This document shows positions 1-64,000 of a DNA stretch of 64,000 nucleotides, in pieces. The DNA is from Falsochrobactrum shanghaiense. Lineage in GTDB: Bacteria > Pseudomonadota > Alphaproteobacteria > Rhizobiales > Rhizobiaceae. The notes under the pieces are model-generated. The model was not told the origin of the DNA. It was given only the letters and a program-made list of their open reading frames with translations, and ran no database searches. Every line of letters begins with the position of its first letter. The stretch's first letter is position 1. The position numbers and the translations under genes were made by a program. The stretch lies in contig NZ_QGDB01000001.1 in the NCBI RefSeq assembly GCF_003149535.1, positions 248,001-312,000 on the forward strand, read 5' to 3'.

Positions 1-29
1 GCCAGAATTCCCGCTTCATTTTGCGCCAT
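1..29 (-). CDS. Start of a leftward gene cut by the window edge (possibly dcd)
   Basis: An ATG on the minus strand at 29-27 opens a frame reading MAQNEAGIL before the window ends. Nine residues cannot identify a protein. The wording resembles the N-terminus of rhizobial dCTP deaminases, and dcd may neighbour metZ in related genomes, but this is a guess from memory. No convincing Shine-Dalgarno sequence precedes it, so it may not be a gene. Confidence 0.25.
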
Positions 30-210
30 CGAGCCTGCACCCCGTCATCTGCCGTATCACGGTCTTTCCAAGAACTGATCGGTATTAGCACCTATCGCGC
101 CATTTGCGCGCCTCTTTGTTGGGTTTTCCGCAAGAAAGCGCGCCCTTCTTGCAGCTTTGTCGCAATTTCAAACATTGACGCCCCGGCGCAAGAGGCATAA
201 AGAAAAAACA

Positions 211-270
211 TTCCGTGGTGATTTGGCCGGCCGGCTTGCAGCCACGTTAAAGAATTCGCTAAAAAGGGCC
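211..270 (+). promoter_or_regulatory. SAM-II riboswitch upstream of metZ
   Basis: The segment matches the SAM-II consensus closely. A P1 stem is formed by CGTGG (214-218) and CCACG (242-246). The conserved GTGATTTGGCCGGCCGG loop follows, then CTTGCAGCCACG, then the hallmark CGCTAAAAAGGG near 258-268 that forms the pseudoknot. The class binds S-adenosylmethionine and occurs before methionine-synthesis genes in alphaproteobacteria, which fits metZ directly downstream. A hairpin-plus-T-run lies immediately 3' at 282-315. Confidence 0.93.
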
Positions 271-281
271 GCGGTTTGTTA

Positions 282-315
282 CCGGCCTTTTGCGTTTTCG
301 CAAGGCCGGTTTTTT
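282..315 (+). terminator. Intrinsic terminator between SAM-II aptamer and metZ
   Basis: CCGGCCTT (282-289) pairs with AAGGCCGG (302-309) around a 12-nt loop and is followed by a T-run at 310-315. It lies 14 nt after the aptamer and about 60 nt before the metZ start. This is the position expected of an expression-platform attenuator, although the switching mechanism is inferred. Confidence 0.8.
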
Positions 316-375
316 ATTGGCCGCCGAGGCTTGCCTGTCCTGCCCCGGCCGACCAGCTTTCGACAGGTTGGAAAA

Positions 376-1572
376 ATGACGAACAAGACTACCCGCAAAT
401 TTCGCCCCGCAACGCAGCTCGTTCGTGCCGGAACGCAACGCTCTAGCTTCGCCGAAATGTCCGAAGCCCTGTTTCTGACGCAGGGTTTTCTCTATCCGAC
501 AGCCGAAGCCGCCGAAGCGCGCTTTAACGGAGAAGATCCGGGCTTCATCTATTCGCGTTACGCCAACCCCACGACCGACATGTTCGAAAAGCGCATGTGC
601 GCGCTCGAAGGCGCCGAGGAAGGCCGCGCCACCACATCGGGCATGGCCGCAGTTGCAGCCGCCATTCTGTGTCAGGTGCAGGCGGGTGATCATGTGATTT
701 CCGCGCGCGCCGTCTTCGGCTCCTGCCGTTATATTATCGATACGATCCTGCCCCGATACGGCGTGGAAATCTCGATCATCGACGGTTCGGATATTGAAAA
801 CTGGAAAGCCGCCGTCCGCCCCAATACCAAGGTCATGTTCCTCGAAAGCCCGTCGAACCCGACGCTGGAAATCATCGACATCGCCGCCGTGGCGCAGGTC
901 GCCAACGAGGTCGGGGCAAAGCTCATCGTCGACAATGTGTTCGCAACCCCGCTCTACCAGAAACCGCTGGAACTGGGCGCGCATATCGTCGTTTATTCGA
1001 CCACCAAGCATATTGATGGTCAGGGCCGCTGCCTTGGCGGCATCGTTCTTGGCGATCGCGAATGGATCGAGGGCACGCTGCAGGATTATTTCCGCCATAC
1101 GGGTCCGGGCATGAGCCCCTTCAATGCGTGGATCATGCTCAAGGGGCTGGAGACGCTTTCCGTGCGCGTTCGCCAGATGACGCAGGCCGCAGGTGCGGTA
1201 GCCGATTTCCTTGCGGGCAAGCCGGGCATCAGGCGCGTGATCTATCCCGGACGCGCCGATCATCCGCAGGCGGACGTCATCGCCAGGCAGATGACGGGCG
1301 GATCGACCATGATCGCAGTCGAGCTTGAAGGCGGCAAGGAAGCTGCATTCAAATTCGAAAATGCGCTTGAACTGTTCAGCATCACCAACAATCTGGGCGA
1401 CACGCGAAGCATGATCACCCATCCCGCCACGACGACGCATAAAAGCCTGACCGATGAGGCGCGCGCCGAACAGGGGATCACGGACGGGCTGCTGCGTATA
1501 TCGGTCGGTCTGGAAGATACCGACGATCTTCTTGAAGACGTCGAGGAAGCACTCAAGACATTGCGCTCATAA
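376..1572 (+). CDS. metZ: O-succinylhomoserine sulfhydrylase (MetZ)
   Basis: The product is a 398-aa PLP enzyme of the Cys/Met metabolism family. It converts O-succinylhomoserine and sulfide to homocysteine in the cytoplasmic direct-sulfhydrylation route to methionine. Visible motifs are YSRYANPT (about 59-66, PLP phosphate contact), SGMAAV, the D187 region (VDNVFATP) and the Schiff-base lysine in STTKH (K211). The frame is open upstream to 157, but ATG 376 is chosen because the open stretch before it is the riboswitch and terminator and because the family starts near here. The SAM-II aptamer upstream indicates feedback control by S-adenosylmethionine. metZ is preferred over metB or metC from the riboswitch context and the TTKHIDGQGR wording. 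Confidence 0.93.
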   Translation: MTNKTTRKFRPATQLVRAGTQRSSFAEMSEALFLTQGFLYPTAEAAEARFNGEDPGFIYSRYANPTTDMFEKRMCALEGAEEGRATTSGMAAVAAAILCQVQAGDHVISARAVFGSCRYIIDTILPRYGVEISIIDGSDIENWKAAVRPNTKVMFLESPSNPTLEIIDIAAVAQVANEVGAKLIVDNVFATPLYQKPLELGAHIVVYSTTKHIDGQGRCLGGIVLGDREWIEGTLQDYFRHTGPGMSPFNAWIMLKGLETLSVRVRQMTQAAGAVADFLAGKPGIRRVIYPGRADHPQADVIARQMTGGSTMIAVELEGGKEAAFKFENALELFSITNNLGDTRSMITHPATTTHKSLTDEARAEQGITDGLLRISVGLEDTDDLLEDVEEALKTLRS

Positions 1573-1710
1573 AACCGCTTCAGGGCGCTGCGCGGGTTAA
1601 AACCGGGCGGCGTCCTCAAATGTCCCGCCTGCAAATGTCCCGATTGACCTTATTGCCGCGTTTAGCGATAGGTGGAAATGTCGTGGAGCATGATGGAAAG
1701 GCGAGCGCAT

Positions 1711-2103
1711 ATGTACAGGGCGGTAACGCGGGGGATCGAGGTGACGGCAGAGCCCTTCTATCTGGAGGAGCAATCCGACCCGGAAGAAAACCGCTATGTC
1801 TGGGGCTATCGCATCACCATTGCCAATAATTCCGCCGAAACGGTGCAATTGCGCTCCCGTTACTGGCAGATCACCGACGCCAACGGCCATGTCGAGGAAG
1901 TCGAGGGGCCGGGCGTCGTCGGCGAGCAGCCGACGCTCGATCCCGGCGACTCGTTTCAATATTCGTCCGGCTGTCCGCTGACGACAGCCTCCGGCGTCAT
2001 GGTCGGGCGCTACCAGATGCAGGGTGCAAGCGGCAGCGCCTTCGAGGTCGATATTCCGGCCTTTTCACTGGATATTCCAGAGGCGCGGCGGACGCTGAAC
2101 TAG
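1711..2103 (+). CDS. apaG: ApaG domain protein
   Basis: The product is 130 aa and close to the usual ApaG length of about 125-130 aa. It shows the typical all-beta (FnIII-like) pattern: [52 protein letters not shown] and the GRYQM strand. ApaG proteins are small cytoplasmic proteins linked genetically to Co2+ resistance and Mg2+ efflux; the biochemical role is not settled. ATG 1711 has a GGAAAGG-like ribosome site about 13 nt upstream. An in-frame ATG at 1672 would add 13 non-conserved residues. It follows metZ by 138 bp and may be read from its own promoter. Confidence 0.9.
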
Positions 2104-2210
2104 AGTATTTCCAGCAAAAGTGTGAAACGGTTTTGCGTCCGGATAATGCGTAAAAACAAATAGATAGAGCGGTTCCAACGATTCCGTTTAAACAGGAACC
2201 GCTCTAATCT
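2104..2210. repeat. Mosaic palindromic intergenic repeat, copy 1
   Basis: The sequence between the convergent apaG and hslO ends contains AAAGTGTGAAACGGTTTTGCG followed by an inverted pair AGAGCGGTTCC (2166-2176) and GGAACCGCTCT (2195-2205). Both modules recur elsewhere in the window (for example 6657-6755, 12780-12825). The long stem could also act as a bidirectional terminator here. Confidence 0.7.
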
Positions 2211-3232
2211 TTGATGAACTTTGCCGGGTCGAATTCATACTGTTTCGAGCAGAATTCGCAGGTGACGGAAATTTTGCCGTCCTCAATGCTGTCGCGGATT
2301 TCCTCGGCGGTAAAGCCCGAAAGAACGCCTTCGATCTTTTCACGCGAGCAGGAGCACTCCGCAAGAACCGGCACTGATTCATAGATGCGCACGCCGCGCT
2401 CATGAAACAGGCGATAGAGCAGCCGTTCCGCACCGACCTGCGGGTCGGTCAGTTCCGAGCTTTCAATCGTGCCGACCAGCGAACGCGCCTCGTCCCAGCC
2501 ATCATCGTCAGGATGGTGCACGGCTTCACTTTCGTCGCCGTCGCCGCCGGGAAGGTCGGGCATGCGCGAACGCAATTCGGATTCGGGCAGGAACTGGATG
2601 ATGAGGCCGCCCGCGCGCCATTGCTCCACCAGCCTGCCGTCCGCGTCACGTTCGACCAGCTTGGCGACGCTCAGTTTCAGGTCGGTCGGTATCTGTTCCG
2701 ACTGGCGGAAATAGGTGCGCGCGATTTCTTCAAGCGTCGAGCCGTCAAGGGCGACAATACCCTGATAGCGCTGCATATAGGCGCCCTGATCGACGGTGAA
2801 GGCCAGCGTGCCGCTTCCGAGCAGCTCTTCCGGACGGGTATGTCCGGCACGCACCGCTTCTTCCAGACGCTCCGCATCGAAACGCGCATAGGCGCGCACC
2901 GAGCGCGGGGTGCGGAAATCCACGACCAGCATATCCACCGGCCCGTCAGACTTGGTCTGGCAAATGAACTTGCCATCGAATTTCAGCGATGTGCCCAGCA
3001 GAACGGTGAGAACGACCGCTTCCGCCAGAAGGCGGGCCACGGCTTCCGGGTAGTCATGGGGCTGAAGAATGGCGTCGATGCTGGTTCCCAGCTGAACGGC
3101 GCGGCCGCGCACGTCGAGCCCTTCCACCTGAAAAGGCACAACGGCGTCATCGCCTGCAAAGCTGAGGCTGCTCAGGCCGATCTGTATATCGGTTTCGGCG
3201 TCATGACGCATATTGCTGGTCTTGTCGGACAA
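2204..3232 (-). CDS. hslO: Redox-regulated holdase chaperone Hsp33
   Basis: The product is 342 aa from a TTG start at 3232. Hsp33 is a cytoplasmic chaperone that is switched on by oxidation, when its C-terminal zinc-binding cysteines form disulfides. The four cysteines are present as C-x-C (293, 295; ECSC) and C-x2-C (325, 328; CEFC). TTG 3232 is chosen because AAGGAG lies 6 nt upstream, inside the last codons of argF; the first in-frame ATG (3211) lacks a site of that quality. The start lies 1 nt after the argF stop, so translation is probably coupled to the arginine genes. Confidence 0.92.
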   Translation of the reverse strand: MSDKTSNMRHDAETDIQIGLSSLSFAGDDAVVPFQVEGLDVRGRAVQLGTSIDAILQPHDYPEAVARLLAEAVVLTVLLGTSLKFDGKFICQTKSDGPVDMLVVDFRTPRSVRAYARFDAERLEEAVRAGHTRPEELLGSGTLAFTVDQGAYMQRYQGIVALDGSTLEEIARTYFRQSEQIPTDLKLSVAKLVERDADGRLVEQWRAGGLIIQFLPESELRSRMPDLPGGDGDESEAVHHPDDDGWDEARSLVGTIESSELTDPQVGAERLLYRLFHERGVRIYESVPVLAECSCSREKIEGVLSGFTAEEIRDSIEDGKISVTCEFCSKQYEFDPAKFIKD

Positions 3233-3233
3233 T

Positions 3234-4160
3234 TCATGCTCCTTGCAGGCACCAGGCCAGAATGGCCTTCTGGGCGTGGAGCCTGTTTTCAGCTTCATCA
3301 AAAACAACGGATTGCGGTCCGTCGATTACTTCGTCGGTCACTTCCTCGCCGCGATGGGCGGGCAGGCAATGCATGAACAATGCCTTGCTGTCGGCCTGCG
3401 CCATAAGCTGTGCATTGACCTGATAGGGCATGAACACATTATGGCCGCGCGCGCGGTCTTCCTGACCCATCGAGACCCATGTATCGGTGACGATGCAATC
3501 CACGCCGCTTGCAGCCTTTTGCGGATCGGCGGTCGTCATGATGCGCGCGCCATTGGCTTTGGCCCAGTCTATATAGTCCTGCTTCGGCTCGCTGCCTTCA
3601 GGCGTTGCGATATTGACGTTGAAGTCAAAGCGCGCGGAAGCTTCGAGAAGCGAGTGCAGCACATTGTTGCCATCGCCCATCCAGGCGAAGGTCTTGCCTT
3701 TGACCGCGCCGCGATGTTCCTCATATGTAAGAACGTCTGCCATGATCTGACAAGGGTGCGTGTCGTCGGTCAGTGCATTGATGACCGGAACCGTTGCATG
3801 TTCGGCCAGTTCAAGCATGCGATCATGCGTGGTGGTGCGGATCATGATGGCATCGACATAGCGCGATAGAACCCGGGCCGTATCGGCGATGGTCTCGCTA
3901 CGGCCAAGCTGCATTTCCGATCCCGTGAGCATGATCGTCTCGCCGCCAAGCTGGCGCATACCGACATCGAAGGAAACGCGCGTGCGGGTGGAGGGCTTTT
4001 CGAAAATCATCGCCAGCACCTTGCCGGCGAAAGGTTTTTCGATCTCGCCTGCCTTCAGCCGCGCCTTGCGCGCCTTGGCGTCTTCCATGATGGTGCGAAG
4101 CTCTGTCGCCGGAACCGCCGAGAGGTCGATAAAATGTCTGATGCCGTTATTATTAGCCAT
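3234..4160 (-). CDS. argF: Anabolic ornithine carbamoyltransferase
   Basis: The product is a 308-aa cytoplasmic enzyme that joins carbamoyl phosphate and ornithine to give citrulline in arginine biosynthesis. The carbamoyl-phosphate motif STRTR is at 57-61, HPCQ at 135-138 and the ornithine-side HCLP at 264-267. ATG 4160 lies 4 nt after the argD stop; an in-frame TTG at 4172 is less likely. It is the middle gene of argD-argF-hslO, which are packed with gaps of 1-4 nt. Confidence 0.95.
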
Positions 4161-4164
4161 GGTA

Positions 4165-5388
4165 TCACGCAATCTTTCTGGTCGGCTTGCTGGTCGGGTT
4201 TGCAGTGGAAAGCCGCTCTACAGCCGTTTCGATGCGCTTCAATGCCTCACGCGCCTCGTCGGGCGTGGTGACCAAAGGCGGCAGAAGACGCACGACATTG
4301 TCGCCCGCACCCACGCTGAGCAGGTGTTCCTCACGCAGCGCCTGAATAAGAGCCGTGTTTGGCACGACGCATTTGATGCCGATCAGCAGGCCGCGACCGC
4401 GGATTTCGGATACGATGTCGGGGTAGCGGTCGATGATGGAAGCAAGGCCCTGCTTCATCACAAGCGTCGTCGCCTGCACATTGTCGAGAAAATCGTCGGC
4501 AAGCACCACATCCAGCACGGCGTTGCCGACCGCCATGGCCAGCGGATTGCCGCCATAGGTGGTGCCATGGGTGCCTGCGGTCATGCCCTTGGCGGCTTCA
4601 GCCGTGGCAAGGCATGCGCCCATGGGGAAGCCGCCGCCGATACCCTTGGCGACCGCCATGATGTCGGGTGTGATGCCGGACCATTCATGCGCGAAGAGCT
4701 TGCCGGTGCGGCCCACGCCCGACTGCACTTCGTCAAGCATCAGCAGCAGGCCATTTTCATCGCAGATCTTGCGCAGAAGACGCATGAAATCGTCGGGAAC
4801 GACACGCAAGCCGCCCTCGCCCTGCACAGGCTCAAGCAGGATTGCCGCCGTTTCATCGCAAATCGCTGCGCGAAGGGCCGCCTCATCGCCAAAGGGAACC
4901 TGATCGAAGCCCTCGACCTTGGGGCCGAAGCCTTCGAGATATTTGGCCTGTCCGCCAGCCGCGATGGTCGCCAGCGTGCGGCCATGGAACGCACCCTCAA
5001 AGGTGATGATGCGGAAACGCTCCGGCTTGCCGTTCACATAATGATAGCGGCGTGCGGTCTTGATCGCGCATTCGAGCGCCTCGGCACCGGAATTGGTGAA
5101 GAACACCTTGTCGGCAAATGTCGCCTCGACCAGACGGCGACCGAGCTTTTCCTGACCGGGAACGGTATAGAGATTGGAAAGATGCCACAGCTTTTCGGTC
5201 TGGGCCTTGAGCGCCTCGACCAGATGCGGATGGGAATGGCCGAGCGAATTGACCGCGATGCCGGCAGCAAAATCGAGATAGCGCTCACCGCCTTCGGTAA
5301 TCAGCCAGATGCCTTCACCTCGCTCGAAGCGCAGAGCCGCACGATTATAGGTGTCGTAAAGCGGTTGCACAGTCGTCACGTCGGTCAT
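4165..5388 (-). CDS. argD: Acetylornithine aminotransferase
   Basis: The product is a 407-aa class-III PLP aminotransferase of the arginine pathway. It transfers the amino group of glutamate to N-acetylglutamate semialdehyde. Key residues are NSGAEA (99-104), HGRT (135-138), D219 in LDEVQSG and the PLP lysine K248 in [13 protein letters not shown] lies about 10 nt before ATG 5388, and the frame extends to 5460 without a better start. It is the first gene of the argD-argF-hslO operon. About 170 nt upstream is a minus-strand hairpin with a U-run that may attenuate this transcript. Confidence 0.95.
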
Positions 5389-5546
5389 AGCGCTCAGGCC
5401 TCCATTAGCCTTTATTAAAATACTGTCTGTCCGGCCCGGCCGGCAAAGCAGCGTTCCCATTGTCGTGGTGTTCCGAACCCCGGTTTCGGCATTTTACGGA
5501 ACGGATCGGGCGATCTCATGCGCTCGGCACGAACCTCCCGGATGAA

Positions 5547-5570
5547 ATAAAAAGCCGCCCTCCGGGCGGC
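5547..5570 (-). terminator. Leftward hairpin and T-run upstream of argD
   Basis: On the minus strand GCCGCCC, GGA, GGGCGGC (5570-5554) is followed by TTTTTATTT. No recognisable gene lies immediately to its right on this strand. A promoter-like sequence is 20-45 nt upstream, so the hairpin would sit at the 5' end of the argD transcript. Confidence 0.65.
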
Positions 5571-5580
5571 ATTGCTTATA

Positions 5581-5616
5581 GAGCGCTTATATTGGCGCTC
5601 CTCTGAAAAATGTCAA
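5581..5616 (-). promoter_or_regulatory. Candidate argD promoter with overlapping palindrome
   Basis: Minus-strand TTGACA (5616-5611) is followed after 17 nt by AATATA (5593-5588). The palindrome GAGCGC, 8 nt, GCGCTC (5581-5600) covers the -10 element, as an operator would. The regulator is unknown. The rest of 5389-6021 shows no credible gene. Confidence 0.5.
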
Positions 5617-5955
5617 TCAAAGCGCGCAAGGATAATCATCCGGCTATTCATGAGATCATGCGCAGAATGGCGGCTGACTTTGGCCGCGCATAAGGCTGGC
5701 AATTTTGCGACGGGGCGGATATATAGGCGGCAGAAGTTTCCTCCCGCCGGATATTTTTCTGCAAACGGGCCGTCAACGGCAAAACCGACTCAGAAAAATC
5801 ATCTTTGGCGTCCAAGTTGGGGAAAACCACAAAAATGAAATCCGCCTGACAGGGCTATCCCTTGTCATGGAGTCGTTCGGTATTGTAGTTTGTTTTTAAA
5901 GTTAAAAGCTACATTTCGTGCGACAGACCTAGTCACCCGGATAGATATAGTGATT

Positions 5956-5979
5956 GTGCCCGGAGAAATCCGGGAGCAC
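5956..5979 (+). promoter_or_regulatory. GAAA-capped hairpin in the gcrA leader
   Basis: GTGC and CCGGA (5956-5964) pair with TCCGG and GCAC (5969-5973, 5976-5979), closing a GAAA tetraloop with a 2-nt bulge. It lies 43 nt before the gcrA start. It may be an mRNA-stability or translation-control element; no T-run follows, so it is not a terminator. Confidence 0.45.
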
Positions 5980-6021
5980 TGGCGGATTCCGGATAACGAA
6001 AACTGATTGGAGCCCAGGGCG

Positions 6022-6570
6022 ATGAACTGGACAGACGAGCGCGTCGAGCTGTTAAAGAAATTATGGAATGAGGGCCTGAGCGCCAGCCAGATCGCTGCCC
6101 AGCTCGGCGGCGTCAGCCGCAATGCGGTGATCGGCAAGGTGCACCGTCTCAAACTTTCGGGCCGCGGCAAGACGACGACTGCCGCCCCGCGCAGCAAGAA
6201 AGTCAATACGGCCGCACCGGCACCGCGCGCGGTGCCAAGCCAGAACAATAATCGTCCGCAGGCGGCGACCACCACCATTCGCACCGCGACGATCACCAAG
6301 ACCGTCGGCGCCACCGCATTGCAGATGGAATATGTCGCCGATGCTGTTTCCGAGACCGTCCTGCGTCCGCAGTCGGATGTCGTCGTTCCGATCTCGCGCC
6401 GCCTGTCGCTGCTGCAACTGAGCGAGCGCACCTGCAAATGGCCCATCGGCGATCCGCTCAATGAGGACTTCCATTTCTGCGGAAGCGAATCCGGCGAATC
6501 CAGCCCCTATTGCAGCTATCATTCGCGTCTGGCCTTCCAGCCCACGGCGGAGCGCCGCCGCGCACGCTGA
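6022..6570 (+). CDS. gcrA: Cell-cycle regulator GcrA
   Basis: The product is 182 aa. GcrA is an alphaproteobacterial sigma-70 co-activator that binds methylated GANTC promoters and links transcription to the cell cycle. The N-terminal HTH begins MNWTDERVELLKKLWNEGLS and continues ASQIAAQLGG and SRNAVIGKVHRL (about 1-45). A Thr/Ala/Pro-rich linker follows. The C-terminal sigma-binding part contains CKWPIGDP and the cysteine motif FHFCGSE with PYCSYH. ATG 6022 has GGAG 9 nt upstream. The gene is divergent from argD and ends in a strong terminator at 6621-6653. Confidence 0.95.
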   Translation: MNWTDERVELLKKLWNEGLSASQIAAQLGGVSRNAVIGKVHRLKLSGRGKTTTAAPRSKKVNTAAPAPRAVPSQNNNRPQAATTTIRTATITKTVGATALQMEYVADAVSETVLRPQSDVVVPISRRLSLLQLSERTCKWPIGDPLNEDFHFCGSESGESSPYCSYHSRLAFQPTAERRRAR

Positions 6571-6620
6571 CTTGACAGGCTGACTTGGCAGGCTGAACGC
6601 GCAAGGCCTCCTCCTCTCTC

Positions 6621-6653
6621 GCCCCGGAGCCGCGATGCTTCCGGGGCTTTTTT
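6621..6653 (+). terminator. gcrA terminator
   Basis: GCCCCGGA (6621-6628) pairs with TCCGGGGC (6640-6647; one internal offset) and is followed by TTTTTT (6648-6653), 50 nt after the gcrA stop. Confidence 0.85.
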
Positions 6654-6656
6654 AAA

Positions 6657-6760
6657 GCATGTCGCCCGAAAGTGGGAACCGGTTTCGGGATAACGACATG
6701 CGTTAAAACAAATAAATAGAGCGGGTCCGACGATTCCGTTTAACAGGAACCGCTTTAGAA
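6657..6760. repeat. Mosaic palindromic intergenic repeat, copy 2
   Basis: A 45-bp imperfect palindrome (6657-6701) starts GCATGTCGCCCGAAAG and ends ATAACGACATGC. Its exact reverse complement is at 13051-13095 and a one-base variant at 36432-36476. It is followed by an AGAGCGG...ACCGCT module like that at 2166-2205. Confidence 0.85.
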
Positions 6761-6784
6761 CCGCTCTCCTTCTGGCCGCAATCG

Positions 6785-8074
6785 TTATTTCCGTCTGGGC
6801 AGGCGGACGGTGAAGGTCGAGCCTTCACCAAGCTGCGAGCGCACCACCAGCCGTCCACGGTGGCGGGCAAGAACATGCTTGACGATGGCAAGCCCCAGGC
6901 CGGTGCCCTTGCGCGCCCGGCTTGTCTCCACATCGATGCGATAGAAGCGTTCGGTCAGGCGCGGCAGATGCTCGGCGGCTATGCCGGGACCAAAATCCTG
7001 CACCGAGGCCACCGCTTCCGATGCGGTCTCGCTTTCTTCCTCGCCCAGTTTCACGATGACGCGCTTGCCGCCCTGCCCGTATTTGCAGGCATTTTCGACA
7101 AGGTTCTGGAAGACCTGTATCAATTCATCCCGCGCGCCGGTGACTTCCACCGGATGGTCCGGCAATTGCCGCTCGATGGCAATACCCAGCCCATCGGCAA
7201 GCGGCGTGAGCGTATCGGCCACATGGTTGAGCACGGCCGTCATGTCCACGCATTCATTCACGGCCAGATGGGCGCGCATTTCCAGCCGCGACAGCGAGAG
7301 AAGATCATCGATGAGCCGCGACATGCGTTCGGCCTGTTTCTGCATGATCTCCAGAAAGCGGTCACGGGCAGCGGCATCGTTGCGCGCCGGTCCCTGCAAT
7401 GTCTCGATGAAGCCCAGCAGCGAGGCGAGCGGCGTGCGCAGTTCGTGGCTGGCATTGGCGATGAAATCGGAGCGCATGCGGTCGATGCGGCGCGTCTCGC
7501 TCTGGTCGCGGAACAAAAGCACGAAGAGTTCCGGCTTGCCTTGCGCATTGCGCAGCACCTTGACCAGCGCCTTATACCAGCGATCGATGGGAACCCGCTC
7601 GAAATAGTCGATGCTGCGCGGCTCGCCATCGGCAATCACGCCCTGAATGAGCGCATGCATTTCGGGGGCGCGAAAACGCAGATAAAGCGCGGTTCCCTTT
7701 TCAAGCGACTGAAATGCCTCCAGCGCCGATGCATTCGCAAAAAGCACCGTTCCCTGATGATCGAAGACGATCATCGGGTCGGAGAGCATATCGGCAAGGC
7801 GTTCGCCGGTGACACCCGCCATTTCGTTGCGCGGCTCTTTCTTCACCGGCTTGCTGGCCGCTTCTTCATCCTCCGCCACCGCCGCCGCCCAGACGGTGCC
7901 CACGAGGATGACGATGATCAGCGGCGCGCGAAACCAGAGCGGCAGTCCCAGAAACATGATGCACAGGCACAGGATGATGCTGACAATCAGCACGCCCCGG
8001 ACCCGGCGAAGGGGCGCAAGGAGAGTATTATGGGGTGCCGGTGCCGATCCAGGCTCGATATTGTTGTCGCTCAT
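6785..8074 (-). CDS. PhoR-like membrane sensor histidine kinase
   Basis: The product is 429 aa. Two hydrophobic segments (about 27-45 and 49-66) anchor the protein. A PAS domain follows (about 92-190), then a HisKA domain with the phospho-acceptor H210 in NASHELRTPL. The ATPase domain has an N-box at NLVENAC (N328), G1 at DFGPG (360-364) and G2 at GTGLGLA (390-396). The architecture matches phosphate-sensing PhoR. No phoB or pst genes are adjacent, so the assignment rests on architecture and sequence character only. The gene is divergent from ppk2, a polyphosphate gene, which mildly supports a phosphate theme. Confidence 0.8.
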   Translation of the reverse strand: MSDNNIEPGSAPAPHNTLLAPLRRVRGVLIVSIILCLCIMFLGLPLWFRAPLIIVILVGTVWAAAVAEDEEAASKPVKKEPRNEMAGVTGERLADMLSDPMIVFDHQGTVLFANASALEAFQSLEKGTALYLRFRAPEMHALIQGVIADGEPRSIDYFERVPIDRWYKALVKVLRNAQGKPELFVLLFRDQSETRRIDRMRSDFIANASHELRTPLASLLGFIETLQGPARNDAAARDRFLEIMQKQAERMSRLIDDLLSLSRLEMRAHLAVNECVDMTAVLNHVADTLTPLADGLGIAIERQLPDHPVEVTGARDELIQVFQNLVENACKYGQGGKRVIVKLGEEESETASEAVASVQDFGPGIAAEHLPRLTERFYRIDVETSRARKGTGLGLAIVKHVLARHRGRLVVRSQLGEGSTFTVRLPRRK

Positions 8075-8209
8075 TCCGCAATTCTCTCTGCACGCGTTGC
8101 ATCCTGCAAGTCGAAACCGGCCAAACCCGGCCAGAACCTGACAAGATATTCTTTACGAGCCTGCCAGACAGCCCATATCATGTCCTGATATAAACGAAAG
8201 GAGTTCTCC

Positions 8210-9175
8210 GTGGGTGACAGTTCAAAGACAGCTAACAAAAAGAACGGCAAGAAGTCTTCAAACGGCAATGCGCTTCCGGTCAAGCCGATCAAGCTCAAGA
8301 TTGCAGGCGAAACCCGCGAGTTCGATATAGACCAGCCCAAGCTCCCCGGCTGGATCGACGATCATGCGCTTGAATCGGGCGGTTATCCCTATTCATCCAA
8401 GATGAAGGAGGAGGAATATGAAGACACGCTCGAACGGCTCCAGATAGAGCTCGTCAAGATGCAATACTGGCTGCAAGAGACCGGCGGGCGCGTCATCAGC
8501 GTTTTTGAAGGTCGCGACGCCGCCGGAAAGGGCGGGACCATCTTCACCATAAGGCAATTCATGAACCCGCGCACCGCGCGCAATGTGGCCTTGCCCAAAC
8601 CCACCGAGACCGAACGCGGACAATGGTATTTCCAGCGCTATGCCGGACATTTTCCGACATCGGGTGAATTCGTCACCTTCGACCGCTCATGGTACAATCG
8701 CGCCGGAGTGGAGCGGGTCATGGAATTCTGCACCCGCCAGCAGGTCGAAATCTTCCTCACCGAAGCGCCGGATTTCGAACGCATGATCATCACCGAGGGT
8801 ATTCACCTGTTCAAGTTCTGGCTCGACATCGGGCAGGAAATGCAGCTCAAGCGTTTTCATGAGCGCCGTCACAGCGCGCTTAAAAGCTGGAAATTCTCGC
8901 CGATGGATGTGGCGGGCATCTCCCGCTGGGATGATTATTCCGAAGCCCTGCATGTGATGCTGGAACGCACGGACATGCCCTATGCGCCATGGACGATCAT
9001 CCGCTCCAACGACAAGAGACGCGCCAGACTGGCTGCAATCCGGCGCATCCTGCTGTCATTGCCCTATAGCGGGCGCGATCTTGAAGCGATCGGGCCCGAA
9101 GACGAGGCGATCATCGGGCGCGGCGCGGCGTTTCTTGCCTCCAGCACCGGCAAATCATCGACTGCCGACACATAA
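8210..9175 (+). CDS. ppk2: Polyphosphate kinase 2
   Basis: The product is 321 aa. PPK2 enzymes transfer phosphate between polyphosphate and nucleoside di- or monophosphates. The P-loop is GRDAAGKGG (101-109) and the Walker-B/lid region reads [17 protein letters not shown]. One PPK2 domain and the short lysine-rich N-terminus suggest the class that acts on nucleoside diphosphates, but the class cannot be fixed here. The start is GTG 8210 with AGGAG 6 nt upstream. The 3' end overlaps the convergent glycosyltransferase gene by 112 bp. Confidence 0.93.
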
Positions 9176-10983
9176 AACAGGCTTGGCTGGTGCGGGGTCT
9201 TTTCCCAAAGATGCGGCTTGCGCACCAGCTGCCACAAGGCCCGCCAGGCGGAGAACGAAATCAGCACCCAATAGACGGGGATGGCGAAGATATAACCATA
9301 TCCGCCCAGTTCCGTCGGCTCCATGGTCCGCAGGCCCAGAAAATGGAAGCTGAGATAGGCCATCAATATATTGAGCAGGTCAACGCGCAGCAGCCATTGC
9401 TTTTCCGGCGGGAGAGGCCCGGCCAGACTCATGAGGAAAAGCACCAGAAGCGTCACGAGCATGAAAGGGTGCAGCAGCGCCGAGCCGATAATGCCGACGG
9501 TATAAAGCTGGTTGACGAGGAAGCGCCAGCAGCCCAGTTCGCGCACCGCCTTGTGCGGCAGGCGTATATGCACGAGCCAGGTCTGCATCCAGCCCTTGAT
9601 CCAGCGTGTGCGCTGCCTGTGCCAGACGGCATAGTTTTCGGGCGCGTCTTCGACGGTGCCGCGCGAGATGACGCTGATCCTGTAACCGAAGCGCGCCAGG
9701 CGCATGCCCAGTTCGGCATCCTCGGTGACGTTATAGGCATCCCATCCGCCCACTTCCTCAAGGCAGGAGCGGCGAAAGTGATTGGACGTGCCGCCCAGCG
9801 GAATGACCAGCCCCTGTAAAGCCAGCCACGGCAGCAGCCCGCGAAACAGGGTGGCATATTCGAATGCGAACATGCGGGTGAGCAGGTTTTGCCGGAAATT
9901 GCCGATGATGAGCGGCGCCTGCACACAGGCCAGCCTTTCGCCGCCCTGCTGAAAAGCCTGCCATGCTTCCAGCAGTTGATCGGGATGCGGGCGATCCTCG
10001 GCATCGAAAACCGCAACCACTTCACCGCGCGCAAATTGCAGGCCGTAATTGAGCGCCTTGGGCTTGGTGCGCGGCCCGCCCGGCGGCACCAGAACCAGCT
10101 CAAAGCTTGGCGGCAATTTCCGGTGGCGGATCTCGGCCAGCGTATCGAAATCATCCTTTTCGCACAAAAGCTTGATGTCGAGCTTGCTTTTGGGCCAGTT
10201 CAGGCGCTCCAGCGCGTCGATCAACTGACCGATGACCGCCTGTTCGCGATAGAGCGGCACCAGAAGAGTGTAGACCGGAAGCTCGCTTCTGCGAAAAGGC
10301 GCGATCTGCGGAAATTGCAGACGCCGACCGGACATGGCTGCGAGCAGACGTATCAGCACACAGCCCAGGAAGAACAATGTCATGCTCACATGCAATATCA
10401 ATATCGTCTGCGCGGGCCAGTTTACCAAGGCGGCGATAAAGGCATAAAGCGCCATGGCGATGAAGAATGCCTGCGGCGTCTCAAGCACGCGCTCGGCGGA
10501 AAAAAGCTGCGGCGTCATGCCATGCGCTCTGGAAAGCAGCTCCTTTTGATGCCGTTTTCTGATGATTTGCCTGAGCAATGACGGCGTGCAGATGCGTATC
10601 CGCTCCCGAAGATCGGGAAAATCGCGCAAGTGATTTCGCAATCTGAGAATATGCTTCTGGGTCGGCGCGATATAGAGCAGCGTGGAGCCACCCGGCCCTA
10701 TCACCCGGAACTGCCCCGCCTCGATGAAAGTGGATGGAAGCTCCTCACCGGAAATGAAAATACGCGACGGCAATATTTCATCGGTAAAAGGCACTCCCAG
10801 ATAATCCGCCACGACCTCATAAAACAGCCTCTCGGAAACATCGGGCTGATGTGTGATCTCCTCGCAAAAGCTGGTTCCATTCAAAATGGCAGCCTCATAT
10901 GCCCGTGTAAGGCTTGCATGCGATATGCCGCGCCGCGCCATTCTGGCCGACAGCGCGCTGGACACGTCTTGATCGAAACTCAT
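9064..10983 (-). CDS. Membrane family-2 glycosyltransferase with N-terminal GSPII_E-like domain
   Basis: The product is 639 aa. Residues 1-165 resemble the MshEN/GSPII_E N-terminal domain often fused to processive glycosyltransferases. Two membrane segments (171-190, 193-214) precede a GT-A domain with DAED (327-330), EDAE (421-424) and QRTRW (457-461), the signature of cellulose-synthase-like inverting transferases. Three or four more membrane segments follow. The substrate is unknown; surface polysaccharide synthesis is likely. The last 112 bp lie antisense to the end of ppk2, so the C-terminal tail (about 37 residues, low complexity) is antisense-coded. Confidence 0.85.
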
Positions 10984-11179
10984 CTCATAGTCCCCCCGGC
11001 ACTACAACTAAAGTATCGTTGACATAATTACTTTTTTAATACTTCTATATTTTCTTCCTCTCTTTATTAGTAGTTTCTTTTATATTAATATAATCAGTAT
11101 TACATTTTTTTATTGAAATTAAAATGTGTATTTTAAAAGAGACTTTGCAAAGCTTGAAAATACAATTAAGCTTGAAATA

Positions 11180-11250
11180 GAGCGCATCCTGAAAAGTGTG
11201 AAACGGTTTTTGGAAAAGATGTGCGTTAAAAAAACTTTAAACAGGACGCG
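11180..11250. repeat. Mosaic intergenic repeat fragment, copy 3
   Basis: CATCCTGAAAAGTGTGAAAC followed by GGTTTTTGG and TGTGCGTTAAAA resembles the GTGTGAAACGGTTTT module seen at 2118 and 12790. It lies in the AT-rich gap 10984-11250, which otherwise holds only promoter-like AT-rich sequence and no gene. Confidence 0.5.
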
Positions 11251-12096
11251 ATGAGACGGCATTTTCTGAATGTTGCGATTGCTTTTTGCTGGCTTTTGGG
11301 GAGCCTGTCCCTTCACGCTCGGGCAGAACCCAAGGCACCGGATTTCTTCAACCAGATGGAGAGGCTGCCGCTGCCGTCCCTGCAGGGGCTCAACCGGCTT
11401 CGTTTTGTCACGACGCTCGACTTTCCGCCGTTCAACATGCTCAACGATGCGGGCCAGCTTTCGGGCTATAATGTCGATCTCGCCAAAGCGCTGTGCAGCC
11501 AGATGGGGTTGAACGATATATGCCAGATCGAGGCGGTGGCGTGGGACGATCTGGAAAGCCATCTGGAAAAGGGTGAAGCAGAAGCGATCATAGCGGGGCT
11601 GGGGCCGAATGAGCAAAACCGGCAAACCCTCGCCTTCACGCGCCCCTATATGCGCCTGCCTGCCCGCTTTGTCACCCTGAAGACCAATATGTTCAATGGA
11701 ACGGCGGCCAGGGCGCTGGCTGGAAAGAATGTCGGCGTCATTGCCGGAACCGCCCATGAGCAACTCCTGAAAAATTACTTTCCGCAAGCGGAAGCCAAAC
11801 CGTTTCCGCAGCGGCAGGCCATGCTCGGCGCCTTGCAAAAAGGCGACGTAGAAGCCATATTCGATGATGGAATGACGCTCTCATTCTGGCTCGACCACGG
11901 ACAGTCCGGCGATTGCTGCTCCTTTAGCGACGGGCCATATCCCGCCCCGCAATATCTTGGACCGGGCCTGTCCATCGCCGTGGGCGAGCAAAATGCCCCG
12001 CTGGCTGCAGCCTTTAACAATGCCCTTCAGGCGCTGCAGGAAAAAGGTACCCTTGCCGAACTGTATCTGCGTTATTTCCCGATCAGCTTTTACTGA
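11251..12096 (+). CDS. Periplasmic solute-binding protein, family 3 (amino-acid type)
   Basis: The product is 281 aa. A signal peptide (MRRH, hydrophobic core, cleavage near SLHARA-E, about residue 25) is followed by the family-3 SBP pattern: LRFVTTLDFPPFN, GYNVDLAKALCSQ, AIIAGLGPNEQNRQTLAFTRPY and the C-terminal LAELYLRYFP. Such proteins bind amino acids or related small solutes for ABC importers. No permease or ATPase gene is adjacent, so it may be an orphan receptor or serve a transporter elsewhere. AGGA lies about 8 nt before ATG 11251. Confidence 0.82.
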   Translation: MRRHFLNVAIAFCWLLGSLSLHARAEPKAPDFFNQMERLPLPSLQGLNRLRFVTTLDFPPFNMLNDAGQLSGYNVDLAKALCSQMGLNDICQIEAVAWDDLESHLEKGEAEAIIAGLGPNEQNRQTLAFTRPYMRLPARFVTLKTNMFNGTAARALAGKNVGVIAGTAHEQLLKNYFPQAEAKPFPQRQAMLGALQKGDVEAIFDDGMTLSFWLDHGQSGDCCSFSDGPYPAPQYLGPGLSIAVGEQNAPLAAAFNNALQALQEKGTLAELYLRYFPISFY

Positions 12097-12425
12097 AAAC
12101 AGAGCGGGAGTCGCAAATGCCGTCCCGCCGCACAAAGGCAAGGGCATGAGGCAGGAGATGCGGCATTTTGTGCCGCATAAAATATCCGGCAAATTTCAGC
12201 AATTATTGAATATTCTGATCTTTCAATACTTACAGTATAAAAGTAAAATCATTGAAAATCAAACCATTATCTGGAAATAAATATAATGCTGCGGTGAAGA
12301 TATGGTGTGAACTCTTGTTTAGATAGGCTCATAGCACAGTATCATCAAAAATAAACAGATTTATTTGCTTTGTGAAATCTTCGTTTCGTTCAATACTCAT
12401 ATTGAGGGAGAAGGAGGAGAAAGCA
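12097..12425. other. AT-rich intergenic region
   Basis: About 330 bp lie between the solute-binding protein and the 53-aa gene. It is markedly AT-rich from 12180 on and shows no credible coding frame. Only the strong GGAGGAG ribosome site at its right end is assigned. Confidence 0.6.
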
Positions 12426-12587
12426 ATGTATCTCGACACCACCGGCTATTGGAACAAGGCCCCCGAACAGACCCGCCGCCCGAATGAAGCGCTCTATGTC
12501 TTTTTCGGCATCTTTCTCGCCTGCCTGAGCGTGCCAGCCGCCATAATCCTATGGGCGATCGCCGCAAGCCTTACCTCTTTATTCTAA
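12426..12587 (+). CDS. Small single-span membrane protein, 53 aa
   Basis: ATG 12426 follows an excellent purine-rich site (GGAGGAG, 7-13 nt upstream). The protein is MYLDTTGYWNKAPEQTRRPN, then a hydrophobic segment (about 22-46) and a short C-terminus ending SLTSLF. It is a one-span membrane protein of unknown function. The ribosome site and the clear soluble-head plus membrane-span organisation argue that it is real. Confidence 0.6.
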   Translation: MYLDTTGYWNKAPEQTRRPNEALYVFFGIFLACLSVPAAIILWAIAASLTSLF

Positions 12588-12639
12588 AGCCATCTCTTTT
12601 TCATGGAGCCATCAGGCCCGTTCCCACCTTGAATGCGCG

Positions 12640-13100
12640 CCGAAAACCATGCCACGGTTTTCGGTAATGGTTTTACGCATTGTCCGGGCGTATCGGAGCA
12701 GGAAAAGAAATCACTCCAGTGAAGTGATTTCCCTGCGAAGGTGCTGCGCAATTTTGCTGGAAATGCTTTGTTTCATCGCATTATCCAACGCAAAACCGTT
12801 TCACACTTTTGCTGGAAATGCTTGTACCCACCAAATAATTTACGCTTACGTTAATGTAGCCATTGCACATCAGAACAAACTCGACCAAATTGATTGTTAA
12901 AAAGATTGCCGGGAGCGAGCGGCATTGCGCAACCATTAAAGCGTGTCGCGATCTTTCAGATTAGCTCCTTATGCTTTTGTTGTTTTAACGCGCATCTTTG
13001 CCGAAAACCGTTTCACACTTTTCGGGATGCGCTTTAAGTTTTGTTTTAACGCATGTCGTTATCCCGAAACCGGTTCCCACTTTCGGGCGACATGCTTTAG
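12640..13100. repeat. Cluster of mosaic palindromic repeats upstream of fadD
   Basis: The 555-bp gap before fadD holds no gene and is mostly repeat modules. They are CCGAAAACC...GGTTTTCGG (12640-12665), AACGCAAAACCGTTTCACAC followed by TTTTGCTGGAAATGCTT (12788-12825), AAAGCGTGTCGCGATCTTTC (12938 on), CCGAAAACCGTTTCACAC (13002-13020) and the 45-bp palindrome at 13051-13095. The AAAGCGTGTCGCG module followed by the 45-bp palindrome recurs in the same order at 36375-36476. Confidence 0.8.
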
Positions 13101-13142
13101 CAGCTATACAGCCTGCAAGACGTTGCGATCCGGGGAGGGATA

Positions 13143-14921
13143 ATGGCCAAAAATACAATAAAGACCGCATCTGGCACATCGGGTAGCACGTCGGGCGGGG
13201 AAAGCATCAACTCCCCCTCCATAACGCCAGCAACAAAGGCTGCCAACATCACTGCGCCGGGAAAAATCTGGCTGAATTCCTATCCGCCAGACGTCCCCCA
13301 TGAAATCGACCTGAGCAAGACGGGTTCCATCGGCGATATGATCGTCAGCGCCAGCCGGGAGTTTTCCGACCGGCCTGCCTTTACCTGCATGGGTCGTGAC
13401 CTGAGCTATAAGGAGCTTGAAGAGCAATCCCGCCAGCTTGCGGCCTGGCTGCAATCGCGCGGACTGGTCAAGGGCGATCGCGTCGCGCTCATGCTGCCCA
13501 ATATATTGCAATATCCCATCGCCATCGCAGCCGTGCTGCGCGCCGGGCTGGTGGTCGTCAATGTCAATCCGCTCTATACGCCGCGCGAGCTGGAGCATCA
13601 GCTAAACGATGCGGGTGTCACGGCGCTGATCGTGCTGGAGAATTTTGCAGCGACCGTGCAAAAGGCCCTGCCCTCGCTCGATGTGCCCCATATCATCGTC
13701 GCCTCCATGGGCGACATGCACGGCTTCAAGGGCCATCTCATCAATTTCGTCGTGCGCAATGTGAAGAAACTGGTGCCGGAATGGCATATTCCCGGCCATA
13801 TCCGCTTCAGGGACGCGCTGGCGCAGGGCCGCAGCAATTCATTCAATCCAGTGCCGGTGGATAGTTCGGATATAGCCTTTCTGCAATATACCGGCGGCAC
13901 CACGGGCATTTCCAAGGGCGCGATGCTCAGCCATGCCAATATTCTCGCCAATATGGAGCAGATGCGGGTATGGCTGGAAGTGGCGTTCCGCAACCGGGGC
14001 AAGCCCAAGGAACTGCATCTGATCTGCGCCCTGCCGCTCTATCATATCTTCGCGCTGACCGTGAATGCGATGATCGGCATGAAGCTTGGCGGGCGCAATA
14101 TTCTCATTCCCAATCCGCGCGATATTCCGGCTTTCGTCAAGGAATTGCAGAAATATCCGTTCCATATCTTCCCCGGCCTCAATACGCTGTTCAACGCCTT
14201 GATGAACAATGCGGATTTCGCAGCACTCGATTTCAAGCCTTTGGTGCTGACGGTTGGCGGCGGCATGGCCGTGCAGCGCCCCGTTGCCGAGCACTGGGCG
14301 GAAATGACGGGGTGCCGCATTACCGAGGGCTATGGCCTGTCGGAAACTTCGCCGGTGATCTCCGCCAATCCGCTCGATGCGACTGAATTCAGCGGCACCA
14401 TCGGCCTGCCCATGCCCTCGACGGAAATTGCCATTCGCGACGATGAAGGCCACGATCTGCTGCTGGGCGAGGTCGGCGAAATTTGCGTGCGCGGGCCGCA
14501 GGTCATGCTCGGCTACTGGAACCGACCCGAGGAAACCGCGCGCACGCTCATGCCGGACGGTTTCTTCCGCACCGGCGATATGGGTTTCATGGACGAGCGC
14601 GGCTATACCAAGATCGTCGACCGCAAGAAGGACATGATCATCGTTTCCGGCTTCAATGTTTATCCCAATGAAATCGAGGAAGTGGCGGCGGAGCACCCCG
14701 GCATTCTGGAATCGGCGGCAATCGGGATTGCCAACGAACATTCGGGCGAAGTCGTTAAGCTTTTCGTGGTGCGGCGCGACCCCCGCCTTACGGCGGACGA
14801 GATAAAAGCCTTCTGCGCCGAGCGGCTGACCAATTACAAGCGCCCGCGCGAAGTGGAATTTCGCGATTCATTGCCCAAGACCAATGTGGGCAAAATCCTC
14901 AGGCGCGAATTACGGGATTGA
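13143..14921 (+). CDS. fadD: Long-chain fatty-acid-CoA ligase
   Basis: The product is a 592-aa AMP-forming acyl-CoA synthetase that activates free fatty acids for beta-oxidation or lipid synthesis at the inner membrane. The P-loop-like motif YTGGTTGISKGAML lies near residue 250. The FadD signature appears as GFFRTGDMGFMDERG, then KKDMIIVSGFNVYPNEIE, and the acyl-adenylate lysine is in NVGKILRREL. GGGAGG precedes ATG 13143. The Ser/Thr-rich N-terminal 35 residues are longer than usual. It overlaps the convergent phosphatase gene by 23 bp. Confidence 0.92.
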   Translation: MAKNTIKTASGTSGSTSGGESINSPSITPATKAANITAPGKIWLNSYPPDVPHEIDLSKTGSIGDMIVSASREFSDRPAFTCMGRDLSYKELEEQSRQLAAWLQSRGLVKGDRVALMLPNILQYPIAIAAVLRAGLVVVNVNPLYTPRELEHQLNDAGVTALIVLENFAATVQKALPSLDVPHIIVASMGDMHGFKGHLINFVVRNVKKLVPEWHIPGHIRFRDALAQGRSNSFNPVPVDSSDIAFLQYTGGTTGISKGAMLSHANILANMEQMRVWLEVAFRNRGKPKELHLICALPLYHIFALTVNAMIGMKLGGRNILIPNPRDIPAFVKELQKYPFHIFPGLNTLFNALMNNADFAALDFKPLVLTVGGGMAVQRPVAEHWAEMTGCRITEGYGLSETSPVISANPLDATEFSGTIGLPMPSTEIAIRDDEGHDLLLGEVGEICVRGPQVMLGYWNRPEETARTLMPDGFFRTGDMGFMDERGYTKIVDRKKDMIIVSGFNVYPNEIEEVAAEHPGILESAAIGIANEHSGEVVKLFVVRRDPRLTADEIKAFCAERLTNYKRPREVEFRDSLPKTNVGKILRRELRD

Positions 14922-15642
14922 ACAAGGCAGGCAGGCCCGCAATTGAATCGAGCACCAGATCGGCGTGAGGCTCAAGCACCTCGCGCGGGGAGTTGCCCGA
15001 AAGCACGCCGATCGCCAGTCCGGCCTTTGCCGCCTGCGCGGTTTCAAGGTCATGCAGATTATCGCCGACCATGGCGATCTGTTCGGGTTCCAGCCCGGTC
15101 TTACGCGCAAAATAAAGCAGGGGATCGGGATGCGGCTTGGGGCGCGCCGCCGTGTCATAGCCGATCACCACATCGAAGAAGCCATCAATGCCCAGCGCTT
15201 TGGCCGTCGCATGGGCGCCCGCCTCGGAATCATTGGTGGCGATGCCGAGCTTCAAGCCCATCTCATGCAGGCTCTGGAGGGTTTCGCGCAAGCCTTCGAT
15301 GGCAACCGCCGAGCGCGCGCCTTCGGCCACGCAATAGGCGTCATATTCTGCGAGTTTCGCCGTAAAATCGGCTCCGGCGAGCGTGGGATGCCAGAGCGAA
15401 ACAATGTCGTGTCCGGTCCCTGCTGCGATCACCGAATTGGGGCGGAAACACAGAGCCTGCCAGTCATAACCGCCCGCTTCGAGCAGCGAGCGCGCCCGCG
15501 CCTCATCGCCATCCGCCGCGCGCTGCGCCAGATGCCACGAGACCGAAAACCATGTGCGGTCGAAATCGATCAGCGTGCCATCCTTGTCGAACAGGATGGC
15601 ACGGATGTTTTCAAGCCGCTCCGATGGCAGTGCGCCGCTCAT
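14899..15642 (-). CDS. HAD-family phosphatase (phosphoglycolate phosphatase-like)
   Basis: The product is 247 aa of the haloacid dehalogenase superfamily. Motif I is FDKDGTLIDF (nucleophile D19, acid D21), motif II is in GIATND, and motifs III/IV are in ARPKPHPDPLLYFARK and MVGDNLHDLETA. A helical cap lies between motifs I and II, as in Gph/PhnX-type enzymes. The substrate is not certain; 2-phosphoglycolate is the usual annotation. Its ATG overlaps the stop of the upstream desuccinylase-like gene by 4 bp (ATGA), so the two are one operon. Confidence 0.85.
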   Translation of the reverse strand: MSGALPSERLENIRAILFDKDGTLIDFDRTWFSVSWHLAQRAADGDEARARSLLEAGGYDWQALCFRPNSVIAAGTGHDIVSLWHPTLAGADFTAKLAEYDAYCVAEGARSAVAIEGLRETLQSLHEMGLKLGIATNDSEAGAHATAKALGIDGFFDVVIGYDTAARPKPHPDPLLYFARKTGLEPEQIAMVGDNLHDLETAQAAKAGLAIGVLSGNSPREVLEPHADLVLDSIAGLPALFNPVIRA

Positions 15643-16700
15643 GCTTCGAGCGCACCGGCGCGCTTTTTGACTGCCGAGGGCTTTGCGCCCAGCAGCTTTA
15701 AAAGATCATCGCCACGGCGCACATAGCGCAGCGAACGCCGCGTCAGGATGCGACCGGCCTGCGGCGCGGTCAGCGTCATGTCGCCTTCCGGCTCGCCGGG
15801 ACGGGTCACAACCGTCACAAGCTTTGCGCCCTCTTCCACCACATCGCCGGGTGCCACGTGATAAAGCACCATGCCGCCTTCCGGCGCGCGCAGCATTTCG
15901 ACATTTTCAAGCGGTGTCACCAGACCCTTGTAATCAAGATCAAGCTTGACGCTTTCGTCGCGGATCACGCCGCGATGGACGAGGAATTTGTAAAGTCCTT
16001 CCGCATCGCCCTTGCCCATATCGGCATAGACGTCGCTCAATCCGCGAAACTCGACCGTGGTGACGGCGCGGCGCTTCATGTTGCGCTGTTCGGCAGGCAA
16101 TTGCAGGACCGGATGCGCGCAGGCTTCCTCAAAGGCTGCATCTGCCGTCGTATCCCAGGCGAGGATCGCGGTCGAACCCAGAGCGACCGCGAGGTCTTTC
16201 ATGTCGTCCACGAATTCTTTGGCGATATAGAGATAGTTTTCGCTTTCATCGTCGCAATGAAGATCGAGCACGATGTCATTGGGCAGAGCAAGGCGCAGAA
16301 GGGCTGCTTTCAGGCGCTGCGCAAGGGCCACCGGCGCGTCGGGCGCAGGCAGTTCGGACGTGTCGAAATCGGGCAGAAGCGGGAAAGCGCGGTTGAAATT
16401 GACCGTCGAAAAAGACTCGAAACGCCCCAGATGCTGATGCGCCTGCCATTGATTGGAGCCGATGGGATTGGCTTGCGGGACCACCGTGATATTGCCAAGA
16501 ACGCGGCCTTCGTCAGAAGCTTTCTTGAGCATGGGAACGAGAAAATGAAGCGCCGCCTGCCCCGGCAGTTCCGCGCCATGGAGCGAAGATTGCAGATAGG
16601 CTGTCGGCGCCTGCGCATCCGTGCCAGCAAAACGCAGCACACGCAATTCTATGGCATTGCCCGGTACATCTCCGGCAAACCCGATAATTTCAGTCTTCAT
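15639..16700 (-). CDS. Succinylglutamate desuccinylase / aspartoacylase family metalloenzyme
   Basis: The product is 353 aa. The zinc-carboxypeptidase-like fold is indicated by SSLHGAELPGQ (H41, E44 as zinc ligands), NPIGSNQWQAHQHLGRF, FNRAFP and VLDLHCDDESENY. A C-terminal beta domain resembling a biotinyl carrier follows (EGGMVLYHVAPGDVVEEGAKL), as in many M14-type deacylases. It probably removes an N-acyl group from an amino acid or similar ligand; the substrate is unknown. ATG 16700 is favoured with GGGAAC upstream; an ATG at 16712 is also in frame. Confidence 0.82.
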   Translation of the reverse strand: MKTEIIGFAGDVPGNAIELRVLRFAGTDAQAPTAYLQSSLHGAELPGQAALHFLVPMLKKASDEGRVLGNITVVPQANPIGSNQWQAHQHLGRFESFSTVNFNRAFPLLPDFDTSELPAPDAPVALAQRLKAALLRLALPNDIVLDLHCDDESENYLYIAKEFVDDMKDLAVALGSTAILAWDTTADAAFEEACAHPVLQLPAEQRNMKRRAVTTVEFRGLSDVYADMGKGDAEGLYKFLVHRGVIRDESVKLDLDYKGLVTPLENVEMLRAPEGGMVLYHVAPGDVVEEGAKLVTVVTRPGEPEGDMTLTAPQAGRILTRRSLRYVRRGDDLLKLLGAKPSAVKKRAGALEA

Positions 16701-16757
16701 TGTCGTTCCCATTACACAGATGAAAGCCGGGCAAAGCGCCCGGCTGGCAGTTTACTA

Positions 16758-18407
16758 TCAGGCTTTACGGCGCGCATGCAAATGCGCGACCAGCCCTTGC
16801 GTCGAGGCGTCACGCGTATCTGCGGCCTCCTTGCCGGACACGACCGGCAGCAGTTCGGTCGCCAGTTCCTTGCCCAGTTCCACGCCCCATTGGTCGAAGG
16901 CATTGATGCCGAAAATCTGCGCCTCGACAAAGACCCGGTGCTCGTAAAGCGCCACTAGGCGACCGAGCGCATAGGGATCGAGCTTATCATGCACCAGCGT
17001 CAGCGAAGGGCGATTGCCGGAGAAAACCCGGTGCGGTGCAAGGCGCTCCACTTCCGCTTCGGACAGGTTTTTTGCCTGCAATTGCGCGCGCGCTTCATCA
17101 AGCGTGCGACCCTTCATCAAGGCTTCCGACTGGGCAAGGCAATTGGCGAGCAGCATTTCATGCTGATGGTCGAGGTGTTTCTCGTGACCTTTGGCGGCAA
17201 CGATGAATTCGAGCGGAATCGTATCGGTGCCCTGATGCAGAAGCTGGAAGAAAGCATGCTGGCCATTGGTGCCCGGCTCGCCCCATACGACCGGGCCGGT
17301 GGGGCCGGAAACCGGCTTGCCATCGACGCTCACGCTCTTACCGTTCGATTCCATATCGAGTTGCTGCAAATAGGCAGGCAGGCGTGCCAGCCGCTGGTCG
17401 TAAGGGATGACCGCGCGGCTGCCATAGCTGCAAATGGCGCGGTGCCAGTAACCGATCAGCCCGAGCCATATGGGCAGGTTTTTTTCCAGCGGCGCATCGC
17501 GGAAATGCACGTCCATGGCATGGGCGCCCGCAAGGAATTTGCGGAAATTATCCGGTCCGATGGCGATCATCACCGGCAGGCCGATGGCCGACCAGACCGA
17601 ATAGCGCCCGCCGACCCAATCCCAGAAGCCAAAGACGCGATCCTGATCAATGCCGAAGGCCGCAACCTTGTCGAGCGCTGTTGAAACGGCAGCGAAATGC
17701 GCGCCGACCGCTGCTTCGCCCAGCGCATCCGCCACCCATTTGCGCGCGGTCTGCGCATTGGTCATGGTTTCGATGGTGGTGAAGGTCTTGGAAGCGATAA
17801 TGACCAGCGTGGTCGCCGGATCGAGCGGGGCCAGCGTGTCGGCAATATGCGCGCCATCGATGTTGGAAACGAAATGCGCGCGCGGGCCGTCATGATAGGG
17901 CGAAAGCGCCAGCGTCACCATGACGGGTCCAAGGTCGGAGCCGCCAATGCCGATATTGACAATATCGGTGATCTTCTTGCCATTCGCGCCCTTGATTGCG
18001 CCAGTGCGGATGCCATCCGCAAATTCGGCCATGCGATCGAGCACCGCCTTGACGTCGGGCAAGACATCATGGCCGTCGACCAGCACTTGCTTTGAAGACG
18101 TATCGCGCAGCGCGACATGAAGCACCGCGCGGTCCTCGGTATTGTTGATATGCTCGCCCGCAAACATTGCCGCACGCCGCCCTTCGACATCGGCGGCTCT
18201 GGCAAGCTCGGAGAGGAGCGAGATCGTCTCATCATTGACGCGGCATTTCGACCAATCGAACAAAAGATCGTCAAGCGCCAGCGAATAACGCTCAAAGCGG
18301 CCGGGATCGGATTTGAACGCCGCGCGCATATCCTGCGGTGCGGATTCAACCCAATGCTGCTTCAGCCTTGCGACGGTTGCCTCAAGCTTCGCCACGTCTC
18401 GTGCCAT
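16758..18407 (-). CDS. pgi: Glucose-6-phosphate isomerase
   Basis: The product is 549 aa, full length for PGI. It interconverts glucose-6-phosphate and fructose-6-phosphate in the cytoplasm. Family signatures are [26 protein letters not shown], the PGI pattern [32 protein letters not shown] and the C-terminal [13 protein letters not shown] 18407 has GGAGAG upstream; in-frame codons to 18428 are less likely starts. It appears to be transcribed alone. Confidence 0.95.
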
Positions 18408-18561
18408 AATGCTACTCTCCCGAATCAAATCGATTTAATTGCCGATATTAGAGCAGTTCGTGATGATCGACGGCAATTTAAATACCAGATTTTTCATATG
18501 GATGAATTGCCATATACATCCTATTGATCGATTTAAAATGAATTCCGCGTGGGAGTGAAGC

Positions 18562-19020
18562 ATGGATCTGACCGGAGAAGAACGAATTAGCGCGCCCCGG
18601 CAGGCGGTGTGGGATGCGCTCAACAATATCGAGACGCTCAAGGGCTGCATTCCCGGCTGCGAGCATCTGGAACGAATTTCGGAGACGGAAATCCGCGCCG
18701 CGCTCAAGGTGAAACTCGGCGTGATCAATGTGCGTTTTCACGGCATCCTCGAACTTTCCAACATGAACCCGCCACTTTCCTACACCATCTCCGGGCGCGG
18801 CGAAGGCTCGATTGCCGGTTTTGCGCATGGCGATACGGATGTGCGGCTCGATGAGGAAGAGGGTGAGACCATCCTGTCCTATGCCATTCGCGGCGATGCA
18901 GGCGGCAAACTTGCCCAACTCGGCACAAGGCTGCTCGGCTCGGTCGCGCGCAAAATCGCCGATCGCTTCTTTGCCAATATAGCGCTGGCGGCATCGGGTG
19001 CGGCAATTGCGGCGGGGTGA
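18562..19020 (+). CDS. CoxG-like SRPBCC domain protein
   Basis: The product is 152 aa and matches the CO-dehydrogenase subunit G family. It reads MDLTGEERISAPRQAVWDAL, then CIPGCEHLERIS, LKVKLGVINVRFHG, SYTISGRGEGSIAGFAHG and a C-terminal amphipathic/hydrophobic helix. CoxG proteins anchor or mature molybdenum hydroxylases. No coxMSL or xanthine-dehydrogenase genes are adjacent, so the partner is unknown. GGAGTG lies 7 nt before ATG. It precedes the pyrimidine-degradation locus by 165 bp. Confidence 0.83.
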   Translation: MDLTGEERISAPRQAVWDALNNIETLKGCIPGCEHLERISETEIRAALKVKLGVINVRFHGILELSNMNPPLSYTISGRGEGSIAGFAHGDTDVRLDEEEGETILSYAIRGDAGGKLAQLGTRLLGSVARKIADRFFANIALAASGAAIAAG

Positions 19021-19032
19021 CAACACCTATTC

Positions 19033-19048
19033 TTGACCAGATGATAAA
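19033..19048. promoter_or_regulatory. RutR-like operator upstream of preT
   Basis: TTGACCAGATGATAAA resembles the known RutR palindrome TTGACCA-N2-TGGTCAA. The left arm is perfect and the right arm matches 5 of 7. A further half site, TTGACC, begins at 19053. A better match is at 22788-22803. Confidence 0.55.
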
Positions 19049-19185
19049 AAATTTGACCTTCCGTAAAAATATGTCATCCTGTGCATAACCGGCATAAGCG
19101 ACAAACAAGATCGCAGGCCGGAAAATAGTTGCGATGCGCAAAGGGAACCCGCGTCACGACACCAGCAAAATGGGAGATGCGATCC

Positions 19186-20676
19186 ATGACAGACACGGGA
19201 TCAGCAGGAAATTCATCCATTGGTGCATTTGGTCCGGACATAAGCAGCGCACGGCTTGAGGCTGGCGATTATGCGCATGTCTTCGATGATCTGCATCCGC
19301 CGCTGTCGCGGCATGAAGCTTTCGTCGAATCCGATCGTTGCTATTTCTGTTATGATGCGCCCTGCATGAATGCCTGCCCGACGAGCATCGATATTCCGCT
19401 GTTCATCCGGCAGATCAGCGCCGGCAATCCGGTGGGTGCGGCCAAAACCATTCTCAACGAAAATATCCTCGGCGGCATGTGCGCGCGCGTCTGCCCCACC
19501 GAAACGCTGTGCGAGGAAGTGTGCGTACGCGAAGTGGCGGAGGGCAAGCCGGTGAAAATCGGCCATCTGCAACGCTATGCGACCGATGTTCTGATGGCGC
19601 AGGGCATGCATCCTTTCACCCGCGCGCCCGAAACAGGCAAGCACATAGCCATTGTCGGGGCCGGTCCGGCAGGAATTTCCGCCGCCCACCGGCTGGCGAC
19701 TTACGGCCATCAAGTGACGATTTTTGAAGCGCGGCCCAAGGGCGGCGGGCTCAATGAATATGGCATCGCCGCCTATAAGACGGTCGATGATTTCGCCCAG
19801 CGCGAACTCGAATTCGTGCTGAAAATTGGCGGCATCATGATTGAATATAACCAGACGCTTGGCCAGGACATCAGCATCGATGCGCTCAAGGCCGGATATG
19901 ATGCGGTGTTTCTCGCCATGGGCCTGCCCGGCGTGAACGGTCTTGGCCTTGATGGGGAAGACGCGCCCAACGTGCTTGATGCGGTTGATTACATCGCCAA
20001 TCTGCGGCAGGCAAAAGACCTCTCCGCCCTGCCCGTGGGTCGCAATATCGTCGTCATCGGCGGCGGGATGACCGCAATCGATGTCGCCATCCAGACCAAG
20101 AGGCTGGGTGCTGAAAATGTCACAGTCGTTTACCGGCGCGGACAGGAAAGCATGAATGCCAGCCTCTATGAGCAGGAACTGGCGCAAATTCACGGCGTCA
20201 CCATCCGCCACTGGCTGCAACCGGATTCGCTTGAATGCAATGAAGACGGCACCGTGCATTCGGTGGTCTTTGAATATACCGAAAATACTGACGGCAGGCT
20301 TTCGGGCATCGGCGAATATCTGATGCTGGAAGCCGATCAGGTCTTCAAGGCAATCGGGCAAACTTTCGATCCCGAACCACTGCGCGGCTCCGGCATCGGG
20401 CTTTCGAAGGGCCGCATCAGCGTGGATGGCGAAGGCCGCACTTCGGTCGAAGGCATCTGGGCAGGCGGCGATTGTGTCGCTGGCGGCAAGGACCTGACGG
20501 TCGCATCGGTGGAGGACGGCAAGATTGCCGCCGAATCGATCCATGCCGCGCTGACGCAGCGCCCGCAGGCCGTGGAAGGCTTTGCGGAAGCGGTGCTTTC
20601 AGGCGGCGTCCACCATTCGCTTGCGCGCGAAACACCCGTCAAACCGGCCAACTGGCTCGCGGGCGAGCAAGGCTGA
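19186..20676 (+). CDS. preT: NAD-dependent dihydropyrimidine dehydrogenase subunit PreT
   Basis: The product is 496 aa. PreT is the FAD and iron-sulfur subunit that passes electrons from NAD(P)H to PreA for reduction of uracil and thymine. The N-terminus has two cysteine clusters, CYFCYDAPCMNACP and GGMCARVCPTETLCEEVC. They are followed by an FAD-binding IVGAGPAGISAA and a second dinucleotide fold, VVIGGGMTAIDVA. GGGAGA precedes ATG 19186; the open frame before it (from 19129) looks non-coding. It is the first gene of preT-preA with a 13-nt gap. Confidence 0.92.
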   Translation: MTDTGSAGNSSIGAFGPDISSARLEAGDYAHVFDDLHPPLSRHEAFVESDRCYFCYDAPCMNACPTSIDIPLFIRQISAGNPVGAAKTILNENILGGMCARVCPTETLCEEVCVREVAEGKPVKIGHLQRYATDVLMAQGMHPFTRAPETGKHIAIVGAGPAGISAAHRLATYGHQVTIFEARPKGGGLNEYGIAAYKTVDDFAQRELEFVLKIGGIMIEYNQTLGQDISIDALKAGYDAVFLAMGLPGVNGLGLDGEDAPNVLDAVDYIANLRQAKDLSALPVGRNIVVIGGGMTAIDVAIQTKRLGAENVTVVYRRGQESMNASLYEQELAQIHGVTIRHWLQPDSLECNEDGTVHSVVFEYTENTDGRLSGIGEYLMLEADQVFKAIGQTFDPEPLRGSGIGLSKGRISVDGEGRTSVEGIWAGGDCVAGGKDLTVASVEDGKIAAESIHAALTQRPQAVEGFAEAVLSGGVHHSLARETPVKPANWLAGEQG

Positions 20677-20689
20677 GGAGGTTTAGGAC

Positions 20690-22000
20690 ATGGCTGATCT
20701 TTCAACGAATTTCCTTGGCATCAAATCACCCAATCCGTTCTGGCTGGCTTCGGCCCCGCCCACCGACAAGGCCTATAATGTCGAGCGCGCCTTCAAGGCA
20801 GGCTGGGGCGGCGTGGTCTGGAAGACGCTTGGGTCAGAAGGCCCGCCGGTGGTCAATGTCAACGGGCCGCGCTATGGCGCGATCCATGGCGCGGACCGGC
20901 GGCTGCTGGGTCTCAACAATATCGAGCTTATCACCGACCGTCCGCTGGAGATCAATCTTCGCGAAATGAAAGAAGTGAAGATGCGCTGGCCCGACCGCGC
21001 ATTGATTGCATCCATCATGGTGCCTTGCGAGGAGGAGGCGTGGAAGGCAATCCTGCCGCTGGTGGAGGAAACCGGCGCGGACGGTATCGAGCTTAATTTC
21101 GGCTGTCCGCACGGCATGAGCGAACGCGGCATGGGGGCTGCGGTCGGACAGGTGCCTGAATATGTCGGCATGGTCGTCAAATGGTGCAAGCAATATAGCC
21201 GCATGCCGGTCATCACCAAGCTGACGCCCAATGTCACCGATATCCGCAATCCTGCGCGCGCGGCTTTCGCCAGTGGCACGGATGCGGTGTCGCTCATTAA
21301 TACGATCAATTCCATCGTCTCGGTCGATCTCGACAATTTCTCGCCGGTGCCTTCGATCGACGGACGCGGCAGCCATGGCGGCTATTGCGGCCCGGCAGTC
21401 AAGCCGATCGCACTCAACATGGTGGCGGAAATCGCCCGCGATCCGGAAACTGCGGGAATGCCGATTTCAGGCATTGGCGGCATCACCACATGGCGCGACG
21501 CGGCGGAATTCATCGCGCTGGGCTGCGGCACGGTTCAGGTCTGCACCGCCGCCATGACCTATGGCTTCAAGGTCGTGCAGGAAATGATCGACGGGCTTTC
21601 GGACTGGATGGACGAAAAGGGCTTTACCTCGCTCGATGATTTTCAGGGCCGCGCCGTGGGTCAGGTCACGGACTGGCGCTATCTCAATCTCAATTACGTC
21701 ACCAAGGCGCGCATCAATCAGGAACTGTGCATCAAATGCGGGCGCTGCCACATTGCCTGCGAGGACACCTCGCATCAGGCGATCACGGCCATGGTCGATG
21801 GCGCACGGCATTTCGAGGTGATCGACGAAGAATGCGTGGGCTGCAATCTTTGCGTCAATGTCTGCCCGGTCGAAAACTGCATCACCATGGAGCAGATCGC
21901 CGGTTACGACCCGCGCACGAAAGAGCCGATTGCGCCCGAATATGCCAACTGGACCACGCATCCCAACAATCCGATGGCGGCGCGGGAAGCGGCGGAGTGA
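20690..22000 (+). CDS. preA: Dihydropyrimidine dehydrogenase catalytic subunit PreA
   Basis: The product is 436 aa. Residues 1-310 form a dihydroorotate-dehydrogenase-like FMN barrel: KTLGSEGPPVVNVNGPRYG, ELNFGCPHGMSERGMG, VITKLTPNVTD, HGGYCGPAVKPIALN and GIGGI. The C-terminus has two 4Fe-4S clusters, CIKCGRCHIAC and CVGCNLCVNVCPVENC. With PreT it reduces uracil and thymine to the 5,6-dihydro forms, the first step of reductive pyrimidine degradation. GGAGG lies upstream of ATG. Confidence 0.94.
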   Translation: MADLSTNFLGIKSPNPFWLASAPPTDKAYNVERAFKAGWGGVVWKTLGSEGPPVVNVNGPRYGAIHGADRRLLGLNNIELITDRPLEINLREMKEVKMRWPDRALIASIMVPCEEEAWKAILPLVEETGADGIELNFGCPHGMSERGMGAAVGQVPEYVGMVVKWCKQYSRMPVITKLTPNVTDIRNPARAAFASGTDAVSLINTINSIVSVDLDNFSPVPSIDGRGSHGGYCGPAVKPIALNMVAEIARDPETAGMPISGIGGITTWRDAAEFIALGCGTVQVCTAAMTYGFKVVQEMIDGLSDWMDEKGFTSLDDFQGRAVGQVTDWRYLNLNYVTKARINQELCIKCGRCHIACEDTSHQAITAMVDGARHFEVIDEECVGCNLCVNVCPVENCITMEQIAGYDPRTKEPIAPEYANWTTHPNNPMAAREAAE

Positions 22001-22020
22001 AACAAGGCGCCGGGCCGTGA

Positions 22021-22716
22021 TTAGCTGCCCGGCACCTCATTGCGCACGCGCACGCCATCGAGAATGATCGCCGCAAGCGAGCGGGCGGTTTCGTCGTAAA
22101 AATCCGGGGCCTGCGCACGTTCGCCTAAGATTGCGGAAACCTGCACCGAGAAATCGGAATAATGCTGCGTGACGGCCCAGATCGTGAAGATCAGGTGATG
22201 GGGATCAACCGGTGCGATGCGTTTTTGCGCGATCCAATGATGAATGACAGCCGCTTTTTCATCAACCAGATCCTTGAGATGCCCCTTGAGAAAATCGGTA
22301 ATCGCCGGTGCGCCATGCAGGATTTCATTGGCGAAAAGGCGTGAGGCCTCCGGCTTTTTTGCCGACATTTCAAGCTTTTGCGCAATATAGCGGCGCAGTT
22401 CCGCCAGCGGATCGCCGTCCGGATCGATGCTTTCTAGCGGCTCCAGCCATGCGGTCAGGGTTTCTTCGAGAACGGTGACGTAAATATTCTGCTTGCGCGG
22501 GAAATAATAAAGCAGGTTCGGCTTGGACATTCCTGCTTTTTCAGCAATCTGATCGACGGTCGAGCCGCGAAAACCAAAATGGGAAAAGACATCGAGCGCT
22601 GCATCGAGAATGAGCCTGCGATTGATCGCCTGAATGCGCGTCGCGCCTTCTGCTCTGTCATTGGCCGCCTTCTCGCCGGGGGCCGGTTGTGCGGTATTGC
22701 CTGAGTCCGTGACCAT
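22021..22716 (-). CDS. rutR: TetR-family regulator, RutR type
   Basis: The product is 231 aa. The N-terminal HTH (about 30-80) reads RRLILDAALDVFSHFGFRGS and then STVDQIAEKAGMSKPNLLYYFPRKQNIY. The C-terminal ligand domain (ASRLFANEILHGAP, KAAVIHHWIAQKRIAPVDPHHLIF, IWAVTQHYSDF) is characteristic of RutR/YcdC, which responds to uracil and thymine. It sits between the two halves of the pyrimidine locus and is divergent from the amidase gene, with a RutR-like palindrome in the shared promoter. It is therefore the likely repressor of both operons. Confidence 0.88.
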   Translation of the reverse strand: MVTDSGNTAQPAPGEKAANDRAEGATRIQAINRRLILDAALDVFSHFGFRGSTVDQIAEKAGMSKPNLLYYFPRKQNIYVTVLEETLTAWLEPLESIDPDGDPLAELRRYIAQKLEMSAKKPEASRLFANEILHGAPAITDFLKGHLKDLVDEKAAVIHHWIAQKRIAPVDPHHLIFTIWAVTQHYSDFSVQVSAILGERAQAPDFYDETARSLAAIILDGVRVRNEVPGS

Positions 22717-22787
22717 ATAACACCTTTGCGCAGGCAGAATTCATTAAAACCGCTTGACCGTTGTTGAAGGCTCTTCTAGCCTGCATT

Positions 22788-22803
22788 TTGACCAACTAGT
22801 CAA
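22788..22803. promoter_or_regulatory. RutR-like operator between rutR and the amidase gene
   Basis: TTGACCAACTAGTCAA is a 16-bp palindrome that differs from the RutR consensus TTGACCA-N2-TGGTCAA at one position. It is 72 bp upstream of rutR and about 116 bp before the amidase start, placed to control both directions. Confidence 0.75.
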
Positions 22804-22919
22804 GTTTTTGCAAATTTTGCAAGAAAATTGAGGCCAGAGAGCCGGGGTCGCGGGAACAAGGCAGGCTGCCATGAGAGATGATGGGCAGTCTTGTCTACAG
22901 GAATGTGGAGGCGGAGCAT

Positions 22920-24182
22920 ATGGGGCTCAGCAACAACCCCAAAATAAGCAATCTTCGCATCAATGGCGACCGTCTATGGGACAGCCTGATGGAAATGGCC
23001 AAGATCGGCCCCGGCCTGCGCGGCGGCAATAATCGCCAGACGCTGACCGACGAGGATGGCGAGGGCCGCAAGCTGTTTCAGGGCTGGTGCGAAAAATCCG
23101 GCCTTTCGATGGGCGTGGATACGATGGGCAATATGTTCTTCACCCGCCCCGGCGAGGATGCCGATGCCGATCCGGTCTATATGGGCAGCCATCTCGACAC
23201 GCAGCCGACGGGGGGCAAGTTCGACGGCGTTCTGGGCGTGCTCGGCGCGCTGGAAGTCGTGCGCACACTCGACGACATGAACATCAGGACAAAGCGCCCC
23301 ATCGTGGTGGTCAACTGGACCAATGAGGAAGGCACGCGCTTTGCGCCCGCCATGCTCGCATCCGGTGTTTTTGCCGGTGCGCTCGATCAGGACTGGGCCT
23401 ATGAGCGGCAGGATGCCAAGGGCAAGAAATTCGGCGATGAGCTGGCGCGCATCGGCTGGAAGGGCGACGAGCCGGTGGGCCAGCGCAAGATTCACGCCAT
23501 GTTCGAGCTTCATATCGAGCAAGGCCCGATTCTTGAAGCGGAGAACAAGGATATTGGTGTCGTCACCCATGGGCAGGGCCTGTGGTGGCTGCAAGTGACA
23601 TTGACCGGCAAGGAAGCCCATACCGGCTCCACGCCGATGAAGATGCGCAAGAATGCCAGCCTTGGCCTCGGCAAAATGCTGCAACTGGTCAATGAGATCG
23701 CCATGGCGCATCAGCCCGACGCAGTTGGCGGCGTCGGCCATATCGATGTCTCTCCCAATTCGCGCAATGTGCTGCCGGGGCAGATTGTTTTCACGGCGGA
23801 TTTCCGCTCGCCCGATCAGGCCACGCTCGATGCGATGAAGGCGCGTTTTGAGACGGAAGCGCCGAAAATCGCCGAAGAACTCGGCATTGGTATCCAGATC
23901 GACGTGGCAGGGCATTTCGATCCGGTAACATTCGACAGCGGTTGTGTCGACGCCATCCGCAATGCGGCGGAACGGCTCGGCTACAGCCATCGCAATATTG
24001 TTTCGGGCGCAGGCCACGATGCCTGCTGGGTCAACCGGGTGGCGCCGACCGCGATGGTCATGTGCCCATGCGTGGACGGGCTGAGCCACAATGAGGACGA
24101 GGATATTTCAAGGGAATGGGCGTCGGCGGGAACCGACGTGCTACTTCATGCCGTATTGGAGACTGCCGAAATTGTAAGCTAA
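22920..24182 (+). CDS. Zn-dependent beta-ureidopropionase (hydantoinase/carbamoylase family)
   Basis: The product is a 420-aa M20-family amidase. Metal and substrate motifs are GSHLDTQPTGGKFDGVLGV, NWTNEEGTRF, HIEQGP, the dimerisation-domain GKEAHTGSTPM and SGAGHDACW. In this neighbourhood it would hydrolyse N-carbamoyl-beta-alanine (from dihydrouracil) to beta-alanine, CO2 and ammonia, the last step of the pathway. ATG 22920 is selected because GGAGGCGGAGC ends 2 nt upstream; the frame extends to 22878 but lacks a comparable site. Confidence 0.88.
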   Translation: MGLSNNPKISNLRINGDRLWDSLMEMAKIGPGLRGGNNRQTLTDEDGEGRKLFQGWCEKSGLSMGVDTMGNMFFTRPGEDADADPVYMGSHLDTQPTGGKFDGVLGVLGALEVVRTLDDMNIRTKRPIVVVNWTNEEGTRFAPAMLASGVFAGALDQDWAYERQDAKGKKFGDELARIGWKGDEPVGQRKIHAMFELHIEQGPILEAENKDIGVVTHGQGLWWLQVTLTGKEAHTGSTPMKMRKNASLGLGKMLQLVNEIAMAHQPDAVGGVGHIDVSPNSRNVLPGQIVFTADFRSPDQATLDAMKARFETEAPKIAEELGIGIQIDVAGHFDPVTFDSGCVDAIRNAAERLGYSHRNIVSGAGHDACWVNRVAPTAMVMCPCVDGLSHNEDEDISREWASAGTDVLLHAVLETAEIVS

Positions 24183-24245
24183 ACTGCTATAAAGGCACCA
24201 ATACTGCTTCTGTTCGCAACAAAACCAATAAGGGAACGACGAACA

Positions 24246-25724
24246 ATGGCGCAGAATGCCAAGAATGGGGCAAGCAAGGTCATCAAGGGCGGCACCGTCA
24301 TTGCGGCGGACCGCACCTATAAAGCCGATATTCTCATCGAAGGCGAGAAGATCGCCGCCATTGGCGATAATCTGAGCGGCGACGAAGTGATCGACGCATC
24401 GGGCTGCTATATCATGCCCGGCGGCATCGACCCGCACACCCATCTGCAAATGCCCTTCATGGGCACTTATTCATCGGATGATTTCGACACGGGGACTGCG
24501 GCAGCGCTTGCGGGCGGCACGACGATGGTGGTCGATTTCGTGCTGCCCGGCTCGGAGGGCAATCTGCTCGATGCGCTTCAGGAATGGTTCCAGAAGGCGG
24601 GCAAGGCGCGCACCGATTATTCCTTCCACATGGCAATCACCGGCTGGAACGAGCGCACCTTCAATGAAATGGCCGAAGTGGTGAAGCGCGGCATCAACAC
24701 ATTCAAGCATTTCATGGCCTATAAGGGCGCGCTGATGGTCAATGATGACGAGATGTTCGCCTCATTCCAGCGCTGCGCGGAATTGGGGGCCATGCCGCTG
24801 GTCCATGCCGAAAACGGCGACATCGTCGCGCAATTGCAGGCCAAACTCATGGCGGAAGGCAATAATGGGCCGGAAGGACACGCCTATTCGCGCCCGCCGG
24901 AAGTAGAAGGCGAAGCCACCAACCGCGCCATCATGATCGCCGATCAGGCAGGTGTGCCGCTTTATGTGGTGCATGTCTCGTGCGAGCAAAGCCATGAAGC
25001 CATTCGCCGCGCGCGGCAGAAGGGCATGCGCGTCTATGGCGAGCCGCTGATCCAGCACCTCACCCTTGATGAAAGCGAATATCACAATCGCGACTGGGAT
25101 TATGCCGCGCGGCGCGTCATGTCGCCCCCTTTCCGTGATCAGCTTAATCAGGACAGCCTGTGGGCCGGGCTTGCCGCCGGTTCGCTTCAGGTTGTCGCGA
25201 CCGACCATTGTGCCTTCACCACCGAGCAGAAGCGCCACGGCATTGGCGACTTCACCAAAATCCCCAATGGCACGGGCGGGCTTGAAGAAAGAATGCCGGT
25301 GCTGTGGACGCGGGGCGTGCGCACCGGACGCCTGACGCCGAATGAATTCGTGGCCGTCACCTCGACCAATATTGCCAGAATTCTCAATATCTACCCGCAA
25401 AAGGGGGCGATCCTGCCCGGCTCGGATGCCGATCTGGTGATCTGGGACCCGGAGGCGAGCAAGAAAGTTTCGGCCAGAACGCAGCATTCTTCCATTGATT
25501 ACAATGTGTTCGAGGGTTTCGAACTCAAGGGCCTGCCGGTCTGCACGCTTTCGCGCGGGCGGGTGGCCTTCGACAAGGGCCGGGTGACGGCGGAGCCGGG
25601 CGACGGGCGTTTCATCGAGCGCGAACCCAATGGCGCAGTCAACCGGGCACTTTCGCAATGGAAGGAAGTGGTGGCTCCCCGCAAGGTGGAACGCAGCGAC
25701 GAACATATGCCTATCGGGGTCTGA
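24246..25724 (+). CDS. hydA: Dihydropyrimidinase
   Basis: The product is a 492-aa cyclic amidohydrolase with a dinuclear metal centre. It opens dihydrouracil and dihydrothymine to N-carbamoyl-beta-amino acids. Motifs are GGIDPHTHLQMPF (first metal ligands), the carboxylated lysine in HFMAYKGALM, the histidine ligands in PLVHAEN and VVHVSCEQSHEA, and the catalytic aspartate in VATDHCAF. Its length and motifs are full. It lies 63 nt after the ureidopropionase and 3 nt before the ABC ATPase gene. Confidence 0.93.
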   Translation: MAQNAKNGASKVIKGGTVIAADRTYKADILIEGEKIAAIGDNLSGDEVIDASGCYIMPGGIDPHTHLQMPFMGTYSSDDFDTGTAAALAGGTTMVVDFVLPGSEGNLLDALQEWFQKAGKARTDYSFHMAITGWNERTFNEMAEVVKRGINTFKHFMAYKGALMVNDDEMFASFQRCAELGAMPLVHAENGDIVAQLQAKLMAEGNNGPEGHAYSRPPEVEGEATNRAIMIADQAGVPLYVVHVSCEQSHEAIRRARQKGMRVYGEPLIQHLTLDESEYHNRDWDYAARRVMSPPFRDQLNQDSLWAGLAAGSLQVVATDHCAFTTEQKRHGIGDFTKIPNGTGGLEERMPVLWTRGVRTGRLTPNEFVAVTSTNIARILNIYPQKGAILPGSDADLVIWDPEASKKVSARTQHSSIDYNVFEGFELKGLPVCTLSRGRVAFDKGRVTAEPGDGRFIEREPNGAVNRALSQWKEVVAPRKVERSDEHMPIGV

Positions 25725-25727
25725 GAC

Positions 25728-26579
25728 ATGACCATAGCTCAACTTCGGGAACCGCGCATGAACACAATCCAAAGCATGGCCCCCGAACGGGGCGGAGCAA
25801 ATGCGCAGACGGTTATCGACATCCGCAATCTGTCATTGGTCTTCGAGACCAATGACGGGCCGGTGCATGCGCTTTCCGACATCGATCTGAGCATCGAACG
25901 GGGCGAGTTCGTTTCGTTCATCGGCCCGTCGGGCTGCGGCAAGACCACATTGATGCGCGTGGTGGCCGATCTGGAACGGCCCACTGCCGGTTCGGTGAGC
26001 GTGAACGGCAAGACGCCGGAACAGGCGCGTCTTGATCGTTCCTATGGCTATGTGTTTCAGGCAGCAGCCCTTTTTCCATGGCGCAGCATCGAGGACAATA
26101 TCGGCCTGCCGCTCGAGATCATGGGTTATTCCAAAGCCGAGCGCAAAGCCTGTATCGAAAAGAACCTGGCGCTGGTCAATCTTTCCGGTTTTGGGAAAAA
26201 ATATCCCTGGCAGCTTTCGGGCGGCATGCAGCAGCGCGCATCCATTGCCCGCGCGCTGTCGTTCGATCCTGACATGCTTTTGATGGATGAGCCTTTCGGG
26301 GCACTGGATGAAATCGTGCGCGACCATCTCAATGAGCAGCTTCTCAAGCTCTGGGCGGCGACGCGAAAAACGGTGATCTTCGTCACCCATTCGATCCCTG
26401 AAGCGGTGTTTTTGTCGACGCGTATCGTGGTGATGAGCCCCCGCCCCGGTCGTATTCATGAGATCATCGATTGCGATCTGGGGCCGGACCGGCCGCTGGA
26501 AATCCGCGATTCGGAAGCCTTTCTAAAAATTGCCCATCGCGTTCGCGAGGGCCTGCGGCTGGGGCATATCCATGAGTGA
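25728..26579 (+). CDS. ABC importer ATP-binding protein (SsuB/TauB class)
   Basis: The product is 283 aa with Walker A GPSGCGKTT, Q-loop VFQAAALFPWRS, signature LSGGMQQR and Walker B MLLMDEPFGALDE with H-loop FVTHSIPEA. The class energises nitrate, sulfonate, taurine and pyrimidine-precursor importers. ATG 25728 is 3 nt after the dihydropyrimidinase stop; ATG 25758 is an alternative start. Operon position suggests import of pyrimidines or their degradation intermediates, which is inference. Confidence 0.9.
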   Translation: MTIAQLREPRMNTIQSMAPERGGANAQTVIDIRNLSLVFETNDGPVHALSDIDLSIERGEFVSFIGPSGCGKTTLMRVVADLERPTAGSVSVNGKTPEQARLDRSYGYVFQAAALFPWRSIEDNIGLPLEIMGYSKAERKACIEKNLALVNLSGFGKKYPWQLSGGMQQRASIARALSFDPDMLLMDEPFGALDEIVRDHLNEQLLKLWAATRKTVIFVTHSIPEAVFLSTRIVVMSPRPGRIHEIIDCDLGPDRPLEIRDSEAFLKIAHRVREGLRLGHIHE

Positions 26580-26612
26580 GCGGGGCTTGTTCATTCCGTA
26601 TGGCGGAGGGCG

Positions 26613-27509
26613 ATGATGCAGAGCTTCCTGCGCGACAGGTTCATTCCGGTGACGACAATCCTCATCGTCATCATCGCATTGTGGTATGCGCTGGCGGTGT
26701 TTCTCAACGCGCCTTTCGAGCGTGATCAGGCGGAGCGCGCGGGAACCGAAATTTCATTTTCCACAATGCTCGCCAATACGATGAGCCAGGATCGCCCGGT
26801 CCTGCCCGCGCCGCATCAGGTGGCCGCGGAAATGTGGAAAAGCATATTTGTCATCAAGCCAACCTCCAAGCGCAGCCTCGTTTTCCATGGCTGGGTCACG
26901 CTGTCTTCGACACTGCTGGGTTTTCTCATGGGGTCGGCGCTCGGCGTGCTGCTTGCGGTGGGGATCGTGCATTCACGCACACTCGACAAAAGCCTGATGC
27001 CGTGGATCATCACCTCGCAGACCATCCCCATTCTCGCCATCGCGCCGATGATTATCGTGGTGCTCAACGCCATCGGCATATCCGGCCTGCTGCCCAAGGC
27101 GATCATCTCCACCTATCTGTCATTCTTTCCGGTGGCGGTGGGCATGGTGAAGGGGCTGCGCTCGCCCGATGTGATGCATCTCGACCTCATGCGCACCTAT
27201 AATGCCTCGCGCGCGCAGATCTTCTGGAAATTGCGCTGGCCAGCGGCCATACCCTTCCTGTTCACCTCGATGCAGATTGCGGTCGCCATCAGCCTTGTGG
27301 GCGCCATTGTGGGCGAACTGCCCACGGGTGCTGTGGCGGGCCTTGGCGCGCGGCTGCTGGCGGGGTCTTATTATGGGCAGACGGTGCAGATCTGGGCGGC
27401 GCTGATCGCCGCAGCCGTCATGGCGGGAGTGCTGGTGGCGCTTGTCGGGCTGGCGGCGCGGATCGTCAACCGCCGCATGGGCGCAAGACCCGAAAGGGCC
27501 ACGGCATGA
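26613..27509 (+). CDS. ABC importer permease 1 (BPD_transp_1)
   Basis: The product is 298 aa with about six membrane segments. A first span at about 10-30 is followed by a periplasmic stretch to about 85, then the permease core. The EAA-like loop reads DLMRTYNASRAQIFWKLRWPAA. GGAGG lies just before ATG 26613; a second ATG at 26616 is possible. Its stop overlaps the next permease start by 4 bp. It pairs with permease 2 to form a heterodimeric channel. Confidence 0.88.
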   Translation: MMQSFLRDRFIPVTTILIVIIALWYALAVFLNAPFERDQAERAGTEISFSTMLANTMSQDRPVLPAPHQVAAEMWKSIFVIKPTSKRSLVFHGWVTLSSTLLGFLMGSALGVLLAVGIVHSRTLDKSLMPWIITSQTIPILAIAPMIIVVLNAIGISGLLPKAIISTYLSFFPVAVGMVKGLRSPDVMHLDLMRTYNASRAQIFWKLRWPAAIPFLFTSMQIAVAISLVGAIVGELPTGAVAGLGARLLAGSYYGQTVQIWAALIAAAVMAGVLVALVGLAARIVNRRMGARPERATA

Positions 27510-28366
27510 CCGGCAACATCCTTTCCCTGATAGCAATGATTGCAGTTTCATGGCTCGTCGTGGGCTGGGTGGCGAGCCTCAAATCGCGCAATGCGCAGGT
27601 GCAGAAACTTCTCGACATTGCAGTTCCCGCGCTTTTCGGCATCGCCATGCTGCTGTTATGGGAAGCGACCGTACGGCTTTTCGCAATTCCTTCGGTGCTT
27701 TTGCCCGCGCCATCAGCCATATGGGCGCGTATCGTCGCATCCGTCCCCATCCTTTGGGCGGATTTCCGCCAGACCTTCCTCAAGGCCGTCATCATCGGAT
27801 ATGCGGCGGGCTGCGGACTGGGTTTCATCACCGCCATCATCGCCGACCGCGTTCCTTTTTTGCGCAAGGGACTGCTGCCGCTTGGCAATCTGGCGGCAGC
27901 ACTCCCTATTGTCGGCGTTGCCCCCATCATGGTGATGTGGTTCGGCTTCGACTGGCAGTCGAAGGCCGCCGTGGTCATCATCATGACCTTCTTCCCCATG
28001 CTGGTAAACACGGTGGCGGGGCTGGCGAGCAGCGGCGCGATGGAACGCGACCTGATGCAGACCTATGGCTCGAATTACTGGCAGACTCTCGTCAAATTAC
28101 GCCTGCCTGCGGCCATGCCCTTCATCTTCAATGCGCTCAAGATCAACTCCACGCTGGCGCTGATCGGGGCCATTGTGGCGGAGTTTTTCGGCACGCCCAT
28201 CGTCGGCATGGGCTTTCGCATTTCAGCCGAGATCGGGCGCATGAATGTGGATATGGTATGGGCTGAAATTTTTGTCGCGGCGCTGGCCGGGTCGCTCTCT
28301 TATGGGCTGATCGCGCTCATCGAGCGAAGAATGACATTCTGGCATCCTTCCTATCGGAAGAACTGA
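27506..28366 (+). CDS. ABC importer permease 2 (BPD_transp_1)
   Basis: The product is 286 aa with six predicted membrane segments and an EAA loop DLMQTYGSNYWQTLVKLRLPAAMP. It overlaps the preceding permease by an ATGA. Two different permeases with one ATPase and one binding protein is the arrangement of ThiXYZ/RutR-regulated type importers in rhizobia. Substrate as for the ATPase is inferred from the operon. Confidence 0.88.
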   Translation: MTGNILSLIAMIAVSWLVVGWVASLKSRNAQVQKLLDIAVPALFGIAMLLLWEATVRLFAIPSVLLPAPSAIWARIVASVPILWADFRQTFLKAVIIGYAAGCGLGFITAIIADRVPFLRKGLLPLGNLAAALPIVGVAPIMVMWFGFDWQSKAAVVIIMTFFPMLVNTVAGLASSGAMERDLMQTYGSNYWQTLVKLRLPAAMPFIFNALKINSTLALIGAIVAEFFGTPIVGMGFRISAEIGRMNVDMVWAEIFVAALAGSLSYGLIALIERRMTFWHPSYRKN

Positions 28367-28422
28367 CCCAATCCGGCATCCGCCAAAATAAGGTGGGGCC
28401 ATCAAGCAGAGGGAGAACGGGC

Positions 28423-29412
28423 ATGAAAAAGGCAATCTTGCTGACGGCGGGGCTGGCAATGGCGCTCATGTCAGGAACGGCAATGGCGGCGGACAAGCTG
28501 ACCTTGCAGCTAAAATGGGTGACGCAGGGGCAGTTTGCGGGCTATTACGTCGCCAAGGACAAGGGCTTTTACGAGGAAGAAAACCTCGATGTCGAGATCA
28601 AGCCGGGCGGGCCGGACGTAGCCCCGCCGCAGGTGATCGCGGGCGGCGGGGCGGATGTGGTGGTGGACTGGATGCCTTCGGCGCTGGCCACGCGCGAAAA
28701 GGGTGTGCCGCTCGTCAATATTGCGCAGCCTTTCAAGAAATCGGGCATGATGCTGACCTGCCGCAAGGAAACCGGCATTACCAAGCCGGAAGACTTCAAG
28801 GGCCGTACACTCGGCGTCTGGTTCGGCGGCAATGAATATCCGTTCCTGTCATGGATGAGCCATCTCAAAATCCCGACCGAAGGCGGTGCGGATGGCGTAA
28901 CGGTTCTCAAGCAGGGCTTCAATGTCGATCCGCTGATCCAGAAACAGGCCGATTGCATTTCCACCATGACCTATAATGAATATTGGCAGGTCATCGATGC
29001 GGGCATTCCCGCCGACCAGCTCGTCGTGTTCCCCTATGAAGAACAGGGGGTGGCGACGCTTGAGGACGGGCTTTACGTGCTCGAAAAGAGCCTTGAGGAC
29101 GAGGCCACGGTCGAAAAGCTCGCCCGCTTCGTGCGCGCGAGCATGAAGGGCTGGAACTATGCCGCCGAAAATCCGGCGGAAGCAGCCGAGATCGTACTCG
29201 AAAATGATGCATCCGGCGCGCAGACGCAGGAAGTGCAGGAGCGCATGGTCAAAGAAATCGGCAAGCTGCTCGACGGTTCGGACGGCACGCTTGACGTGGC
29301 GGCTGCCGACCGCACCGTGGAAACGCTTCTGGGCGGCGGCTCCGATCCGGTCATCACCAAAAAGCCGGAAGGCGCATGGACGAGCAAAGTGACCGATGCG
29401 ATGAAGAAATAA
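28423..29412 (+). CDS. NMT1/ThiY-like periplasmic substrate-binding protein
   Basis: The product is 329 aa. A signal peptide (MKKAILLTAGLAMALMSGTA, cleavage after MAA near residue 23) is followed by LTLQLKWVTQGQFAGYYVAK, GFYEEENLDVEIKPGG and PPQVIAGGGADV, typical of NMT1/SsuA-like proteins. Related proteins bind hydroxymethylpyrimidine or other pyrimidine-like ligands. In this operon a pyrimidine or its dihydro/ureido derivative is the natural guess. ATG 28423 follows GGGAG; a longer start (28393) would spoil the signal peptide. Confidence 0.87.
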   Translation: MKKAILLTAGLAMALMSGTAMAADKLTLQLKWVTQGQFAGYYVAKDKGFYEEENLDVEIKPGGPDVAPPQVIAGGGADVVVDWMPSALATREKGVPLVNIAQPFKKSGMMLTCRKETGITKPEDFKGRTLGVWFGGNEYPFLSWMSHLKIPTEGGADGVTVLKQGFNVDPLIQKQADCISTMTYNEYWQVIDAGIPADQLVVFPYEEQGVATLEDGLYVLEKSLEDEATVEKLARFVRASMKGWNYAAENPAEAAEIVLENDASGAQTQEVQERMVKEIGKLLDGSDGTLDVAAADRTVETLLGGGSDPVITKKPEGAWTSKVTDAMKK

Positions 29413-29432
29413 CGGCATTCGTAACTTTGCCT

Positions 29433-29469
29433 AGAGCGGTCCCAGCAGTGAAATCGTTGGGGCCGCTCT
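29433..29469. repeat. Inverted repeat between convergent operons
   Basis: AGAGCGG (29433-29439) and CCGCTCT (29463-29469), extended inward by CCC/GGG, form a stem between the ABC operon and the RND operon. It matches the AGAGCGG module of the mosaic repeat at 2166-2205 and may terminate transcription from both sides. Confidence 0.55.
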
Positions 29470-29496
29470 GGCTATTTCTAAAACGCATTGCCCGGA

Positions 29497-32400
29497 CTAT
29501 TTAACCGGCTTCTCATTTCTAAGCGCGTGGGCAAGCTCTCGTTCCAGACGGACTTCTTCTTCCACCTTGGGCTTGGTAAAGCGCCCGAGCAGCAGATAGG
29601 CGATTGGCGTCACGTAGAGCGTGGTGATGGCCGCAAGTCCCAATCCGCCGACAATGATCCAGCCCAGCGATATGCGCGCTTCGGCCCCTGCCCCGCTCGC
29701 CAGAACCAGCGGCAGGCCGCCCAGCACCGAGCAGATGATGGTCATGCAGACGGGACGCAGGCGAATATTTGCCGCCTCCTCGATCGCCTCGCGCACGCTG
29801 AGGCCCTTGTCGCGGAGTTGGTCGGCGAATTCGACGATAAGAATACCGTTCTTCGCCATGATGCCAACCAGCAGGACAAGGCCGATCTGGCTATAGACAT
29901 TCAGGCTGGTGCCGGTGAGAATCATCGCAAAGACGGCGCAGCCCAGCCCAAGCGGAACGGTGGCCATGACGATCAGCGCGCTGATGAAGCTCTCGAACTG
30001 CGCAGCCAGCACCAGCAGGATAATGACAATTGCAAAACCAAAGACCAGCGCGAGTCCGGTGGAGGTTTCGCTCAGCGTCTGCGCTTCCGCAAGCGGGATG
30101 ATGTGACTGCCCGGAGGCAGCAGCGGTTCTGCAATCTGCAAGGCGGCGGCATAGGCATCGCCAAGGGCGAAGTCATCACGAAGACCTGTCGTGATCGAAA
30201 CCGAGCGCTGGCGCGCTTCGCGGTTGAGTTGCGGCGGAACCGCCTTTTCCACCACCGAGGCGATGGATGACATCGGCACGTAGCGGCCATCGCCGGTCTT
30301 GAGGAAAATATTTTCCAGATCGGTCGGATCGTTGATCGGATTGGTGGTGGAAACAAACTTCACGTCGAAGCTTCTGTCGCCCACATAGACCGAGCCGATC
30401 TTGCGGCCATCGAGCACGGCCTGAACCGCATTGGCAAGGCCGGTAATATCGATGCCGAGATCGGAGGCGCGCACGCGGTCGATCTCCACGGAAAGCTGCG
30501 GCTGGGTCGGCTCGACGGACAGGCGCGGCTGGACGAAACGCGAATCCTTTTCCAGCGCCGCCACGATTGCTTCCGCCGCCGGGCCGATCCGGGCGTAATC
30601 ATTGCCGAGGACCGCAAATTGCAGGCCGTTGCCAGCCCCGCGAATGCCGAGGCTGTTGGGCTGCATCGAGAAGATACGCACAGCGGCGATGTTGCGGACC
30701 CGTTGGTTAATATCCGCCATGATTTCCTGCTGGCTGCGCTCACGCTCGCTCCAGGGCGCGAGGGTCAACACCATGAAACCATTATTGGAGGAACCGCCGG
30801 AACCGGCAATGGCGTAGGTGGTGCGGATTTCGCCGCTGTCGCGCAACGGCCTGATCGCATCTTCGATGCGGTTGAGCTGCGTCTGAAGGAAATCGACGCT
30901 GATGCCCTGCGGGCCGTTGATGCGCAAAAGTGCGACCGCACGATCTTCCGTCGGCGTCAGTTCCTGCCGGATCTGGCCGTAGCCTATATAGGAGACACCC
31001 GCAAAAAGCAGCGCCACCAGCACGACGAGAAACGGTGCGGAAAGACAGACATGCAGGCTTTTGCGGTAGAAATTCGCAAGGCCCCGACCGATCGCGCGCA
31101 GAAAGGCTGGTCCGTGTGAACCTTCGGCCTCGCCATTGCCTTCTTTCAGCAGGCGGGAAGCAAGCATGGGACAAAGCGTGAGCGCGACAATGGCCGAAAG
31201 CATGATGGCGATGGCCAGCACGAAGCCGAATTCGCGAAACAGGCCGCCCGCCTGTCCGGGCAGGAAGGAAATCGGCACGAAAACCGCAACCAGCGTCAGC
31301 GTGGTCGCGATGACGGCAAAGAAGACTTCCTGCGTGCCGAGCACAGCCGCAGCACGCGGCCCCATGCCCTGATTGCGGCGGCGCACGATATTTTCGAGCA
31401 CCACGATGGCATCATCCACCACAAGGCCCGTCGCCAGAACCAAAGCCAGAAGCGTGAGGATATTGACGGAAAAACCGGCAAGATAGATTGCTGCGATGGT
31501 GCCGATCAATGCCACCGGCATGGCCAAAGCCGGGATAAGGGTCGCGCGAATATCCCACAGGAACATGAAAATGATCGCGACCACGATCAGCACCGAGGCG
31601 ATCAGCGCGATCTCGACTTCATGAATAGCGCCATTGATGAAATTCGCGTCATCGCTGGTGACGGTGATATTCACGCCCGGCGGCAGGGTGCTTTGCAGAT
31701 TATCGACCGCCGCGCGAATGCCTTGTGAAATATCGAGCGTATTGGACTGGGCCTGCCGCACGATGCCAAGGCCAATCGCCGTCTTGCCGTTGGAGCGGAC
31801 GGCGGAGCTTTCAATATCAGGCCCCAGCGTGACAGTGGCTATGTCGCGGATCTGGACGCGTTCATTGATGAAGACATTCTCGAAATCTTCGGGTGTTTCA
31901 AGATTGGCCGTCGCGCGCACCACGATGGACTGATCGGAACTGCGCAGGGAACCGGCGGGGGCGTCCAGCCCCATGGACGAAAGCGCGCTGGCAAGATCGG
32001 CAATGGTGAAACTATAGCTGGCAAGCCGCGCCTGATTGATGTCGATGCGGAAAATCTTCTCCCGCTCGCCATTGATCTGCACATCGGCGACACCGGGCAC
32101 AGCCGAAAGCACGTCCTCGATCTGGTCCTCCACCAGAACCGTCATATCGTCCACCGAAAGCGTGTCGGAGGTCACGGCAAGGCGCATGACGGGATCGGCG
32201 TTCGAATCAGCCTTGATGATGCGCGAGGGATCGGCTTCTTCGGGGACCGTATTGGCCACGCGTGAAATCGCGTCGCGCATGTCGGCGGCGGCGACATTGA
32301 GATCGACACCATCGTTGAATTCGACGGTAACGCGGCTGCGCTCGAACGAGGATGTGGAGGAAATCGACTTGACGCCGGACACGCGGGCAACCGCATTTTC

Positions 32401-32664
32401 AAGAACCTGCGTCAATTGCCGGTCGATGGTTTCGGCGGATGCGCCGCTGAAATTGGTGCTGATCGTCACGACAGGCCGGTCCACATCGGGCAGTTCGCGA
32501 ATGTCGACGCCGGTAAAAGCCGCAAGTCCGGCAACGATGATCAGGACATTGATGACGAAGGCAAAGACGGGACGGCGGATGAAAAGTGCCGTCGATCCGC
32601 CATTGCTCTTTTCGGGCCGGGCCTGAGGCGGGGTTTGGGAACTGCTCACGCGCTCTGTCCTCAC
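29497..32664 (-). CDS. RND efflux pump inner-membrane transporter (AcrB/MexB type)
   Basis: The product is 1055 aa, full length for a hydrophobe/amphiphile-efflux RND transporter. Features are FIRRPVFAFVINVLI (first membrane helix), large porter domains, the proton-relay aspartate pair in GLVVDDAIVVLENIVRRR and the relay lysine in MAKNGILIVEFADQL. It works as a trimer with the adaptor encoded just upstream and an outer-membrane channel not present here. The start is GTG 32664, overlapping the adaptor stop by 4 bp; a second GTG at 32649 is possible. Whether it equals Brucella BepE or BepG cannot be decided from sequence alone. Confidence 0.92.
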   Translation of the reverse strand: MRTERVSSSQTPPQARPEKSNGGSTALFIRRPVFAFVINVLIIVAGLAAFTGVDIRELPDVDRPVVTISTNFSGASAETIDRQLTQVLENAVARVSGVKSISSTSSFERSRVTVEFNDGVDLNVAAADMRDAISRVANTVPEEADPSRIIKADSNADPVMRLAVTSDTLSVDDMTVLVEDQIEDVLSAVPGVADVQINGEREKIFRIDINQARLASYSFTIADLASALSSMGLDAPAGSLRSSDQSIVVRATANLETPEDFENVFINERVQIRDIATVTLGPDIESSAVRSNGKTAIGLGIVRQAQSNTLDISQGIRAAVDNLQSTLPPGVNITVTSDDANFINGAIHEVEIALIASVLIVVAIIFMFLWDIRATLIPALAMPVALIGTIAAIYLAGFSVNILTLLALVLATGLVVDDAIVVLENIVRRRNQGMGPRAAAVLGTQEVFFAVIATTLTLVAVFVPISFLPGQAGGLFREFGFVLAIAIMLSAIVALTLCPMLASRLLKEGNGEAEGSHGPAFLRAIGRGLANFYRKSLHVCLSAPFLVVLVALLFAGVSYIGYGQIRQELTPTEDRAVALLRINGPQGISVDFLQTQLNRIEDAIRPLRDSGEIRTTYAIAGSGGSSNNGFMVLTLAPWSERERSQQEIMADINQRVRNIAAVRIFSMQPNSLGIRGAGNGLQFAVLGNDYARIGPAAEAIVAALEKDSRFVQPRLSVEPTQPQLSVEIDRVRASDLGIDITGLANAVQAVLDGRKIGSVYVGDRSFDVKFVSTTNPINDPTDLENIFLKTGDGRYVPMSSIASVVEKAVPPQLNREARQRSVSITTGLRDDFALGDAYAAALQIAEPLLPPGSHIIPLAEAQTLSETSTGLALVFGFAIVIILLVLAAQFESFISALIVMATVPLGLGCAVFAMILTGTSLNVYSQIGLVLLVGIMAKNGILIVEFADQLRDKGLSVREAIEEAANIRLRPVCMTIICSVLGGLPLVLASGAGAEARISLGWIIVGGLGLAAITTLYVTPIAYLLLGRFTKPKVEEEVRLERELAHALRNEKPVK

Positions 32665-33797
32665 CCTGCAACGCGACTGACGGCGTCGGGATCGGCAAGG
32701 GCCGTCCCCTGATCGTCGAGAAGCTTTACCGGTGCATTTTCGCGCACCGTCTGCACCCCTTGCGTGACGATCAGATCGCCCTGGCTGACCGGGCCGTCGA
32801 TCAGGATATTGGTCGAATTGCGCTGTATGATACGCGCTGCGACCTTTCGGGCGACCCCCTCTTCAATCCGCCAGACGAACGAGCCGTCGGGACCCCACTG
32901 GATTGCCAGCGGATCGATCGAAGGATAGCGGTCGCCGGGGAAAAGGATCGTTACCGAAAAGGACATGCCGGCGCGCAGCCGGTCCTGATCATTGGCGATC
33001 TGCGCCCTTACCTGCAGGGTACGGCTGGCTTCGTCCAGCGTATTGTCGACCGCATTGATGGTGCCCTGGTAAGTGACGCCGGGAAATGCCGTCGATTCGG
33101 CGGTCAGGGCCTGCCCGACCCTGATCTGCGGGGCGAAGCGCTCCGGCACCCAGATGTCGATGAGGACCGTCGAGCGATCATCGATACGGGCGATGGGGGT
33201 CTGCGCGGTGATGTAATTACCGGCATTGACCGGAAGAATGCCGATAATTCCGGAAATCGGCGCGCGCACCGTGCGGCGGCTCAAGGCCAGTTGCGCATCC
33301 TGCAATGCAAGGCGGGCATTGGCAACGGCAAGTTCGGCTGCGACCTCCTGCACCTGCGTGGCCGTGTTGGTCTCGCGCAGGCGCGCCGTACGCGCACGGG
33401 TATTTTCCGCATCTTCAAGCGCCGTCTGCGCCTTGGCGACGGCAATCGTCTCCGTCTCGTTGTCCAGTTCGGCGATTGTATCGCCTTCCTTGACTACATC
33501 TCCCGCCTTGACCAGAAGCCTGGTCATATAACCGCTGGAATAGGGCGTCACCGAGACCGTCTTCAGGGCGCGCGCCGATCCGATGGCGGTGAGGCGATTA
33601 TTGATCGTCTCCTCGCCCGCGGGCTCGACGACGACCAAAGGCGCGCCCCTGTCGCCGGATGATCCGGGCCCCCTGTTTTGCGCGGGGGTTTCCCCAGTGG
33701 TTTCCATTGCTGCGTTCTTGCCGCTATAAACATACCAGCCGCCAGCGGCGGCAAGAATTATGAGCAGGCACAGGGCCGTCTGCTTCCAGGCTTTCAT
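32661..33797 (-). CDS. RND efflux periplasmic adaptor (HlyD/MdtA type)
   Basis: The product is 378 aa. An uncleaved or lipid-free N-terminal membrane anchor (about 5-24) is followed by a lipoyl half (YMTRLLVKAGDVVKEGDTIAEL), a coiled-coil hairpin (TETIAVAKAQTALEDAENTRARTARLRE and on to about 170), the second lipoyl half (RRTVRAPISGIIG) and beta-barrel domains. It bridges the RND transporter and outer-membrane channel. No TetR or other regulator gene is adjacent on either side. Confidence 0.9.
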   Translation of the reverse strand: MKAWKQTALCLLIILAAAGGWYVYSGKNAAMETTGETPAQNRGPGSSGDRGAPLVVVEPAGEETINNRLTAIGSARALKTVSVTPYSSGYMTRLLVKAGDVVKEGDTIAELDNETETIAVAKAQTALEDAENTRARTARLRETNTATQVQEVAAELAVANARLALQDAQLALSRRTVRAPISGIIGILPVNAGNYITAQTPIARIDDRSTVLIDIWVPERFAPQIRVGQALTAESTAFPGVTYQGTINAVDNTLDEASRTLQVRAQIANDQDRLRAGMSFSVTILFPGDRYPSIDPLAIQWGPDGSFVWRIEEGVARKVAARIIQRNSTNILIDGPVSQGDLIVTQGVQTVRENAPVKLLDDQGTALADPDAVSRVAG

Positions 33798-34275
33798 TCA
33801 GCTCTCCGGCAAGGTCGGTCGCATAGGCTTTGAAAGACCTTGTTCTGGAACGGCTCCGGCTGGACCGGGATCGGCCAGGCCATTCCATCTCATTGTTTTC
33901 ACACATTCTTCAGCGGCAATTCCGCTTCATATTTTTGCAGGAAATACGTTAAGGCATCGATATTTCCTTCGGGCGCAGAAATTGCCAGCTGATATTATCA
34001 GAACGATGACTATCCCGATAGAATGCAAACCACGCGGGCTTATCCACAAATCAAGATCTTTCCCGGCGACTCTGCACAAGCAGCTTCCACGGGTCGAGTT
34101 AAATTTCGGTAATGTAAACCATTGCCAATATGCTGATTAGCTTAACGAAAGCGACAAAGCCTGTTGGATTTCCAGAACCATTCCATATATAAACCGTGTT
34201 CAAAACTCACAGGGTGCACAACAGGCTGAACGAGCGGCGCCACGACCGGCCAGGCCGTCGATTTGGAAGCAGGCG
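33798..34275. other. Divergent intergenic region between RND operon and histidine kinase
   Basis: About 480 bp carry the promoters of both divergent units. I see no coding frame with a ribosome site and no strong palindrome. The stretch 33900-34200 is more AT-rich than its flanks. Confidence 0.5.
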
Positions 34276-35811
34276 ATGGCGATTGCGCAAAAAGATACAG
34301 GCAGGGATGCGGAGGGCGAAAACGCCGCAATGCCGGTTGCCGATCCGGGTGAAAAGATTTCTGAAGGCCAGTTTACGCGGCTGCGCTGGCGCAACCGGCT
34401 TTCGAGCAAGCTCCTGCTTCTGATCGTTCTCGCCGTTCTCATCGCCGAAGTTCTGATCTTCGTCCCCTCCATCGCCAATATGCGCATACGCTGGATGGAG
34501 TCGCGCCTCGATACGGTGGAAGCGGTGAGCGAAGTCCTGATTGCCAGCGGCAATATGAACATTCCGCGCGACGTTCAGGACAAGGTGCTCGTCACCACCG
34601 GCACCAAAGCCATCGCCTTGCGCGAGGCGGGGGCCTCGCATCTTTTGGCCATGAGCGAAATGCCCGACAGGATCGATCAGGTAATCGACCTCGATAATAT
34701 CAGCGAAGCGGCGGCAATCTGGGACGCATTCGGAACCCTGTTCAATGGCGGCGACAGGACCCTGCGCATTTACAGCTCGATTTCACCACAGGATGCACCG
34801 CAAGATTCTGGTCGCTTCATTGAGATCGTCACATCCGATGCTCCCCTGCGCCATGCCATGCTGCTCTATGCGGGCAATGTGGCCTTTGTTTCGCTGCTCA
34901 TATCGGTGATTGCCGCAAGCCTTATCTATCTCATCATCCATGAAGCCTTGCTGCTGCCCATCCGCATCATGCATCGCAATATGATGGATTTCGCTGCTGC
35001 GCCTGAAAACCCGACCCGGATTCTGGTGCCCGAGGACCGCAAGGACGAATTCGGCATAGCGCAATATCAGATCGCCCATATGCAGAGCGATCTGCAACGA
35101 ACGCTCAAGGAGAAAAGGCATCTCGCCGATCTTGGCCTGGCCGTTTCCAAGATCAATCATGACATGCGCAATATTCTCGCCTCGGCGCAATTATTGTCCG
35201 ACCGGCTGGCAGACACCGAAGATCCCATGGTGCAGCGCTTTGCGCCCAAGCTGATCCATACGCTCAACCGCGCCATCAGCTATTCGGAAAGTGTCATGGC
35301 CTATGGCCGTTCGCAGGAGCCGCCACCGCGTCCGCGCCGCGTAAGGCTGGGGACCATCATCAAGGATGTCGAGCAGATGCTTGATCTGAGCAGCACGAGC
35401 GGTATCGAATTTGAGAACCGCGTTGCCGATGATTTCGAAATAAATGTCGATTCGGAGCAACTTTTTCGCGTGCTGAGCAATCTGTGCCGCAACTCCGTGC
35501 AGGCAATGGAGCGTGATTCGCGCCATGGCGATGCCGTTATCAAAAGGCTCACGCTTTCGGCGGGGAGAATCGGAACCGCGGCGATCATCGGCGTGGAGGA
35601 TACCGGGCCGGGGCTGCCGCAAAAGGCCCGTGAGCATCTTTTTACCGCATTCAAAGGGTCCACGCGCAGCGACGGCACCGGCCTTGGCCTTGCCATCGCA
35701 CAGGAACTGATACAGGCCCATGGCGGCACGATAGAATTGCGCGAGGATCGCCCCATCGGCGCGCATTTCGAGATACGCCTGCCCGACCTGCCGGACTGGC
35801 AGGATAAATGA
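34276..35811 (+). CDS. Membrane sensor histidine kinase
   Basis: The product is 511 aa. A membrane segment (about 44-64), a periplasmic sensor region (about 65-195) and a second segment (about 197-222) are followed by a HAMP-like linker. The dimerisation helix carries H295 in KINHDMRNILASAQLL, which is not the classic HELRTPL box. The ATPase domain has an N-box (LCRNSVQAM), DTGPGLP and GTGLGLAI. No response-regulator gene adjoins it, so it is an orphan by position. The ribosome site before ATG 34276 is weak. It ends 11 nt before a C11 homopolymer. Confidence 0.87.
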   Translation: MAIAQKDTGRDAEGENAAMPVADPGEKISEGQFTRLRWRNRLSSKLLLLIVLAVLIAEVLIFVPSIANMRIRWMESRLDTVEAVSEVLIASGNMNIPRDVQDKVLVTTGTKAIALREAGASHLLAMSEMPDRIDQVIDLDNISEAAAIWDAFGTLFNGGDRTLRIYSSISPQDAPQDSGRFIEIVTSDAPLRHAMLLYAGNVAFVSLLISVIAASLIYLIIHEALLLPIRIMHRNMMDFAAAPENPTRILVPEDRKDEFGIAQYQIAHMQSDLQRTLKEKRHLADLGLAVSKINHDMRNILASAQLLSDRLADTEDPMVQRFAPKLIHTLNRAISYSESVMAYGRSQEPPPRPRRVRLGTIIKDVEQMLDLSSTSGIEFENRVADDFEINVDSEQLFRVLSNLCRNSVQAMERDSRHGDAVIKRLTLSAGRIGTAAIIGVEDTGPGLPQKAREHLFTAFKGSTRSDGTGLGLAIAQELIQAHGGTIELREDRPIGAHFEIRLPDLPDWQDK

Positions 35812-35822
35812 CGCAATTACGG

Positions 35823-35833
35823 CCCCCCCCCCC
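35823..35833. repeat. Poly-C tract (C11)
   Basis: Eleven consecutive C residues lie just after the kinase stop codon, followed by GG and CCC. Such runs are prone to slipped-strand length change. It is outside any gene assigned here. Confidence 0.85.
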
Positions 35834-35973
35834 GGCCCATTCGGAGGTGGACAAAACCGGCTCCATTCAAGAAAACTTCACATAAGCGCATTTTTTTCTC
35901 AGAAGGTGCTTGCATTTAATACCGGGTCCGATTATCAACCGCCTGCACCGCAATGATCGGTCGCGCAGGCAAG

Positions 35974-36050
35974 CACCCGTAGCTCAGCTGGATAGAGCAC
36001 CAGACTACGAATCTGGGGGTCAGAGGTTCGAATCCTTTCGGGTGCGCCAT
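35974..36050 (+). tRNA. tRNA-Arg (anticodon ACG)
   Basis: A 77-nt cloverleaf with encoded CCA. The acceptor GCACCCG pairs with CGGGTGC, the anticodon arm is CCAGA-CTACGAA-TCTGG giving ACG, and the T loop is TTCGAAT. A weak promoter-like pair, TTGCAT (35910) and TTATCA (35932), lies upstream. A degraded integrase fragment lies directly downstream, suggesting past use as an integration site. Confidence 0.95.
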
Positions 36051-36108
36051 TCTCTTTTCAATGACTTAGCAGTAACGACGTTCCTTTGGCGTTCCTGTAG
36101 AATGTTTT

Positions 36109-36345
36109 TCAAACGTTCTTCGGCGTTCTGTGAGCCACGCGCAATTCAGCAACTCTGCGCCTCTCTTCGATCGTATTACGGTTATATCTGGCGGGCGTAG
36201 CGATGTTCGCATGGTTCGCCATAATGTTCGGCGAGCGATTCGACGCTTGAGTATCTGAAACCCAATGGGCCGGGACAGATACACAAAGTTCAGGACACTC
36301 CCCTTTTCGAATCGGCTGACCAAAGAGCAGCCTCAAGTATTCCAA
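36109..36345 (-). pseudogene. Eroded tyrosine-recombinase C-terminal fragment
   Basis: The minus-strand frame includes MANHANIATPARYNRNTIEE and then RRRVAEL. This closely resembles the C-terminal catalytic box of phage/transposon tyrosine recombinases (typically LLGHANxxTTARYDRR...KRxAA), including the nucleophile tyrosine. The upstream HxxR region is not recognisable and the frame is short, so it is a relic. It lies 60-300 bp from the 3' end of tRNA-Arg, the usual place for an integrase of an element inserted there. The remainder of 36051-36586 holds repeat modules and no gene. Confidence 0.45.
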
Positions 36346-36374
36346 ACTCCTCGCAATGCCACCGACTTTTGCGT

Positions 36375-36476
36375 TAAAGCGTGTCGCGATCTTTCAGATT
36401 CGCTCCTTACGCTTTAAGTTGTTGTTTTAATGCATGTCGATATCCCGAAACCGGTTCCCACTTTCGGGCGACATGC
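36375..36476. repeat. Mosaic palindromic intergenic repeat (composite copy)
   Basis: The module AAAGCGTGTCGCGATCTTTC (36375 on) is followed by the 45-bp palindrome at 36432-36476. The latter differs from 13051-13095 by one base. Module order is the same as upstream of fadD. Confidence 0.85.
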
Positions 36477-36586
36477 TTTAGAAGTGCTCCTTCAATTTCA
36501 GGGGCAGCCAATATATCGACGGTAAACGTTTCTATCGCAAAGCGAGGAGCGGCACCTCATATGCCTCCGCCACGCTCTACTTTACT

Positions 36587-37642
36587 TCATTCGGCTTCCA
36601 TGAAGTCGAACGGCTTTGCCGTGACGAACTGACTGGACGCCTCGCCGGTAAGGACACGGGCCATGTCCACCCCGAGATCCAGTTTGCGGACCTGCGCGCC
36701 CTCGGAGAAGTCGAGCTTCTTCATATCCACCCAGAAAACGTTGGGCGAGGTCGCTGACTCACCGTAAAAGACCATGCCCTTCTGATCCGCCACCACACGC
36801 CAGCGGGTGGTGGACAGGTTCGGTGCCTCGGGAATGCTCACGCCATAGGGCGCCGAGGCGTTGCGGATCACGCTGAACACTGCGGCAGCGGCAATCCGGG
36901 GGTCGTCGCTTTGGGTCACTGCGTTGATATAAAAGCCGGCGCGTACGAAACGGTCTTCGGAGCGGCCACTACCGGGGAGAAATTTGAGAGGGTCAATCGC
37001 GCTCCAGTATTTCTGGTTGGCGAGCTGGTCGTCATAGGGCGGGTCGTTCGTCACCACCTGATAGGAGCGGTCGTGATGGATGCTCAGCTTTCCATCAATC
37101 CACTCCAGAACGGCACTGTCGCCGGTTGCATCGGAGAGCGTCAAATGGAGCGGTGCGAGACTGCCGGGGCGTCCGGGCACCTCACCACTCACCACATCCA
37201 CAGGATGGTTGCGCGTGTATTCGATCGCCTCCGAGACCGTTGCGAACTGATCGAGGTAGAACTGCGCCCAGATCGAAAGGGAGAGACGAGGCATTGTCCC
37301 ATCGTCCTGCGGGAATGTTGTGGCGTTCAGCCATAACAGGCTGGCATTGAGCCCTGCTTCATTCATGCCGTCAACGGTGGAGATGTCATAGCCGGATACG
37401 GCCAGGCTGCCGAATTTCGATGTCCATTCCAGCGAACGCGGACCGGCGGCCCCGCTGCGTTTCATCCCGCGAGGAAAGACCCAGAAGTTGCTGACCATCG
37501 GATCCTTGAAATCCATGTTGCGGCCTGTGATGTTCCTCCCGTCAGGGCCGTGATAAACGACCCGAGTGCAGGCCTCGGCCTGGGCGGTCAGCAATGCAGC
37601 AGCGGCAGTCAAACCAGCAAGAATGCGTGTGAAGCGAGACAT
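36587..37642 (-). CDS. Choloylglycine-hydrolase-like Ntn amidase, exported
   Basis: The product is 351 aa. A signal peptide (1-24, core ILAGLTAAAALLTA) ends so that Cys25 of EACTRVVYHG would become the N-terminal nucleophile. This is the hallmark of the linear-amide C-N hydrolase (bile-salt hydrolase/penicillin V acylase) family. Further motifs are ITGRNMDFKDPM, the WTSKFGSLAVSGY segment, DGMNEAGLNASLLWL and the NDPPYDDQLAN segment. Likely a periplasmic amidase; Brucella homologues have been called choloylglycine hydrolase, but the real substrate here is unknown. ATG 37642 fits the signal peptide; the frame runs up to 37690. It lies 44 nt downstream of an outer-membrane protein gene in the same direction. 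Confidence 0.85.
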   Translation of the reverse strand: MSRFTRILAGLTAAAALLTAQAEACTRVVYHGPDGRNITGRNMDFKDPMVSNFWVFPRGMKRSGAAGPRSLEWTSKFGSLAVSGYDISTVDGMNEAGLNASLLWLNATTFPQDDGTMPRLSLSIWAQFYLDQFATVSEAIEYTRNHPVDVVSGEVPGRPGSLAPLHLTLSDATGDSAVLEWIDGKLSIHHDRSYQVVTNDPPYDDQLANQKYWSAIDPLKFLPGSGRSEDRFVRAGFYINAVTQSDDPRIAAAAVFSVIRNASAPYGVSIPEAPNLSTTRWRVVADQKGMVFYGESATSPNVFWVDMKKLDFSEGAQVRKLDLGVDMARVLTGEASSQFVTAKPFDFMEAE

Positions 37643-37686
37643 ATTGAACACCAATCCATAAGAAGACTGCGGGAAGTGGGTACAAA

Positions 37687-38619
37687 TCAAAACCGGTAGG
37701 TCATTCCCAGAACCGGGCCGCTGAGGCGCGTATCATAGACGTGACCTTTGTGATCATAGTCAACGTCGAGCACCTTGTAACCCACGGAAGCGGAAAAGTG
37801 GTCGCTGAAGGCGTAATTGACGGTAGCCATCGCTGACCAAGTGAAGTCCGATCCCGCACCGAAACCGCCGATGTCTGCCTGCGCCTGCGCTGACAAGGTT
37901 TTCGTGATTGGAAGGAAGGCGCGCAAACCGACCAGTGGATCGACCCAGCCGAAGCTTTCTTCGTGGCTAACAGACCCGCTGAAACCGCCAAGGCTCCCGG
38001 TAAGCGTCACATCATTCGAGATGTGCCAGAAGCGCGCGCCGCCAAGGGCATCGAGCGTGAACTGCGACGTATCAACGACCCGGTAGCCGCCCATCAGGGT
38101 TGCAGTGAATTGCCTCGTGTCAACCTTCGCATCGATGCTGCCGCCCGGCGGTATTGTGCCGACCCCGGGAATCGCGAGTGCCGGCAGCGGCCCAACCCCA
38201 TGGCCGTCCGTCGTATCGACATACATGATGTCGCCCGAGAAGACGAAGCGGTCGTAGCGTCCCCAAATGTTGATGAACCCGCCAAAATTCAGCTCGTCCA
38301 TGACGTCGGAGAACGACTTCTCGACGCCGATAGTCGGACCACGCCGAAACGGAGAAATATGCCCATCGAGGCCTGCCGCCCACATATAGGGCGTAATCTG
38401 CAAGGCCCAATTTTGAGGCTCCGCCGAAACATGCTCTTCTGCCACGTTAAGGGTAGCATCCGCGCCATAGGCGGAATGTGCGCTGCAGAGGGACAACACA
38501 ATGACAGCGGCATACCAAGGCGACAGGGCCTGGCTGTTGTCGGTGACAATTGGCTGGTCTTGGGGGCTGCGGCAGGCGTACTCCCGACCGCGGGACTTTT
38601 TGCAGGACCGAAATACCAT
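37687..38619 (-). CDS. Outer-membrane beta-barrel protein
   Basis: The product is 310 aa. It shows alternating amphipathic strands and the terminal MTYRF, an aromatic C-terminus required for outer-membrane insertion. ATG 38619 has GAGGGG 6 nt upstream. The signal core (about 33-50, WYAAVIVLSLCSAHSAYG, cleavage before ADA) is preceded by an unusually long basic/polar leader of about 32 residues. No closer relative is recognised. It is followed by the choloylglycine-hydrolase-like gene, so the pair may handle an exported or imported amide. Confidence 0.72.
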   Translation of the reverse strand: MVFRSCKKSRGREYACRSPQDQPIVTDNSQALSPWYAAVIVLSLCSAHSAYGADATLNVAEEHVSAEPQNWALQITPYMWAAGLDGHISPFRRGPTIGVEKSFSDVMDELNFGGFINIWGRYDRFVFSGDIMYVDTTDGHGVGPLPALAIPGVGTIPPGGSIDAKVDTRQFTATLMGGYRVVDTSQFTLDALGGARFWHISNDVTLTGSLGGFSGSVSHEESFGWVDPLVGLRAFLPITKTLSAQAQADIGGFGAGSDFTWSAMATVNYAFSDHFSASVGYKVLDVDYDHKGHVYDTRLSGPVLGMTYRF

Positions 38620-39112
38620 GATACACCCCTCATCTTGGCGTCTATATCAGCCAAATTATTGACATCTGAAGGCAAGTTGCGATTTCGGGTACTATGCTCC
38701 ATACAGACTTCATCAAATCCCCGCAACCCACGGCAGATCTGGTCCAAGAGAATAGCGGTAGACAACGCTGCATAGCCGGACCCCGACGGCAGAAACGACA
38801 ATCAGAAATTATAGAGCAGCTACAATGACATAGCGGTGCCCAGTTTCATCTGCTCCAGCGCGCCATTTTTCCAGGACAATGAACACCAATGAGAGAACGC
38901 CGGACCGGGCATTGGCTGCAAATGCTGCGTTGCGTTATTCGTGACAGGTCATCCGCGACATGTTATTTAGAGATGTGGCATACGAACTTGCGTATTTGGA
39001 GTATTCTGGTTCGATTGAATGCGATCAAGCCTCTAAATCCTTGTTTTATGCGCGTCTTGCCCAAAGACCGTTTCACGCTTTTCGGGATGTGTTCTAATTC
39101 AACACGGAGGAC
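38620..39112. other. Intergenic region with repeat remnant
   Basis: About 490 bp without a credible gene. The right end (39040-39100) carries a degenerate mosaic-repeat module (GTTTTATGCGCGTC, CCGTTTCACGCTTTTCGGGA). GGAGG at its end serves the FMN reductase. Confidence 0.55.
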
Positions 39113-39685
39113 ATGATGACCAAGCACAAAGTCGGATATTTTGTGGGCAGCCTCGCCAAAGGCTCCATCAACCGCAAGCTTGCGCTGGCACTGGTGCAGC
39201 TGGCGCCCGCCGAATTGGAAATGCAGGAGATTTCCTTCAGGGATCTTCCGCTCTACAGCTATGATTATGATGCCGATTACCCGAAAGTCGCGCGGGATTT
39301 CAAAGAGGCCATCGCCGCCGTGGACGCCGTGCTTTTCGTCACCCCCGAATATAACCGCTCGATTCCCGGCGGCCTGAAAAATGCCATCGACTGGGCAAGC
39401 AGGCCATGGGGACAAAATTCCTTCACCCGAAAGCCGTCCGGCATTATCGGCACATCGCCCGGTTCAATCGGCACCGCCGTTGGCCAGCAGCATCTTAAAA
39501 CTATTTTGAGCTTCTGCAATTCGCCGATGATGAATGCGATCGAAGCCTATATCCATTTCACCCCCGACCTGATCTCCGACGATGGTGTGGTCAGTTCCGA
39601 ATCGACCCGGGATTTTCTGGCTAACTACATGAGCGAATTCAATAATTTCATCAACCGGGTATATACGGCCTACCCACGCAGCTAA
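39113..39685 (+). CDS. NADPH-dependent FMN reductase family protein
   Basis: The product is 190 aa with a flavodoxin-like fold. The phosphate-binding loop reads GSLAKGSINRKLA (about 13-25) and the flavin contact VTPEYNRSIPGGLKNAIDW (about 76-94). Such enzymes reduce FMN, quinones or azo compounds in the cytoplasm. GGAGGAC precedes ATG 39113. It is monocistronic; the specific substrate is unknown. Confidence 0.88.
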   Translation: MMTKHKVGYFVGSLAKGSINRKLALALVQLAPAELEMQEISFRDLPLYSYDYDADYPKVARDFKEAIAAVDAVLFVTPEYNRSIPGGLKNAIDWASRPWGQNSFTRKPSGIIGTSPGSIGTAVGQQHLKTILSFCNSPMMNAIEAYIHFTPDLISDDGVVSSESTRDFLANYMSEFNNFINRVYTAYPRS

Positions 39686-39830
39686 TTCATCAACCTATGG
39701 AATACCGAGCTTGCAGAGCCGCTCCCGCACATCTCGGCGGGAGCGGCCGCATGTGAGCACGGAGAACATATTTGCTCATCATCCCGAACAGGATGACGGT
39801 CTTTTATCGTTATATTTTTGGAAAGATGAA

Positions 39831-39905
<75 letters not shown>

Positions 39906-40052
39906 ATTCGCCTGAACGCGGCGGACTTCTGCCACATCATTACGCAAATCGCAAGCAAGCAATTACAATTCTTTGCATATAATGTGGAAATCGGCGAAGA
40001 GAGCCGTGGAAAGCACCTTTTCGCAGCCATTCCAGCGTAGTAAACAGGGCAT

Positions 40053-40232
40053 ATGAGCGAAGAAACGACCCAGAACAAGAAATCAAGCGCGTCCGATCCG
40101 CGCAAAAAGCGGCGCGCGGACCAGCTTCGTGCGAATCTGATGCGGCGCAAGGCGCAATTGCGCTCGCGGCGCGCAGGCGAGGCCGATGAGCGCACAGACG
40201 GCATTGCCGCAGCCGGCAAAGATACGGAATGA
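40053..40232 (+). CDS. Small basic conserved-type protein, 59 aa
   Basis: The frame reads MSEETTQNKKSSASDPRKKR, RADQLRANLM, RRKAQLRSRRAG and an acidic end. It has a strong basic helical middle (about 17-40) and a disordered Ser/Lys N-terminus. Upstream is CAGGGCAT, a weak site. It sits 229 bp before murA; I recall similar short basic proteins beside murA in rhizobia but cannot verify this. Function is unknown; nucleic-acid binding is possible from charge alone. Confidence 0.65.
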   Translation: MSEETTQNKKSSASDPRKKRRADQLRANLMRRKAQLRSRRAGEADERTDGIAAAGKDTE

Positions 40233-40461
40233 TGCCGTGGGGAAAAGCCGTTCTTGAAGAGAGGGGACGGCTGCGCTAAAAGCGCGTTCAAACTCTTGAC
40301 TGCGCCGTGGTCGGCCCATGATTCGCAATCGACCTAATTCCGCCGCAAGATTTGTACTTTATTGCTGCATCGTCGCCAAGCCGGAAGGCTTGCGAAGCCT
40401 TGCAAAAAATAATTGCAAAATAATTATCGGGCATTTGCTTCGGCCCAGAAAGTGAAACAGC

Positions 40462-41751
40462 ATGGATCGCATCAAAATCATCGGCGGCAACAAGCTCAAT
40501 GGCGTCATCCCCATCTCCGGCGCGAAAAACGCAGCCCTGCCCCTGATGATCGCCTCGCTGCTGACCGACGATACGCTGACGCTCGAAAATGTGCCGCATC
40601 TGGCCGATGTCGAGCAATTGATCCGCATCCTGAGCAATCATGGCGTCGATTATTCGGTCAATGGCCGCCGCGAGCACCAGAACGGCGCCTATTCGCGCAC
40701 CATCCATTTCACGGCGCGCAATATCGTCGACACCACTGCGCCCTATGAACTGGTTTCCAAAATGCGCGCGAGCTTCTGGGTGATTGCGCCGCTGCTGGCG
40801 CGCACGGGCGAAGCCAATGTGTCGCTGCCCGGCGGCTGCGCCATCGGCACGCGCCCGGTCGATCTGCTGCTCGAAAGCCTTCAGGCGCTCGGCGCTGAAA
40901 TCGAGATTGAAAACGGTTATGCCAAGGCTCGCGCCAAGGACGGCCTTGTCGGAACGCGCTACGCATTCCCAAAGGTTTCTGTCGGCGCGACCCATGTGAT
41001 GCTGATGGCTGCAACTTTGGCCAAGGGCGAGACCATTATCGAAAACGCCGCGCGCGAGCCGGAAGTCGTCAATCTGGCCGATTGCCTCAACGCAATGGGC
41101 GCAAAGATTTCCGGCGCAGGCACGAGTACGATCCATGTTGAAGGCGTGACCAGCCTTTCGGGCGCGCGCGTTCGCGTCATCCCCGACCGCATCGAGACGG
41201 GCACCTATGCCATGGCGGTGGCCATGACGGGCGGCGATGTGCTGCTTGAAGGCGCGCAGGAAAGCCAGCTTTCAGCCGCGCTGGAAACGCTGCGTCAGGC
41301 GGGTGCGGAAATCACCGAGACCAATAGCGGATTGCGGGTCGTGCGCAATGGCCACGGCATCGAGCCGGTCGATATTGTCACCGATCCCTTCCCCGGCTTC
41401 CCAACCGATCTTCAGGCGCAGTTCATGGGGCTGATGACCAAGGCCAAGGGCACGTCGCGCATTACCGAAACGATCTTCGAGAATCGCTTCATGCATGTGC
41501 AGGAACTGGCGCGTCTTGGCGCGAAGATTTCGCTTTCCGGCCAGACCGCAACCGTCGAGGGCGTGGAACGCCTCAAGGGCGCGCAGGTGATGGCGACCGA
41601 TCTTCGCGCATCGGTTTCGCTGGTGATTGCGGGGCTTGCCGCCGAAGGCGAAACGCTCGTCAACCGCGTCTATCATCTTGATCGCGGCTTCGAGCGGCTG
41701 GAAGAAAAGCTCTCGCGCTGCGGCGCGAATGTCGAACGCATCAGCGGCTAA
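40462..41751 (+). CDS. murA: UDP-N-acetylglucosamine 1-carboxyvinyltransferase
   Basis: The product is a 429-aa cytoplasmic enzyme for the first committed step of peptidoglycan synthesis, adding enolpyruvate from PEP to UDP-GlcNAc. K22/N23 in SGAKNAALP bind substrate. The catalytic loop is [15 protein letters not shown] with C126, the fosfomycin target residue, so the enzyme would be of the sensitive type. The C-terminal [11 protein letters not shown] is present. A strong terminator follows at 41770-41800. Confidence 0.96.
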
Positions 41752-41769
41752 GTGCCCATAATTCAAACT

Positions 41770-41800
41770 GGCCGGAACCTTGCAAGCGTTCCGGCCTTTT
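41770..41800 (+). terminator. murA terminator
   Basis: GGCCGGAAC (41770-41778) pairs with GTTCCGGCC (41788-41796), followed by TTTT and a T-rich tail. It starts 19 nt after the murA stop. Confidence 0.88.
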
Positions 41801-41928
41801 GTCTTCAGTCGCCATTTCTCCCCCAATAGGCTGAATAGCCTGTCGATTTTTTTGTGCCGACATGCAAGATTGGGTAAGCTTGGCGGTCAGGCTGATTGCT
41901 TCAAAAACGACAGGGGTTGGTACGAATT

Positions 41929-42369
41929 ATGGAAATGTTGAAGCTCGTAGCGCTGGATGAGGAAGACTTGCAGGTCCTGTCCGCCCATCTTCAGGACGCC
42001 GTGCTCAAAGTCTCCGATCTTCAGTATTTTGCCAAGGACCGGCGTTTCATCCTCACGGCAAACCGTTTCGTCTGGGAAGAAGCCAAACCGAAATTCCTGC
42101 GCAAGCCCGCCTATCAGCGCCGCCGCACCGCATTGCATTTCAATCGCGTCAACGCCATCAAAGCAACCGGCATCGACCGGCAGAAAGGCGAAGAGGTGCT
42201 TTCCCTGCTGGCGATCCGCTTTCTTCCAGACGCCGCACCGGCGGGAACAATAGAACTGACTTTCTCGGCCAATGCGGCTATCCGGCTTGATGTCGAATGT
42301 ATCGAAGCGCAAATGACCGATCTTGGCGCAGTCTGGGAAACCGAATCCCGCCCGCGACACGATGTCTGA
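41929..42369 (+). CDS. DUF2948 family protein
   Basis: The product is 146 aa and matches the alphaproteobacterial DUF2948 family. Key stretches are LKLVALDEEDLQVLSAHLQD, DLQYFAKDRRFILTANRFVWE, RRRTALHFNRV and the tail NAAIRLDVECIEAQMTDLGAVWE. The function is unknown. Typically it precedes hisD, as here (65 bp gap). ATG 41929 fits the family start; the frame runs to 41896. Confidence 0.85.
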   Translation: MEMLKLVALDEEDLQVLSAHLQDAVLKVSDLQYFAKDRRFILTANRFVWEEAKPKFLRKPAYQRRRTALHFNRVNAIKATGIDRQKGEEVLSLLAIRFLPDAAPAGTIELTFSANAAIRLDVECIEAQMTDLGAVWETESRPRHDV

Positions 42370-42434
42370 CCGGCGCTTCAATCAGATTTCACACAGGCTT
42401 TGAGCCTCTACAGACAGACTAAAGGAATAATTGC

Positions 42435-43727
42435 GTGGTCACGACGCTCAGACAAACCGATCCCGATTTTGAACAGAAATTCGCAGCCTTCCTTTCCGGC
42501 AAGCGCGAAGCTTCAGAGGATGTCGATCGGGCCGCGCGTGAAATCATCGATCGCGTGCGCCGCGAGGGCGATGCGGCACTGATCGACTATTCGCGCCGTT
42601 TTGACCGTATCGATCTGGAAAAAACCGGCATTGCCGTCACCCCGGCGGAAATCGATGCGGCATTTGATCTTGCCCCCGCAAGCACTATCGAAGCGCTGAA
42701 GCTGGCGCATGAGCGCATCGAAAAGCACCATGCGCGCCAATTGCCCAAGGATGATTATTATACGGATGCGCTCGGCGTCGAACTCGGCTCGCGCTGGACG
42801 GCCATCGAGGCGGTGGGGCTTTATGTGCCCGGCGGCACGGCGAGCTATCCAAGCTCGGTGCTGATGAACGCCGTGCCTGCAAAGGTTGCAGGTGTGGAAC
42901 GCATCGTGATGGTGGTGCCTTCCCCCGATGGCATTCTCAATCCGCTGGTGCTGGTGGCCGCGCGCCTTGCGGGCGTCTCCGAAATCTATCGCGTGGGCGG
43001 CGCGCAGGCGATCGCCGCACTTGCCTATGGCACGCAGACCATTGCGCCGGTTGCAAAGATCGTCGGCCCCGGTAATGCCTATGTCGCCGCCGCCAAGCGC
43101 ATCGTTTTCGGCACCGTCGGCATCGATATGATCGCCGGACCTTCGGAAGTGCTGGTGATTGCCGACAAGGACAACAATCCCGACTGGCTGGCAGCCGATA
43201 TTCTTGCGCAGGCCGAACATGACAGGGCGGCGCAATCCATCCTGATGACTGATGACGAGCCATTGGCGAAGGCGGTCGAGGAAGCGGTCGAGCGGCAGCT
43301 TCGCACCCTGCCGCGTGCGGAAACGGCGGCTGCAAGCTGGCGTGATTTCGGCGCTGTCATTCTCGTGGAAAATCTCGAAGCCGCCATTCCGCTGGCCAAT
43401 CGCATCGCAGCCGAACATCTGGAAATCGCGACCGCAGACCCGGACGCCCTGCTGCCGAAAATCCGCAATGCGGGTTCGATCTTCATCGGCGCGCATACGC
43501 CCGAAGTGATCGGCGATTATGTCGGCGGCTGCAATCATGTTCTGCCGACTGCGCGTTCGGCGCGTTTTTCATCGGGCCTTTCGGTGCTCGACTATATGAA
43601 GCGCACCTCGCTGCTCAGGCTCGGCCCTGATCAGCTACGCGCACTCGGACCAGCAGCCATTGAAATCGCCCGCGCCGAAGGGCTGGACGCCCATGCCCAG
43701 TCGGTTGCCATCCGGCTTAATTTATGA
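42435..43727 (+). CDS. hisD: Histidinol dehydrogenase
   Basis: The product is a 430-aa zinc enzyme that catalyses the last two steps of histidine synthesis (histidinol to histidine, NAD-dependent). Motifs are GLYVPGGTASYPSSVLMNAVPA, the HDH signature IAGPSEVLVIADK, AEHDRAAQSIL, AAEHLEI and FIGAHTPEVIGDYVGGCNHVLPT. The start is GTG 42435 with AAGGA about 9 nt upstream. It is linked to UPF0262 and the phosphatase genes with gaps of 3-6 nt, the conserved rhizobial hisD operon. Confidence 0.95.
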   Translation: MVTTLRQTDPDFEQKFAAFLSGKREASEDVDRAAREIIDRVRREGDAALIDYSRRFDRIDLEKTGIAVTPAEIDAAFDLAPASTIEALKLAHERIEKHHARQLPKDDYYTDALGVELGSRWTAIEAVGLYVPGGTASYPSSVLMNAVPAKVAGVERIVMVVPSPDGILNPLVLVAARLAGVSEIYRVGGAQAIAALAYGTQTIAPVAKIVGPGNAYVAAAKRIVFGTVGIDMIAGPSEVLVIADKDNNPDWLAADILAQAEHDRAAQSILMTDDEPLAKAVEEAVERQLRTLPRAETAAASWRDFGAVILVENLEAAIPLANRIAAEHLEIATADPDALLPKIRNAGSIFIGAHTPEVIGDYVGGCNHVLPTARSARFSSGLSVLDYMKRTSLLRLGPDQLRALGPAAIEIARAEGLDAHAQSVAIRLNL

Positions 43728-43733
43728 GGAAAC

Positions 43734-44216
43734 ATGACCGCTGGTGTTCCCAATGCCCGTCTTGTCGATATCGAGCTTGATGAATCCATCGGCCGCTCGA
43801 CGCCCGATGTCGAGCATGAACGCGCGGTCGCTATTTTCGATCTGATCGAAGAGAACGCCTTTTATCCGGTAGGCGACGGTATTGGCGGGCCTTACCGGCT
43901 GCGGCTCTCTCTCATAGAAAAGCGCCTGATCTTTTCCATCAGCCGCGAAAATGGCGAAGAGGTTGCAACCCATATTCTTTCGCTGACGCCGCTGCGGCGT
44001 GTCGTGCGCGACTATTTCATGGTCTGCGAAAGCTATTATGAAGCCATCCGCTCGGCCAGCCCCAGCAAGATCGAAGCCATCGATATGGGGCGGCGCGGGC
44101 TGCATAATGAAGGCTCGCAAACATTGCAAACGCGGCTTAACGGCAAGATCAAGGTTGATTTTCAAACGGCGCGGCGGCTTTTCACGCTTGTTTGCGTCCT
44201 GCACTGGCGGGGCTGA
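43734..44216 (+). CDS. UPF0262 family protein
   Basis: The product is 160 aa and matches UPF0262, found almost only in alphaproteobacteria. It reads [20 protein letters not shown], then [51 protein letters not shown] and [18 protein letters not shown]. Function unknown. GAGGAAAC precedes ATG, 6 nt after hisD. Confidence 0.88.
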
Positions 44217-44222
44217 TCCTTG

Positions 44223-44696
44223 ATGGCGGCGCAGGATTCCATGGCCCCCGACGATGATACGCAAGAGGCTCGAAAACGCCCCACATCATTGCTTTTCGTG
44301 TGCGGAAAGAACGCTATCCGCTCACCCATGGCCGAGCTTCTTGCAAGAAAGCTGTTGCCACCCAATATTTATGTGGCTTCCGCCGGTGTGAAGCGGGGTG
44401 AGCGCGACCCGTTTGTGGATGCGGTGCTTTCGGAAGAGGATCTGTCACTTGATGACAGGCAGCCGCGTGGTATAGAAGAACTGGCCGATGGCTATTTCGA
44501 CCTCATCATAACGCTGACGCCTCTGGCGCATCATACGGTTCTGGAGCGTATGCGCGGCTTTTCCGTCGATGTGGAATATTGGCCGACGCCCGATCCCACG
44601 CTGATGACCGGAAGCCGGGAGCAGATCATGAATGCCTATCGGGATGTCCGGGACCGCCTGAAGAGGCAAATAACGCAGCGTTTTGCGTCCGATTAG
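44223..44696 (+). CDS. Low-molecular-weight protein-tyrosine-phosphatase-like protein
   Basis: The product is 157 aa. The P-loop reads LLFVCGKNAIRSPMAELLAR, which keeps C-x5-R (CGKNAIR) but differs from the usual CxGNICRSP. The general acid is likely in PTPDPT near residue 122. It is the third gene of the hisD-UPF0262 operon. ATG 44223 is used; TTG 44220 is directly before it. Because several P-loop residues are unusual, the substrate may differ from phosphotyrosine (arsenate-reductase-like chemistry cannot be excluded). Confidence 0.82.
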   Translation: MAAQDSMAPDDDTQEARKRPTSLLFVCGKNAIRSPMAELLARKLLPPNIYVASAGVKRGERDPFVDAVLSEEDLSLDDRQPRGIEELADGYFDLIITLTPLAHHTVLERMRGFSVDVEYWPTPDPTLMTGSREQIMNAYRDVRDRLKRQITQRFASD

Positions 44697-44807
44697 GTTC
44701 GCCCAATTCGGTTGTTCACAAATGCCGCCTAATCATATAGGTTCCGCGCAAAATCAGGTTCAGGGCCCGGTTGGGGCTATTTTATCAAAGAAAGAAACAG
44801 GTATCGC

Positions 44808-45026
44808 ATGGCGAAAGAAGAAGTCCTCGAATTTCCGGGTGTTGTTACGGAACTGCTGCCCAATGCAATGTTCCGCGTAAAGCTCGAAAACGAACATGAA
44901 ATCATTGCCCACACTGCCGGGCGTATGCGCAAGAACCGCATCCGCGTTCTCGCAGGCGACAAGGTTCTGGTCGAAATGACGCCCTACGATCTGACCAAGG
45001 GCCGCATTACCTATCGCTTCAAGTAA
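44808..45026 (+). CDS. infA: Translation initiation factor IF-1
   Basis: The product is 72 aa, a single S1/OB-fold: [20 protein letters not shown], then [33 protein letters not shown] and ITYRFK. IF-1 occupies the ribosomal A site during initiation. It is full length and near-identical to the family consensus. It is followed by maf and yacG with gaps of 27 and 6 nt. Confidence 0.97.
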
Positions 45027-45053
45027 GCAATCGCTTCGCTTTTCAGGAAAACC

Positions 45054-45686
45054 GTGTCGATGAGCGCGCAACACAAGCTGGTTCTTGCCTCCGGCTCTCC
45101 CCGCAGGATCGAGCTTCTGAGGCAGGCGGGCATCGAGCCAGACCATATCCAGCCCGCTGATATTGACGAAACGCCACAGCGCGCGGAACATCCGCGTTCG
45201 CTGGCGCGCCGTCTTGCGCGTGAAAAGGCCAGGGCCGCCCATGAGCGGCTCAAAAGCGACGAGAATTTCGCCCGCGCCTTCGTGCTCGCAGCCGATACGG
45301 TCGTGGCCGTGGGGCGGCGCATTCTGCCGAAAGCCGAGATCATGGATGAAGCGCGCGAATGCTTGCGCCTTTTATCCGGCCGTACACACAAGGTTTTCAC
45401 CGGCATATGCCTTATTCTGCCCAATGGCGCAGAACGCGTGAACGTCGTTGAAACGCGGCTGCGCTTCGAGCGGCTGACACGCAGGCAGATCGATGCCTAT
45501 CTGGCGTCAGGCGAATGGCGCGGCAAGGCTGGCGGCTATGCCGTACAGGGGCTTGCAGGCAGCTTCGTGGTCAAGCTTGTGGGTTCCTACACCAATGTCG
45601 TGGGCCTGCCCTTGCAGGAAACCGTGAGCCTGCTTGGCGATGGCGATTATCCCGTCCATGCCAATTGGTCGAACGGGAAGGTCTGA
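45054..45686 (+). CDS. maf: Maf-family nucleotide pyrophosphatase
   Basis: The product is 210 aa. Maf proteins hydrolyse modified or canonical nucleoside triphosphates and influence septation. The N-terminal signature is [18 protein letters not shown], with AADTVVAVG and [10 protein letters not shown] later. GTG 45054 has AGGAAA about 7 nt upstream; ATG 45060 is an alternative. Confidence 0.92.
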
Positions 45687-45692
45687 ATCGAT

Positions 45693-45908
45693 ATGAGCGA
45701 CAAGAAAGACATATCCGCTGCCGCAGGCGCACGCGTCACACCTCTGCGCCCGACACGCCCCTGCCCCGAATGCGGCAAGCCATCCAGTCGCGATTCCTAT
45801 CCTTTCTGTTCGCCGCGTTGCAAAAGCATTGACCTCAATCGCTGGCTTTCGGGCAGCTATGTCATTCCCGGCAAGCCGATCGATGAGGAAGAAGAAAACG
45901 ATAACTGA
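45693..45908 (+). CDS. yacG: DNA gyrase inhibitor YacG
   Basis: The product is 71 aa. The zinc finger is CPECGKPS...[19 protein letters not shown] (C-x2-C and C-x3-C), followed by an acidic tail. YacG binds zinc and inhibits gyrase activity in characterised homologues. It ends the infA-maf-yacG cluster before tRNA-Phe. Confidence 0.93.
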
Positions 45909-45992
45909 GGCTTCGCTCACATCGGTTTCCACAGTAAAATCGGTGCTTTAGCAAGGTTGTGAGAAAAGCTGATAAAAATTGCGATACGGTGC

Positions 45993-46020
45993 TGGACAGC
46001 GCCAAATTTAATGCTATAAC
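45993..46020 (+). promoter_or_regulatory. Promoter of tRNA-Phe
   Basis: TGGACA (45993-45998), a 16-bp spacer and TATAAC (46015-46020) form a good sigma-70-type promoter about 55 nt before the mature tRNA end. It lies outside the integrated element, so the tRNA stays transcribed. Confidence 0.6.
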
Positions 46021-46079
46021 CCACGCACTTCCGGCGGACATGAGTGCCGCCACGCAGTAAGGCAGCAGCCTTGCGGGAT

Positions 46080-46155
46080 GCCCGGATAGCTCAGTTGGTA
46101 GAGCAGCGGATTGAAAATCCGCGTGTCGGCGGTTCAAATCCGTCTCCGGGCACCA
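46080..46155 (+). tRNA. tRNA-Phe (anticodon GAA), carrying attL
   Basis: A 76-nt cloverleaf with CCA. GCCCGGA pairs with TCCGGGC, the anticodon arm is GCGGA-TTGAAAA-TCCGC giving GAA, and the T loop is TTCAAAT. From 46107 to its end and four bases beyond, the sequence is repeated exactly at 63803-63855. The element therefore supplied the 3' half and kept the gene functional. Confidence 0.96.
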
Positions 46156-46159
46156 CTAA
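46107..46159. repeat. attL, 53-bp core
   Basis: Identical to 63803-63855 base for base. It begins in the anticodon stem (CGGATTGAAAATCC) of tRNA-Phe and ends CACCACTAA. The sequences diverge on both sides, which defines the recombination core. Confidence 0.95.
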
Positions 46160-46218
46160 AAAACCCAACGAAATCAAAGAGCTAGTCTAGATCAAGGCTC
46201 ATAGAAAATCCCAAGAAT

Positions 46219-46304
46219 ATGTTGCAACGTCATGCAACATAAATCCACGTTTTCCGGGCTTTTCAACGTGTTGTAAACTGCTCCATGCAACACATCTGCA
46301 ACAC
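46219..46304. repeat. TGCAACA/TGTTGCA motif cluster near attL
   Basis: ATGTTGCA (46219-46226) and TGCAACAT (46233-46240) form an inverted pair 6 bp apart. GTGTTGTA is at 46268-46275 and direct TGCAACAC copies are at 46286-46293 and 46297-46304 (11-bp period). The same octamer in both orientations recurs at 62521-62556 before int. This spacing is typical of integrase arm or excisionase sites. The gap 46156-46504 otherwise shows no credible gene. Confidence 0.6.
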
Positions 46305-46504
46305 GCTAATGATTGATAATCGCCCGACCGGCAACCGCCGGATGGTTTACGCCAGCAGCAAGGCCGGTCGGGCTACCCTGCCCGGTTTTGGGCAGGGGGC
46401 TTGCTCCTCGTGTTCTGGTCCGCCGAACGGCTGGTGAGGCCGCCGGGAATGGGAGCAGGCCTTTATCGCCCGCTTCCCGACTTGCCGCTCGGGACGGCAA
46501 GGAT

Positions 46505-46581
46505 GGAGGATCTGGCCGGGTACGATCCGGCAACCTGCCGTTTAGAAGACGGCTGCGCTATCCAGTTGCGCCACAGATCCA
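46505..46581 (-). tRNA. Element-borne tRNA-Arg (anticodon TCT)
   Basis: On the minus strand GGATCTG pairs with CAGATCC, the D stem is GCGC/GCGC, the anticodon arm is GCCGT-CTTCTAA-ACGGC giving TCT, and the T stem is GCCGG/CCGGC. CCA is encoded after a T discriminator (46508-46505). The T loop is ATCGTAC rather than TTCRANT, so T54 is not conserved. It would read AGA, a rare codon in high-GC alphaproteobacteria. Confidence 0.85.
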
Positions 46582-46778
46582 ATAGGTTGGACGGGCCTGC
46601 GGAGAACAAACATCCCGTCCCGCAGCTTCGGGCCATGCACGAACCCGTCGCTGCTGCGGCCACACACAAAAAGGCCGCGGAAACTTGTTAGTTGGGGTGG
46701 CCGGATGTGCCAGAGCCATGCCAGTAGTGAACTCCATATGGCGGAGCTGATGAAGAAGCCCATCGATAAGTCACTCAT
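46542..46778 (-). CDS. Small putative membrane protein, 78 aa
   Basis: ATG 46778 overlaps the preceding stop by 4 bp and has GGGAGGG about 5 nt upstream. The N-terminus (MSDLSMGFFISSAIWSSLLA, WLWHI) is a likely membrane span. The last 13 codons run through the first half of the tRNA-Arg gene on the same strand, giving the VAQLDSAAVF wording common to tRNA-derived frames. The C-terminus may therefore be incidental. No family recognised; position near lysis or accessory genes is possible but unsupported. Confidence 0.5.
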   Translation of the reverse strand: MSDLSMGFFISSAIWSSLLAWLWHIRPPQLTSFRGLFVCGRSSDGFVHGPKLRDGMFVLRRPVQPIGSVAQLDSAAVF

Positions 46779-46981
46779 GCCACCCTCCCATTCGCCATCA
46801 GCGTCAACTCATATGCATCATGCGCCCGATCCAGTTCCGCGGCTTTGTCGGCCAATATCCGGATGAGGTATGGAGATGCGCGATTGAACAAATCTTCGTC
46901 GTGCATATCGAGATGCAAAAGCGTGTCGGCCAATGCGCGGACTTCGCAAACGTGATTGCTGATGTCATAGAAGGTGCTCAT
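46775..46981 (-). CDS. Small phage protein, 68 aa, unknown
   Basis: The frame from ATG 46981 reads MSTFYDISNHVCEVRALADT, then LLHLDMHDEDLFNRASPYLI and RILADKAAELDRAHDAYELT. It is largely alpha-helical and soluble. Its start overlaps the upstream stop (ATGA at 46981-46978) and its stop overlaps the next start, so it is the middle gene of a three-gene coupled unit. Function unknown. Confidence 0.6.
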   Translation of the reverse strand: MSTFYDISNHVCEVRALADTLLHLDMHDEDLFNRASPYLIRILADKAAELDRAHDAYELTLMANGRVA

Positions 46982-47205
46982 GGCCGCCCTCCTGCTGCGG
47001 ACCAAAGAAGACTGTCAATCTCACGATGCAGGCCATACAGCGGAATCGTCCCTAGATTGGCTGGCGTTCCGTCCGTCAGCATGTCCATAACGCGAATGGC
47101 CGCGTCCAATCGTCCGAAAGCATCATCAAGCCCGAAAATCAGGTCTCTCGCGACTTCTACCCTTTCAGGCAAAGCGGTGTCGTTTGCTCGCACGGGGTGC
47201 TGCAT
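46978..47205 (-). CDS. Small phage protein, 75 aa, unknown
   Basis: ATG 47205 has AGGAGAT 7 nt upstream. The protein (MQHPVRANDTALPERVEVAR, then DLIFGLDDAFGRLDAAIRVM) is helical and acidic. It is the first gene of the leftward trio and divergent from the XRE regulator, whose control region (47206-47405) it shares. Function unknown. Confidence 0.62.
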   Translation of the reverse strand: MQHPVRANDTALPERVEVARDLIFGLDDAFGRLDAAIRVMDMLTDGTPANLGTIPLYGLHREIDSLLWSAAGGRP

Positions 47206-47353
47206 GGCGGTATCTCCTCAACTGTGGGGTTCCTGATTGACCGGGCATACCGAGGACGGGTTGCGAACGCTCTGTGGACCGGCCAATCAGGAATTAGTAA
47301 TCTGTTAAGCGTGCTGCGCGGTTTGCGTTGCAGTGTTCTGATTTCGTGATAAT

Positions 47354-47399
47354 GTACCGATACCAATACAAAATCAGTACGTCAAGCGGAAATCGGTAC
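47354..47399. promoter_or_regulatory. Candidate operator of the XRE regulator
   Basis: GTACCGAT (47354-47361) and ATCGGTAC (47392-47399) form an inverted pair 30 bp apart, with another GTAC at 47377-47380 between them. They lie just upstream of the regulator start and between two divergent units, as phage repressor operators do. Confidence 0.45.
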
Positions 47400-47405
47400 A
47401 CTGTC

Positions 47406-47639
47406 ATGATTAATTCTGTTCAATGTAAAATGGCGCGTGCAGCGATCGGCTGGGGTGTGCGTGATTTAGCTCGTGAAGCTGGTGTTTCAGTGGATACAAT
47501 CTCACGCTTAGAACGCGGCGAAGAATTGCAACCCCGCACTATAGATGCCATCCGCGCCGCCCTCGAATCGGCGGGCGTCGTATTCATCCCCGAAAACGGC
47601 GGCGGATACGGTGTTAGGCTGAGAGACAGGCAGGACTGA
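47406..47639 (+). CDS. XRE-family HTH regulator
   Basis: The product is 77 aa. The helix-turn-helix is clear: MARAAIGWGVRDLAREAGVS followed by VDTISRLERGE (about 9-40), with a short C-terminal part (AIRAALESAGVVFIPENGGG). This is the small XRE type often found as a lysogeny or mobile-element regulator. ATG 47406 fits the domain; the frame reaches 47328 but the sequence upstream is operator-like. It is followed after 4 nt by the 151-aa gene. Confidence 0.82.
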   Translation: MINSVQCKMARAAIGWGVRDLAREAGVSVDTISRLERGEELQPRTIDAIRAALESAGVVFIPENGGGYGVRLRDRQD

Positions 47640-47643
47640 CTAT

Positions 47644-48099
47644 ATGTCCACCAAGCCCATTTTGATCTACAAGTTAACACCGGTACAGATTGCGCTTGTT
47701 GACCGCATCGCAGCCACTGAAACAGGGTTGCTTATGGACAAAATGGAATACCCAGAAATCGTTGCGTATCAGGAGCTGGCCAAGCTCGGCTTTGTCGATA
47801 TGCAAGTACCAAGGCGCGGCAAGATTACCCTCGTACTAACCGCAGCAGGCGCGCAGCTCAGCACCAGCGGTTATATATCCAAGAAGCCTGTACTGCGCCT
47901 CACGCAGCCACAAATAGCTGCCCTGCGCCTTGTGTCCGGCAACCGGCTGCGGTTCAATGACGTTCCAGCAAAGGCTGTCGATGTCGTACGCAGAATGGCA
48001 CTCCGCGGCTGGATTATATATGAAGAAGATAGTGACGGCACCTATTGGGCACGCATTACCACTGAAGGCTGGCGGATACTGAAGCTTGTGGATCTGTGA
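47644..48099 (+). CDS. Tandem winged-helix-like protein, 151 aa, unknown
   Basis: The protein has two halves of similar plan. LTPVQIALVDRIAATETGLL...YQELAKLGFVDMQ...KITLVLTAAGAQL is followed by LTQPQIAALRLVSGNRLRF...VVRRMALRGWIIYE...WARITTEGWRIL. Each half looks like a helix-helix-helix-wing module. It is co-transcribed with the XRE regulator (4-nt gap). DNA binding is inferred; no family recognised. Confidence 0.6.
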   Translation: MSTKPILIYKLTPVQIALVDRIAATETGLLMDKMEYPEIVAYQELAKLGFVDMQVPRRGKITLVLTAAGAQLSTSGYISKKPVLRLTQPQIAALRLVSGNRLRFNDVPAKAVDVVRRMALRGWIIYEEDSDGTYWARITTEGWRILKLVDL

Positions 48100-48130
48100 A
48101 TGGTGAGCGTACTCAGCAAATGGATTCCCT

Positions 48131-48787
48131 TCAACCTCCAGCGCTCCTACGCTTTGGCGACCGCCGCGGTAGATCACCTGAAGGTCGCTCGGGGAAGGGC
48201 TTTAGGTTTTTGGGCGGATACCATGACTTCACGCGCGGCAACGGCTTCTTGACGCCCTGTTGGTGCAAATAGAGACCAGCTGTCAAATATGCATCCTCCA
48301 GCGCGCCGTGGCGCTGACCCACACGAGAAAGACCAATCTTTGACAGGCAATGATCAAGCTTGGCCGACTCGCCTCTCCATATCTCGCGTGCGCGTTCCAT
48401 GGTGCAATAAATCGGATGGTCCAGCATATCGACTTCTGCCTTACGAAACTCCCGCTGGATGTATCGCATGTCGAACTCTGCGTTGTGCGCCACGATTTCA
48501 TCGGCCCATGAGAACCACTTTCGCAATGGCGCGGCCAGATCGGCAAACAAATCCTGGTAACGAGTCATCCAATTATCATAGCCATGGACGGCTTCAGCTT
48601 GCGGGTGACTATCCTTGCGAGGATCAAAGATTAAGTGCAGCGATTGCCTTTGAAGCTCGTCGCCCTCGACTTTGACCGCGCCGATCGTGATTATTCTGTC
48701 GAAGGGCAGAACCCCAGTTGTTTCAGTGTCCACGACGATCACGCGCTTCTTTCGCGTATGAACTGCCGGATTAATTATCTCTGTCAT
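48131..48787 (-). CDS. DEDDh 3'-5' exonuclease (DnaQ-like)
   Basis: The product is 218 aa. Exonuclease motif I is VIVVDTETTG, motif II is EIVAHNAEFDMRYI and motif III is RHGALEDAYLTAGL (H-x4-D), the full DEDDh set of Pol III epsilon-type proofreading nucleases. The C-terminal 40 residues are basic and proline-rich. ATG 48787 is chosen with a G-rich site upstream. It is the last gene of the leftward late region, 220 bp beyond the tape-measure stop, and convergent with the 151-aa gene. Confidence 0.87.
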   Translation of the reverse strand: MTEIINPAVHTRKKRVIVVDTETTGVLPFDRIITIGAVKVEGDELQRQSLHLIFDPRKDSHPQAEAVHGYDNWMTRYQDLFADLAAPLRKWFSWADEIVAHNAEFDMRYIQREFRKAEVDMLDHPIYCTMERAREIWRGESAKLDHCLSKIGLSRVGQRHGALEDAYLTAGLYLHQQGVKKPLPRVKSWYPPKNLKPFPERPSGDLPRRSPKRRSAGG

Positions 48788-49007
48788 TCTGCCGCCCCCC
48801 AGATAACCAGAGGCAAGCATATTTCAAGGCAGAATTGAAGGGCAAGGAATATGCCGGCCAGTTTTATCAGCCACCCAACCCAGTTGCTTGCCTTCCTCAG
48901 TCTTTCTGGCAAGGCTCGTTTATAGGGCCTTGGGAGTGGCGGAGGGTCGGCTCCGCACCTCTAACTGATTGAATTAATCCGTTGCGGGAATACCCGCTTC
49001 GGGGAAG

Positions 49008-50972
49008 TTACCGAATCATCCCGCGCTGGCGCGCCTGCTTCACGCCACCAGCAACGGCATTGGCAAAATAAGGTGTTTTCTGCCAAGCCTGAATACCTTT
49101 CTCAACTCCGGCCTTCACCATCATGGCAACTTCCGCATTCCCGGTTGCGCCATCAACATTGACGTTGATCACGGGTGCACTGTTGATGGCGCTATTATTA
49201 TTCGTGACGTTCGAGATGTTCGGCATTTTCGGTACGGCAGGCATGCTGAAGCCCGGTGCACCGCCCACATCGTAACCGCGCAGGCCGCGCCGCATTGCCT
49301 CGACGGTCGCCACGCCTCCATGACGCGCCACGTCTTTCTGCGACCAGACGACTTCGCCTTTATGCACAACTCCGGCAGGTTCCTTCACGCCACCGGGGCC
49401 AGTGTAGCCGCCTTTGTCATACAGCCCGATACCGCCGTTCATAGCGATGCCCATCTGGCCGCCGCCGAACAGCCCGAGGATGGAACCGAAGATGCCGCCG
49501 CCGCCAGCCTTGTTGACCTGAAATATCGCGTCGAGCACTTCGTTCAACAGGCGGTCTGCGACACGGCCCAGAGCATTAGAAAGAGCATCAGCGGCGCTCT
49601 CTCCATTCATCAGGCTGGACACTAACGTCCCCGTAGCCTCGCGCGCGGCGTCGTTCATCGCCTCGTACTGGCTGCGTGCCGCTTCAACGGCCTCGCGTTC
49701 GGAATAGATCGCCTCCACGATGCGGGAAATTTCTTCGCGCTGCTCTGCTGTGGCGGCGGCACCGGCCATACGCAAGGCGTTGGACTTCGCGCGCTGGACG
49801 TCGCTGGCGCCCACCAACCGCAGTTCCTCTGACAAGTTATCGATTAACTGTTGTACGGCTTCGGCTTCCCGCAAGGCACGTTCGGCGGCGGTGTTGCGGC
49901 TACTGCCCGACTTACCTTTACCGCCTTCTTTGGTGCCTTGCGGGATAATCGTAACCTTTGCCGGATCATTAGATTTATAACGCCGATCAAGGGCCTCCAC
50001 CAGCTTCTGATTCGCATCTGCCATTTCGGGGCTGATTGGTTGACCAGCCATGCGCCTCGCCAAGCGGTTTTCAGGCGTATCTCCCTTGAGCATCATGCCG
50101 CCAACGACGCGGCCTGCTTCTGCGGCAGCCAGTCTCTTTTCATAGTCATCAAACGCGCCACGCAGTTGCGTCATTGCGTCGATGGCAGTCATAATCGCGT
50201 TTTTGGAGTTGATCTCGAAATTGCGCCATGTGTTCGTCCAGGCAACGTCAAGCTCGGCGGCACGTTTGATCAACTGCGCATCGATAACCCCGCCCGCTTC
50301 TTCGGTCTTCTGGCGCATGTTGTCGATTGCGCTGGCACCATCTTTAAACACATTGACCAAGGCTGCACCTTCGGAATCGAAGGCCTTAAACGCCAGTAGG
50401 AGCCGCTCTTGTTCTGAACCCGCGTTTTTTATCAGGTTTGCATAATCGCGAAGTATATCGACTTGATTGCGCATGGTGCCATCCGCATTGCGCAGTTGGA
50501 CATTATTGGCTTGCAGGACATCTTTGAGGACGCCCGAGCCGTTTGCAGCCTCGCCTACACGGCGCGAAAAACGCTGCATTGCTGTATCGAGATTGTTCAC
50601 ACCCACGCCGGACAGGCTCGCGACATGACGTAATTGCTGTAACGCATCCGTTGTTAAGCCGACCTTCGCCGCTATATCGCCGATACTTGTCAACTCCGCA
50701 ACGACGCTGCGAACACCTCGCGCTAGTCCTTCAAAGCCGCCGACTAAGGCGCCGCCGGCTAGACCTCCAATAAAGGCTTTGCCAAGCCCTCCTATTGAAG
50801 ATGTCAGCTTTGAAAACTGCCGGTCGACACGGGAAACCATCGTCTTGGCGCGCTTTTCAACGCGGCCCATCTGCTGGTCAGAGACCTGCACGCCGCGCTT
50901 CATGGCCTTTTCAAGTTTATCGACGCGCGCGACGACGTCCACCATAAGTTTTCTTGAGGCGTTATTAGCCAT
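49008..50972 (-). CDS. Phage tail tape-measure protein
   Basis: The product is 654 aa. It has the typical tape-measure layout. An N-terminal helical coil reads MANNASRKLMVDVVARVDKL on to about 55. A hydrophobic Gly-rich stretch follows (LGKAFIGGLAGGALVGGFEG, about 63-82), then long helices with Ala/Glu/Arg repeats. A Gly-rich segment (NKAGGGGIFGSILGLFGGGQ) precedes a C-terminus with Asn repeats (NISNVTNNNSAINS). AGGAG precedes ATG 50972, 8 nt after TerL. It is the only tail-length or tail-shaft protein seen in the element. At about 0.15 nm per residue it would set a tail of roughly 100 nm. Confidence 0.88.
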   Translation of the reverse strand: MANNASRKLMVDVVARVDKLEKAMKRGVQVSDQQMGRVEKRAKTMVSRVDRQFSKLTSSIGGLGKAFIGGLAGGALVGGFEGLARGVRSVVAELTSIGDIAAKVGLTTDALQQLRHVASLSGVGVNNLDTAMQRFSRRVGEAANGSGVLKDVLQANNVQLRNADGTMRNQVDILRDYANLIKNAGSEQERLLLAFKAFDSEGAALVNVFKDGASAIDNMRQKTEEAGGVIDAQLIKRAAELDVAWTNTWRNFEINSKNAIMTAIDAMTQLRGAFDDYEKRLAAAEAGRVVGGMMLKGDTPENRLARRMAGQPISPEMADANQKLVEALDRRYKSNDPAKVTIIPQGTKEGGKGKSGSSRNTAAERALREAEAVQQLIDNLSEELRLVGASDVQRAKSNALRMAGAAATAEQREEISRIVEAIYSEREAVEAARSQYEAMNDAAREATGTLVSSLMNGESAADALSNALGRVADRLLNEVLDAIFQVNKAGGGGIFGSILGLFGGGQMGIAMNGGIGLYDKGGYTGPGGVKEPAGVVHKGEVVWSQKDVARHGGVATVEAMRRGLRGYDVGGAPGFSMPAVPKMPNISNVTNNNSAINSAPVINVNVDGATGNAEVAMMVKAGVEKGIQAWQKTPYFANAVAGGVKQARQRGMIR

Positions 50973-50980
50973 GTCGGCTC

Positions 50981-52585
50981 CTATACTGAGAAAAATGCAT
51001 AATCGTCCGGCGCATCGTCATAGGACGAACGGCCCGATGCGCCTTGTGCGGCACGCGAAACAGCCATGATGCTCGCAACACATGGATCGATACGATCGGC
51101 AGACTTGTTCTTAGCTGGCCTGCGATTGTCGTTCTGGTCACGCATCATGACCGTGTTACCCACGGCCCACCGTAGGAGCGGGCTGTCATGCACAAGCCGG
51201 CGATTGAGAAACATGTCCTCGAACGTGTCGACCGGCTTGGCGAAGTTCATGAGCGTTTGCGGGAACGCCGCGACTGGAATGCCGTCGCGTTCTAGCGATT
51301 CCATCATCTCGCGGGCCATGGCCACGTCAAAGACGACCTCGTGCACTTCAAAGCGGTCGCATAGCTCGCGGATATATCCTTCAACCGTGCCGTAATCGAC
51401 AATATCGCCCTCGCAGGCAGTCAGCCATCCTTCATCGCGCCACTGCGAGTAAGGTGCGCTGTCCTCATCGGCGCGTCGGCGTAATTGAGCTTCAGGAGAA
51501 AAGCCCATGACGTGCAACGCAAACTTATCGTCATCCAGTTCAATGGCGCAGGCCACCGCCGATAGATCGATGCGCTTGGATAAATCCACTCCTATCCACG
51601 CGCGGCGACCTGCCAGCGCTTCAAGGTCAATCTCGCCATGCCCTTCATCCCAGATCGATAAGTCCCATTCGGGATTGGCGGCGCCGTCAAGCCAGACCGA
51701 TAAGTGTAGCCGCTTGAACGACTCGCGTTCGCTGGGGCTGTGTTCGCACTTCTCTATATAGCGCCGCAGTTTTCGGATATTCGGATAACCGTGCCGCAAG
51801 CCGGGATTGGTTGCGAACAGCCATTCCTCGTCACGGAAATCGACGTCACGCGGCGCTTCAAACAGAATCGGCAGGAATGTTTCATCCTGCACGCGACCGT
51901 CAACGATCTTCCGCGCATGGTCATATTTCGCATAGAACGGCCCTAGCTGACCGATGCCCGCCGTTGACGCAGAAAGCAGGAGGGTATTCTGCCCCTTATT
52001 GAGCGTCGTTTCGGCAGCTTCAATAAGGTCAAACTTGGTTTCGCAATGGCCCTCATCCCAGAAGACGGCCACATCAGAACGTCCATGTGCAGACTTGGCG
52101 TCGGAAGACAGGGCTTCATAGACAATGTTATGCTTTGTGTATGTGATGCGCTTGGCACTGTCCTGAATATGAACGGCCTCTAGAATGCGCGGCGTTGCTC
52201 GGCATATGCCGGCCATTTCGCGAAACGTCAGGCCAGCTTGGTCGCGGGCATTGGCGATGCTGCTGATCGATGACATGGGCACGCGCTCCGGCCCGATCAG
52301 ATGAAGCATGAGGCAGGCAGCCATAAGACTTGTCTTACGGTTGCCGCGTCCGACCATAAGAAATAACTCTTGAATTTTCCGCGTGCCGTCCTCGGCGGTA
52401 TCGCCATAAATCTTGCGAACTATGCGTTCCTGCCACGGATCAAGGACGAATGCCCGCCCCGGCAGGCTGGATTTTGGATGTCTCAGCGCTTTAATAAACT
52501 TGACGGCAGCTTCGCCCTTACCGTGAGGATCAGGGATCGGGCTATCGTCAAATATCCACGCCAAATTCGGCAGCCTCTCCGTCAC
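50981..52585 (-). CDS. terL: Terminase large subunit
   Basis: The product is 534 aa. The ATPase P-loop is GRGNRKTS (79-86), Walker B is DVAVFWDEGH (171-180, WDE 176-178) and the coupling region is LLLSASTAG. The RNase-H-like nuclease domain includes WIGVDLSKRIDLSAVACA, VVFDVAMAREMME and KSADRIDPCVASIMA. It is a HK97/P27-associated TerL that packages DNA through the portal. The GTG start at 52585 has GGAGG 8 nt upstream and overlaps terS by 38 bp. Confidence 0.93.
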   Translation of the reverse strand: MTERLPNLAWIFDDSPIPDPHGKGEAAVKFIKALRHPKSSLPGRAFVLDPWQERIVRKIYGDTAEDGTRKIQELFLMVGRGNRKTSLMAACLMLHLIGPERVPMSSISSIANARDQAGLTFREMAGICRATPRILEAVHIQDSAKRITYTKHNIVYEALSSDAKSAHGRSDVAVFWDEGHCETKFDLIEAAETTLNKGQNTLLLSASTAGIGQLGPFYAKYDHARKIVDGRVQDETFLPILFEAPRDVDFRDEEWLFATNPGLRHGYPNIRKLRRYIEKCEHSPSERESFKRLHLSVWLDGAANPEWDLSIWDEGHGEIDLEALAGRRAWIGVDLSKRIDLSAVACAIELDDDKFALHVMGFSPEAQLRRRADEDSAPYSQWRDEGWLTACEGDIVDYGTVEGYIRELCDRFEVHEVVFDVAMAREMMESLERDGIPVAAFPQTLMNFAKPVDTFEDMFLNRRLVHDSPLLRWAVGNTVMMRDQNDNRRPAKNKSADRIDPCVASIMAVSRAAQGASGRSSYDDAPDDYAFFSV

Positions 52586-52955
52586 CGCGTGCGCCTCCGC
52601 TATTCTTGTTGCGACTGGCCGGTGTCAGGCCAAGTTCTGCGGCAAGCCGTCTGGCGGCTTCCAGATTTTCTTTCAGGATGGTTGTTTCGGGCCGTCGCTT
52701 AGGACCGCTATCGGACTCAAAGGTCAAACCATGCAGACGAACCGCTTCCTCGGCCTGCCTCATGGTTGCGACCGCCAGACAATAAGCTTCAACCGTCTGC
52801 AATTCATGAGCGGCGATCTTACGATCAGCTACCAGTTGCGGCACGACACGGCGCCACTCGGCCTTGCCATGCGCTGGCATCCATGCAGGCGGTTTCGGTG
52901 CTTCGGCCAATGCGCCATCGAGCGCCCGTACTTCTGCTTTCCTGCCCCTAGCCAT
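52548..52955 (-). CDS. terS: P27-family small terminase subunit
   Basis: The product is 135 aa. MARGRKAEVRALDGALAEAP, then PAWMPAHGKAEWRRVVPQL, then HELQTVEAYCLAVATMRQAE is the P27 small-terminase pattern. A tail such as GPKRRPETTILKENLEAARRL and LAAELGLTPASRNK is also typical. It recognises the packaging start on the element DNA. Its ATG lies inside the end of the head-closure gene (8-bp overlap). Confidence 0.9.
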   Translation of the reverse strand: MARGRKAEVRALDGALAEAPKPPAWMPAHGKAEWRRVVPQLVADRKIAAHELQTVEAYCLAVATMRQAEEAVRLHGLTFESDSGPKRRPETTILKENLEAARRLAAELGLTPASRNKNSGGARGDGEAAEFGVDI

Positions 52956-53265
52956 TCAATGCCACACAGCGCAATTCCAGACCGCGCCGCCTTCCTATCG
53001 TTTTTATCTGCTTGAGATTATACGACCGCCCGTCGTGAACGACGCTCATGTCTAACGTGACGCCATCAATGAACCGCGTGCGGAAGATCGTGACTCTTTC
53101 GGTGCTGGTGCCGTAATTGCGCATATATTCATCGGTTGATTCTTCGATAATCTGCGCGCGCAAGGTGGCGTGATCGACTTCGACACGCACCTGCCCGCCA
53201 TAGCCGTCATCAACATATGTGGCACCGCGCAGCGTGATCGTTTCAGCGAGTTTTCCTGCCCTCAT
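52948..53265 (-). CDS. Phage head closure (stopper) protein
   Basis: The product is 105 aa and matches the SPP1 gp16/HK97 head-tail adaptor family: MRAGKLAETITLRGATYVDD, then GYGGQVRVEVDHATLRAQI, then STERVTIFRTRFIDGV and GRSYNLKQIKTIGRRRGLEL. It seals the portal after packaging and provides the tail docking site. It overlaps the neighbouring starts by 4-8 bp. Confidence 0.85.
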   Translation of the reverse strand: MRAGKLAETITLRGATYVDDGYGGQVRVEVDHATLRAQIIEESTDEYMRNYGTSTERVTIFRTRFIDGVTLDMSVVHDGRSYNLKQIKTIGRRRGLELRCVALNG

Positions 53266-53675
53266 ATCGCAACCATATCCTCCGCAGTGACGTGAAATGT
53301 TACGACGCCATGACTATGCTCGCCGGATGGATCGCGCAGATAGCGCGCATCTTCAAAGCTAAAATCCAATGCAAACCCGTCCTGAATCTCATTCAAGCGG
53401 CGCAGTGCACGGCGGATTTCGCCGCAGATCGATTTGCATTCGGTGAAGGTGTTTTCGCGCGTCCAGACATGCAGAGTCAGATAGACCGTCGAAAGGTCGG
53501 CGCAGTCGATGTCATCGCCGACCGTCTGCGCTTCACCCACAATGATACACGGAAAAACTTCAGGCCGTTCGTTCCGATCCATGATGCTTGACGCAGGCAC
53601 AAGCGCCGTCAGCGCCGCGCGGGCACGCATGGCCGTCACGGCAAGCCGCTGGGCCGCCAAACTAGCTTCGCTCAT
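53262..53675 (-). CDS. DUF3168 tail-completion/terminator-like protein
   Basis: The product is 137 aa. MSEASLAAQRLAVTAMRARA, LVPASSIMDRNERPEVFPCI, STVYLTLHVWTRENTFTECK, and SFEDARYLRDPSGEHSHGVV followed by TFHVTAED fit DUF3168, which includes tail-terminator proteins (gpU/gp17-like). It would join a tail to the head. ATG 53675 is selected; the frame upstream to 53852 is a shadow of the neighbouring gene. Confidence 0.82.
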   Translation of the reverse strand: MSEASLAAQRLAVTAMRARAALTALVPASSIMDRNERPEVFPCIIVGEAQTVGDDIDCADLSTVYLTLHVWTRENTFTECKSICGEIRRALRRLNEIQDGFALDFSFEDARYLRDPSGEHSHGVVTFHVTAEDMVAI

Positions 53676-53910
53676 TGTACGCCTCCAATGCTGCCTCCGC
53701 CAACGCGGTGCGCACATCGCCGAATGCCAGAGAGATACCGCCACGCTGACGCCCGGGCAGCGATATGAACAAGCGCCCGTCACGATGGTCCGCACGCACT
53801 TGCGCGTTATGGATTTTGAAGTCGCCCACTCTCGCATCGAACGAAGCGACAATGGTCGATCTCTCGCAATCGACGTTGCACAAGTTCATTCGCAAAATGA
53901 AAATATTCAT
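53662..53910 (-). CDS. Small SpoVG-like beta protein, 82 aa
   Basis: The frame from ATG 53910 reads MNIFILRMNLCNVDCERSTI, then VASFDARVGDFKIHNAQVRA, then GRLFISLPGR and a final helix. The strand spacing (FDxxVGxFKIHNAQV...LFISLPGR...AALEAY) resembles SpoVG-like nucleic-acid-binding proteins. It overlaps the genes on both sides by a few bases, so it belongs to the neck operon despite the different likely role. Function uncertain. Confidence 0.6.
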   Translation of the reverse strand: MNIFILRMNLCNVDCERSTIVASFDARVGDFKIHNAQVRADHRDGRLFISLPGRQRGGISLAFGDVRTALAEAALEAYNERS

Positions 53911-54317
53911 TTCTCGAACGCCTCCTTCACCGCCTTGGAAATCGCCCGATCGATGCGACGACGCACGCGCTTTTTCGTGGTGTTGACAGACGGCCAAAAG
54001 AAAGGCTGAGCCGTTTGCGGTCGGCCTTGGTCGCCTTTGAGTGTGCCATATTCCTGAAACAGCGCATTGTCCTCGCCTTTGGCGTTCTCATCGATCGCTT
54101 GAACGCGGATCGCCATGGGCACCGGTCCGCGCACCTTTTTGATGCTGGCCTTCAAGTCTTTGCCGCCGGTTTTCGGATCGTCAGGAACGAGCAGACGCAT
54201 GCGCTCGACCATCTCGTCCGCACCTTTTTCAATGGCGGGATCGATCTTGGCGCGGACGGCTTTGGGGATAGCGTTCAGTGTGTTGATAAGAGCCTGTAGG
54301 TCTTTACTACGCGCCAT
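53907..54317 (-). CDS. HK97 gp10-like neck/tail protein
   Basis: The product is 136 aa. MARSKDLQALINTLNAIPKA, then MVERMRLLVPDDPKTGGKDL, KASIKKVR and NALFQEYGTLKGDQGRPQTA with QPFFWPS is the classic HK97 gp10 pattern (LVPVxTGxLrxSI ... EFGT...PAxPFmrPA). It participates in head-tail joining. ATG 54317 lies 10 bp inside the connector gene end. Confidence 0.87.
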   Translation of the reverse strand: MARSKDLQALINTLNAIPKAVRAKIDPAIEKGADEMVERMRLLVPDDPKTGGKDLKASIKKVRGPVPMAIRVQAIDENAKGEDNALFQEYGTLKGDQGRPQTAQPFFWPSVNTTKKRVRRRIDRAISKAVKEAFEK

Positions 54318-54618
54318 CGCTGACACCCCAATAGTTGCGGCGGTTATTGACAATCTCCCAGACTCCGTGCGGCACTTCCATGCCCGACAAGCCGACGAGG
54401 GCGGATTCTCGGTTTTCGTACCACCCAGCCGCCAGCATCTTCACCGCAGCAACAAGATCGGCAGGGGCGCCGTCAGGAAACTTTACTTCGATTTCAAAGC
54501 CCAAAAGCGCTTCAAGATGTGCCTGAGCGGCGTCAATTTTGGATGCAATCAGGTTATCATCGGCATCATCGATGATACCTAGTTCGGCCTTCATAACGGC
54601 CAAGTCGACAATTGACAT
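54307..54618 (-). CDS. Head-tail connector (HK97 gp6-like)
   Basis: The product is 103 aa. MSIVDLAVMKAELGIIDDAD is followed by DNLIASKIDAAQAHLEALLG, then LVAAVKMLAAGWYENRES and GVWEIVNNRRNYWG. This is the gp6/gp15 connector pattern, which binds beneath the portal. It opens the neck operon after a gap of about 100 bp from the Cys-rich protein gene. Confidence 0.85.
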   Translation of the reverse strand: MSIVDLAVMKAELGIIDDADDNLIASKIDAAQAHLEALLGFEIEVKFPDGAPADLVAAVKMLAAGWYENRESALVGLSGMEVPHGVWEIVNNRRNYWGVSDGA

Positions 54619-54720
54619 AGGATGAAATTCCTATTTAGAGGGAAATGTGAATTGTGGGGCGCGGGTGGTCTCCGTCTGATCGGAGAAAGTTCGAAACCAC
54701 CCCCCGGTGGGGGGTTCCCG

Positions 54721-54963
54721 TCAAAAATCCCGCTCCACGAGAGGGTTTTTCACCTTCGCGCTTGTGTAGGGATGGCTACCACTGCGGAAGGGCCACAGGG
54801 CGCAAGCAACCGTCTCACAGGCCCGAATCTCGGAAAGCTGACCAGCGCAACAATCTGTGCATTTCGCACGGATCGCGCGCATCGGACTTACCTGCGCATG
54901 TCCTGCCTCGCGAGCGACGGCGGCGGTCGGCGGCCAGACGCTGGCCATGTCTGCTCTGTTCAT
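54721..54963 (-). CDS. Small Cys-rich phage protein, 80 aa
   Basis: ATG 54963 overlaps the HNH stop by 4 bp. The core MRAIRAKCTDCCAGQLSEIR followed by ACETVACALWPFRSGSHPYT has C-x2-CC...C...C spacing, suggesting zinc binding. It is a recurrent small phage protein type found near HNH and terminase genes (family recalled, not verified). Function unknown. Confidence 0.68.
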   Translation of the reverse strand: MNRADMASVWPPTAAVAREAGHAQVSPMRAIRAKCTDCCAGQLSEIRACETVACALWPFRSGSHPYTSAKVKNPLVERDF

Positions 54964-55304
54964 CGCTTCCCCCAGTTCTGGCTCTGATCGCGCGCCGTCC
55001 TTCGGCCATGGCATGGCCCGCACATTGAGCGCAGGTTAGTCCATTCGAGCCGTAGCTCGGGCCGGTCGCGCACCGATTGGATATGGTCTACGTGACTGGC
55101 CTTTGCGCCACACACCACGCACAATGGATGATGGTGCAGGAAGCGGAAGCGCAGCTTCGACCAGTCTTTGTCATAGCCTCGGCTGGCGCTAGAGCCGCGC
55201 TCCTCGTCATTCTGGCGCTGCCGGGCGGCCTGCCGTTTTAGCTCATGGACGCACTTGCTGCCCTTCGGCACCGAACAGCCGCATGACGTAATACGGTTGA
55301 CCAT
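54960..55304 (-). CDS. HNH endonuclease
   Basis: The product is 114 aa. Zinc-finger and HNH residues are in HHHPLCVVCGAKASHVDHIQ and WTNLRSMCGPCHGRRTARDQ (two CxxC pairs, DH, N and H). Phage HNH proteins next to terminase and portal genes aid DNA cleavage in packaging of cos-type HK97-like phages. AGGAGA precedes ATG 55304, directly after the capsid terminator. Confidence 0.9.
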   Translation of the reverse strand: MVNRITSCGCSVPKGSKCVHELKRQAARQRQNDEERGSSASRGYDKDWSKLRFRFLHHHPLCVVCGAKASHVDHIQSVRDRPELRLEWTNLRSMCGPCHGRRTARDQSQNWGKR

Positions 55305-55318
55305 TAGGGTCTCCTATT

Positions 55319-55354
55319 AAAAAAGGAGACCGCAGCGTCGCGCGTGCGGCCTCC
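55319..55354 (-). terminator. Terminator after the major capsid gene
   Basis: On the minus strand GGAGGCCGCA (55354-55345) pairs with TGCGGTCTCC (55334-55325; one mismatch) and is followed by six T (55324-55319). It separates the portal-protease-capsid unit from the HNH-neck-terminase unit and probably reduces read-through so that capsid mRNA is most abundant. Confidence 0.75.
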
Positions 55355-55455
55355 CGTGGCGCTCATGGCGCATCAAGGTTATTTGGATGGTGGCGGGCCT
55401 TGATGCACCTTTCGGACTGAAAGCTAGCCCGTCGTTCCTCCCGCCAGATTAGAAG

Positions 55456-56601
55456 TTACACGCCGCCGACAGGTTCTTCAAACGCGCCGTACACAAAGCT
55501 TTCCTTACGGTAGATTGCCAGCGCCAGGCGTTCCTCTGCCCGGATGGTGACGAGGTTTTTTTCAAAATCATCCACGTTCGAGTTCGACACTTCAACGCGG
55601 TCCTGCCAGCGGTCGAATATCTGCGCAGCACGGGCAAAAGCGCCGACCAAGAAGTTGCCGACCGGCATGGCCGTGGTATCGACCACAGGGATGCCCCACA
55701 AGTTTTGCCCGTTATTGATGGTAGGATTAGACCATATATACCCGCCCGTGGTTTCCTTAAGGACTTCAATGTCTGCCCAATCGGTTGGGTGAAGCACGAT
55801 GCCATCGGCCCGGTATTCCGCAAGGCGAACCTGCAAGATTGCGCGGCGAATAATGTCTGCCTTATTATCATCGGCGTCAACGAGAGCGGTGTCAAACGCG
55901 GTTGCGTTTGGGATCAAGCCGTTCAAGTTCTGGCCGGTGCCGTCACCATTGAGAAGCTGGGCTTCCTCAACGTCCGCAAGGCCATCCCGAGCGCGGGTAT
56001 CAATGTAGCTGGCAAGCTGGGCCGAGTCCTCAAGCACCTGGCGGCTGGCCTTGAATAGGTGAGCAATCACGCGAACGTTCTCGGTTTCCTGATCGAATGT
56101 GATGTCAGAATACGGCTTGGCAGCGCCTTCCGCGACAGGGGCCGCATTATTGGTAAAGCCGGTCTCTCGCACGTACTGGATCACGCCCGACGTGGTGCTG
56201 CCCTGCGCAAGAAGTGCGCGGATAGTGAGCGGACGAACAGCCGGAGCGATGATGCCCGGAACATGGTGAGACGGCACAAGAGACGTGCTGCCATCAGTGC
56301 CGGTGCCCACCGTGGCGGCGCCAGTGGTGATGGCCTTCAACTCGATGTCTGCGCTGCCCTTTTTACCAGACACCGCCCAATCTTTAAAGGCATCGCTTTC
56401 AACAAGCTGCTCGCCGGCAGACTTCGTTTCGGTCGGCTCATTGTCATTGTGGGCCAGTTTGGCCTCCAGCTTGTCCAGACGATCGACGAGCTTATTATCA
56501 TTCTCCGCCTTGGCTTTTACTTCATTAGTGAGGTCATCAAGGACGGCCTTGACGTCGAGTTCGGATTCGGATTTCGTTTCGAGTTTGAGAATAGCAGTCA
56601 T
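55456..56601 (-). CDS. HK97-family major capsid protein
   Basis: The product is 381 aa. The N-terminal delta/scaffold part (about 1-80) is an acidic and lysine-rich coil (LDDLTNEVKAKAENDNKLVD). The mature fold begins near KAITTGAATVGTGTDGSTSL, VPSHHVPGIIAPA. E-loop and A-domain wording includes VRETGFTNNAAPVAEGAAKP, RQVLEDSAQLASYIDTR, LLNGDGTGQNLNGLIPNA, VLHPTDWADIEVLKE and RAEERLALAIYRKESFVYG. It shares one base with the protease stop. Confidence 0.94.
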   Translation of the reverse strand: MTAILKLETKSESELDVKAVLDDLTNEVKAKAENDNKLVDRLDKLEAKLAHNDNEPTETKSAGEQLVESDAFKDWAVSGKKGSADIELKAITTGAATVGTGTDGSTSLVPSHHVPGIIAPAVRPLTIRALLAQGSTTSGVIQYVRETGFTNNAAPVAEGAAKPYSDITFDQETENVRVIAHLFKASRQVLEDSAQLASYIDTRARDGLADVEEAQLLNGDGTGQNLNGLIPNATAFDTALVDADDNKADIIRRAILQVRLAEYRADGIVLHPTDWADIEVLKETTGGYIWSNPTINNGQNLWGIPVVDTTAMPVGNFLVGAFARAAQIFDRWQDRVEVSNSNVDDFEKNLVTIRAEERLALAIYRKESFVYGAFEEPVGGV

Positions 56602-57119
56602 TAGATTTCCTTAATTGCCTGAGTGGCCGCACGGATGGCGGCGATTGTTTCATTGTCGGATTTGACGTTGGAGATGATGGCGTCTTTGTGCATGGGAAAG
56701 GTCACGAGACTGACCTCTTTTAGAAGCACTTCTTCCAAGACGCGGGCAGAATTGGATTGATCACGGGTGGCGCGTATGGTGTTGAACCCGATGGACATGC
56801 CGTCCAGTGCGCCCGCCTTCATCAGCGCGTGCGCTTCGCGGGCGCGGGTGGTTTCGAGAAGCAAACGACCGTCGGCTTTCAAGCCGTAGTCGTCCTCCTC
56901 GAATTTCGTCCAAATACCGATCAACTCATCTCGGTCATGTTGCCAAAGCATCTTGACCTTGTTAGCCGGCAGACGGGCCAGAGAGGCGGCGAAAGCACCC
57001 TTGCGGATAATATCGCCGCCCTGGTCTTTCGTGTCGAAAACAGCCGCGTAGCCGGAAAATGTGCCATCCTCCTGGACCGACTTGACGTCGAGTTCCACCG
57101 CTGCGAGCGTGTTACTCAT
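56601..57119 (-). CDS. HK97-family prohead protease
   Basis: The product is 172 aa of the caudoviral U35 serine peptidase. The fold signature is GTFSGYAAVFDTKDQGGDII, the catalytic histidine is in MLWQHDRDELIGIW, and the catalytic serine is in ALDGMSIGFNTI. It matures the capsid by removing the delta domain. ATG 57119 starts inside the end of the 128-aa gene (8-bp overlap). Confidence 0.92.
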   Translation of the reverse strand: MSNTLAAVELDVKSVQEDGTFSGYAAVFDTKDQGGDIIRKGAFAASLARLPANKVKMLWQHDRDELIGIWTKFEEDDYGLKADGRLLLETTRAREAHALMKAGALDGMSIGFNTIRATRDQSNSARVLEEVLLKEVSLVTFPMHKDAIISNVKSDNETIAAIRAATQAIKEI

Positions 57120-57498
57120 CGTCAGCCTCCACTGATGCGCCAGATCCAAAGACGAGTTCAGTTAGCAGATCGATCGCAATGGGCGCGTAATTGCCGGGCG
57201 CTTTTGACACGACGGCCACGACGTCCGGGTGAGGCGTGTATGAAAGACGATATTGCAGCGCGCTGCCCCATCTGCCCATCTGCTTCATCAGACTCCACTC
57301 CCGCGCTAAATGGGGAGTGGGGCCGTGTAGGGCGAAGGAAAGCACGAGTGCAACATCATCGATGCTCCAGTCGCCAGCGGTAAAAAGCTGCAAGTAGGCA
57401 TAGACCGATTTGCGAGGCGTGATTTGCTCGAACAAAGCGGGGTCTTTGACTCTGAAGGTGCGCTCGACACCATCAAAATCACGAGTGATTTCAACCAA
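57112..57498 (-). CDS. 128-aa phage protein between portal and protease, GTA-gp10-like
   Basis: A TTG start at 57498 has AAGGAA 8 nt upstream. The protein begins MVEITRDFDGVERTFRVKDP and contains YLQLFTAGDWSIDDVALVLS and GNYAPIAIDLLTELVFG. The opening is reminiscent of the GTA-gp10/tail-chaperone group, but that would be an unusual location. The assignment is weak. It overlaps the protease start by 8 bp and follows the portal by 23 bp. Confidence 0.6.
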   Translation of the reverse strand: MVEITRDFDGVERTFRVKDPALFEQITPRKSVYAYLQLFTAGDWSIDDVALVLSFALHGPTPHLAREWSLMKQMGRWGSALQYRLSYTPHPDVVAVVSKAPGNYAPIAIDLLTELVFGSGASVEADDE

Positions 57499-57521
57499 TG
57501 GAATATTCCTTTTTTGGAAGT

Positions 57522-58727
57522 TTATGCCGCAGGCTTTGTTTCTGCCGTTGGCTCTTGCGCCTGCACTTGAATGGCAGGGTTCTGGTACACGTCTCCGCCC
57601 TCACGAGGAGGAAGGTCCAGCAACCAAGTGCGAGCCTCGTTCGGGGAGATCGATGTATTGGAAATAAGTGATGAAACCGCCGTGGCGCGTTCGGTCAGGC
57701 TGGCGCGGGTCAGGTCATCGCGGTCAAACAGGATGCGATGATTGCGCCGCTCGTCATCGGTGAGCAAAGCCCGCCCATAGGCACCTTCAAGCTCTCGCAG
57801 CCAAGGTTCCAAGCAGTATGTCAGAAACTCTCGCCCCATCTGCTCGGCATTGCCCCATGTTCCACGCTCAAGGTCGAATATCATTGTGGGCGGCACACGG
57901 AAGGCGCGGGCGATTTCCTCGTTCTGGAACCGGCGATTTTCGAGAAACTGCGCATCGGTGGATGAAAGACCGAGCTGCGTGTAGTCGGTGCCATCCCATA
58001 GCACTGGCGTCTTCCCTGCATTCTGGGAGCCGGAGAAAGCCGCAGTCCATCCTTTCAGCATCGCCTCCACGCCCCGATCACCGATGGGCTTTGTCGTCTT
58101 CAAAAGGCCGCCCGGTCGTGCGCCGTTCTGGAACAATTGCCGTCCATAGGCTTGCAATCCTCTGGCAAAAGCGATGGCGTCGCGCGCATGACTGATCGGT
58201 GCCGTATTGAAAGCGTTCCGAACATGTATGACGTCGCTGGAGCGAAGAGCTTTGCCGTTCTTTTTATATAAGGGCTGGCCGTCGCCTTCTGCCGAAAACT
58301 CGACTTGGATTATGCCGGGCTTATACTTGCGGATCGCAATCGGTCGGTTGTCGCTGGATCGCGTCACAAGCGCAAAGCCGCCGGGATCGGACGTCAGCGT
58401 CTCAATGAGCAAGCCGCGCGTCAGTTCAAAGCCGCTGGTCCATTCGTTCGCCTCATTGTTCAAAAGCTTGACGGCTGGATGATTAGGCACGTCCTTCCAG
58501 ACGCCGCCAACTTTTCGTTGGACGCGAACATCCAATGAAGCCGCAGCTTCGCTTATGAGGCGGATCGCCGATGCAACCGCTGGCACCTGCAAGGCAGTGT
58601 GCGCGGTCGCTGCGATGTCGTCCGGGCCACCACCGAAGTGCGCAACAAACCAGCCTTCAGGGCTTACTATGTCGCTGCTGGCCTTGGTTTCTTCGACGGG
58701 CGCGGTTTTCGTTTGGAACGGCCACAT
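57522..58727 (-). CDS. HK97-family portal protein
   Basis: The product is 401 aa. The pattern includes VPAVASAIRLISEAAASLDV, HPAVKLLNNEANEWTSGFEL, DVIHVRNAFNTAPISHARDA, GRQLFQNGARPGGLLKT, RRFQNEEIARAFRVPPTMIF and CLEPWLRELEGAYGRALLTDDE. It forms the dodecameric DNA channel at one capsid vertex. Its ATG shares one base with the stop of the upstream gene. Confidence 0.94.
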   Translation of the reverse strand: MWPFQTKTAPVEETKASSDIVSPEGWFVAHFGGGPDDIAATAHTALQVPAVASAIRLISEAAASLDVRVQRKVGGVWKDVPNHPAVKLLNNEANEWTSGFELTRGLLIETLTSDPGGFALVTRSSDNRPIAIRKYKPGIIQVEFSAEGDGQPLYKKNGKALRSSDVIHVRNAFNTAPISHARDAIAFARGLQAYGRQLFQNGARPGGLLKTTKPIGDRGVEAMLKGWTAAFSGSQNAGKTPVLWDGTDYTQLGLSSTDAQFLENRRFQNEEIARAFRVPPTMIFDLERGTWGNAEQMGREFLTYCLEPWLRELEGAYGRALLTDDERRNHRILFDRDDLTRASLTERATAVSSLISNTSISPNEARTWLLDLPPREGGDVYQNPAIQVQAQEPTAETKPAA

Positions 58728-59149
58728 TAGTATGCCCCTTCCACACGCTGGATCAGCATGTGCATCATCTGTTTAATCGGAATGATGGCAACTGGCCTGT
58801 CATCGAGATTGGGCGCGTCAGTGAGTTCAAATTCGGAAAAACCGACGCGCCGCCTGATGGCGACATATTTCTGCGCTGGCATTTCATAGAGCGAGTCATT
58901 GGCGATCTTCCCCGCCTCACCCATGGCCGTGCGCACCGCCACGCCATAAGCCGTAAATTCGCGGATAAGGCTGTAAAAAAACAAGTCGGCCCCGGACAGG
59001 AAAACCCGGCCACCAGTCTTTGCACCGGCAAAATCCCCTGAAGGTTCTCGGGCCATCCATGTTCGCAGGGTGTCCTCTGGTATTGCTAAAATTGCGGCGG
59101 ATTCGGCCACGCCAAAGGCGGCCCGCCTCCACCTGTCTGGAAGGTGCAT
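58727..59149 (-). CDS. HTH-containing phage protein upstream of portal, 140 aa
   Basis: ATG 59149 has AAAGGA about 8 nt upstream; a TTG at 59164 is also in frame. Residues about 12-35 (AFGVAESAAILAIPEDTLRT, WMAREP) look like a MerR/excisionase-type winged helix. The rest (LSGADLFFYSLIREFTAYGV, VGFSEFELTDAP) is not recognised. As first gene of the head operon it may be a late regulator or a DNA-binding packaging factor; both are guesses. Confidence 0.65.
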   Translation of the reverse strand: MHLPDRWRRAAFGVAESAAILAIPEDTLRTWMAREPSGDFAGAKTGGRVFLSGADLFFYSLIREFTAYGVAVRTAMGEAGKIANDSLYEMPAQKYVAIRRRVGFSEFELTDAPNLDDRPVAIIPIKQMMHMLIQRVEGAY

Positions 59150-59313
59150 ATTTCGTCCTTTCAATTTTGACGTGTTTCGTGTTGCTGCCGAATGAGCGGC
59201 TAAAAAAAAGCAGGCTGGTGAACGGAATCCGTCCAGTATTCAGCGCGGACGAGGGCGGCCCAAACAGTTCGCAGCGCGGGGATTGGGCGCAGGCGATTGC
59301 GTGAGGAGAAAAC

Positions 59314-59475
59314 ACCGCAACCGCCTGCGAGTCCGGCAGCTACTCAAAGCGCCAGAACAGAAAAGGCCGCCGAAGCGACCTTTTGAAAATGTGTATTCAC
59401 TTGTAACCGCAAAAGCGGTTTTGGGGTGCACCGCAACCGCATAGCGGTTGAACCCCTTCACCGCAACAGGTTGCG
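59314..59475. repeat. Direct repeats and small hairpins between early and late operons
   Basis: ACCGCAAC occurs at 59314-59321, 59430-59437 and 59460-59467. Small hairpins are AACCGC-AAAA-GCGGTT (59405-59420), AACCGC-ATA-GCGGTT (59435-59449, enclosed by GGGGT/ACCCC) and CGCAAC-AG-GTTGCG (59462-59475). The gap 59150-59706 has no convincing gene and is otherwise terminators. Confidence 0.6.
59361..59384 (-). terminator. UUCG-loop terminator 2 of the early operon
   Basis: On the minus strand GGTCGC-TTCG-GCGGCC (59380-59365, one G-U pair) is followed by TTTT. With the copy at 59556-59581 it forms a tandem barrier between the early operon and the portal operon. A mirrored TTTT on the other side lets it act in both directions. 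Confidence 0.72.
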
Positions 59476-59555
59476 AGATTGCAAAAAGCGGCAGTTAGGC
59501 CGCAGATTTTTTCAATGCGGCGGCAAGATTGTCGGGGCGGCTCACAAGTCCGCAA

Positions 59556-59581
59556 GAAAAAGGGACCACCGAAGCGGCCCC
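59556..59581 (-). terminator. UUCG-loop terminator 1 of the early operon
   Basis: On the minus strand GGGGCCGC-TTCG-GTGGTCCC (59581-59562, two G-U pairs) is followed by TTTTTC. It lies about 130 nt after the stop of the 282-aa early gene. Confidence 0.75.
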
Positions 59582-59666
59582 GCAATTTGTTTTAGCTCCC
59601 CCGTCATAGGGGAGTTGAGTGCGCGTTAGCGACGGTCAGGCTACTTTCCTGTGCTCGATCAAATAG

Positions 59667-59704
59667 TTCTCGTTTGCTGGCATATGCTTGCCAGCCAACG
59701 AGAA
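59667..59704. repeat. 16-bp-arm inverted repeat after the 282-aa gene
   Basis: TTCTCGTTTGCTGGCA (59667-59682) and TGCCAGCCAACGAGAA (59689-59704) are inverted with one mismatch and a 6-bp loop. It begins 3 nt after the stop codon of the early gene. There is no T-run, so it may stabilise the mRNA end or bind a protein. Confidence 0.65.
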
Positions 59705-59706
59705 AG

Positions 59707-60555
59707 CTATGCCGCCTTCGATCGCCCATAAATCATGCCCGGCTTCGTGGTTATGTCCTTGCCGAAGTATAGAATATTCTCCGCATCTCGCTTGTCCCCA
59801 GCCTTTCGGACCGCCTCGTCAGCTAGCCGTGCCTGCACCGCTGCCAGACGATTGTCCCGGTTCCACGCATCGCGAACCGCATCCACGGCGGCGTATACCA
59901 GCGCCTTGCCCGCTGCGCTGGCCTGCTTACCCTTAAAGCCATGATGCTCGCCAATCCGCGTCATCGTCATGCCGCCTATCGCCGCATCTTCAAAAACGTC
60001 AAGCAAAGGCCCCACAGCGGCCCGTAACGGCCCAATGACGGCCTTCGCGTCAATGTGAGCAATGATGCTGCCCTCACCGATCGTCGGCACTGTGGGGGCT
60101 TGTGCGCGGCGGGGAATGTCATCGGCGGTAACAGTGTTGCGGTTGCCGTATGAAGTTGCCACCTTTGCGGAAATGCGCGCGCCATGATCACGCATCCTGC
60201 CATCGTCATCGAAGCTAGTTCGGCGGGCAACGTCGATGCCCTGCGTTCCGACTTCGGCTTGGATGTCCTCTTGCGGCAGCCCAGCTACATCCACAAGATA
60301 ACGATAGCGCCGGATCATCGCAGCATCGTCAGGGCGTTTATCGCGGACCAGCGCTTCGCAGATCGGGATCGCCGGTTCGTTATCATTGGCCGGTGAACTG
60401 CGCTCGCGCGGCTTCCATCCTCGCGGCTCTGGCTGTGGCTTTGTCGGCAATCGTGTCACTGTGGCACCTTCCATTTTTTTTGCCAGCCATTCGCGGGCTG
60501 CTGCTTTTTCTGCCGGGATGTCGATCGGCAGTTCGTAAGTTTCTGGATGTTTCAT
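59707..60555 (-). CDS. Early-operon phage protein, 282 aa, unknown
   Basis: The protein begins MKHPETYELPIDIPAEKAAA and has a polar, Pro/Arg-rich first 70 residues, a helical middle (DAAMIRRYRYLVDVAGLPQE) and a C-terminal helical part with MTMTRIGEHHGFKGKQASAA, GKALVYAAVDAVRDAW. The IGEHHGFKGKQASAAGKALV stretch could be an HTH. No family recognised. It overlaps the replication-like gene by an ATGA and is last in the early operon, a common place for a regulator of late transcription. Confidence 0.7.
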   Translation of the reverse strand: MKHPETYELPIDIPAEKAAAREWLAKKMEGATVTRLPTKPQPEPRGWKPRERSSPANDNEPAIPICEALVRDKRPDDAAMIRRYRYLVDVAGLPQEDIQAEVGTQGIDVARRTSFDDDGRMRDHGARISAKVATSYGNRNTVTADDIPRRAQAPTVPTIGEGSIIAHIDAKAVIGPLRAAVGPLLDVFEDAAIGGMTMTRIGEHHGFKGKQASAAGKALVYAAVDAVRDAWNRDNRLAAVQARLADEAVRKAGDKRDAENILYFGKDITTKPGMIYGRSKAA

Positions 60556-61592
60556 GCGGTATAAAACTCCATGCTATCGTCGGGCATCAACCGAAAGCGA
60601 ACCCGCGCACCTATGGTTTCTTTTTCGCCCCCGCAAGATTCGATAAGGGCGGCAGCTTGCGGAGAGGTCAGGCGCATCTTTGATTCCTCGCCATCAATGA
60701 TGACGCGCATGATTGCGCTGCCGTCTGGATTTGTTTCACCCGATACGATGTCTGCCGTCTGCCACGGCAGAGGATCGGCACGCCTGATCTCTTTAGGGCC
60801 AGTTCGGTTCACGGACATGGCGATCTGAGTTCCGATTATGTATTCCGTATCACCATCAATGCCTATGGCGTCATCAAGAGCACAATATTCCTCGCTCTCG
60901 ATATGGCAGCGCAAAACAAATTTACGATTTGCGCCGCTCCGAAGGTGAGCTACGAACACATCCTCGTCCTCGCCTTCATATTCAGCATGAACGATTTTCC
61001 ATCGGGCAAAACCGGGTTGCGCGCGCGGGTTGTTTTTCTTTTCTTTTAATGGCGCCACTCCCTGCGCGCCCCCCAAAGGGCGCGCTCCTGTAGGGGCGCC
61101 TATACATCCTCGTAGAGGATGGAATTGGGCCCCCACTTGGGGACCACCCCCATGCATATCTGGGGGCCACCCCCCTATGCAATCTTGGGGGGCACCCTTA
61201 TGCATATACGGGGGGCTCCCCTGCGCATCCTTGGGGGCCACCTTGCGGCAATCAGAAATAGGCTTGCCACCGTTCATATGCCGAGTATAGGCGCTGCCGC
61301 GAAAAAACCAGTTCACATCCCAGAGCGTCGATTCCGTGAAGGTGTGCTCTTTCTTTACCGATACTCGACCGCTGGCAATCAGTGATGGCTTATACTTCTT
61401 CACCATTTTCACGGTCGTGCCGGCGCCGACTGCGATGAATGAGTTGCTGCATTCCGCAGCCATGCGCGCATTGCTCCAGTGCTTGACAATAACCGAAATC
61501 ATACGCTTTTGAAGGTCGGTCAGGGTTGTGTCTTCCTGCATGTCTTCTCGGAAGGCGGCTTTGTCCTTTACGCGGATTCTATGCCACGCCAT
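60552..61592 (-). CDS. Replication-initiator-like protein with embedded iterons
   Basis: The product is 346 aa. Residues 1-100 carry a winged-helix-like domain (LTDLQKRMISVIVKHWSNAR, GAGTTVKMVKKYKPSLIASG, RVSVKKEHTF). A Gly/Pro/His-rich linker (about 125-185) is encoded by five GC-rich 23-25-bp DNA repeats. The C-terminal part (about 190-346) is a beta-rich domain that is not recognised (FVLRCHIESEEYCALDDAIG, MRLTSPQAAALIESCGGEKE). HTH proteins with repeats inside the gene recall lambda O, whose gene contains the origin. ATG 61592 overlaps the preceding gene by 14 bp. Confidence 0.7.
   Translation of the reverse strand: MAWHRIRVKDKAAFREDMQEDTTLTDLQKRMISVIVKHWSNARMAAECSNSFIAVGAGTTVKMVKKYKPSLIASGRVSVKKEHTFTESTLWDVNWFFRGSAYTRHMNGGKPISDCRKVAPKDAQGSPPYMHKGAPQDCIGGWPPDMHGGGPQVGAQFHPLRGCIGAPTGARPLGGAQGVAPLKEKKNNPRAQPGFARWKIVHAEYEGEDEDVFVAHLRSGANRKFVLRCHIESEEYCALDDAIGIDGDTEYIIGTQIAMSVNRTGPKEIRRADPLPWQTADIVSGETNPDGSAIMRVIIDGEESKMRLTSPQAAALIESCGGEKETIGARVRFRLMPDDSMEFYTA
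61128..61245. repeat. Five iterons, candidate replication origin
   Basis: On the plus strand G-runs start at 61139, 61162, 61187, 61210 and 61233 (steps of 23, 25, 23, 23). Between them lie units of the form ATGCATATCTGGGGGCCACC with flanking C-runs. Because 23 and 25 are not multiples of three, each copy is read in another frame of the host gene. Conservation is therefore at DNA level. Confidence 0.7.
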
Positions 61593-61914
61593 TCGCTGGG
61601 GCCTTCCGCCACTGGAAATTAGCACGATAGATGGCTACCCCCGCCTCTGTGGTGCCGATGCGCTGTATGATGTCGTGCTGCTTCAATTGCTTCACTGCGG
61701 TATCAATAGTGCGACGACAAACCCCACAGCGGCGCCCATATTCTTTATGAGAGACACTGGATTCTCCGTGCAGAAGCGTATTCCTGCCCACGTTCATCGC
61801 AATCGCAATGCCAGCACTGCGTTTGATTACCGTCTCAATTTCGTACGACCAATCCCAAAGGATGGTCGCCTGATCCTCGGTCAAATCGAGAGGCGCTGCC
61901 TCAATCTTTTTCAT
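61579..61914 (-). CDS. HTH early protein, 111 aa
   Basis: From ATG 61914 the protein reads MKKIEAAPLDLTEDQATILW, then IETVIKRSAGIAIAMNVGRN, then VSHKEYGRRCGVCRRTIDTA and VKQLKQHDIIQRIGTTEAGV. The middle is a winged helix of the replication-accessory type (EYGRRCGVCRRTIDTAVKQL as recognition part). It lies directly upstream of the initiator-like gene with a 14-bp overlap and probably works with it. Confidence 0.7.
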   Translation of the reverse strand: MKKIEAAPLDLTEDQATILWDWSYEIETVIKRSAGIAIAMNVGRNTLLHGESSVSHKEYGRRCGVCRRTIDTAVKQLKQHDIIQRIGTTEAGVAIYRANFQWRKAPANGVA

Positions 61915-61953
61915 GGTGTTTCCTTTTAACCGGCAATGCGCCAAGCTCGCTAA

Positions 61954-62175
61954 TTATGCCGGGGCGATAGGCCAGCCTTTTTCATCGAATTCGATTTTCG
62001 GACCGGTTTTCTCTGAGGGGCGCTCGGACATGACCGCTTCAATGGCAAGGATGGCCAGATGGGCTTCACCAAGCATTTTTGCAGTCTTCGGGTCATCATC
62101 GTTTTCAAGACGATCCACCAAATCACGGCGGTGCATTTTCATAAGTTCAAGAAGTGAAGAATAGTCGTTTTTCAT
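61954..62175 (-). CDS. Small early protein, 73 aa
   Basis: ATG 62175 overlaps the AlpA-like gene stop by 4 bp. The protein is MKNDYSSLLELMKMHRRDLV, then DRLENDDDPKTAKMLGEAHL, then AILAIEAVMSERPSEKTGPK, then IEFDEKGWPIAPA. It is helical, with a conserved-looking C-terminal GWPIAPA. Unknown function. Confidence 0.65.
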   Translation of the reverse strand: MKNDYSSLLELMKMHRRDLVDRLENDDDPKTAKMLGEAHLAILAIEAVMSERPSEKTGPKIEFDEKGWPIAPA

Positions 62176-62369
62176 GCCGCCTCCTGCCTTTCAATAAATT
62201 CCAGAATTTTGGATTTCCGAGCACATACAAGGTCGCCCATTTTGAAGGTCGGGAAGGCCCGTTTGGCCGCTAAATGGTAGATAGTCCTGGCCTTCATTCC
62301 GGTAAAATCTGCAATGGCATCGGCGCCGACCAGAAGGTCAGAAGCAAGGTCGTCATTGGCAGCCTGCAT
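62172..62369 (-). CDS. AlpA/excisionase-like HTH protein
   Basis: The product is 65 aa. LLVGADAIADFTGMKARTIY followed by HLAAKRAFPTFKMGDLVCAR and KSKILEFIERQEA is the MerR-like winged helix of AlpA/excisionase proteins (HTH_17). AAGGAA precedes ATG 62369. It is the first gene of the leftward early operon and lies next to, and divergent from, int. It is a good candidate for recombination directionality factor or master activator. Confidence 0.8.
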   Translation of the reverse strand: MQAANDDLASDLLVGADAIADFTGMKARTIYHLAAKRAFPTFKMGDLVCARKSKILEFIERQEAA

Positions 62370-62471
62370 TTATTTTTTTCCTTTTTCGTTTTTTGTGCTT
62401 GACACAGTTTTGATAAAATCCTAGTTATTCCCCATAAGGACAATTGCGCCTTCATTTCTGAAGCGCAACGG

Positions 62472-62500
62472 ATTGAAAGCGACTCCACGCCGTTTGTCAA
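62472..62500 (-). promoter_or_regulatory. Leftward early promoter
   Basis: On the minus strand TTGACA (62500-62495), a 17-bp spacer and TTCAAT (62477-62472) form a sigma-70-type promoter about 100 nt upstream of the AlpA-like gene. A plus-strand TTGACA at 62399-62404 with TAGTTA 17 bp on is a weaker candidate for int. Confidence 0.6.
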
Positions 62501-62520
62501 GTGGCTCCGCTTGTTGTTAT

Positions 62521-62556
62521 GTGTTGCACATATTCCGCGTGTCGGTTATGCAACAC
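62521..62556. repeat. Inverted GTGTTGCA/TGCAACAC pair before int
   Basis: GTGTTGCA (62521-62528) and TGCAACAC (62549-62556) lie immediately upstream of the integrase start at 62558. They are the same octamer as at 46286-46304 near attL. Confidence 0.65.
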
Positions 62557-62557
62557 T

Positions 62558-63757
62558 ATGGCAATTCGAAAACGTACTCTCCCATCAGGCAAAATCGCTT
62601 GGCTCGCCGAATATCGTGACGGTGACGGCAAGCGCAGATTCAAACAGTTCGTCCGTAAAAAAGATGCCGATGATTTCCTGCTAACCGTGCGCGGCGAGGT
62701 CCGCCAAGGCGTTCACGTCGCGGAATCCGAAAGCGTCACTGTCAAGAAGGCTGGCGAGCTATGGCTTGCAGCGGTGGATGCGCGCGGCCTTGAGCGCACA
62801 ACAGCGAATCAATACCGCCAGCATGTCGAACTTCACATCGTGCCGTTCATAGGGGCAACGAAGCTATCGCGCCTGAATATCGCGTCGGTCCGCGCGTTTG
62901 AAGATAAGCTGCGCGAAGAAGGTCGGTCGCCCGCGATGGTCCGCAAGGTACTGGTCAGTCTCGGTTCGCTGCTTGCCGATGCGCAGGATCGCGGATTGGT
63001 CGTGCGCAACGTCGTGCGCGAGAAATCGAAAACAAGATCATCGACAAGCCGCCAAGAAAAACGCCAGAAAGGCAAATTGAAGGTGGGCGTCGATATTCCG
63101 ACACCGGGAGAAATTCGGTCGATAATCGGTGCGCTTGAAGGTCGCTGGCGGCCATTATTCCTCGTCGCTATCTTCGCCGGCCTGCGCGCATCCGAATTGC
63201 GCGGCCTGACCTGGTCCAATGTCGATCTTGATAAAGGCGCAATCCAGGTCCGGCAGCGCGCCGACCGCTTCAATGAAATCGGGCCGCCCAAAACAGAAGC
63301 TGGCGAGCGGACAATACCGATCCCGCCAATCGTCATCGATGCCTTGAAGGACTGGAGGCACGAGTGTCCAAAGGGGAAACTCAACCTATGCTTTCCAACC
63401 GGAGCCGGATCGGTAGAAGGTCTGGCCAATATGCGTCGCCGCGGCTGGATAGCCACACAGATTAAGGCTGGCCTTGCCGTCGATACCGGCAGGCAGGATA
63501 AAAACGGGGATCCTATTTTGGATGCGAAATATCCCGGCCTCCACGCAGCTAGGCATTTCTATGCCTCTTGGATGATCAATCGCAAAGAGGATGGCGGCCT
63601 CGGCCTGCCTTTAAAAATGGTGCAAGCCCGCATGGGGCACGCGACGATCAACATTACGGCAGACGTTTATGGCCACTTATTTCCCGGCGCGGATACATCG
63701 GACGAACTTGCCGCAGCACAACACGCCTTACTGGGAGCGCCAAAACCTGCAACATAA
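62558..63757 (+). CDS. int: Tyrosine-recombinase integrase
   Basis: The product is 399 aa. The N-terminal arm-binding part (IRKRTLPSGKIAWLAEYRDG, about 2-60) is followed by a SAM-like core-binding domain (about 62-160). The catalytic domain has R in FAGLRASELRGL, HxxR in GLHAARHFYASW, and Y in RMGHATINITADVYGHLFPG. The last 45 bp before attR are non-coding, so the gene abuts its own site, as expected for tRNA-targeting integrases. ATG 62558 is chosen; a longer frame begins at 62501 but would run through the TGCAACAC motifs. Confidence 0.94.
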   Translation: MAIRKRTLPSGKIAWLAEYRDGDGKRRFKQFVRKKDADDFLLTVRGEVRQGVHVAESESVTVKKAGELWLAAVDARGLERTTANQYRQHVELHIVPFIGATKLSRLNIASVRAFEDKLREEGRSPAMVRKVLVSLGSLLADAQDRGLVVRNVVREKSKTRSSTSRQEKRQKGKLKVGVDIPTPGEIRSIIGALEGRWRPLFLVAIFAGLRASELRGLTWSNVDLDKGAIQVRQRADRFNEIGPPKTEAGERTIPIPPIVIDALKDWRHECPKGKLNLCFPTGAGSVEGLANMRRRGWIATQIKAGLAVDTGRQDKNGDPILDAKYPGLHAARHFYASWMINRKEDGGLGLPLKMVQARMGHATINITADVYGHLFPGADTSDELAAAQHALLGAPKPAT

Positions 63758-63802
63758 TGGAACATATCTTCATTTTTTCCATTACAAATCAATGACTCTG
63801 GA

Positions 63803-63855
63803 CGGATTGAAAATCCGCGTGTCGGCGGTTCAAATCCGTCTCCGGGCACCACTAA
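63803..63855. repeat. attR, 53-bp core
   Basis: An exact second copy of 46107-46159, holding the anticodon stem to CCA end of tRNA-Phe without its 5' half. It marks the right end of the element. The 95 bp beyond, up to the terminator, show no gene. Confidence 0.95.
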
Positions 63856-63946
63856 TTTCCAGACAATCTATTGTTGTGATTACGTTCAGGCAGCGTGCGA
63901 GCGCTATGTTCACGCTTATAGAGCGTTTGCGCAGCTATGCCTCAAT

Positions 63947-63977
63947 AAAAACGCCGCGCTTTTGAGCGCGGCGTTTT
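63947..63977 (-). terminator. Terminator at the right edge
   Basis: AACGCCGCGCT (63950-63960) and AGCGCGGCGTT (63965-63975) form a perfect stem with a 4-nt loop. It is flanked by an A-run and a T-run, so it works both ways. It would end the leftward gene at 63983. Confidence 0.82.
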
Positions 63978-63982
63978 CAGTA

Positions 63983-64000
63983 TCAGCCCTTGAAGGTATA
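63983..64000 (-). CDS. 3' end of a leftward gene cut by the window edge
   Basis: A minus-strand TGA at 63985-63983 closes a frame reading YTFKG. The terminator directly downstream supports a gene end here. Nothing can be said about its identity. Confidence 0.4.
   Translation of the reverse strand, partial: YTFKG

What the first reader, a model, noticed from the sequence alone, without database searches (positions are those of the whole stretch)
46107..63855. Tail-less, lysis-less head-and-packaging element in tRNA-Phe: candidate capsid-forming satellite
The 17.7-kb element has exact 53-bp att repeats, an integrase, an AlpA-like regulator, an initiator-like gene with iterons, and a complete HK97-type head module (portal, protease, capsid, HNH, connector, gp10-like, DUF3168, head closure, TerS, TerL). 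It has no tail tube, tail tip, fibre, holin or endolysin. Intact frames and many 1-14-bp overlaps argue against decay. Capsid-forming phage-inducible islands known from other bacteria carry capsid and packaging genes and take helper tails. An alphaproteobacterial version would be new to me. The alternative is a siphophage with one clean deletion of tail and lysis genes.
Basis: partly seen in the sequence, partly recalled or inferred. Interest (0 to 1): 0.85.

Follow-up and report, generated by a model that had tools for sequence, protein, structure and literature searches.

The report
Capsid-making satellite with own tail ruler
This is an intact piece of mobile DNA that appears to build its own virus head and to carry the protein that sets tail length, but must borrow the rest of the tail and the means of escape from a helper virus; many relatives share this partial-tail design.

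Summary
The element is real: exact 53-bp repeats, integrase, a complete HK97-type head and packaging module, and no recognisable tail tube, tip, fibre or lysis gene. It is not a freshly deleted prophage. The layout recurs: 44 of 64 assayed related loci carry the tape measure, at tRNA-Phe, tRNA-Pro or next to tRNA-Ser where checked; a same-genus genome has the empty site, and this genome carries a second, diverged element. "Tail-less" is only partly right. The element encodes a tape measure protein, a tail terminator, an HK97-gp10-like completion protein and, unnoticed between portal and protease, a tail assembly chaperone (profile-profile E 2.5e-10). In 64 loci the chaperone never occurs without the tape measure (38 both, 6 tape measure only, 20 neither). 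Best reading: a cf-PICI-like satellite that makes heads and supplies the ruler, chaperone and neck end of its tail, taking tube, tip and lysis from a helper. A resident prophage has the missing tail genes. Putative tape measures in cf-PICIs, and chimeric tails in V. cholerae PLEs, are already in print (PMC12987554); the displaced chaperone, linked module and graded series in Alphaproteobacteria I did not find in the papers searched. No induction or particle data exist.

The parts
46107..46159 (+). att repeat, 3' part of tRNA-Phe (46080-46155)
   Evidence: exact 53-bp repeat; ARAGORN
63803..63855 (+). att repeat, other end
   Evidence: 17,696 bp start to start
46504..46580 (-). tRNA-Arg (tct) carried inside the element
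46775..47205 (-). two small ORFs (76 and 75 aa), divergent from the repressor
   Evidence: no family; the 76-aa ORF has a 59% relative near the same end of L042
47328..47639 (+). CI/Cro-type HTH regulator (candidate repressor)
   Evidence: PF13560 E 3.9e-7; phrog_5823 E 1.1e-5
47644..48099 (+). 151-aa ORF, unknown
   Evidence: nothing significant
48131..48820 (-). DnaQ-like 3'-5' exonuclease, after the tape measure, where some relatives carry a fibre
   Evidence: PF00929 E 6.3e-19; phrog_192 E 2.6e-37
49008..50972 (-). tape measure protein, 654 aa
   Evidence: phrog_10574 E 2.5e-43 and 13 further tape-measure PHROGs
50981..52585 (-). terminase large subunit
   Evidence: PF20441 E 2.5e-38
52548..52955 (-). 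terminase small subunit, P27 type
   Evidence: PF05119 E 2.3e-22
52948..53265 (-). head closure protein Hc1
   Evidence: PF05521 E 2.2e-19
53262..53804 (-). tail terminator (DUF3168/gp17); coding-score start about 53675
   Evidence: PF11367 E 1.4e-24; phrog_176 tail terminator E 3.4e-15; start
53907..54317 (-). HK97-gp10-like tail completion protein
   Evidence: PF04883 E 8.1e-5; phrog_5 E 7.1e-16
54307..54618 (-). head-tail adaptor Ad1
   Evidence: PF05135 E 3.8e-13
54721..55023 (-). 100-aa ORF overlapping the HNH gene, unknown
   Evidence: no hit; 60% relative in L006
54960..55304 (-). HNH endonuclease
   Evidence: PF01844 E 2.8e-8
55456..56601 (-). major capsid protein, HK97 type
   Evidence: PF05065 E 1.5e-61
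56601..57119 (-). prohead protease S78
   Evidence: PF04586 E 4.5e-34
57112..57498 (-). tail assembly chaperone of the GTA-gp10/TAC_11 kind, displaced between portal and protease
   Evidence: TAC_11 E 0.031 alone; family alignment against the alignment of the TAC_11-type relatives: hhalign probability 96.8, E 2.5e-10; a resident prophage protein in chaperone position matches that profile at E 1.9e-20
57522..58727 (-). portal
   Evidence: PF04860 E 2.3e-81
58727..59149 (-). HTH-like protein, 140 aa; many relatives have a gene of 84-147 aa at this place
   Evidence: HTH_17 E 0.018, weak; positions
59707..60555 (-). 282-aa ORF, unknown, conserved in relatives
   Evidence: 75% in L005; no family
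60552..61589 (-). 345-aa ORF with internal iterons, candidate replication initiator (inferred)
   Evidence: no family; iterons
61136..61244 (.). four repeat copies 23-25 bp apart (iteron-like)
61579..61944 (-). 121-aa HTH-like ORF
   Evidence: HTH_Crp_2 E 0.011; phrog_678 O-like initiator E 0.04: weak
61954..62175 (-). 73-aa ORF, unknown
62172..62369 (-). AlpA/excisionase-like regulator
   Evidence: HTH_17 E 0.0018 below cut-off; phrog_18541 E 1.2e-16, unknown; phrog_66 E 0.0041; 62% relative next to the integrase in L042
62561..63757 (+). tyrosine integrase
   Evidence: 90% relative in L042

Best explanation
A cf-PICI-like phage satellite. Shown by sequence: it is integrated at tRNA-Phe, has intact head and packaging genes, and carries four tail-building proteins (tape measure, its chaperone, completion protein, terminator) but no detectable tube, tip, fibre or lysis gene. 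Inferred: when a helper siphophage is induced or infects, the element excises, replicates from its iteron-bearing gene and packages itself into its own heads. Its chaperone loads its tape measure onto the helper's tail tip, helper tube protein polymerises to the length that the satellite's ruler sets, the satellite's terminator and completion proteins cap it, and the tail joins the satellite head through Hc1 and Ad1. Helper lysis releases chimeric particles. With a 654-aa ruler against 923 aa in the resident prophage, its tails should be shorter: scaling the published 95 aa for about 10-15 nm (PMC12987554), by about 28-42 nm.
For: Recurrence: 3 of 3 named relatives end in the same way and 44 of 64 assayed loci have the tape measure. 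TAC and TMP together in 38 of 64, neither in 20, TMP alone in 6, TAC alone in 0; completion protein plus terminator with TMP in 36, without TMP in 0. L058 lacks TAC, completion protein, terminator and TMP all at once, while its sister L060 (support 100/99) has all four. Window against L042: dN/dS 0.04-0.14 for portal, protease, MCP, Ad1, completion protein, TerS, TerL, integrase and the 282-aa ORF, 0.19 for Hc1; not computable for TAC, terminator and TMP, where dS is saturated. Tail-facing genes diverge apart from the head: MCP 93%, portal 88%, TerL 88%, but TAC 58%, terminator 54%, Hc1 50%, TMP 42%. The first 65 aa of TMP are 69-87% identical in 5 of 10 satellite pairs compared (those among window, L042, L006, L062), while the next bin is 24-29% in the window's three. 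A resident prophage on C12 has matches to the tube, distal tail, hub and megatron proteins of Mesorhizobium phage vB_MseS-P1; by BLAST its 923-aa TMP matches only a C-terminal part of the window TMP (338-603), the end that faces the tip in phage 80alpha (PMC11661146, passages seen). PLE precedent: satellite TMP found in virions, tails about 10 nm shorter, tmp deletion cuts transfer (PMC12987554, section 8 read).
Against: No induction, particle, transduction or proteomic data. The helper is a guess by gene content, and its completeness and lysis genes were not tested. The window's own chaperone is weak by direct search (E 0.031; 0.016) and its predicted fold gave no PDB match and only sub-threshold viral matches. 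The Fisher figures treat related loci as independent; on the tree only 5-7 well-supported independent pairs exist, TAC and TMP move together in 2-5 of them and never oppositely, and p is 0.0625 or more. Both ends of TMP resemble phage TMPs in most satellites, so a clean 'satellite N-end, phage C-end' mosaic is not shown; against L007, L099 and L044 the first 65 aa are only 26-43% identical.
Confidence: 0.6

Rival explanations
1. A satellite that takes finished helper tails, as classical cf-PICIs are said to do, while its TMP and TAC act as decoys that disturb helper tail assembly or are passengers.
For: Related elements without TAC and TMP exist (20 of 64) and presumably take whole tails; TMP is the fastest diverging gene of the module among seven close elements.
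Against: TMP starts 8 bases after TerL, with intact frame, and keeps the phage-like stretch near 520-585; it comes with the completion protein and terminator that would cap a tail built on it; PLE TMPs are structural (PMC12987554).
Confidence: 0.2
2. A siphophage that recently lost tail and lysis genes in one deletion.
For: TMP is the last late gene, where a phage would continue with tip genes (compare).
Against: Same end point in several species and tRNA sites; terminase order differs from the resident prophages and two annotated phages (TerS-TerL after the neck, not before the portal); the window's TerL sits in a 30-row group with full support that holds no phage row, inside a wider 57-row group without full support (93/75) that also holds none; the best-ranked phage TerL among 2,111 phage records with a match is 31%; low dN/dS.
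Confidence: 0.04
3. A self-sufficient small phage whose tube, tip and lysis genes are too diverged to recognise.
For: Several ORFs have no family (282, 345, 151, 100, 75, 76 and 73 aa), and distant kin encode a tube that tblastn missed.
Against: Tube profiles from kin and from phages give no hit up to E 10 in the element; most unknown ORFs lie by the integrase or repressor; none has the size of a tip protein; distal tail, hub and megatron proteins of vB_MseS-P1 hit 0 of 80 sequences (79 loci and the element) while hitting the resident prophage.
Confidence: 0.06
4. A gene transfer agent or other domesticated capsid locus.
For: The chaperone belongs to the GTA-gp10 family; public annotation calls relatives 'gene transfer agent family protein'.
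Against: Integrase, exact att repeats and an empty site, patchy occurrence (6 of 35 genomes of the genus with a TerL at E 1e-60), circular plasmid forms.
Confidence: 0.04

Closest known systems
[quoted passage not shown] Alqurainy et al. 2023, not held, known here through passages of PMC10690885, PMC11389934, PMC10448857)
   Same: HK97-type capsid, protease, portal, connectors, TerS, TerL, HNH; no lysis genes found; needs tail parts from elsewhere; integrase and att.
   Different: No Pri-Rep found; carries tape measure, chaperone, completion and terminator proteins. PMC12987554 Extended Data Fig. 10b (legend seen) already shows a sampling of cf-PICIs with putative tmp genes; their hosts are not in the legend.
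V. cholerae PLE satellites (PMC12987554, section 8 read)
   Same: Satellite-encoded TMP and TAC; there the TMP is shown to enter chimeric tails that are shorter as predicted.
   Different: PLEs take the helper capsid, add a baseplate hub protein and use a contractile-tailed helper; no gene-level relation was tested here.
Putative E. coli satellites in PMC10448857 (passages seen)
   Same: Own capsid genes with a putative TMP and few other tail genes.
   Different: By the authors' account those lack terminase genes, protease, an alpA homologue, adaptors and Pri-Rep.
Alphaproteobacterial siphophages (Mesorhizobium phage vB_MseS-P1, Rhodobacter phage RcapNL) and the resident C12 prophage
   Same: Same kinds of neck, terminator, TAC and TMP proteins.
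   Different: TerS/TerL stand before the portal; vB_MseS-P1 is annotated with tube, distal tail, hub, peptidase, megatron and fibres besides.

Membership tests
cf-PICI | own capsid, protease, portal, connectors, TerS/TerL, HNH | tested here: met
cf-PICI | AlpA regulator beside integrase | tested here: inconclusive
   sub-threshold HTH_17 and weak phrog_66 hits
cf-PICI | Pri-Rep replication initiator | tested here: not met
   no family for the 345-, 282- or 121-aa ORFs at useful E; one representative each of two gene groups in kin gave AAA_25 or DUF927
cf-PICI | depends on helper only for tails, no tail genes of its own | tested here: not met
   TMP, TAC, terminator, completion protein present; no tube or tip found
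cf-PICI | no lysis genes | tested here: met
   no holin or endolysin family among the scanned ORFs
cf-PICI | specific integration with att repeats and empty site elsewhere | tested here: met
   (same-genus genome G431: one match over query 1-651 of 653, 85%)
cf-PICI | helper induction and transfer in small-headed particles | not testable with these tools
   needs experiment
TAC_11 / GTA-gp10 tail assembly chaperone (57112-57498) | sequence homology to the family | tested here: met
   through family profiles only; direct Pfam hit below cut-off
TAC_11 / GTA-gp10 tail assembly chaperone (57112-57498) | fold match to a solved chaperone | tested here: not met
   pLDDT 88 model, no PDB match at E 0.001, viral matches E 0.01 or worse, some named chaperones and some tube proteins
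siphophage tape measure protein (49008-50972) | homology along most of its length to known tape measures | tested here: met
complete temperate siphophage | tube, tip and lysis genes | tested here: not met

The most novel reading that the evidence does not exclude
Alphaproteobacterial satellites form a graded series of tail theft. Some bring no ruler and take whole tails; the window's group brings ruler, chaperone, completion protein and terminator and takes tube and tip; others, including the second element of this very genome, also bring a tube and would take only the tip; some add their own fibre or spike. The ruler-chaperone-neck set is gained or lost largely as one module, so satellites differ in how much of the helper tail they replace.
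Probability: 0.45. Interest if true: 0.78.

Novelty: new variant of a known kind. Interest (0 to 1): 0.62.

Why it matters
In the papers that I could search, chimeric tails are shown only for PLEs, with TMP genes in other satellites noted as putative. This family gives an independent, widespread and head-making case. Its comparative record (ruler, chaperone, terminator and completion protein largely present or absent together; one genome holding a tube-less and a tube-bearing element beside a candidate helper) makes the question of how satellites reprogramme tail assembly directly testable. It also shows that viral contig collections hold many such satellites: 26 of the 44 IMG/VR matches lie on contigs of 13-20 kb.

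Tried and rejected
A single clean deletion of a prophage was rejected on recurrence, selection and gene order. A GTA was rejected on integrase, att, empty site and plasmid forms. My first negative, that tube proteins of three phages hit 0 of 80 sequences by tblastn, was misleading: family searches then found a diverged major tail protein in kin (phrog_158 in L044, L099 and L110; by profile in 10 of 64 loci, 0 of the 26 with TerL 53% or more). The window element stayed negative with those profiles. In one search the control was partial: the vB_MseS-P1 tube, distal tail, hub, megatron, TAC and TMP hit the resident prophage, but its peptidase and terminator and all five RcapNL proteins did not, so their absence from satellites (terminator apart, which hit 36) says nothing. 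A mosaic TMP was only half supported: 45 of 48 N-ends and 41 of 48 C-ends hit one of the TMP sequences of four phages. Structural confirmation of the chaperone was weak. The E. coli cf-PICI of EDL933 could not be located for comparison, and two IMG/VR elements had no near match in E. coli genomes. L006 has no match to the window's integrase and no att repeat was found for it or, in the part held, for L007, so their ends are not fixed. A first gene caller over-called antisense frames and was replaced.

Counts and dropped rows: of 85 mapped loci, 3 duplicates (L050 identical to the window's genes, L055, L059), 4 loci set aside by me as phage-type on gene order (L047, L048, L123, L125; L125 is a short piece and unsure), 3 without TerL, 8 without a portal hit and 3 without TMP and under 1 kb after TerL were left out, giving 64; the window is not among them. 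The 85 include 32 of the 38 places listed, plus the C22 place. The post-TMP scan used 120 of 132 proteins and showed only the first 25 of 75 families, so single hits may be missing; 18 of those 120 were rescanned with full listing. The 80 sequences are 79 loci (the 3 duplicates included) and the element. The six loci with TMP but no TAC are L072, L103, L107, L121, L122, L124; in L107 and L122 the TMP lies far upstream. L079 has a tube without TMP. The tree has 77 rows; the pair tests used 61, the window among them; it warns of long branches among phage rows. 5 of the 22 TerL clusters were mixed and counted by majority.

Papers: PMC12987554 section 8 read whole, other passages seen; PMC10448857, PMC11389934, PMC10690885, PMC11661146, PMC13345588 passages only; three key papers not held. 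Paper searches made; one search listed no paper with a cf-PICI term and so tells nothing. The gene order of E. coli cf-PICIs is not known to me.

Full report
Observation. The element spans 46107-63855, bounded by exact 53-bp repeats 17,696 bp apart, one in tRNA-Phe. Its genes were checked by Pfam and PHROGs. Head and packaging genes are complete and intact. The integrase is clear; the AlpA-like gene is weak; the 345-aa 'initiator' has no family but holds four iteron-like repeats. No tube, tip, fibre or lysis family was hit.

The element is not tail-less. The 654-aa tape measure protein is strongly supported. The small ORF between portal and protease gave only a weak TAC_11 hit (E 0.031). The gene at that place in a relative (L098, the one representative scanned of a 21-member group) hits TAC_11/GTA-gp10 at E 2.4e-24. 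A profile of those 21 genes finds, at E 1.9e-20, a protein in the chaperone position, between terminator and tape measure, of a resident prophage, and reaches the window's own family through L007 at 1.2e-9. Profile against profile, the window's family (16 members) and the 21 match with probability 96.8, E 2.5e-10. A third version in the second resident element hits phrog_313 'tail assembly chaperone', E 5e-15. The predicted fold adds little.

Not a one-off deletion. TerL relatives in named genomes: Ochrobactrum sp. CM-21-5 (88%, same tRNA-Phe site, its own two copies sharing an exact 48 bp), Limoniibacter endophyticus (84%, next to tRNA-Ser) and an alphaproteobacterial MAG (78%, next to tRNA-Ser), with the same order and no recognisable tail gene after the tape measure. 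In IMG/VR 44 loci were found, 26 of them on contigs of 13-20 kb. In the order, 33 of 397 genomes have a TerL at E 1e-60 or better, and in the genus 6 of 35, this genome counted in both. This genome holds a second element on contig C22 with exact 51-bp repeats at tRNA-Pro, about 18.9 kb, TerL 44%, TMP 33%. A same-genus genome has the uninterrupted tRNA-Phe site.

Selection and divergence. Against L042, head, packaging and integrase genes show dN/dS 0.04-0.14 and Hc1 0.19 (dS above 1, so rough); TAC, terminator, Hc1 and TMP are at 58, 54, 50 and 42% identity beside MCP at 93%. TMP gave 0.35 and 0.27 against L006 and L051. Among seven close elements, TAC and TMP are low together or high together, with TMP the least conserved. 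In the pairs among window, L042, L006 and L062 that were compared, the first 65 residues of TMP are 69-87% identical; against L007, L099 and L044 they are 26-43%. A stretch near 520-585 is shared with phages.

Linked module. Over 64 loci with portal and TerL: 38 have TAC and TMP, 20 neither, 6 TMP only, none TAC only (Fisher 1.2e-11, related loci not independent; in 22 TerL clusters of 70% identity, by majority with 5 mixed, 13, 6, 3 and 0, p 0.001). Completion protein plus terminator with TMP: 36; without TMP: 0; TMP without both: 8. On the TerL tree TMP changed at least 9 times and TAC 10; in 5-7 independent pairs they change together in 2-5 and never oppositely, too few for significance. 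L058 lacks TAC, completion protein, terminator and TMP at once beside its sister L060, which has them. In phage 80alpha the tail completion protein (equated there with HK97 gp10) and TMP meet at the neck, and the TMP C-end meets the tip (PMC11661146, passages seen), which would explain why they travel together.

Graded tails. Members with TerL 46% or less include 10 of 38 loci with a diverged tube, the second resident element among them (phrog_158 E 1.6e-24); 0 of 26 with TerL 53% or more have one. A plasmid form, pMPOP02 of Methylorubrum populi, is annotated with tube, chaperones and tape measure in the same order. Some members carry a fibre or spike after TMP (L060, L068, L073), others a fibre and no TMP (L076, L077). 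Distal tail, hub and megatron proteins of vB_MseS-P1, which do find the resident prophage, hit 0 of 80 sequences.

Helper. A prophage on contig C12 (L048-L049) matches the tube, distal tail, hub and megatron of vB_MseS-P1, has a 923-aa TMP whose C-terminal part matches the window's, and shares a fibre cassette with satellite L068. It is a candidate only; its completeness was not tested.

Mechanism. See best explanation. Shown: gene content, integration, recurrence, selection, linkage. Inferred: induction, replication, chimeric tail, release.

Known and new. Satellite TMP in chimeric tails is shown for V. cholerae PLEs, and putative tmp genes in a sampling of cf-PICIs are in print (PMC12987554). 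Strict cf-PICI membership fails on Pri-Rep and on 'no tail genes', so I call it cf-PICI-like. I did not find the displaced chaperone, the linked module or the graded series in Alphaproteobacteria in the papers searched, but the main cf-PICI papers are not held.

Noticed in passing
G000 contig C22, L044:3088 to L045:2107: A second, diverged satellite at tRNA-Pro with exact 51-bp repeats, own TAC, TMP and a major tail protein.
   Followed up: partly
window 46504-46580; L042:18951-19027: A tRNA-Arg (tct) gene is carried inside the element and in its Ochrobactrum relative.
   Followed up: no
L147 (NZ_CP157016, Paracoccus marcusii, 17.5 kb circular) and L148 (pMPOP02, 23.4 kb): Relatives recorded as plasmids, one with a replication initiation protein, one with a Tn3-type element inside: extrachromosomal satellites or captured replicating forms.
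   Followed up: partly
L149:20162-22879; L111:10645-14295: Tape measures with peptidoglycan-cutting domains; the S. meliloti one is listed in the plasmid table as a predicted vanY resistance gene (30.7% identity), likely a false call.
   Followed up: no
L076:11754-14426, L077:11911-14094, L060:13744-16203: Satellites that carry a tail fibre protein of one family (phrog_38233), with or without TMP.
   Followed up: partly
post-TMP slots of related loci: Single hits to BstA abortive infection and HicB-like antitoxin families: possible anti-phage cargo; whether inside the elements was not checked.
   Followed up: no
L049:14568-16253 and L068:8511-10343: A fibre cassette shared between the resident prophage and a satellite (one protein 62% identical).
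   Followed up: partly
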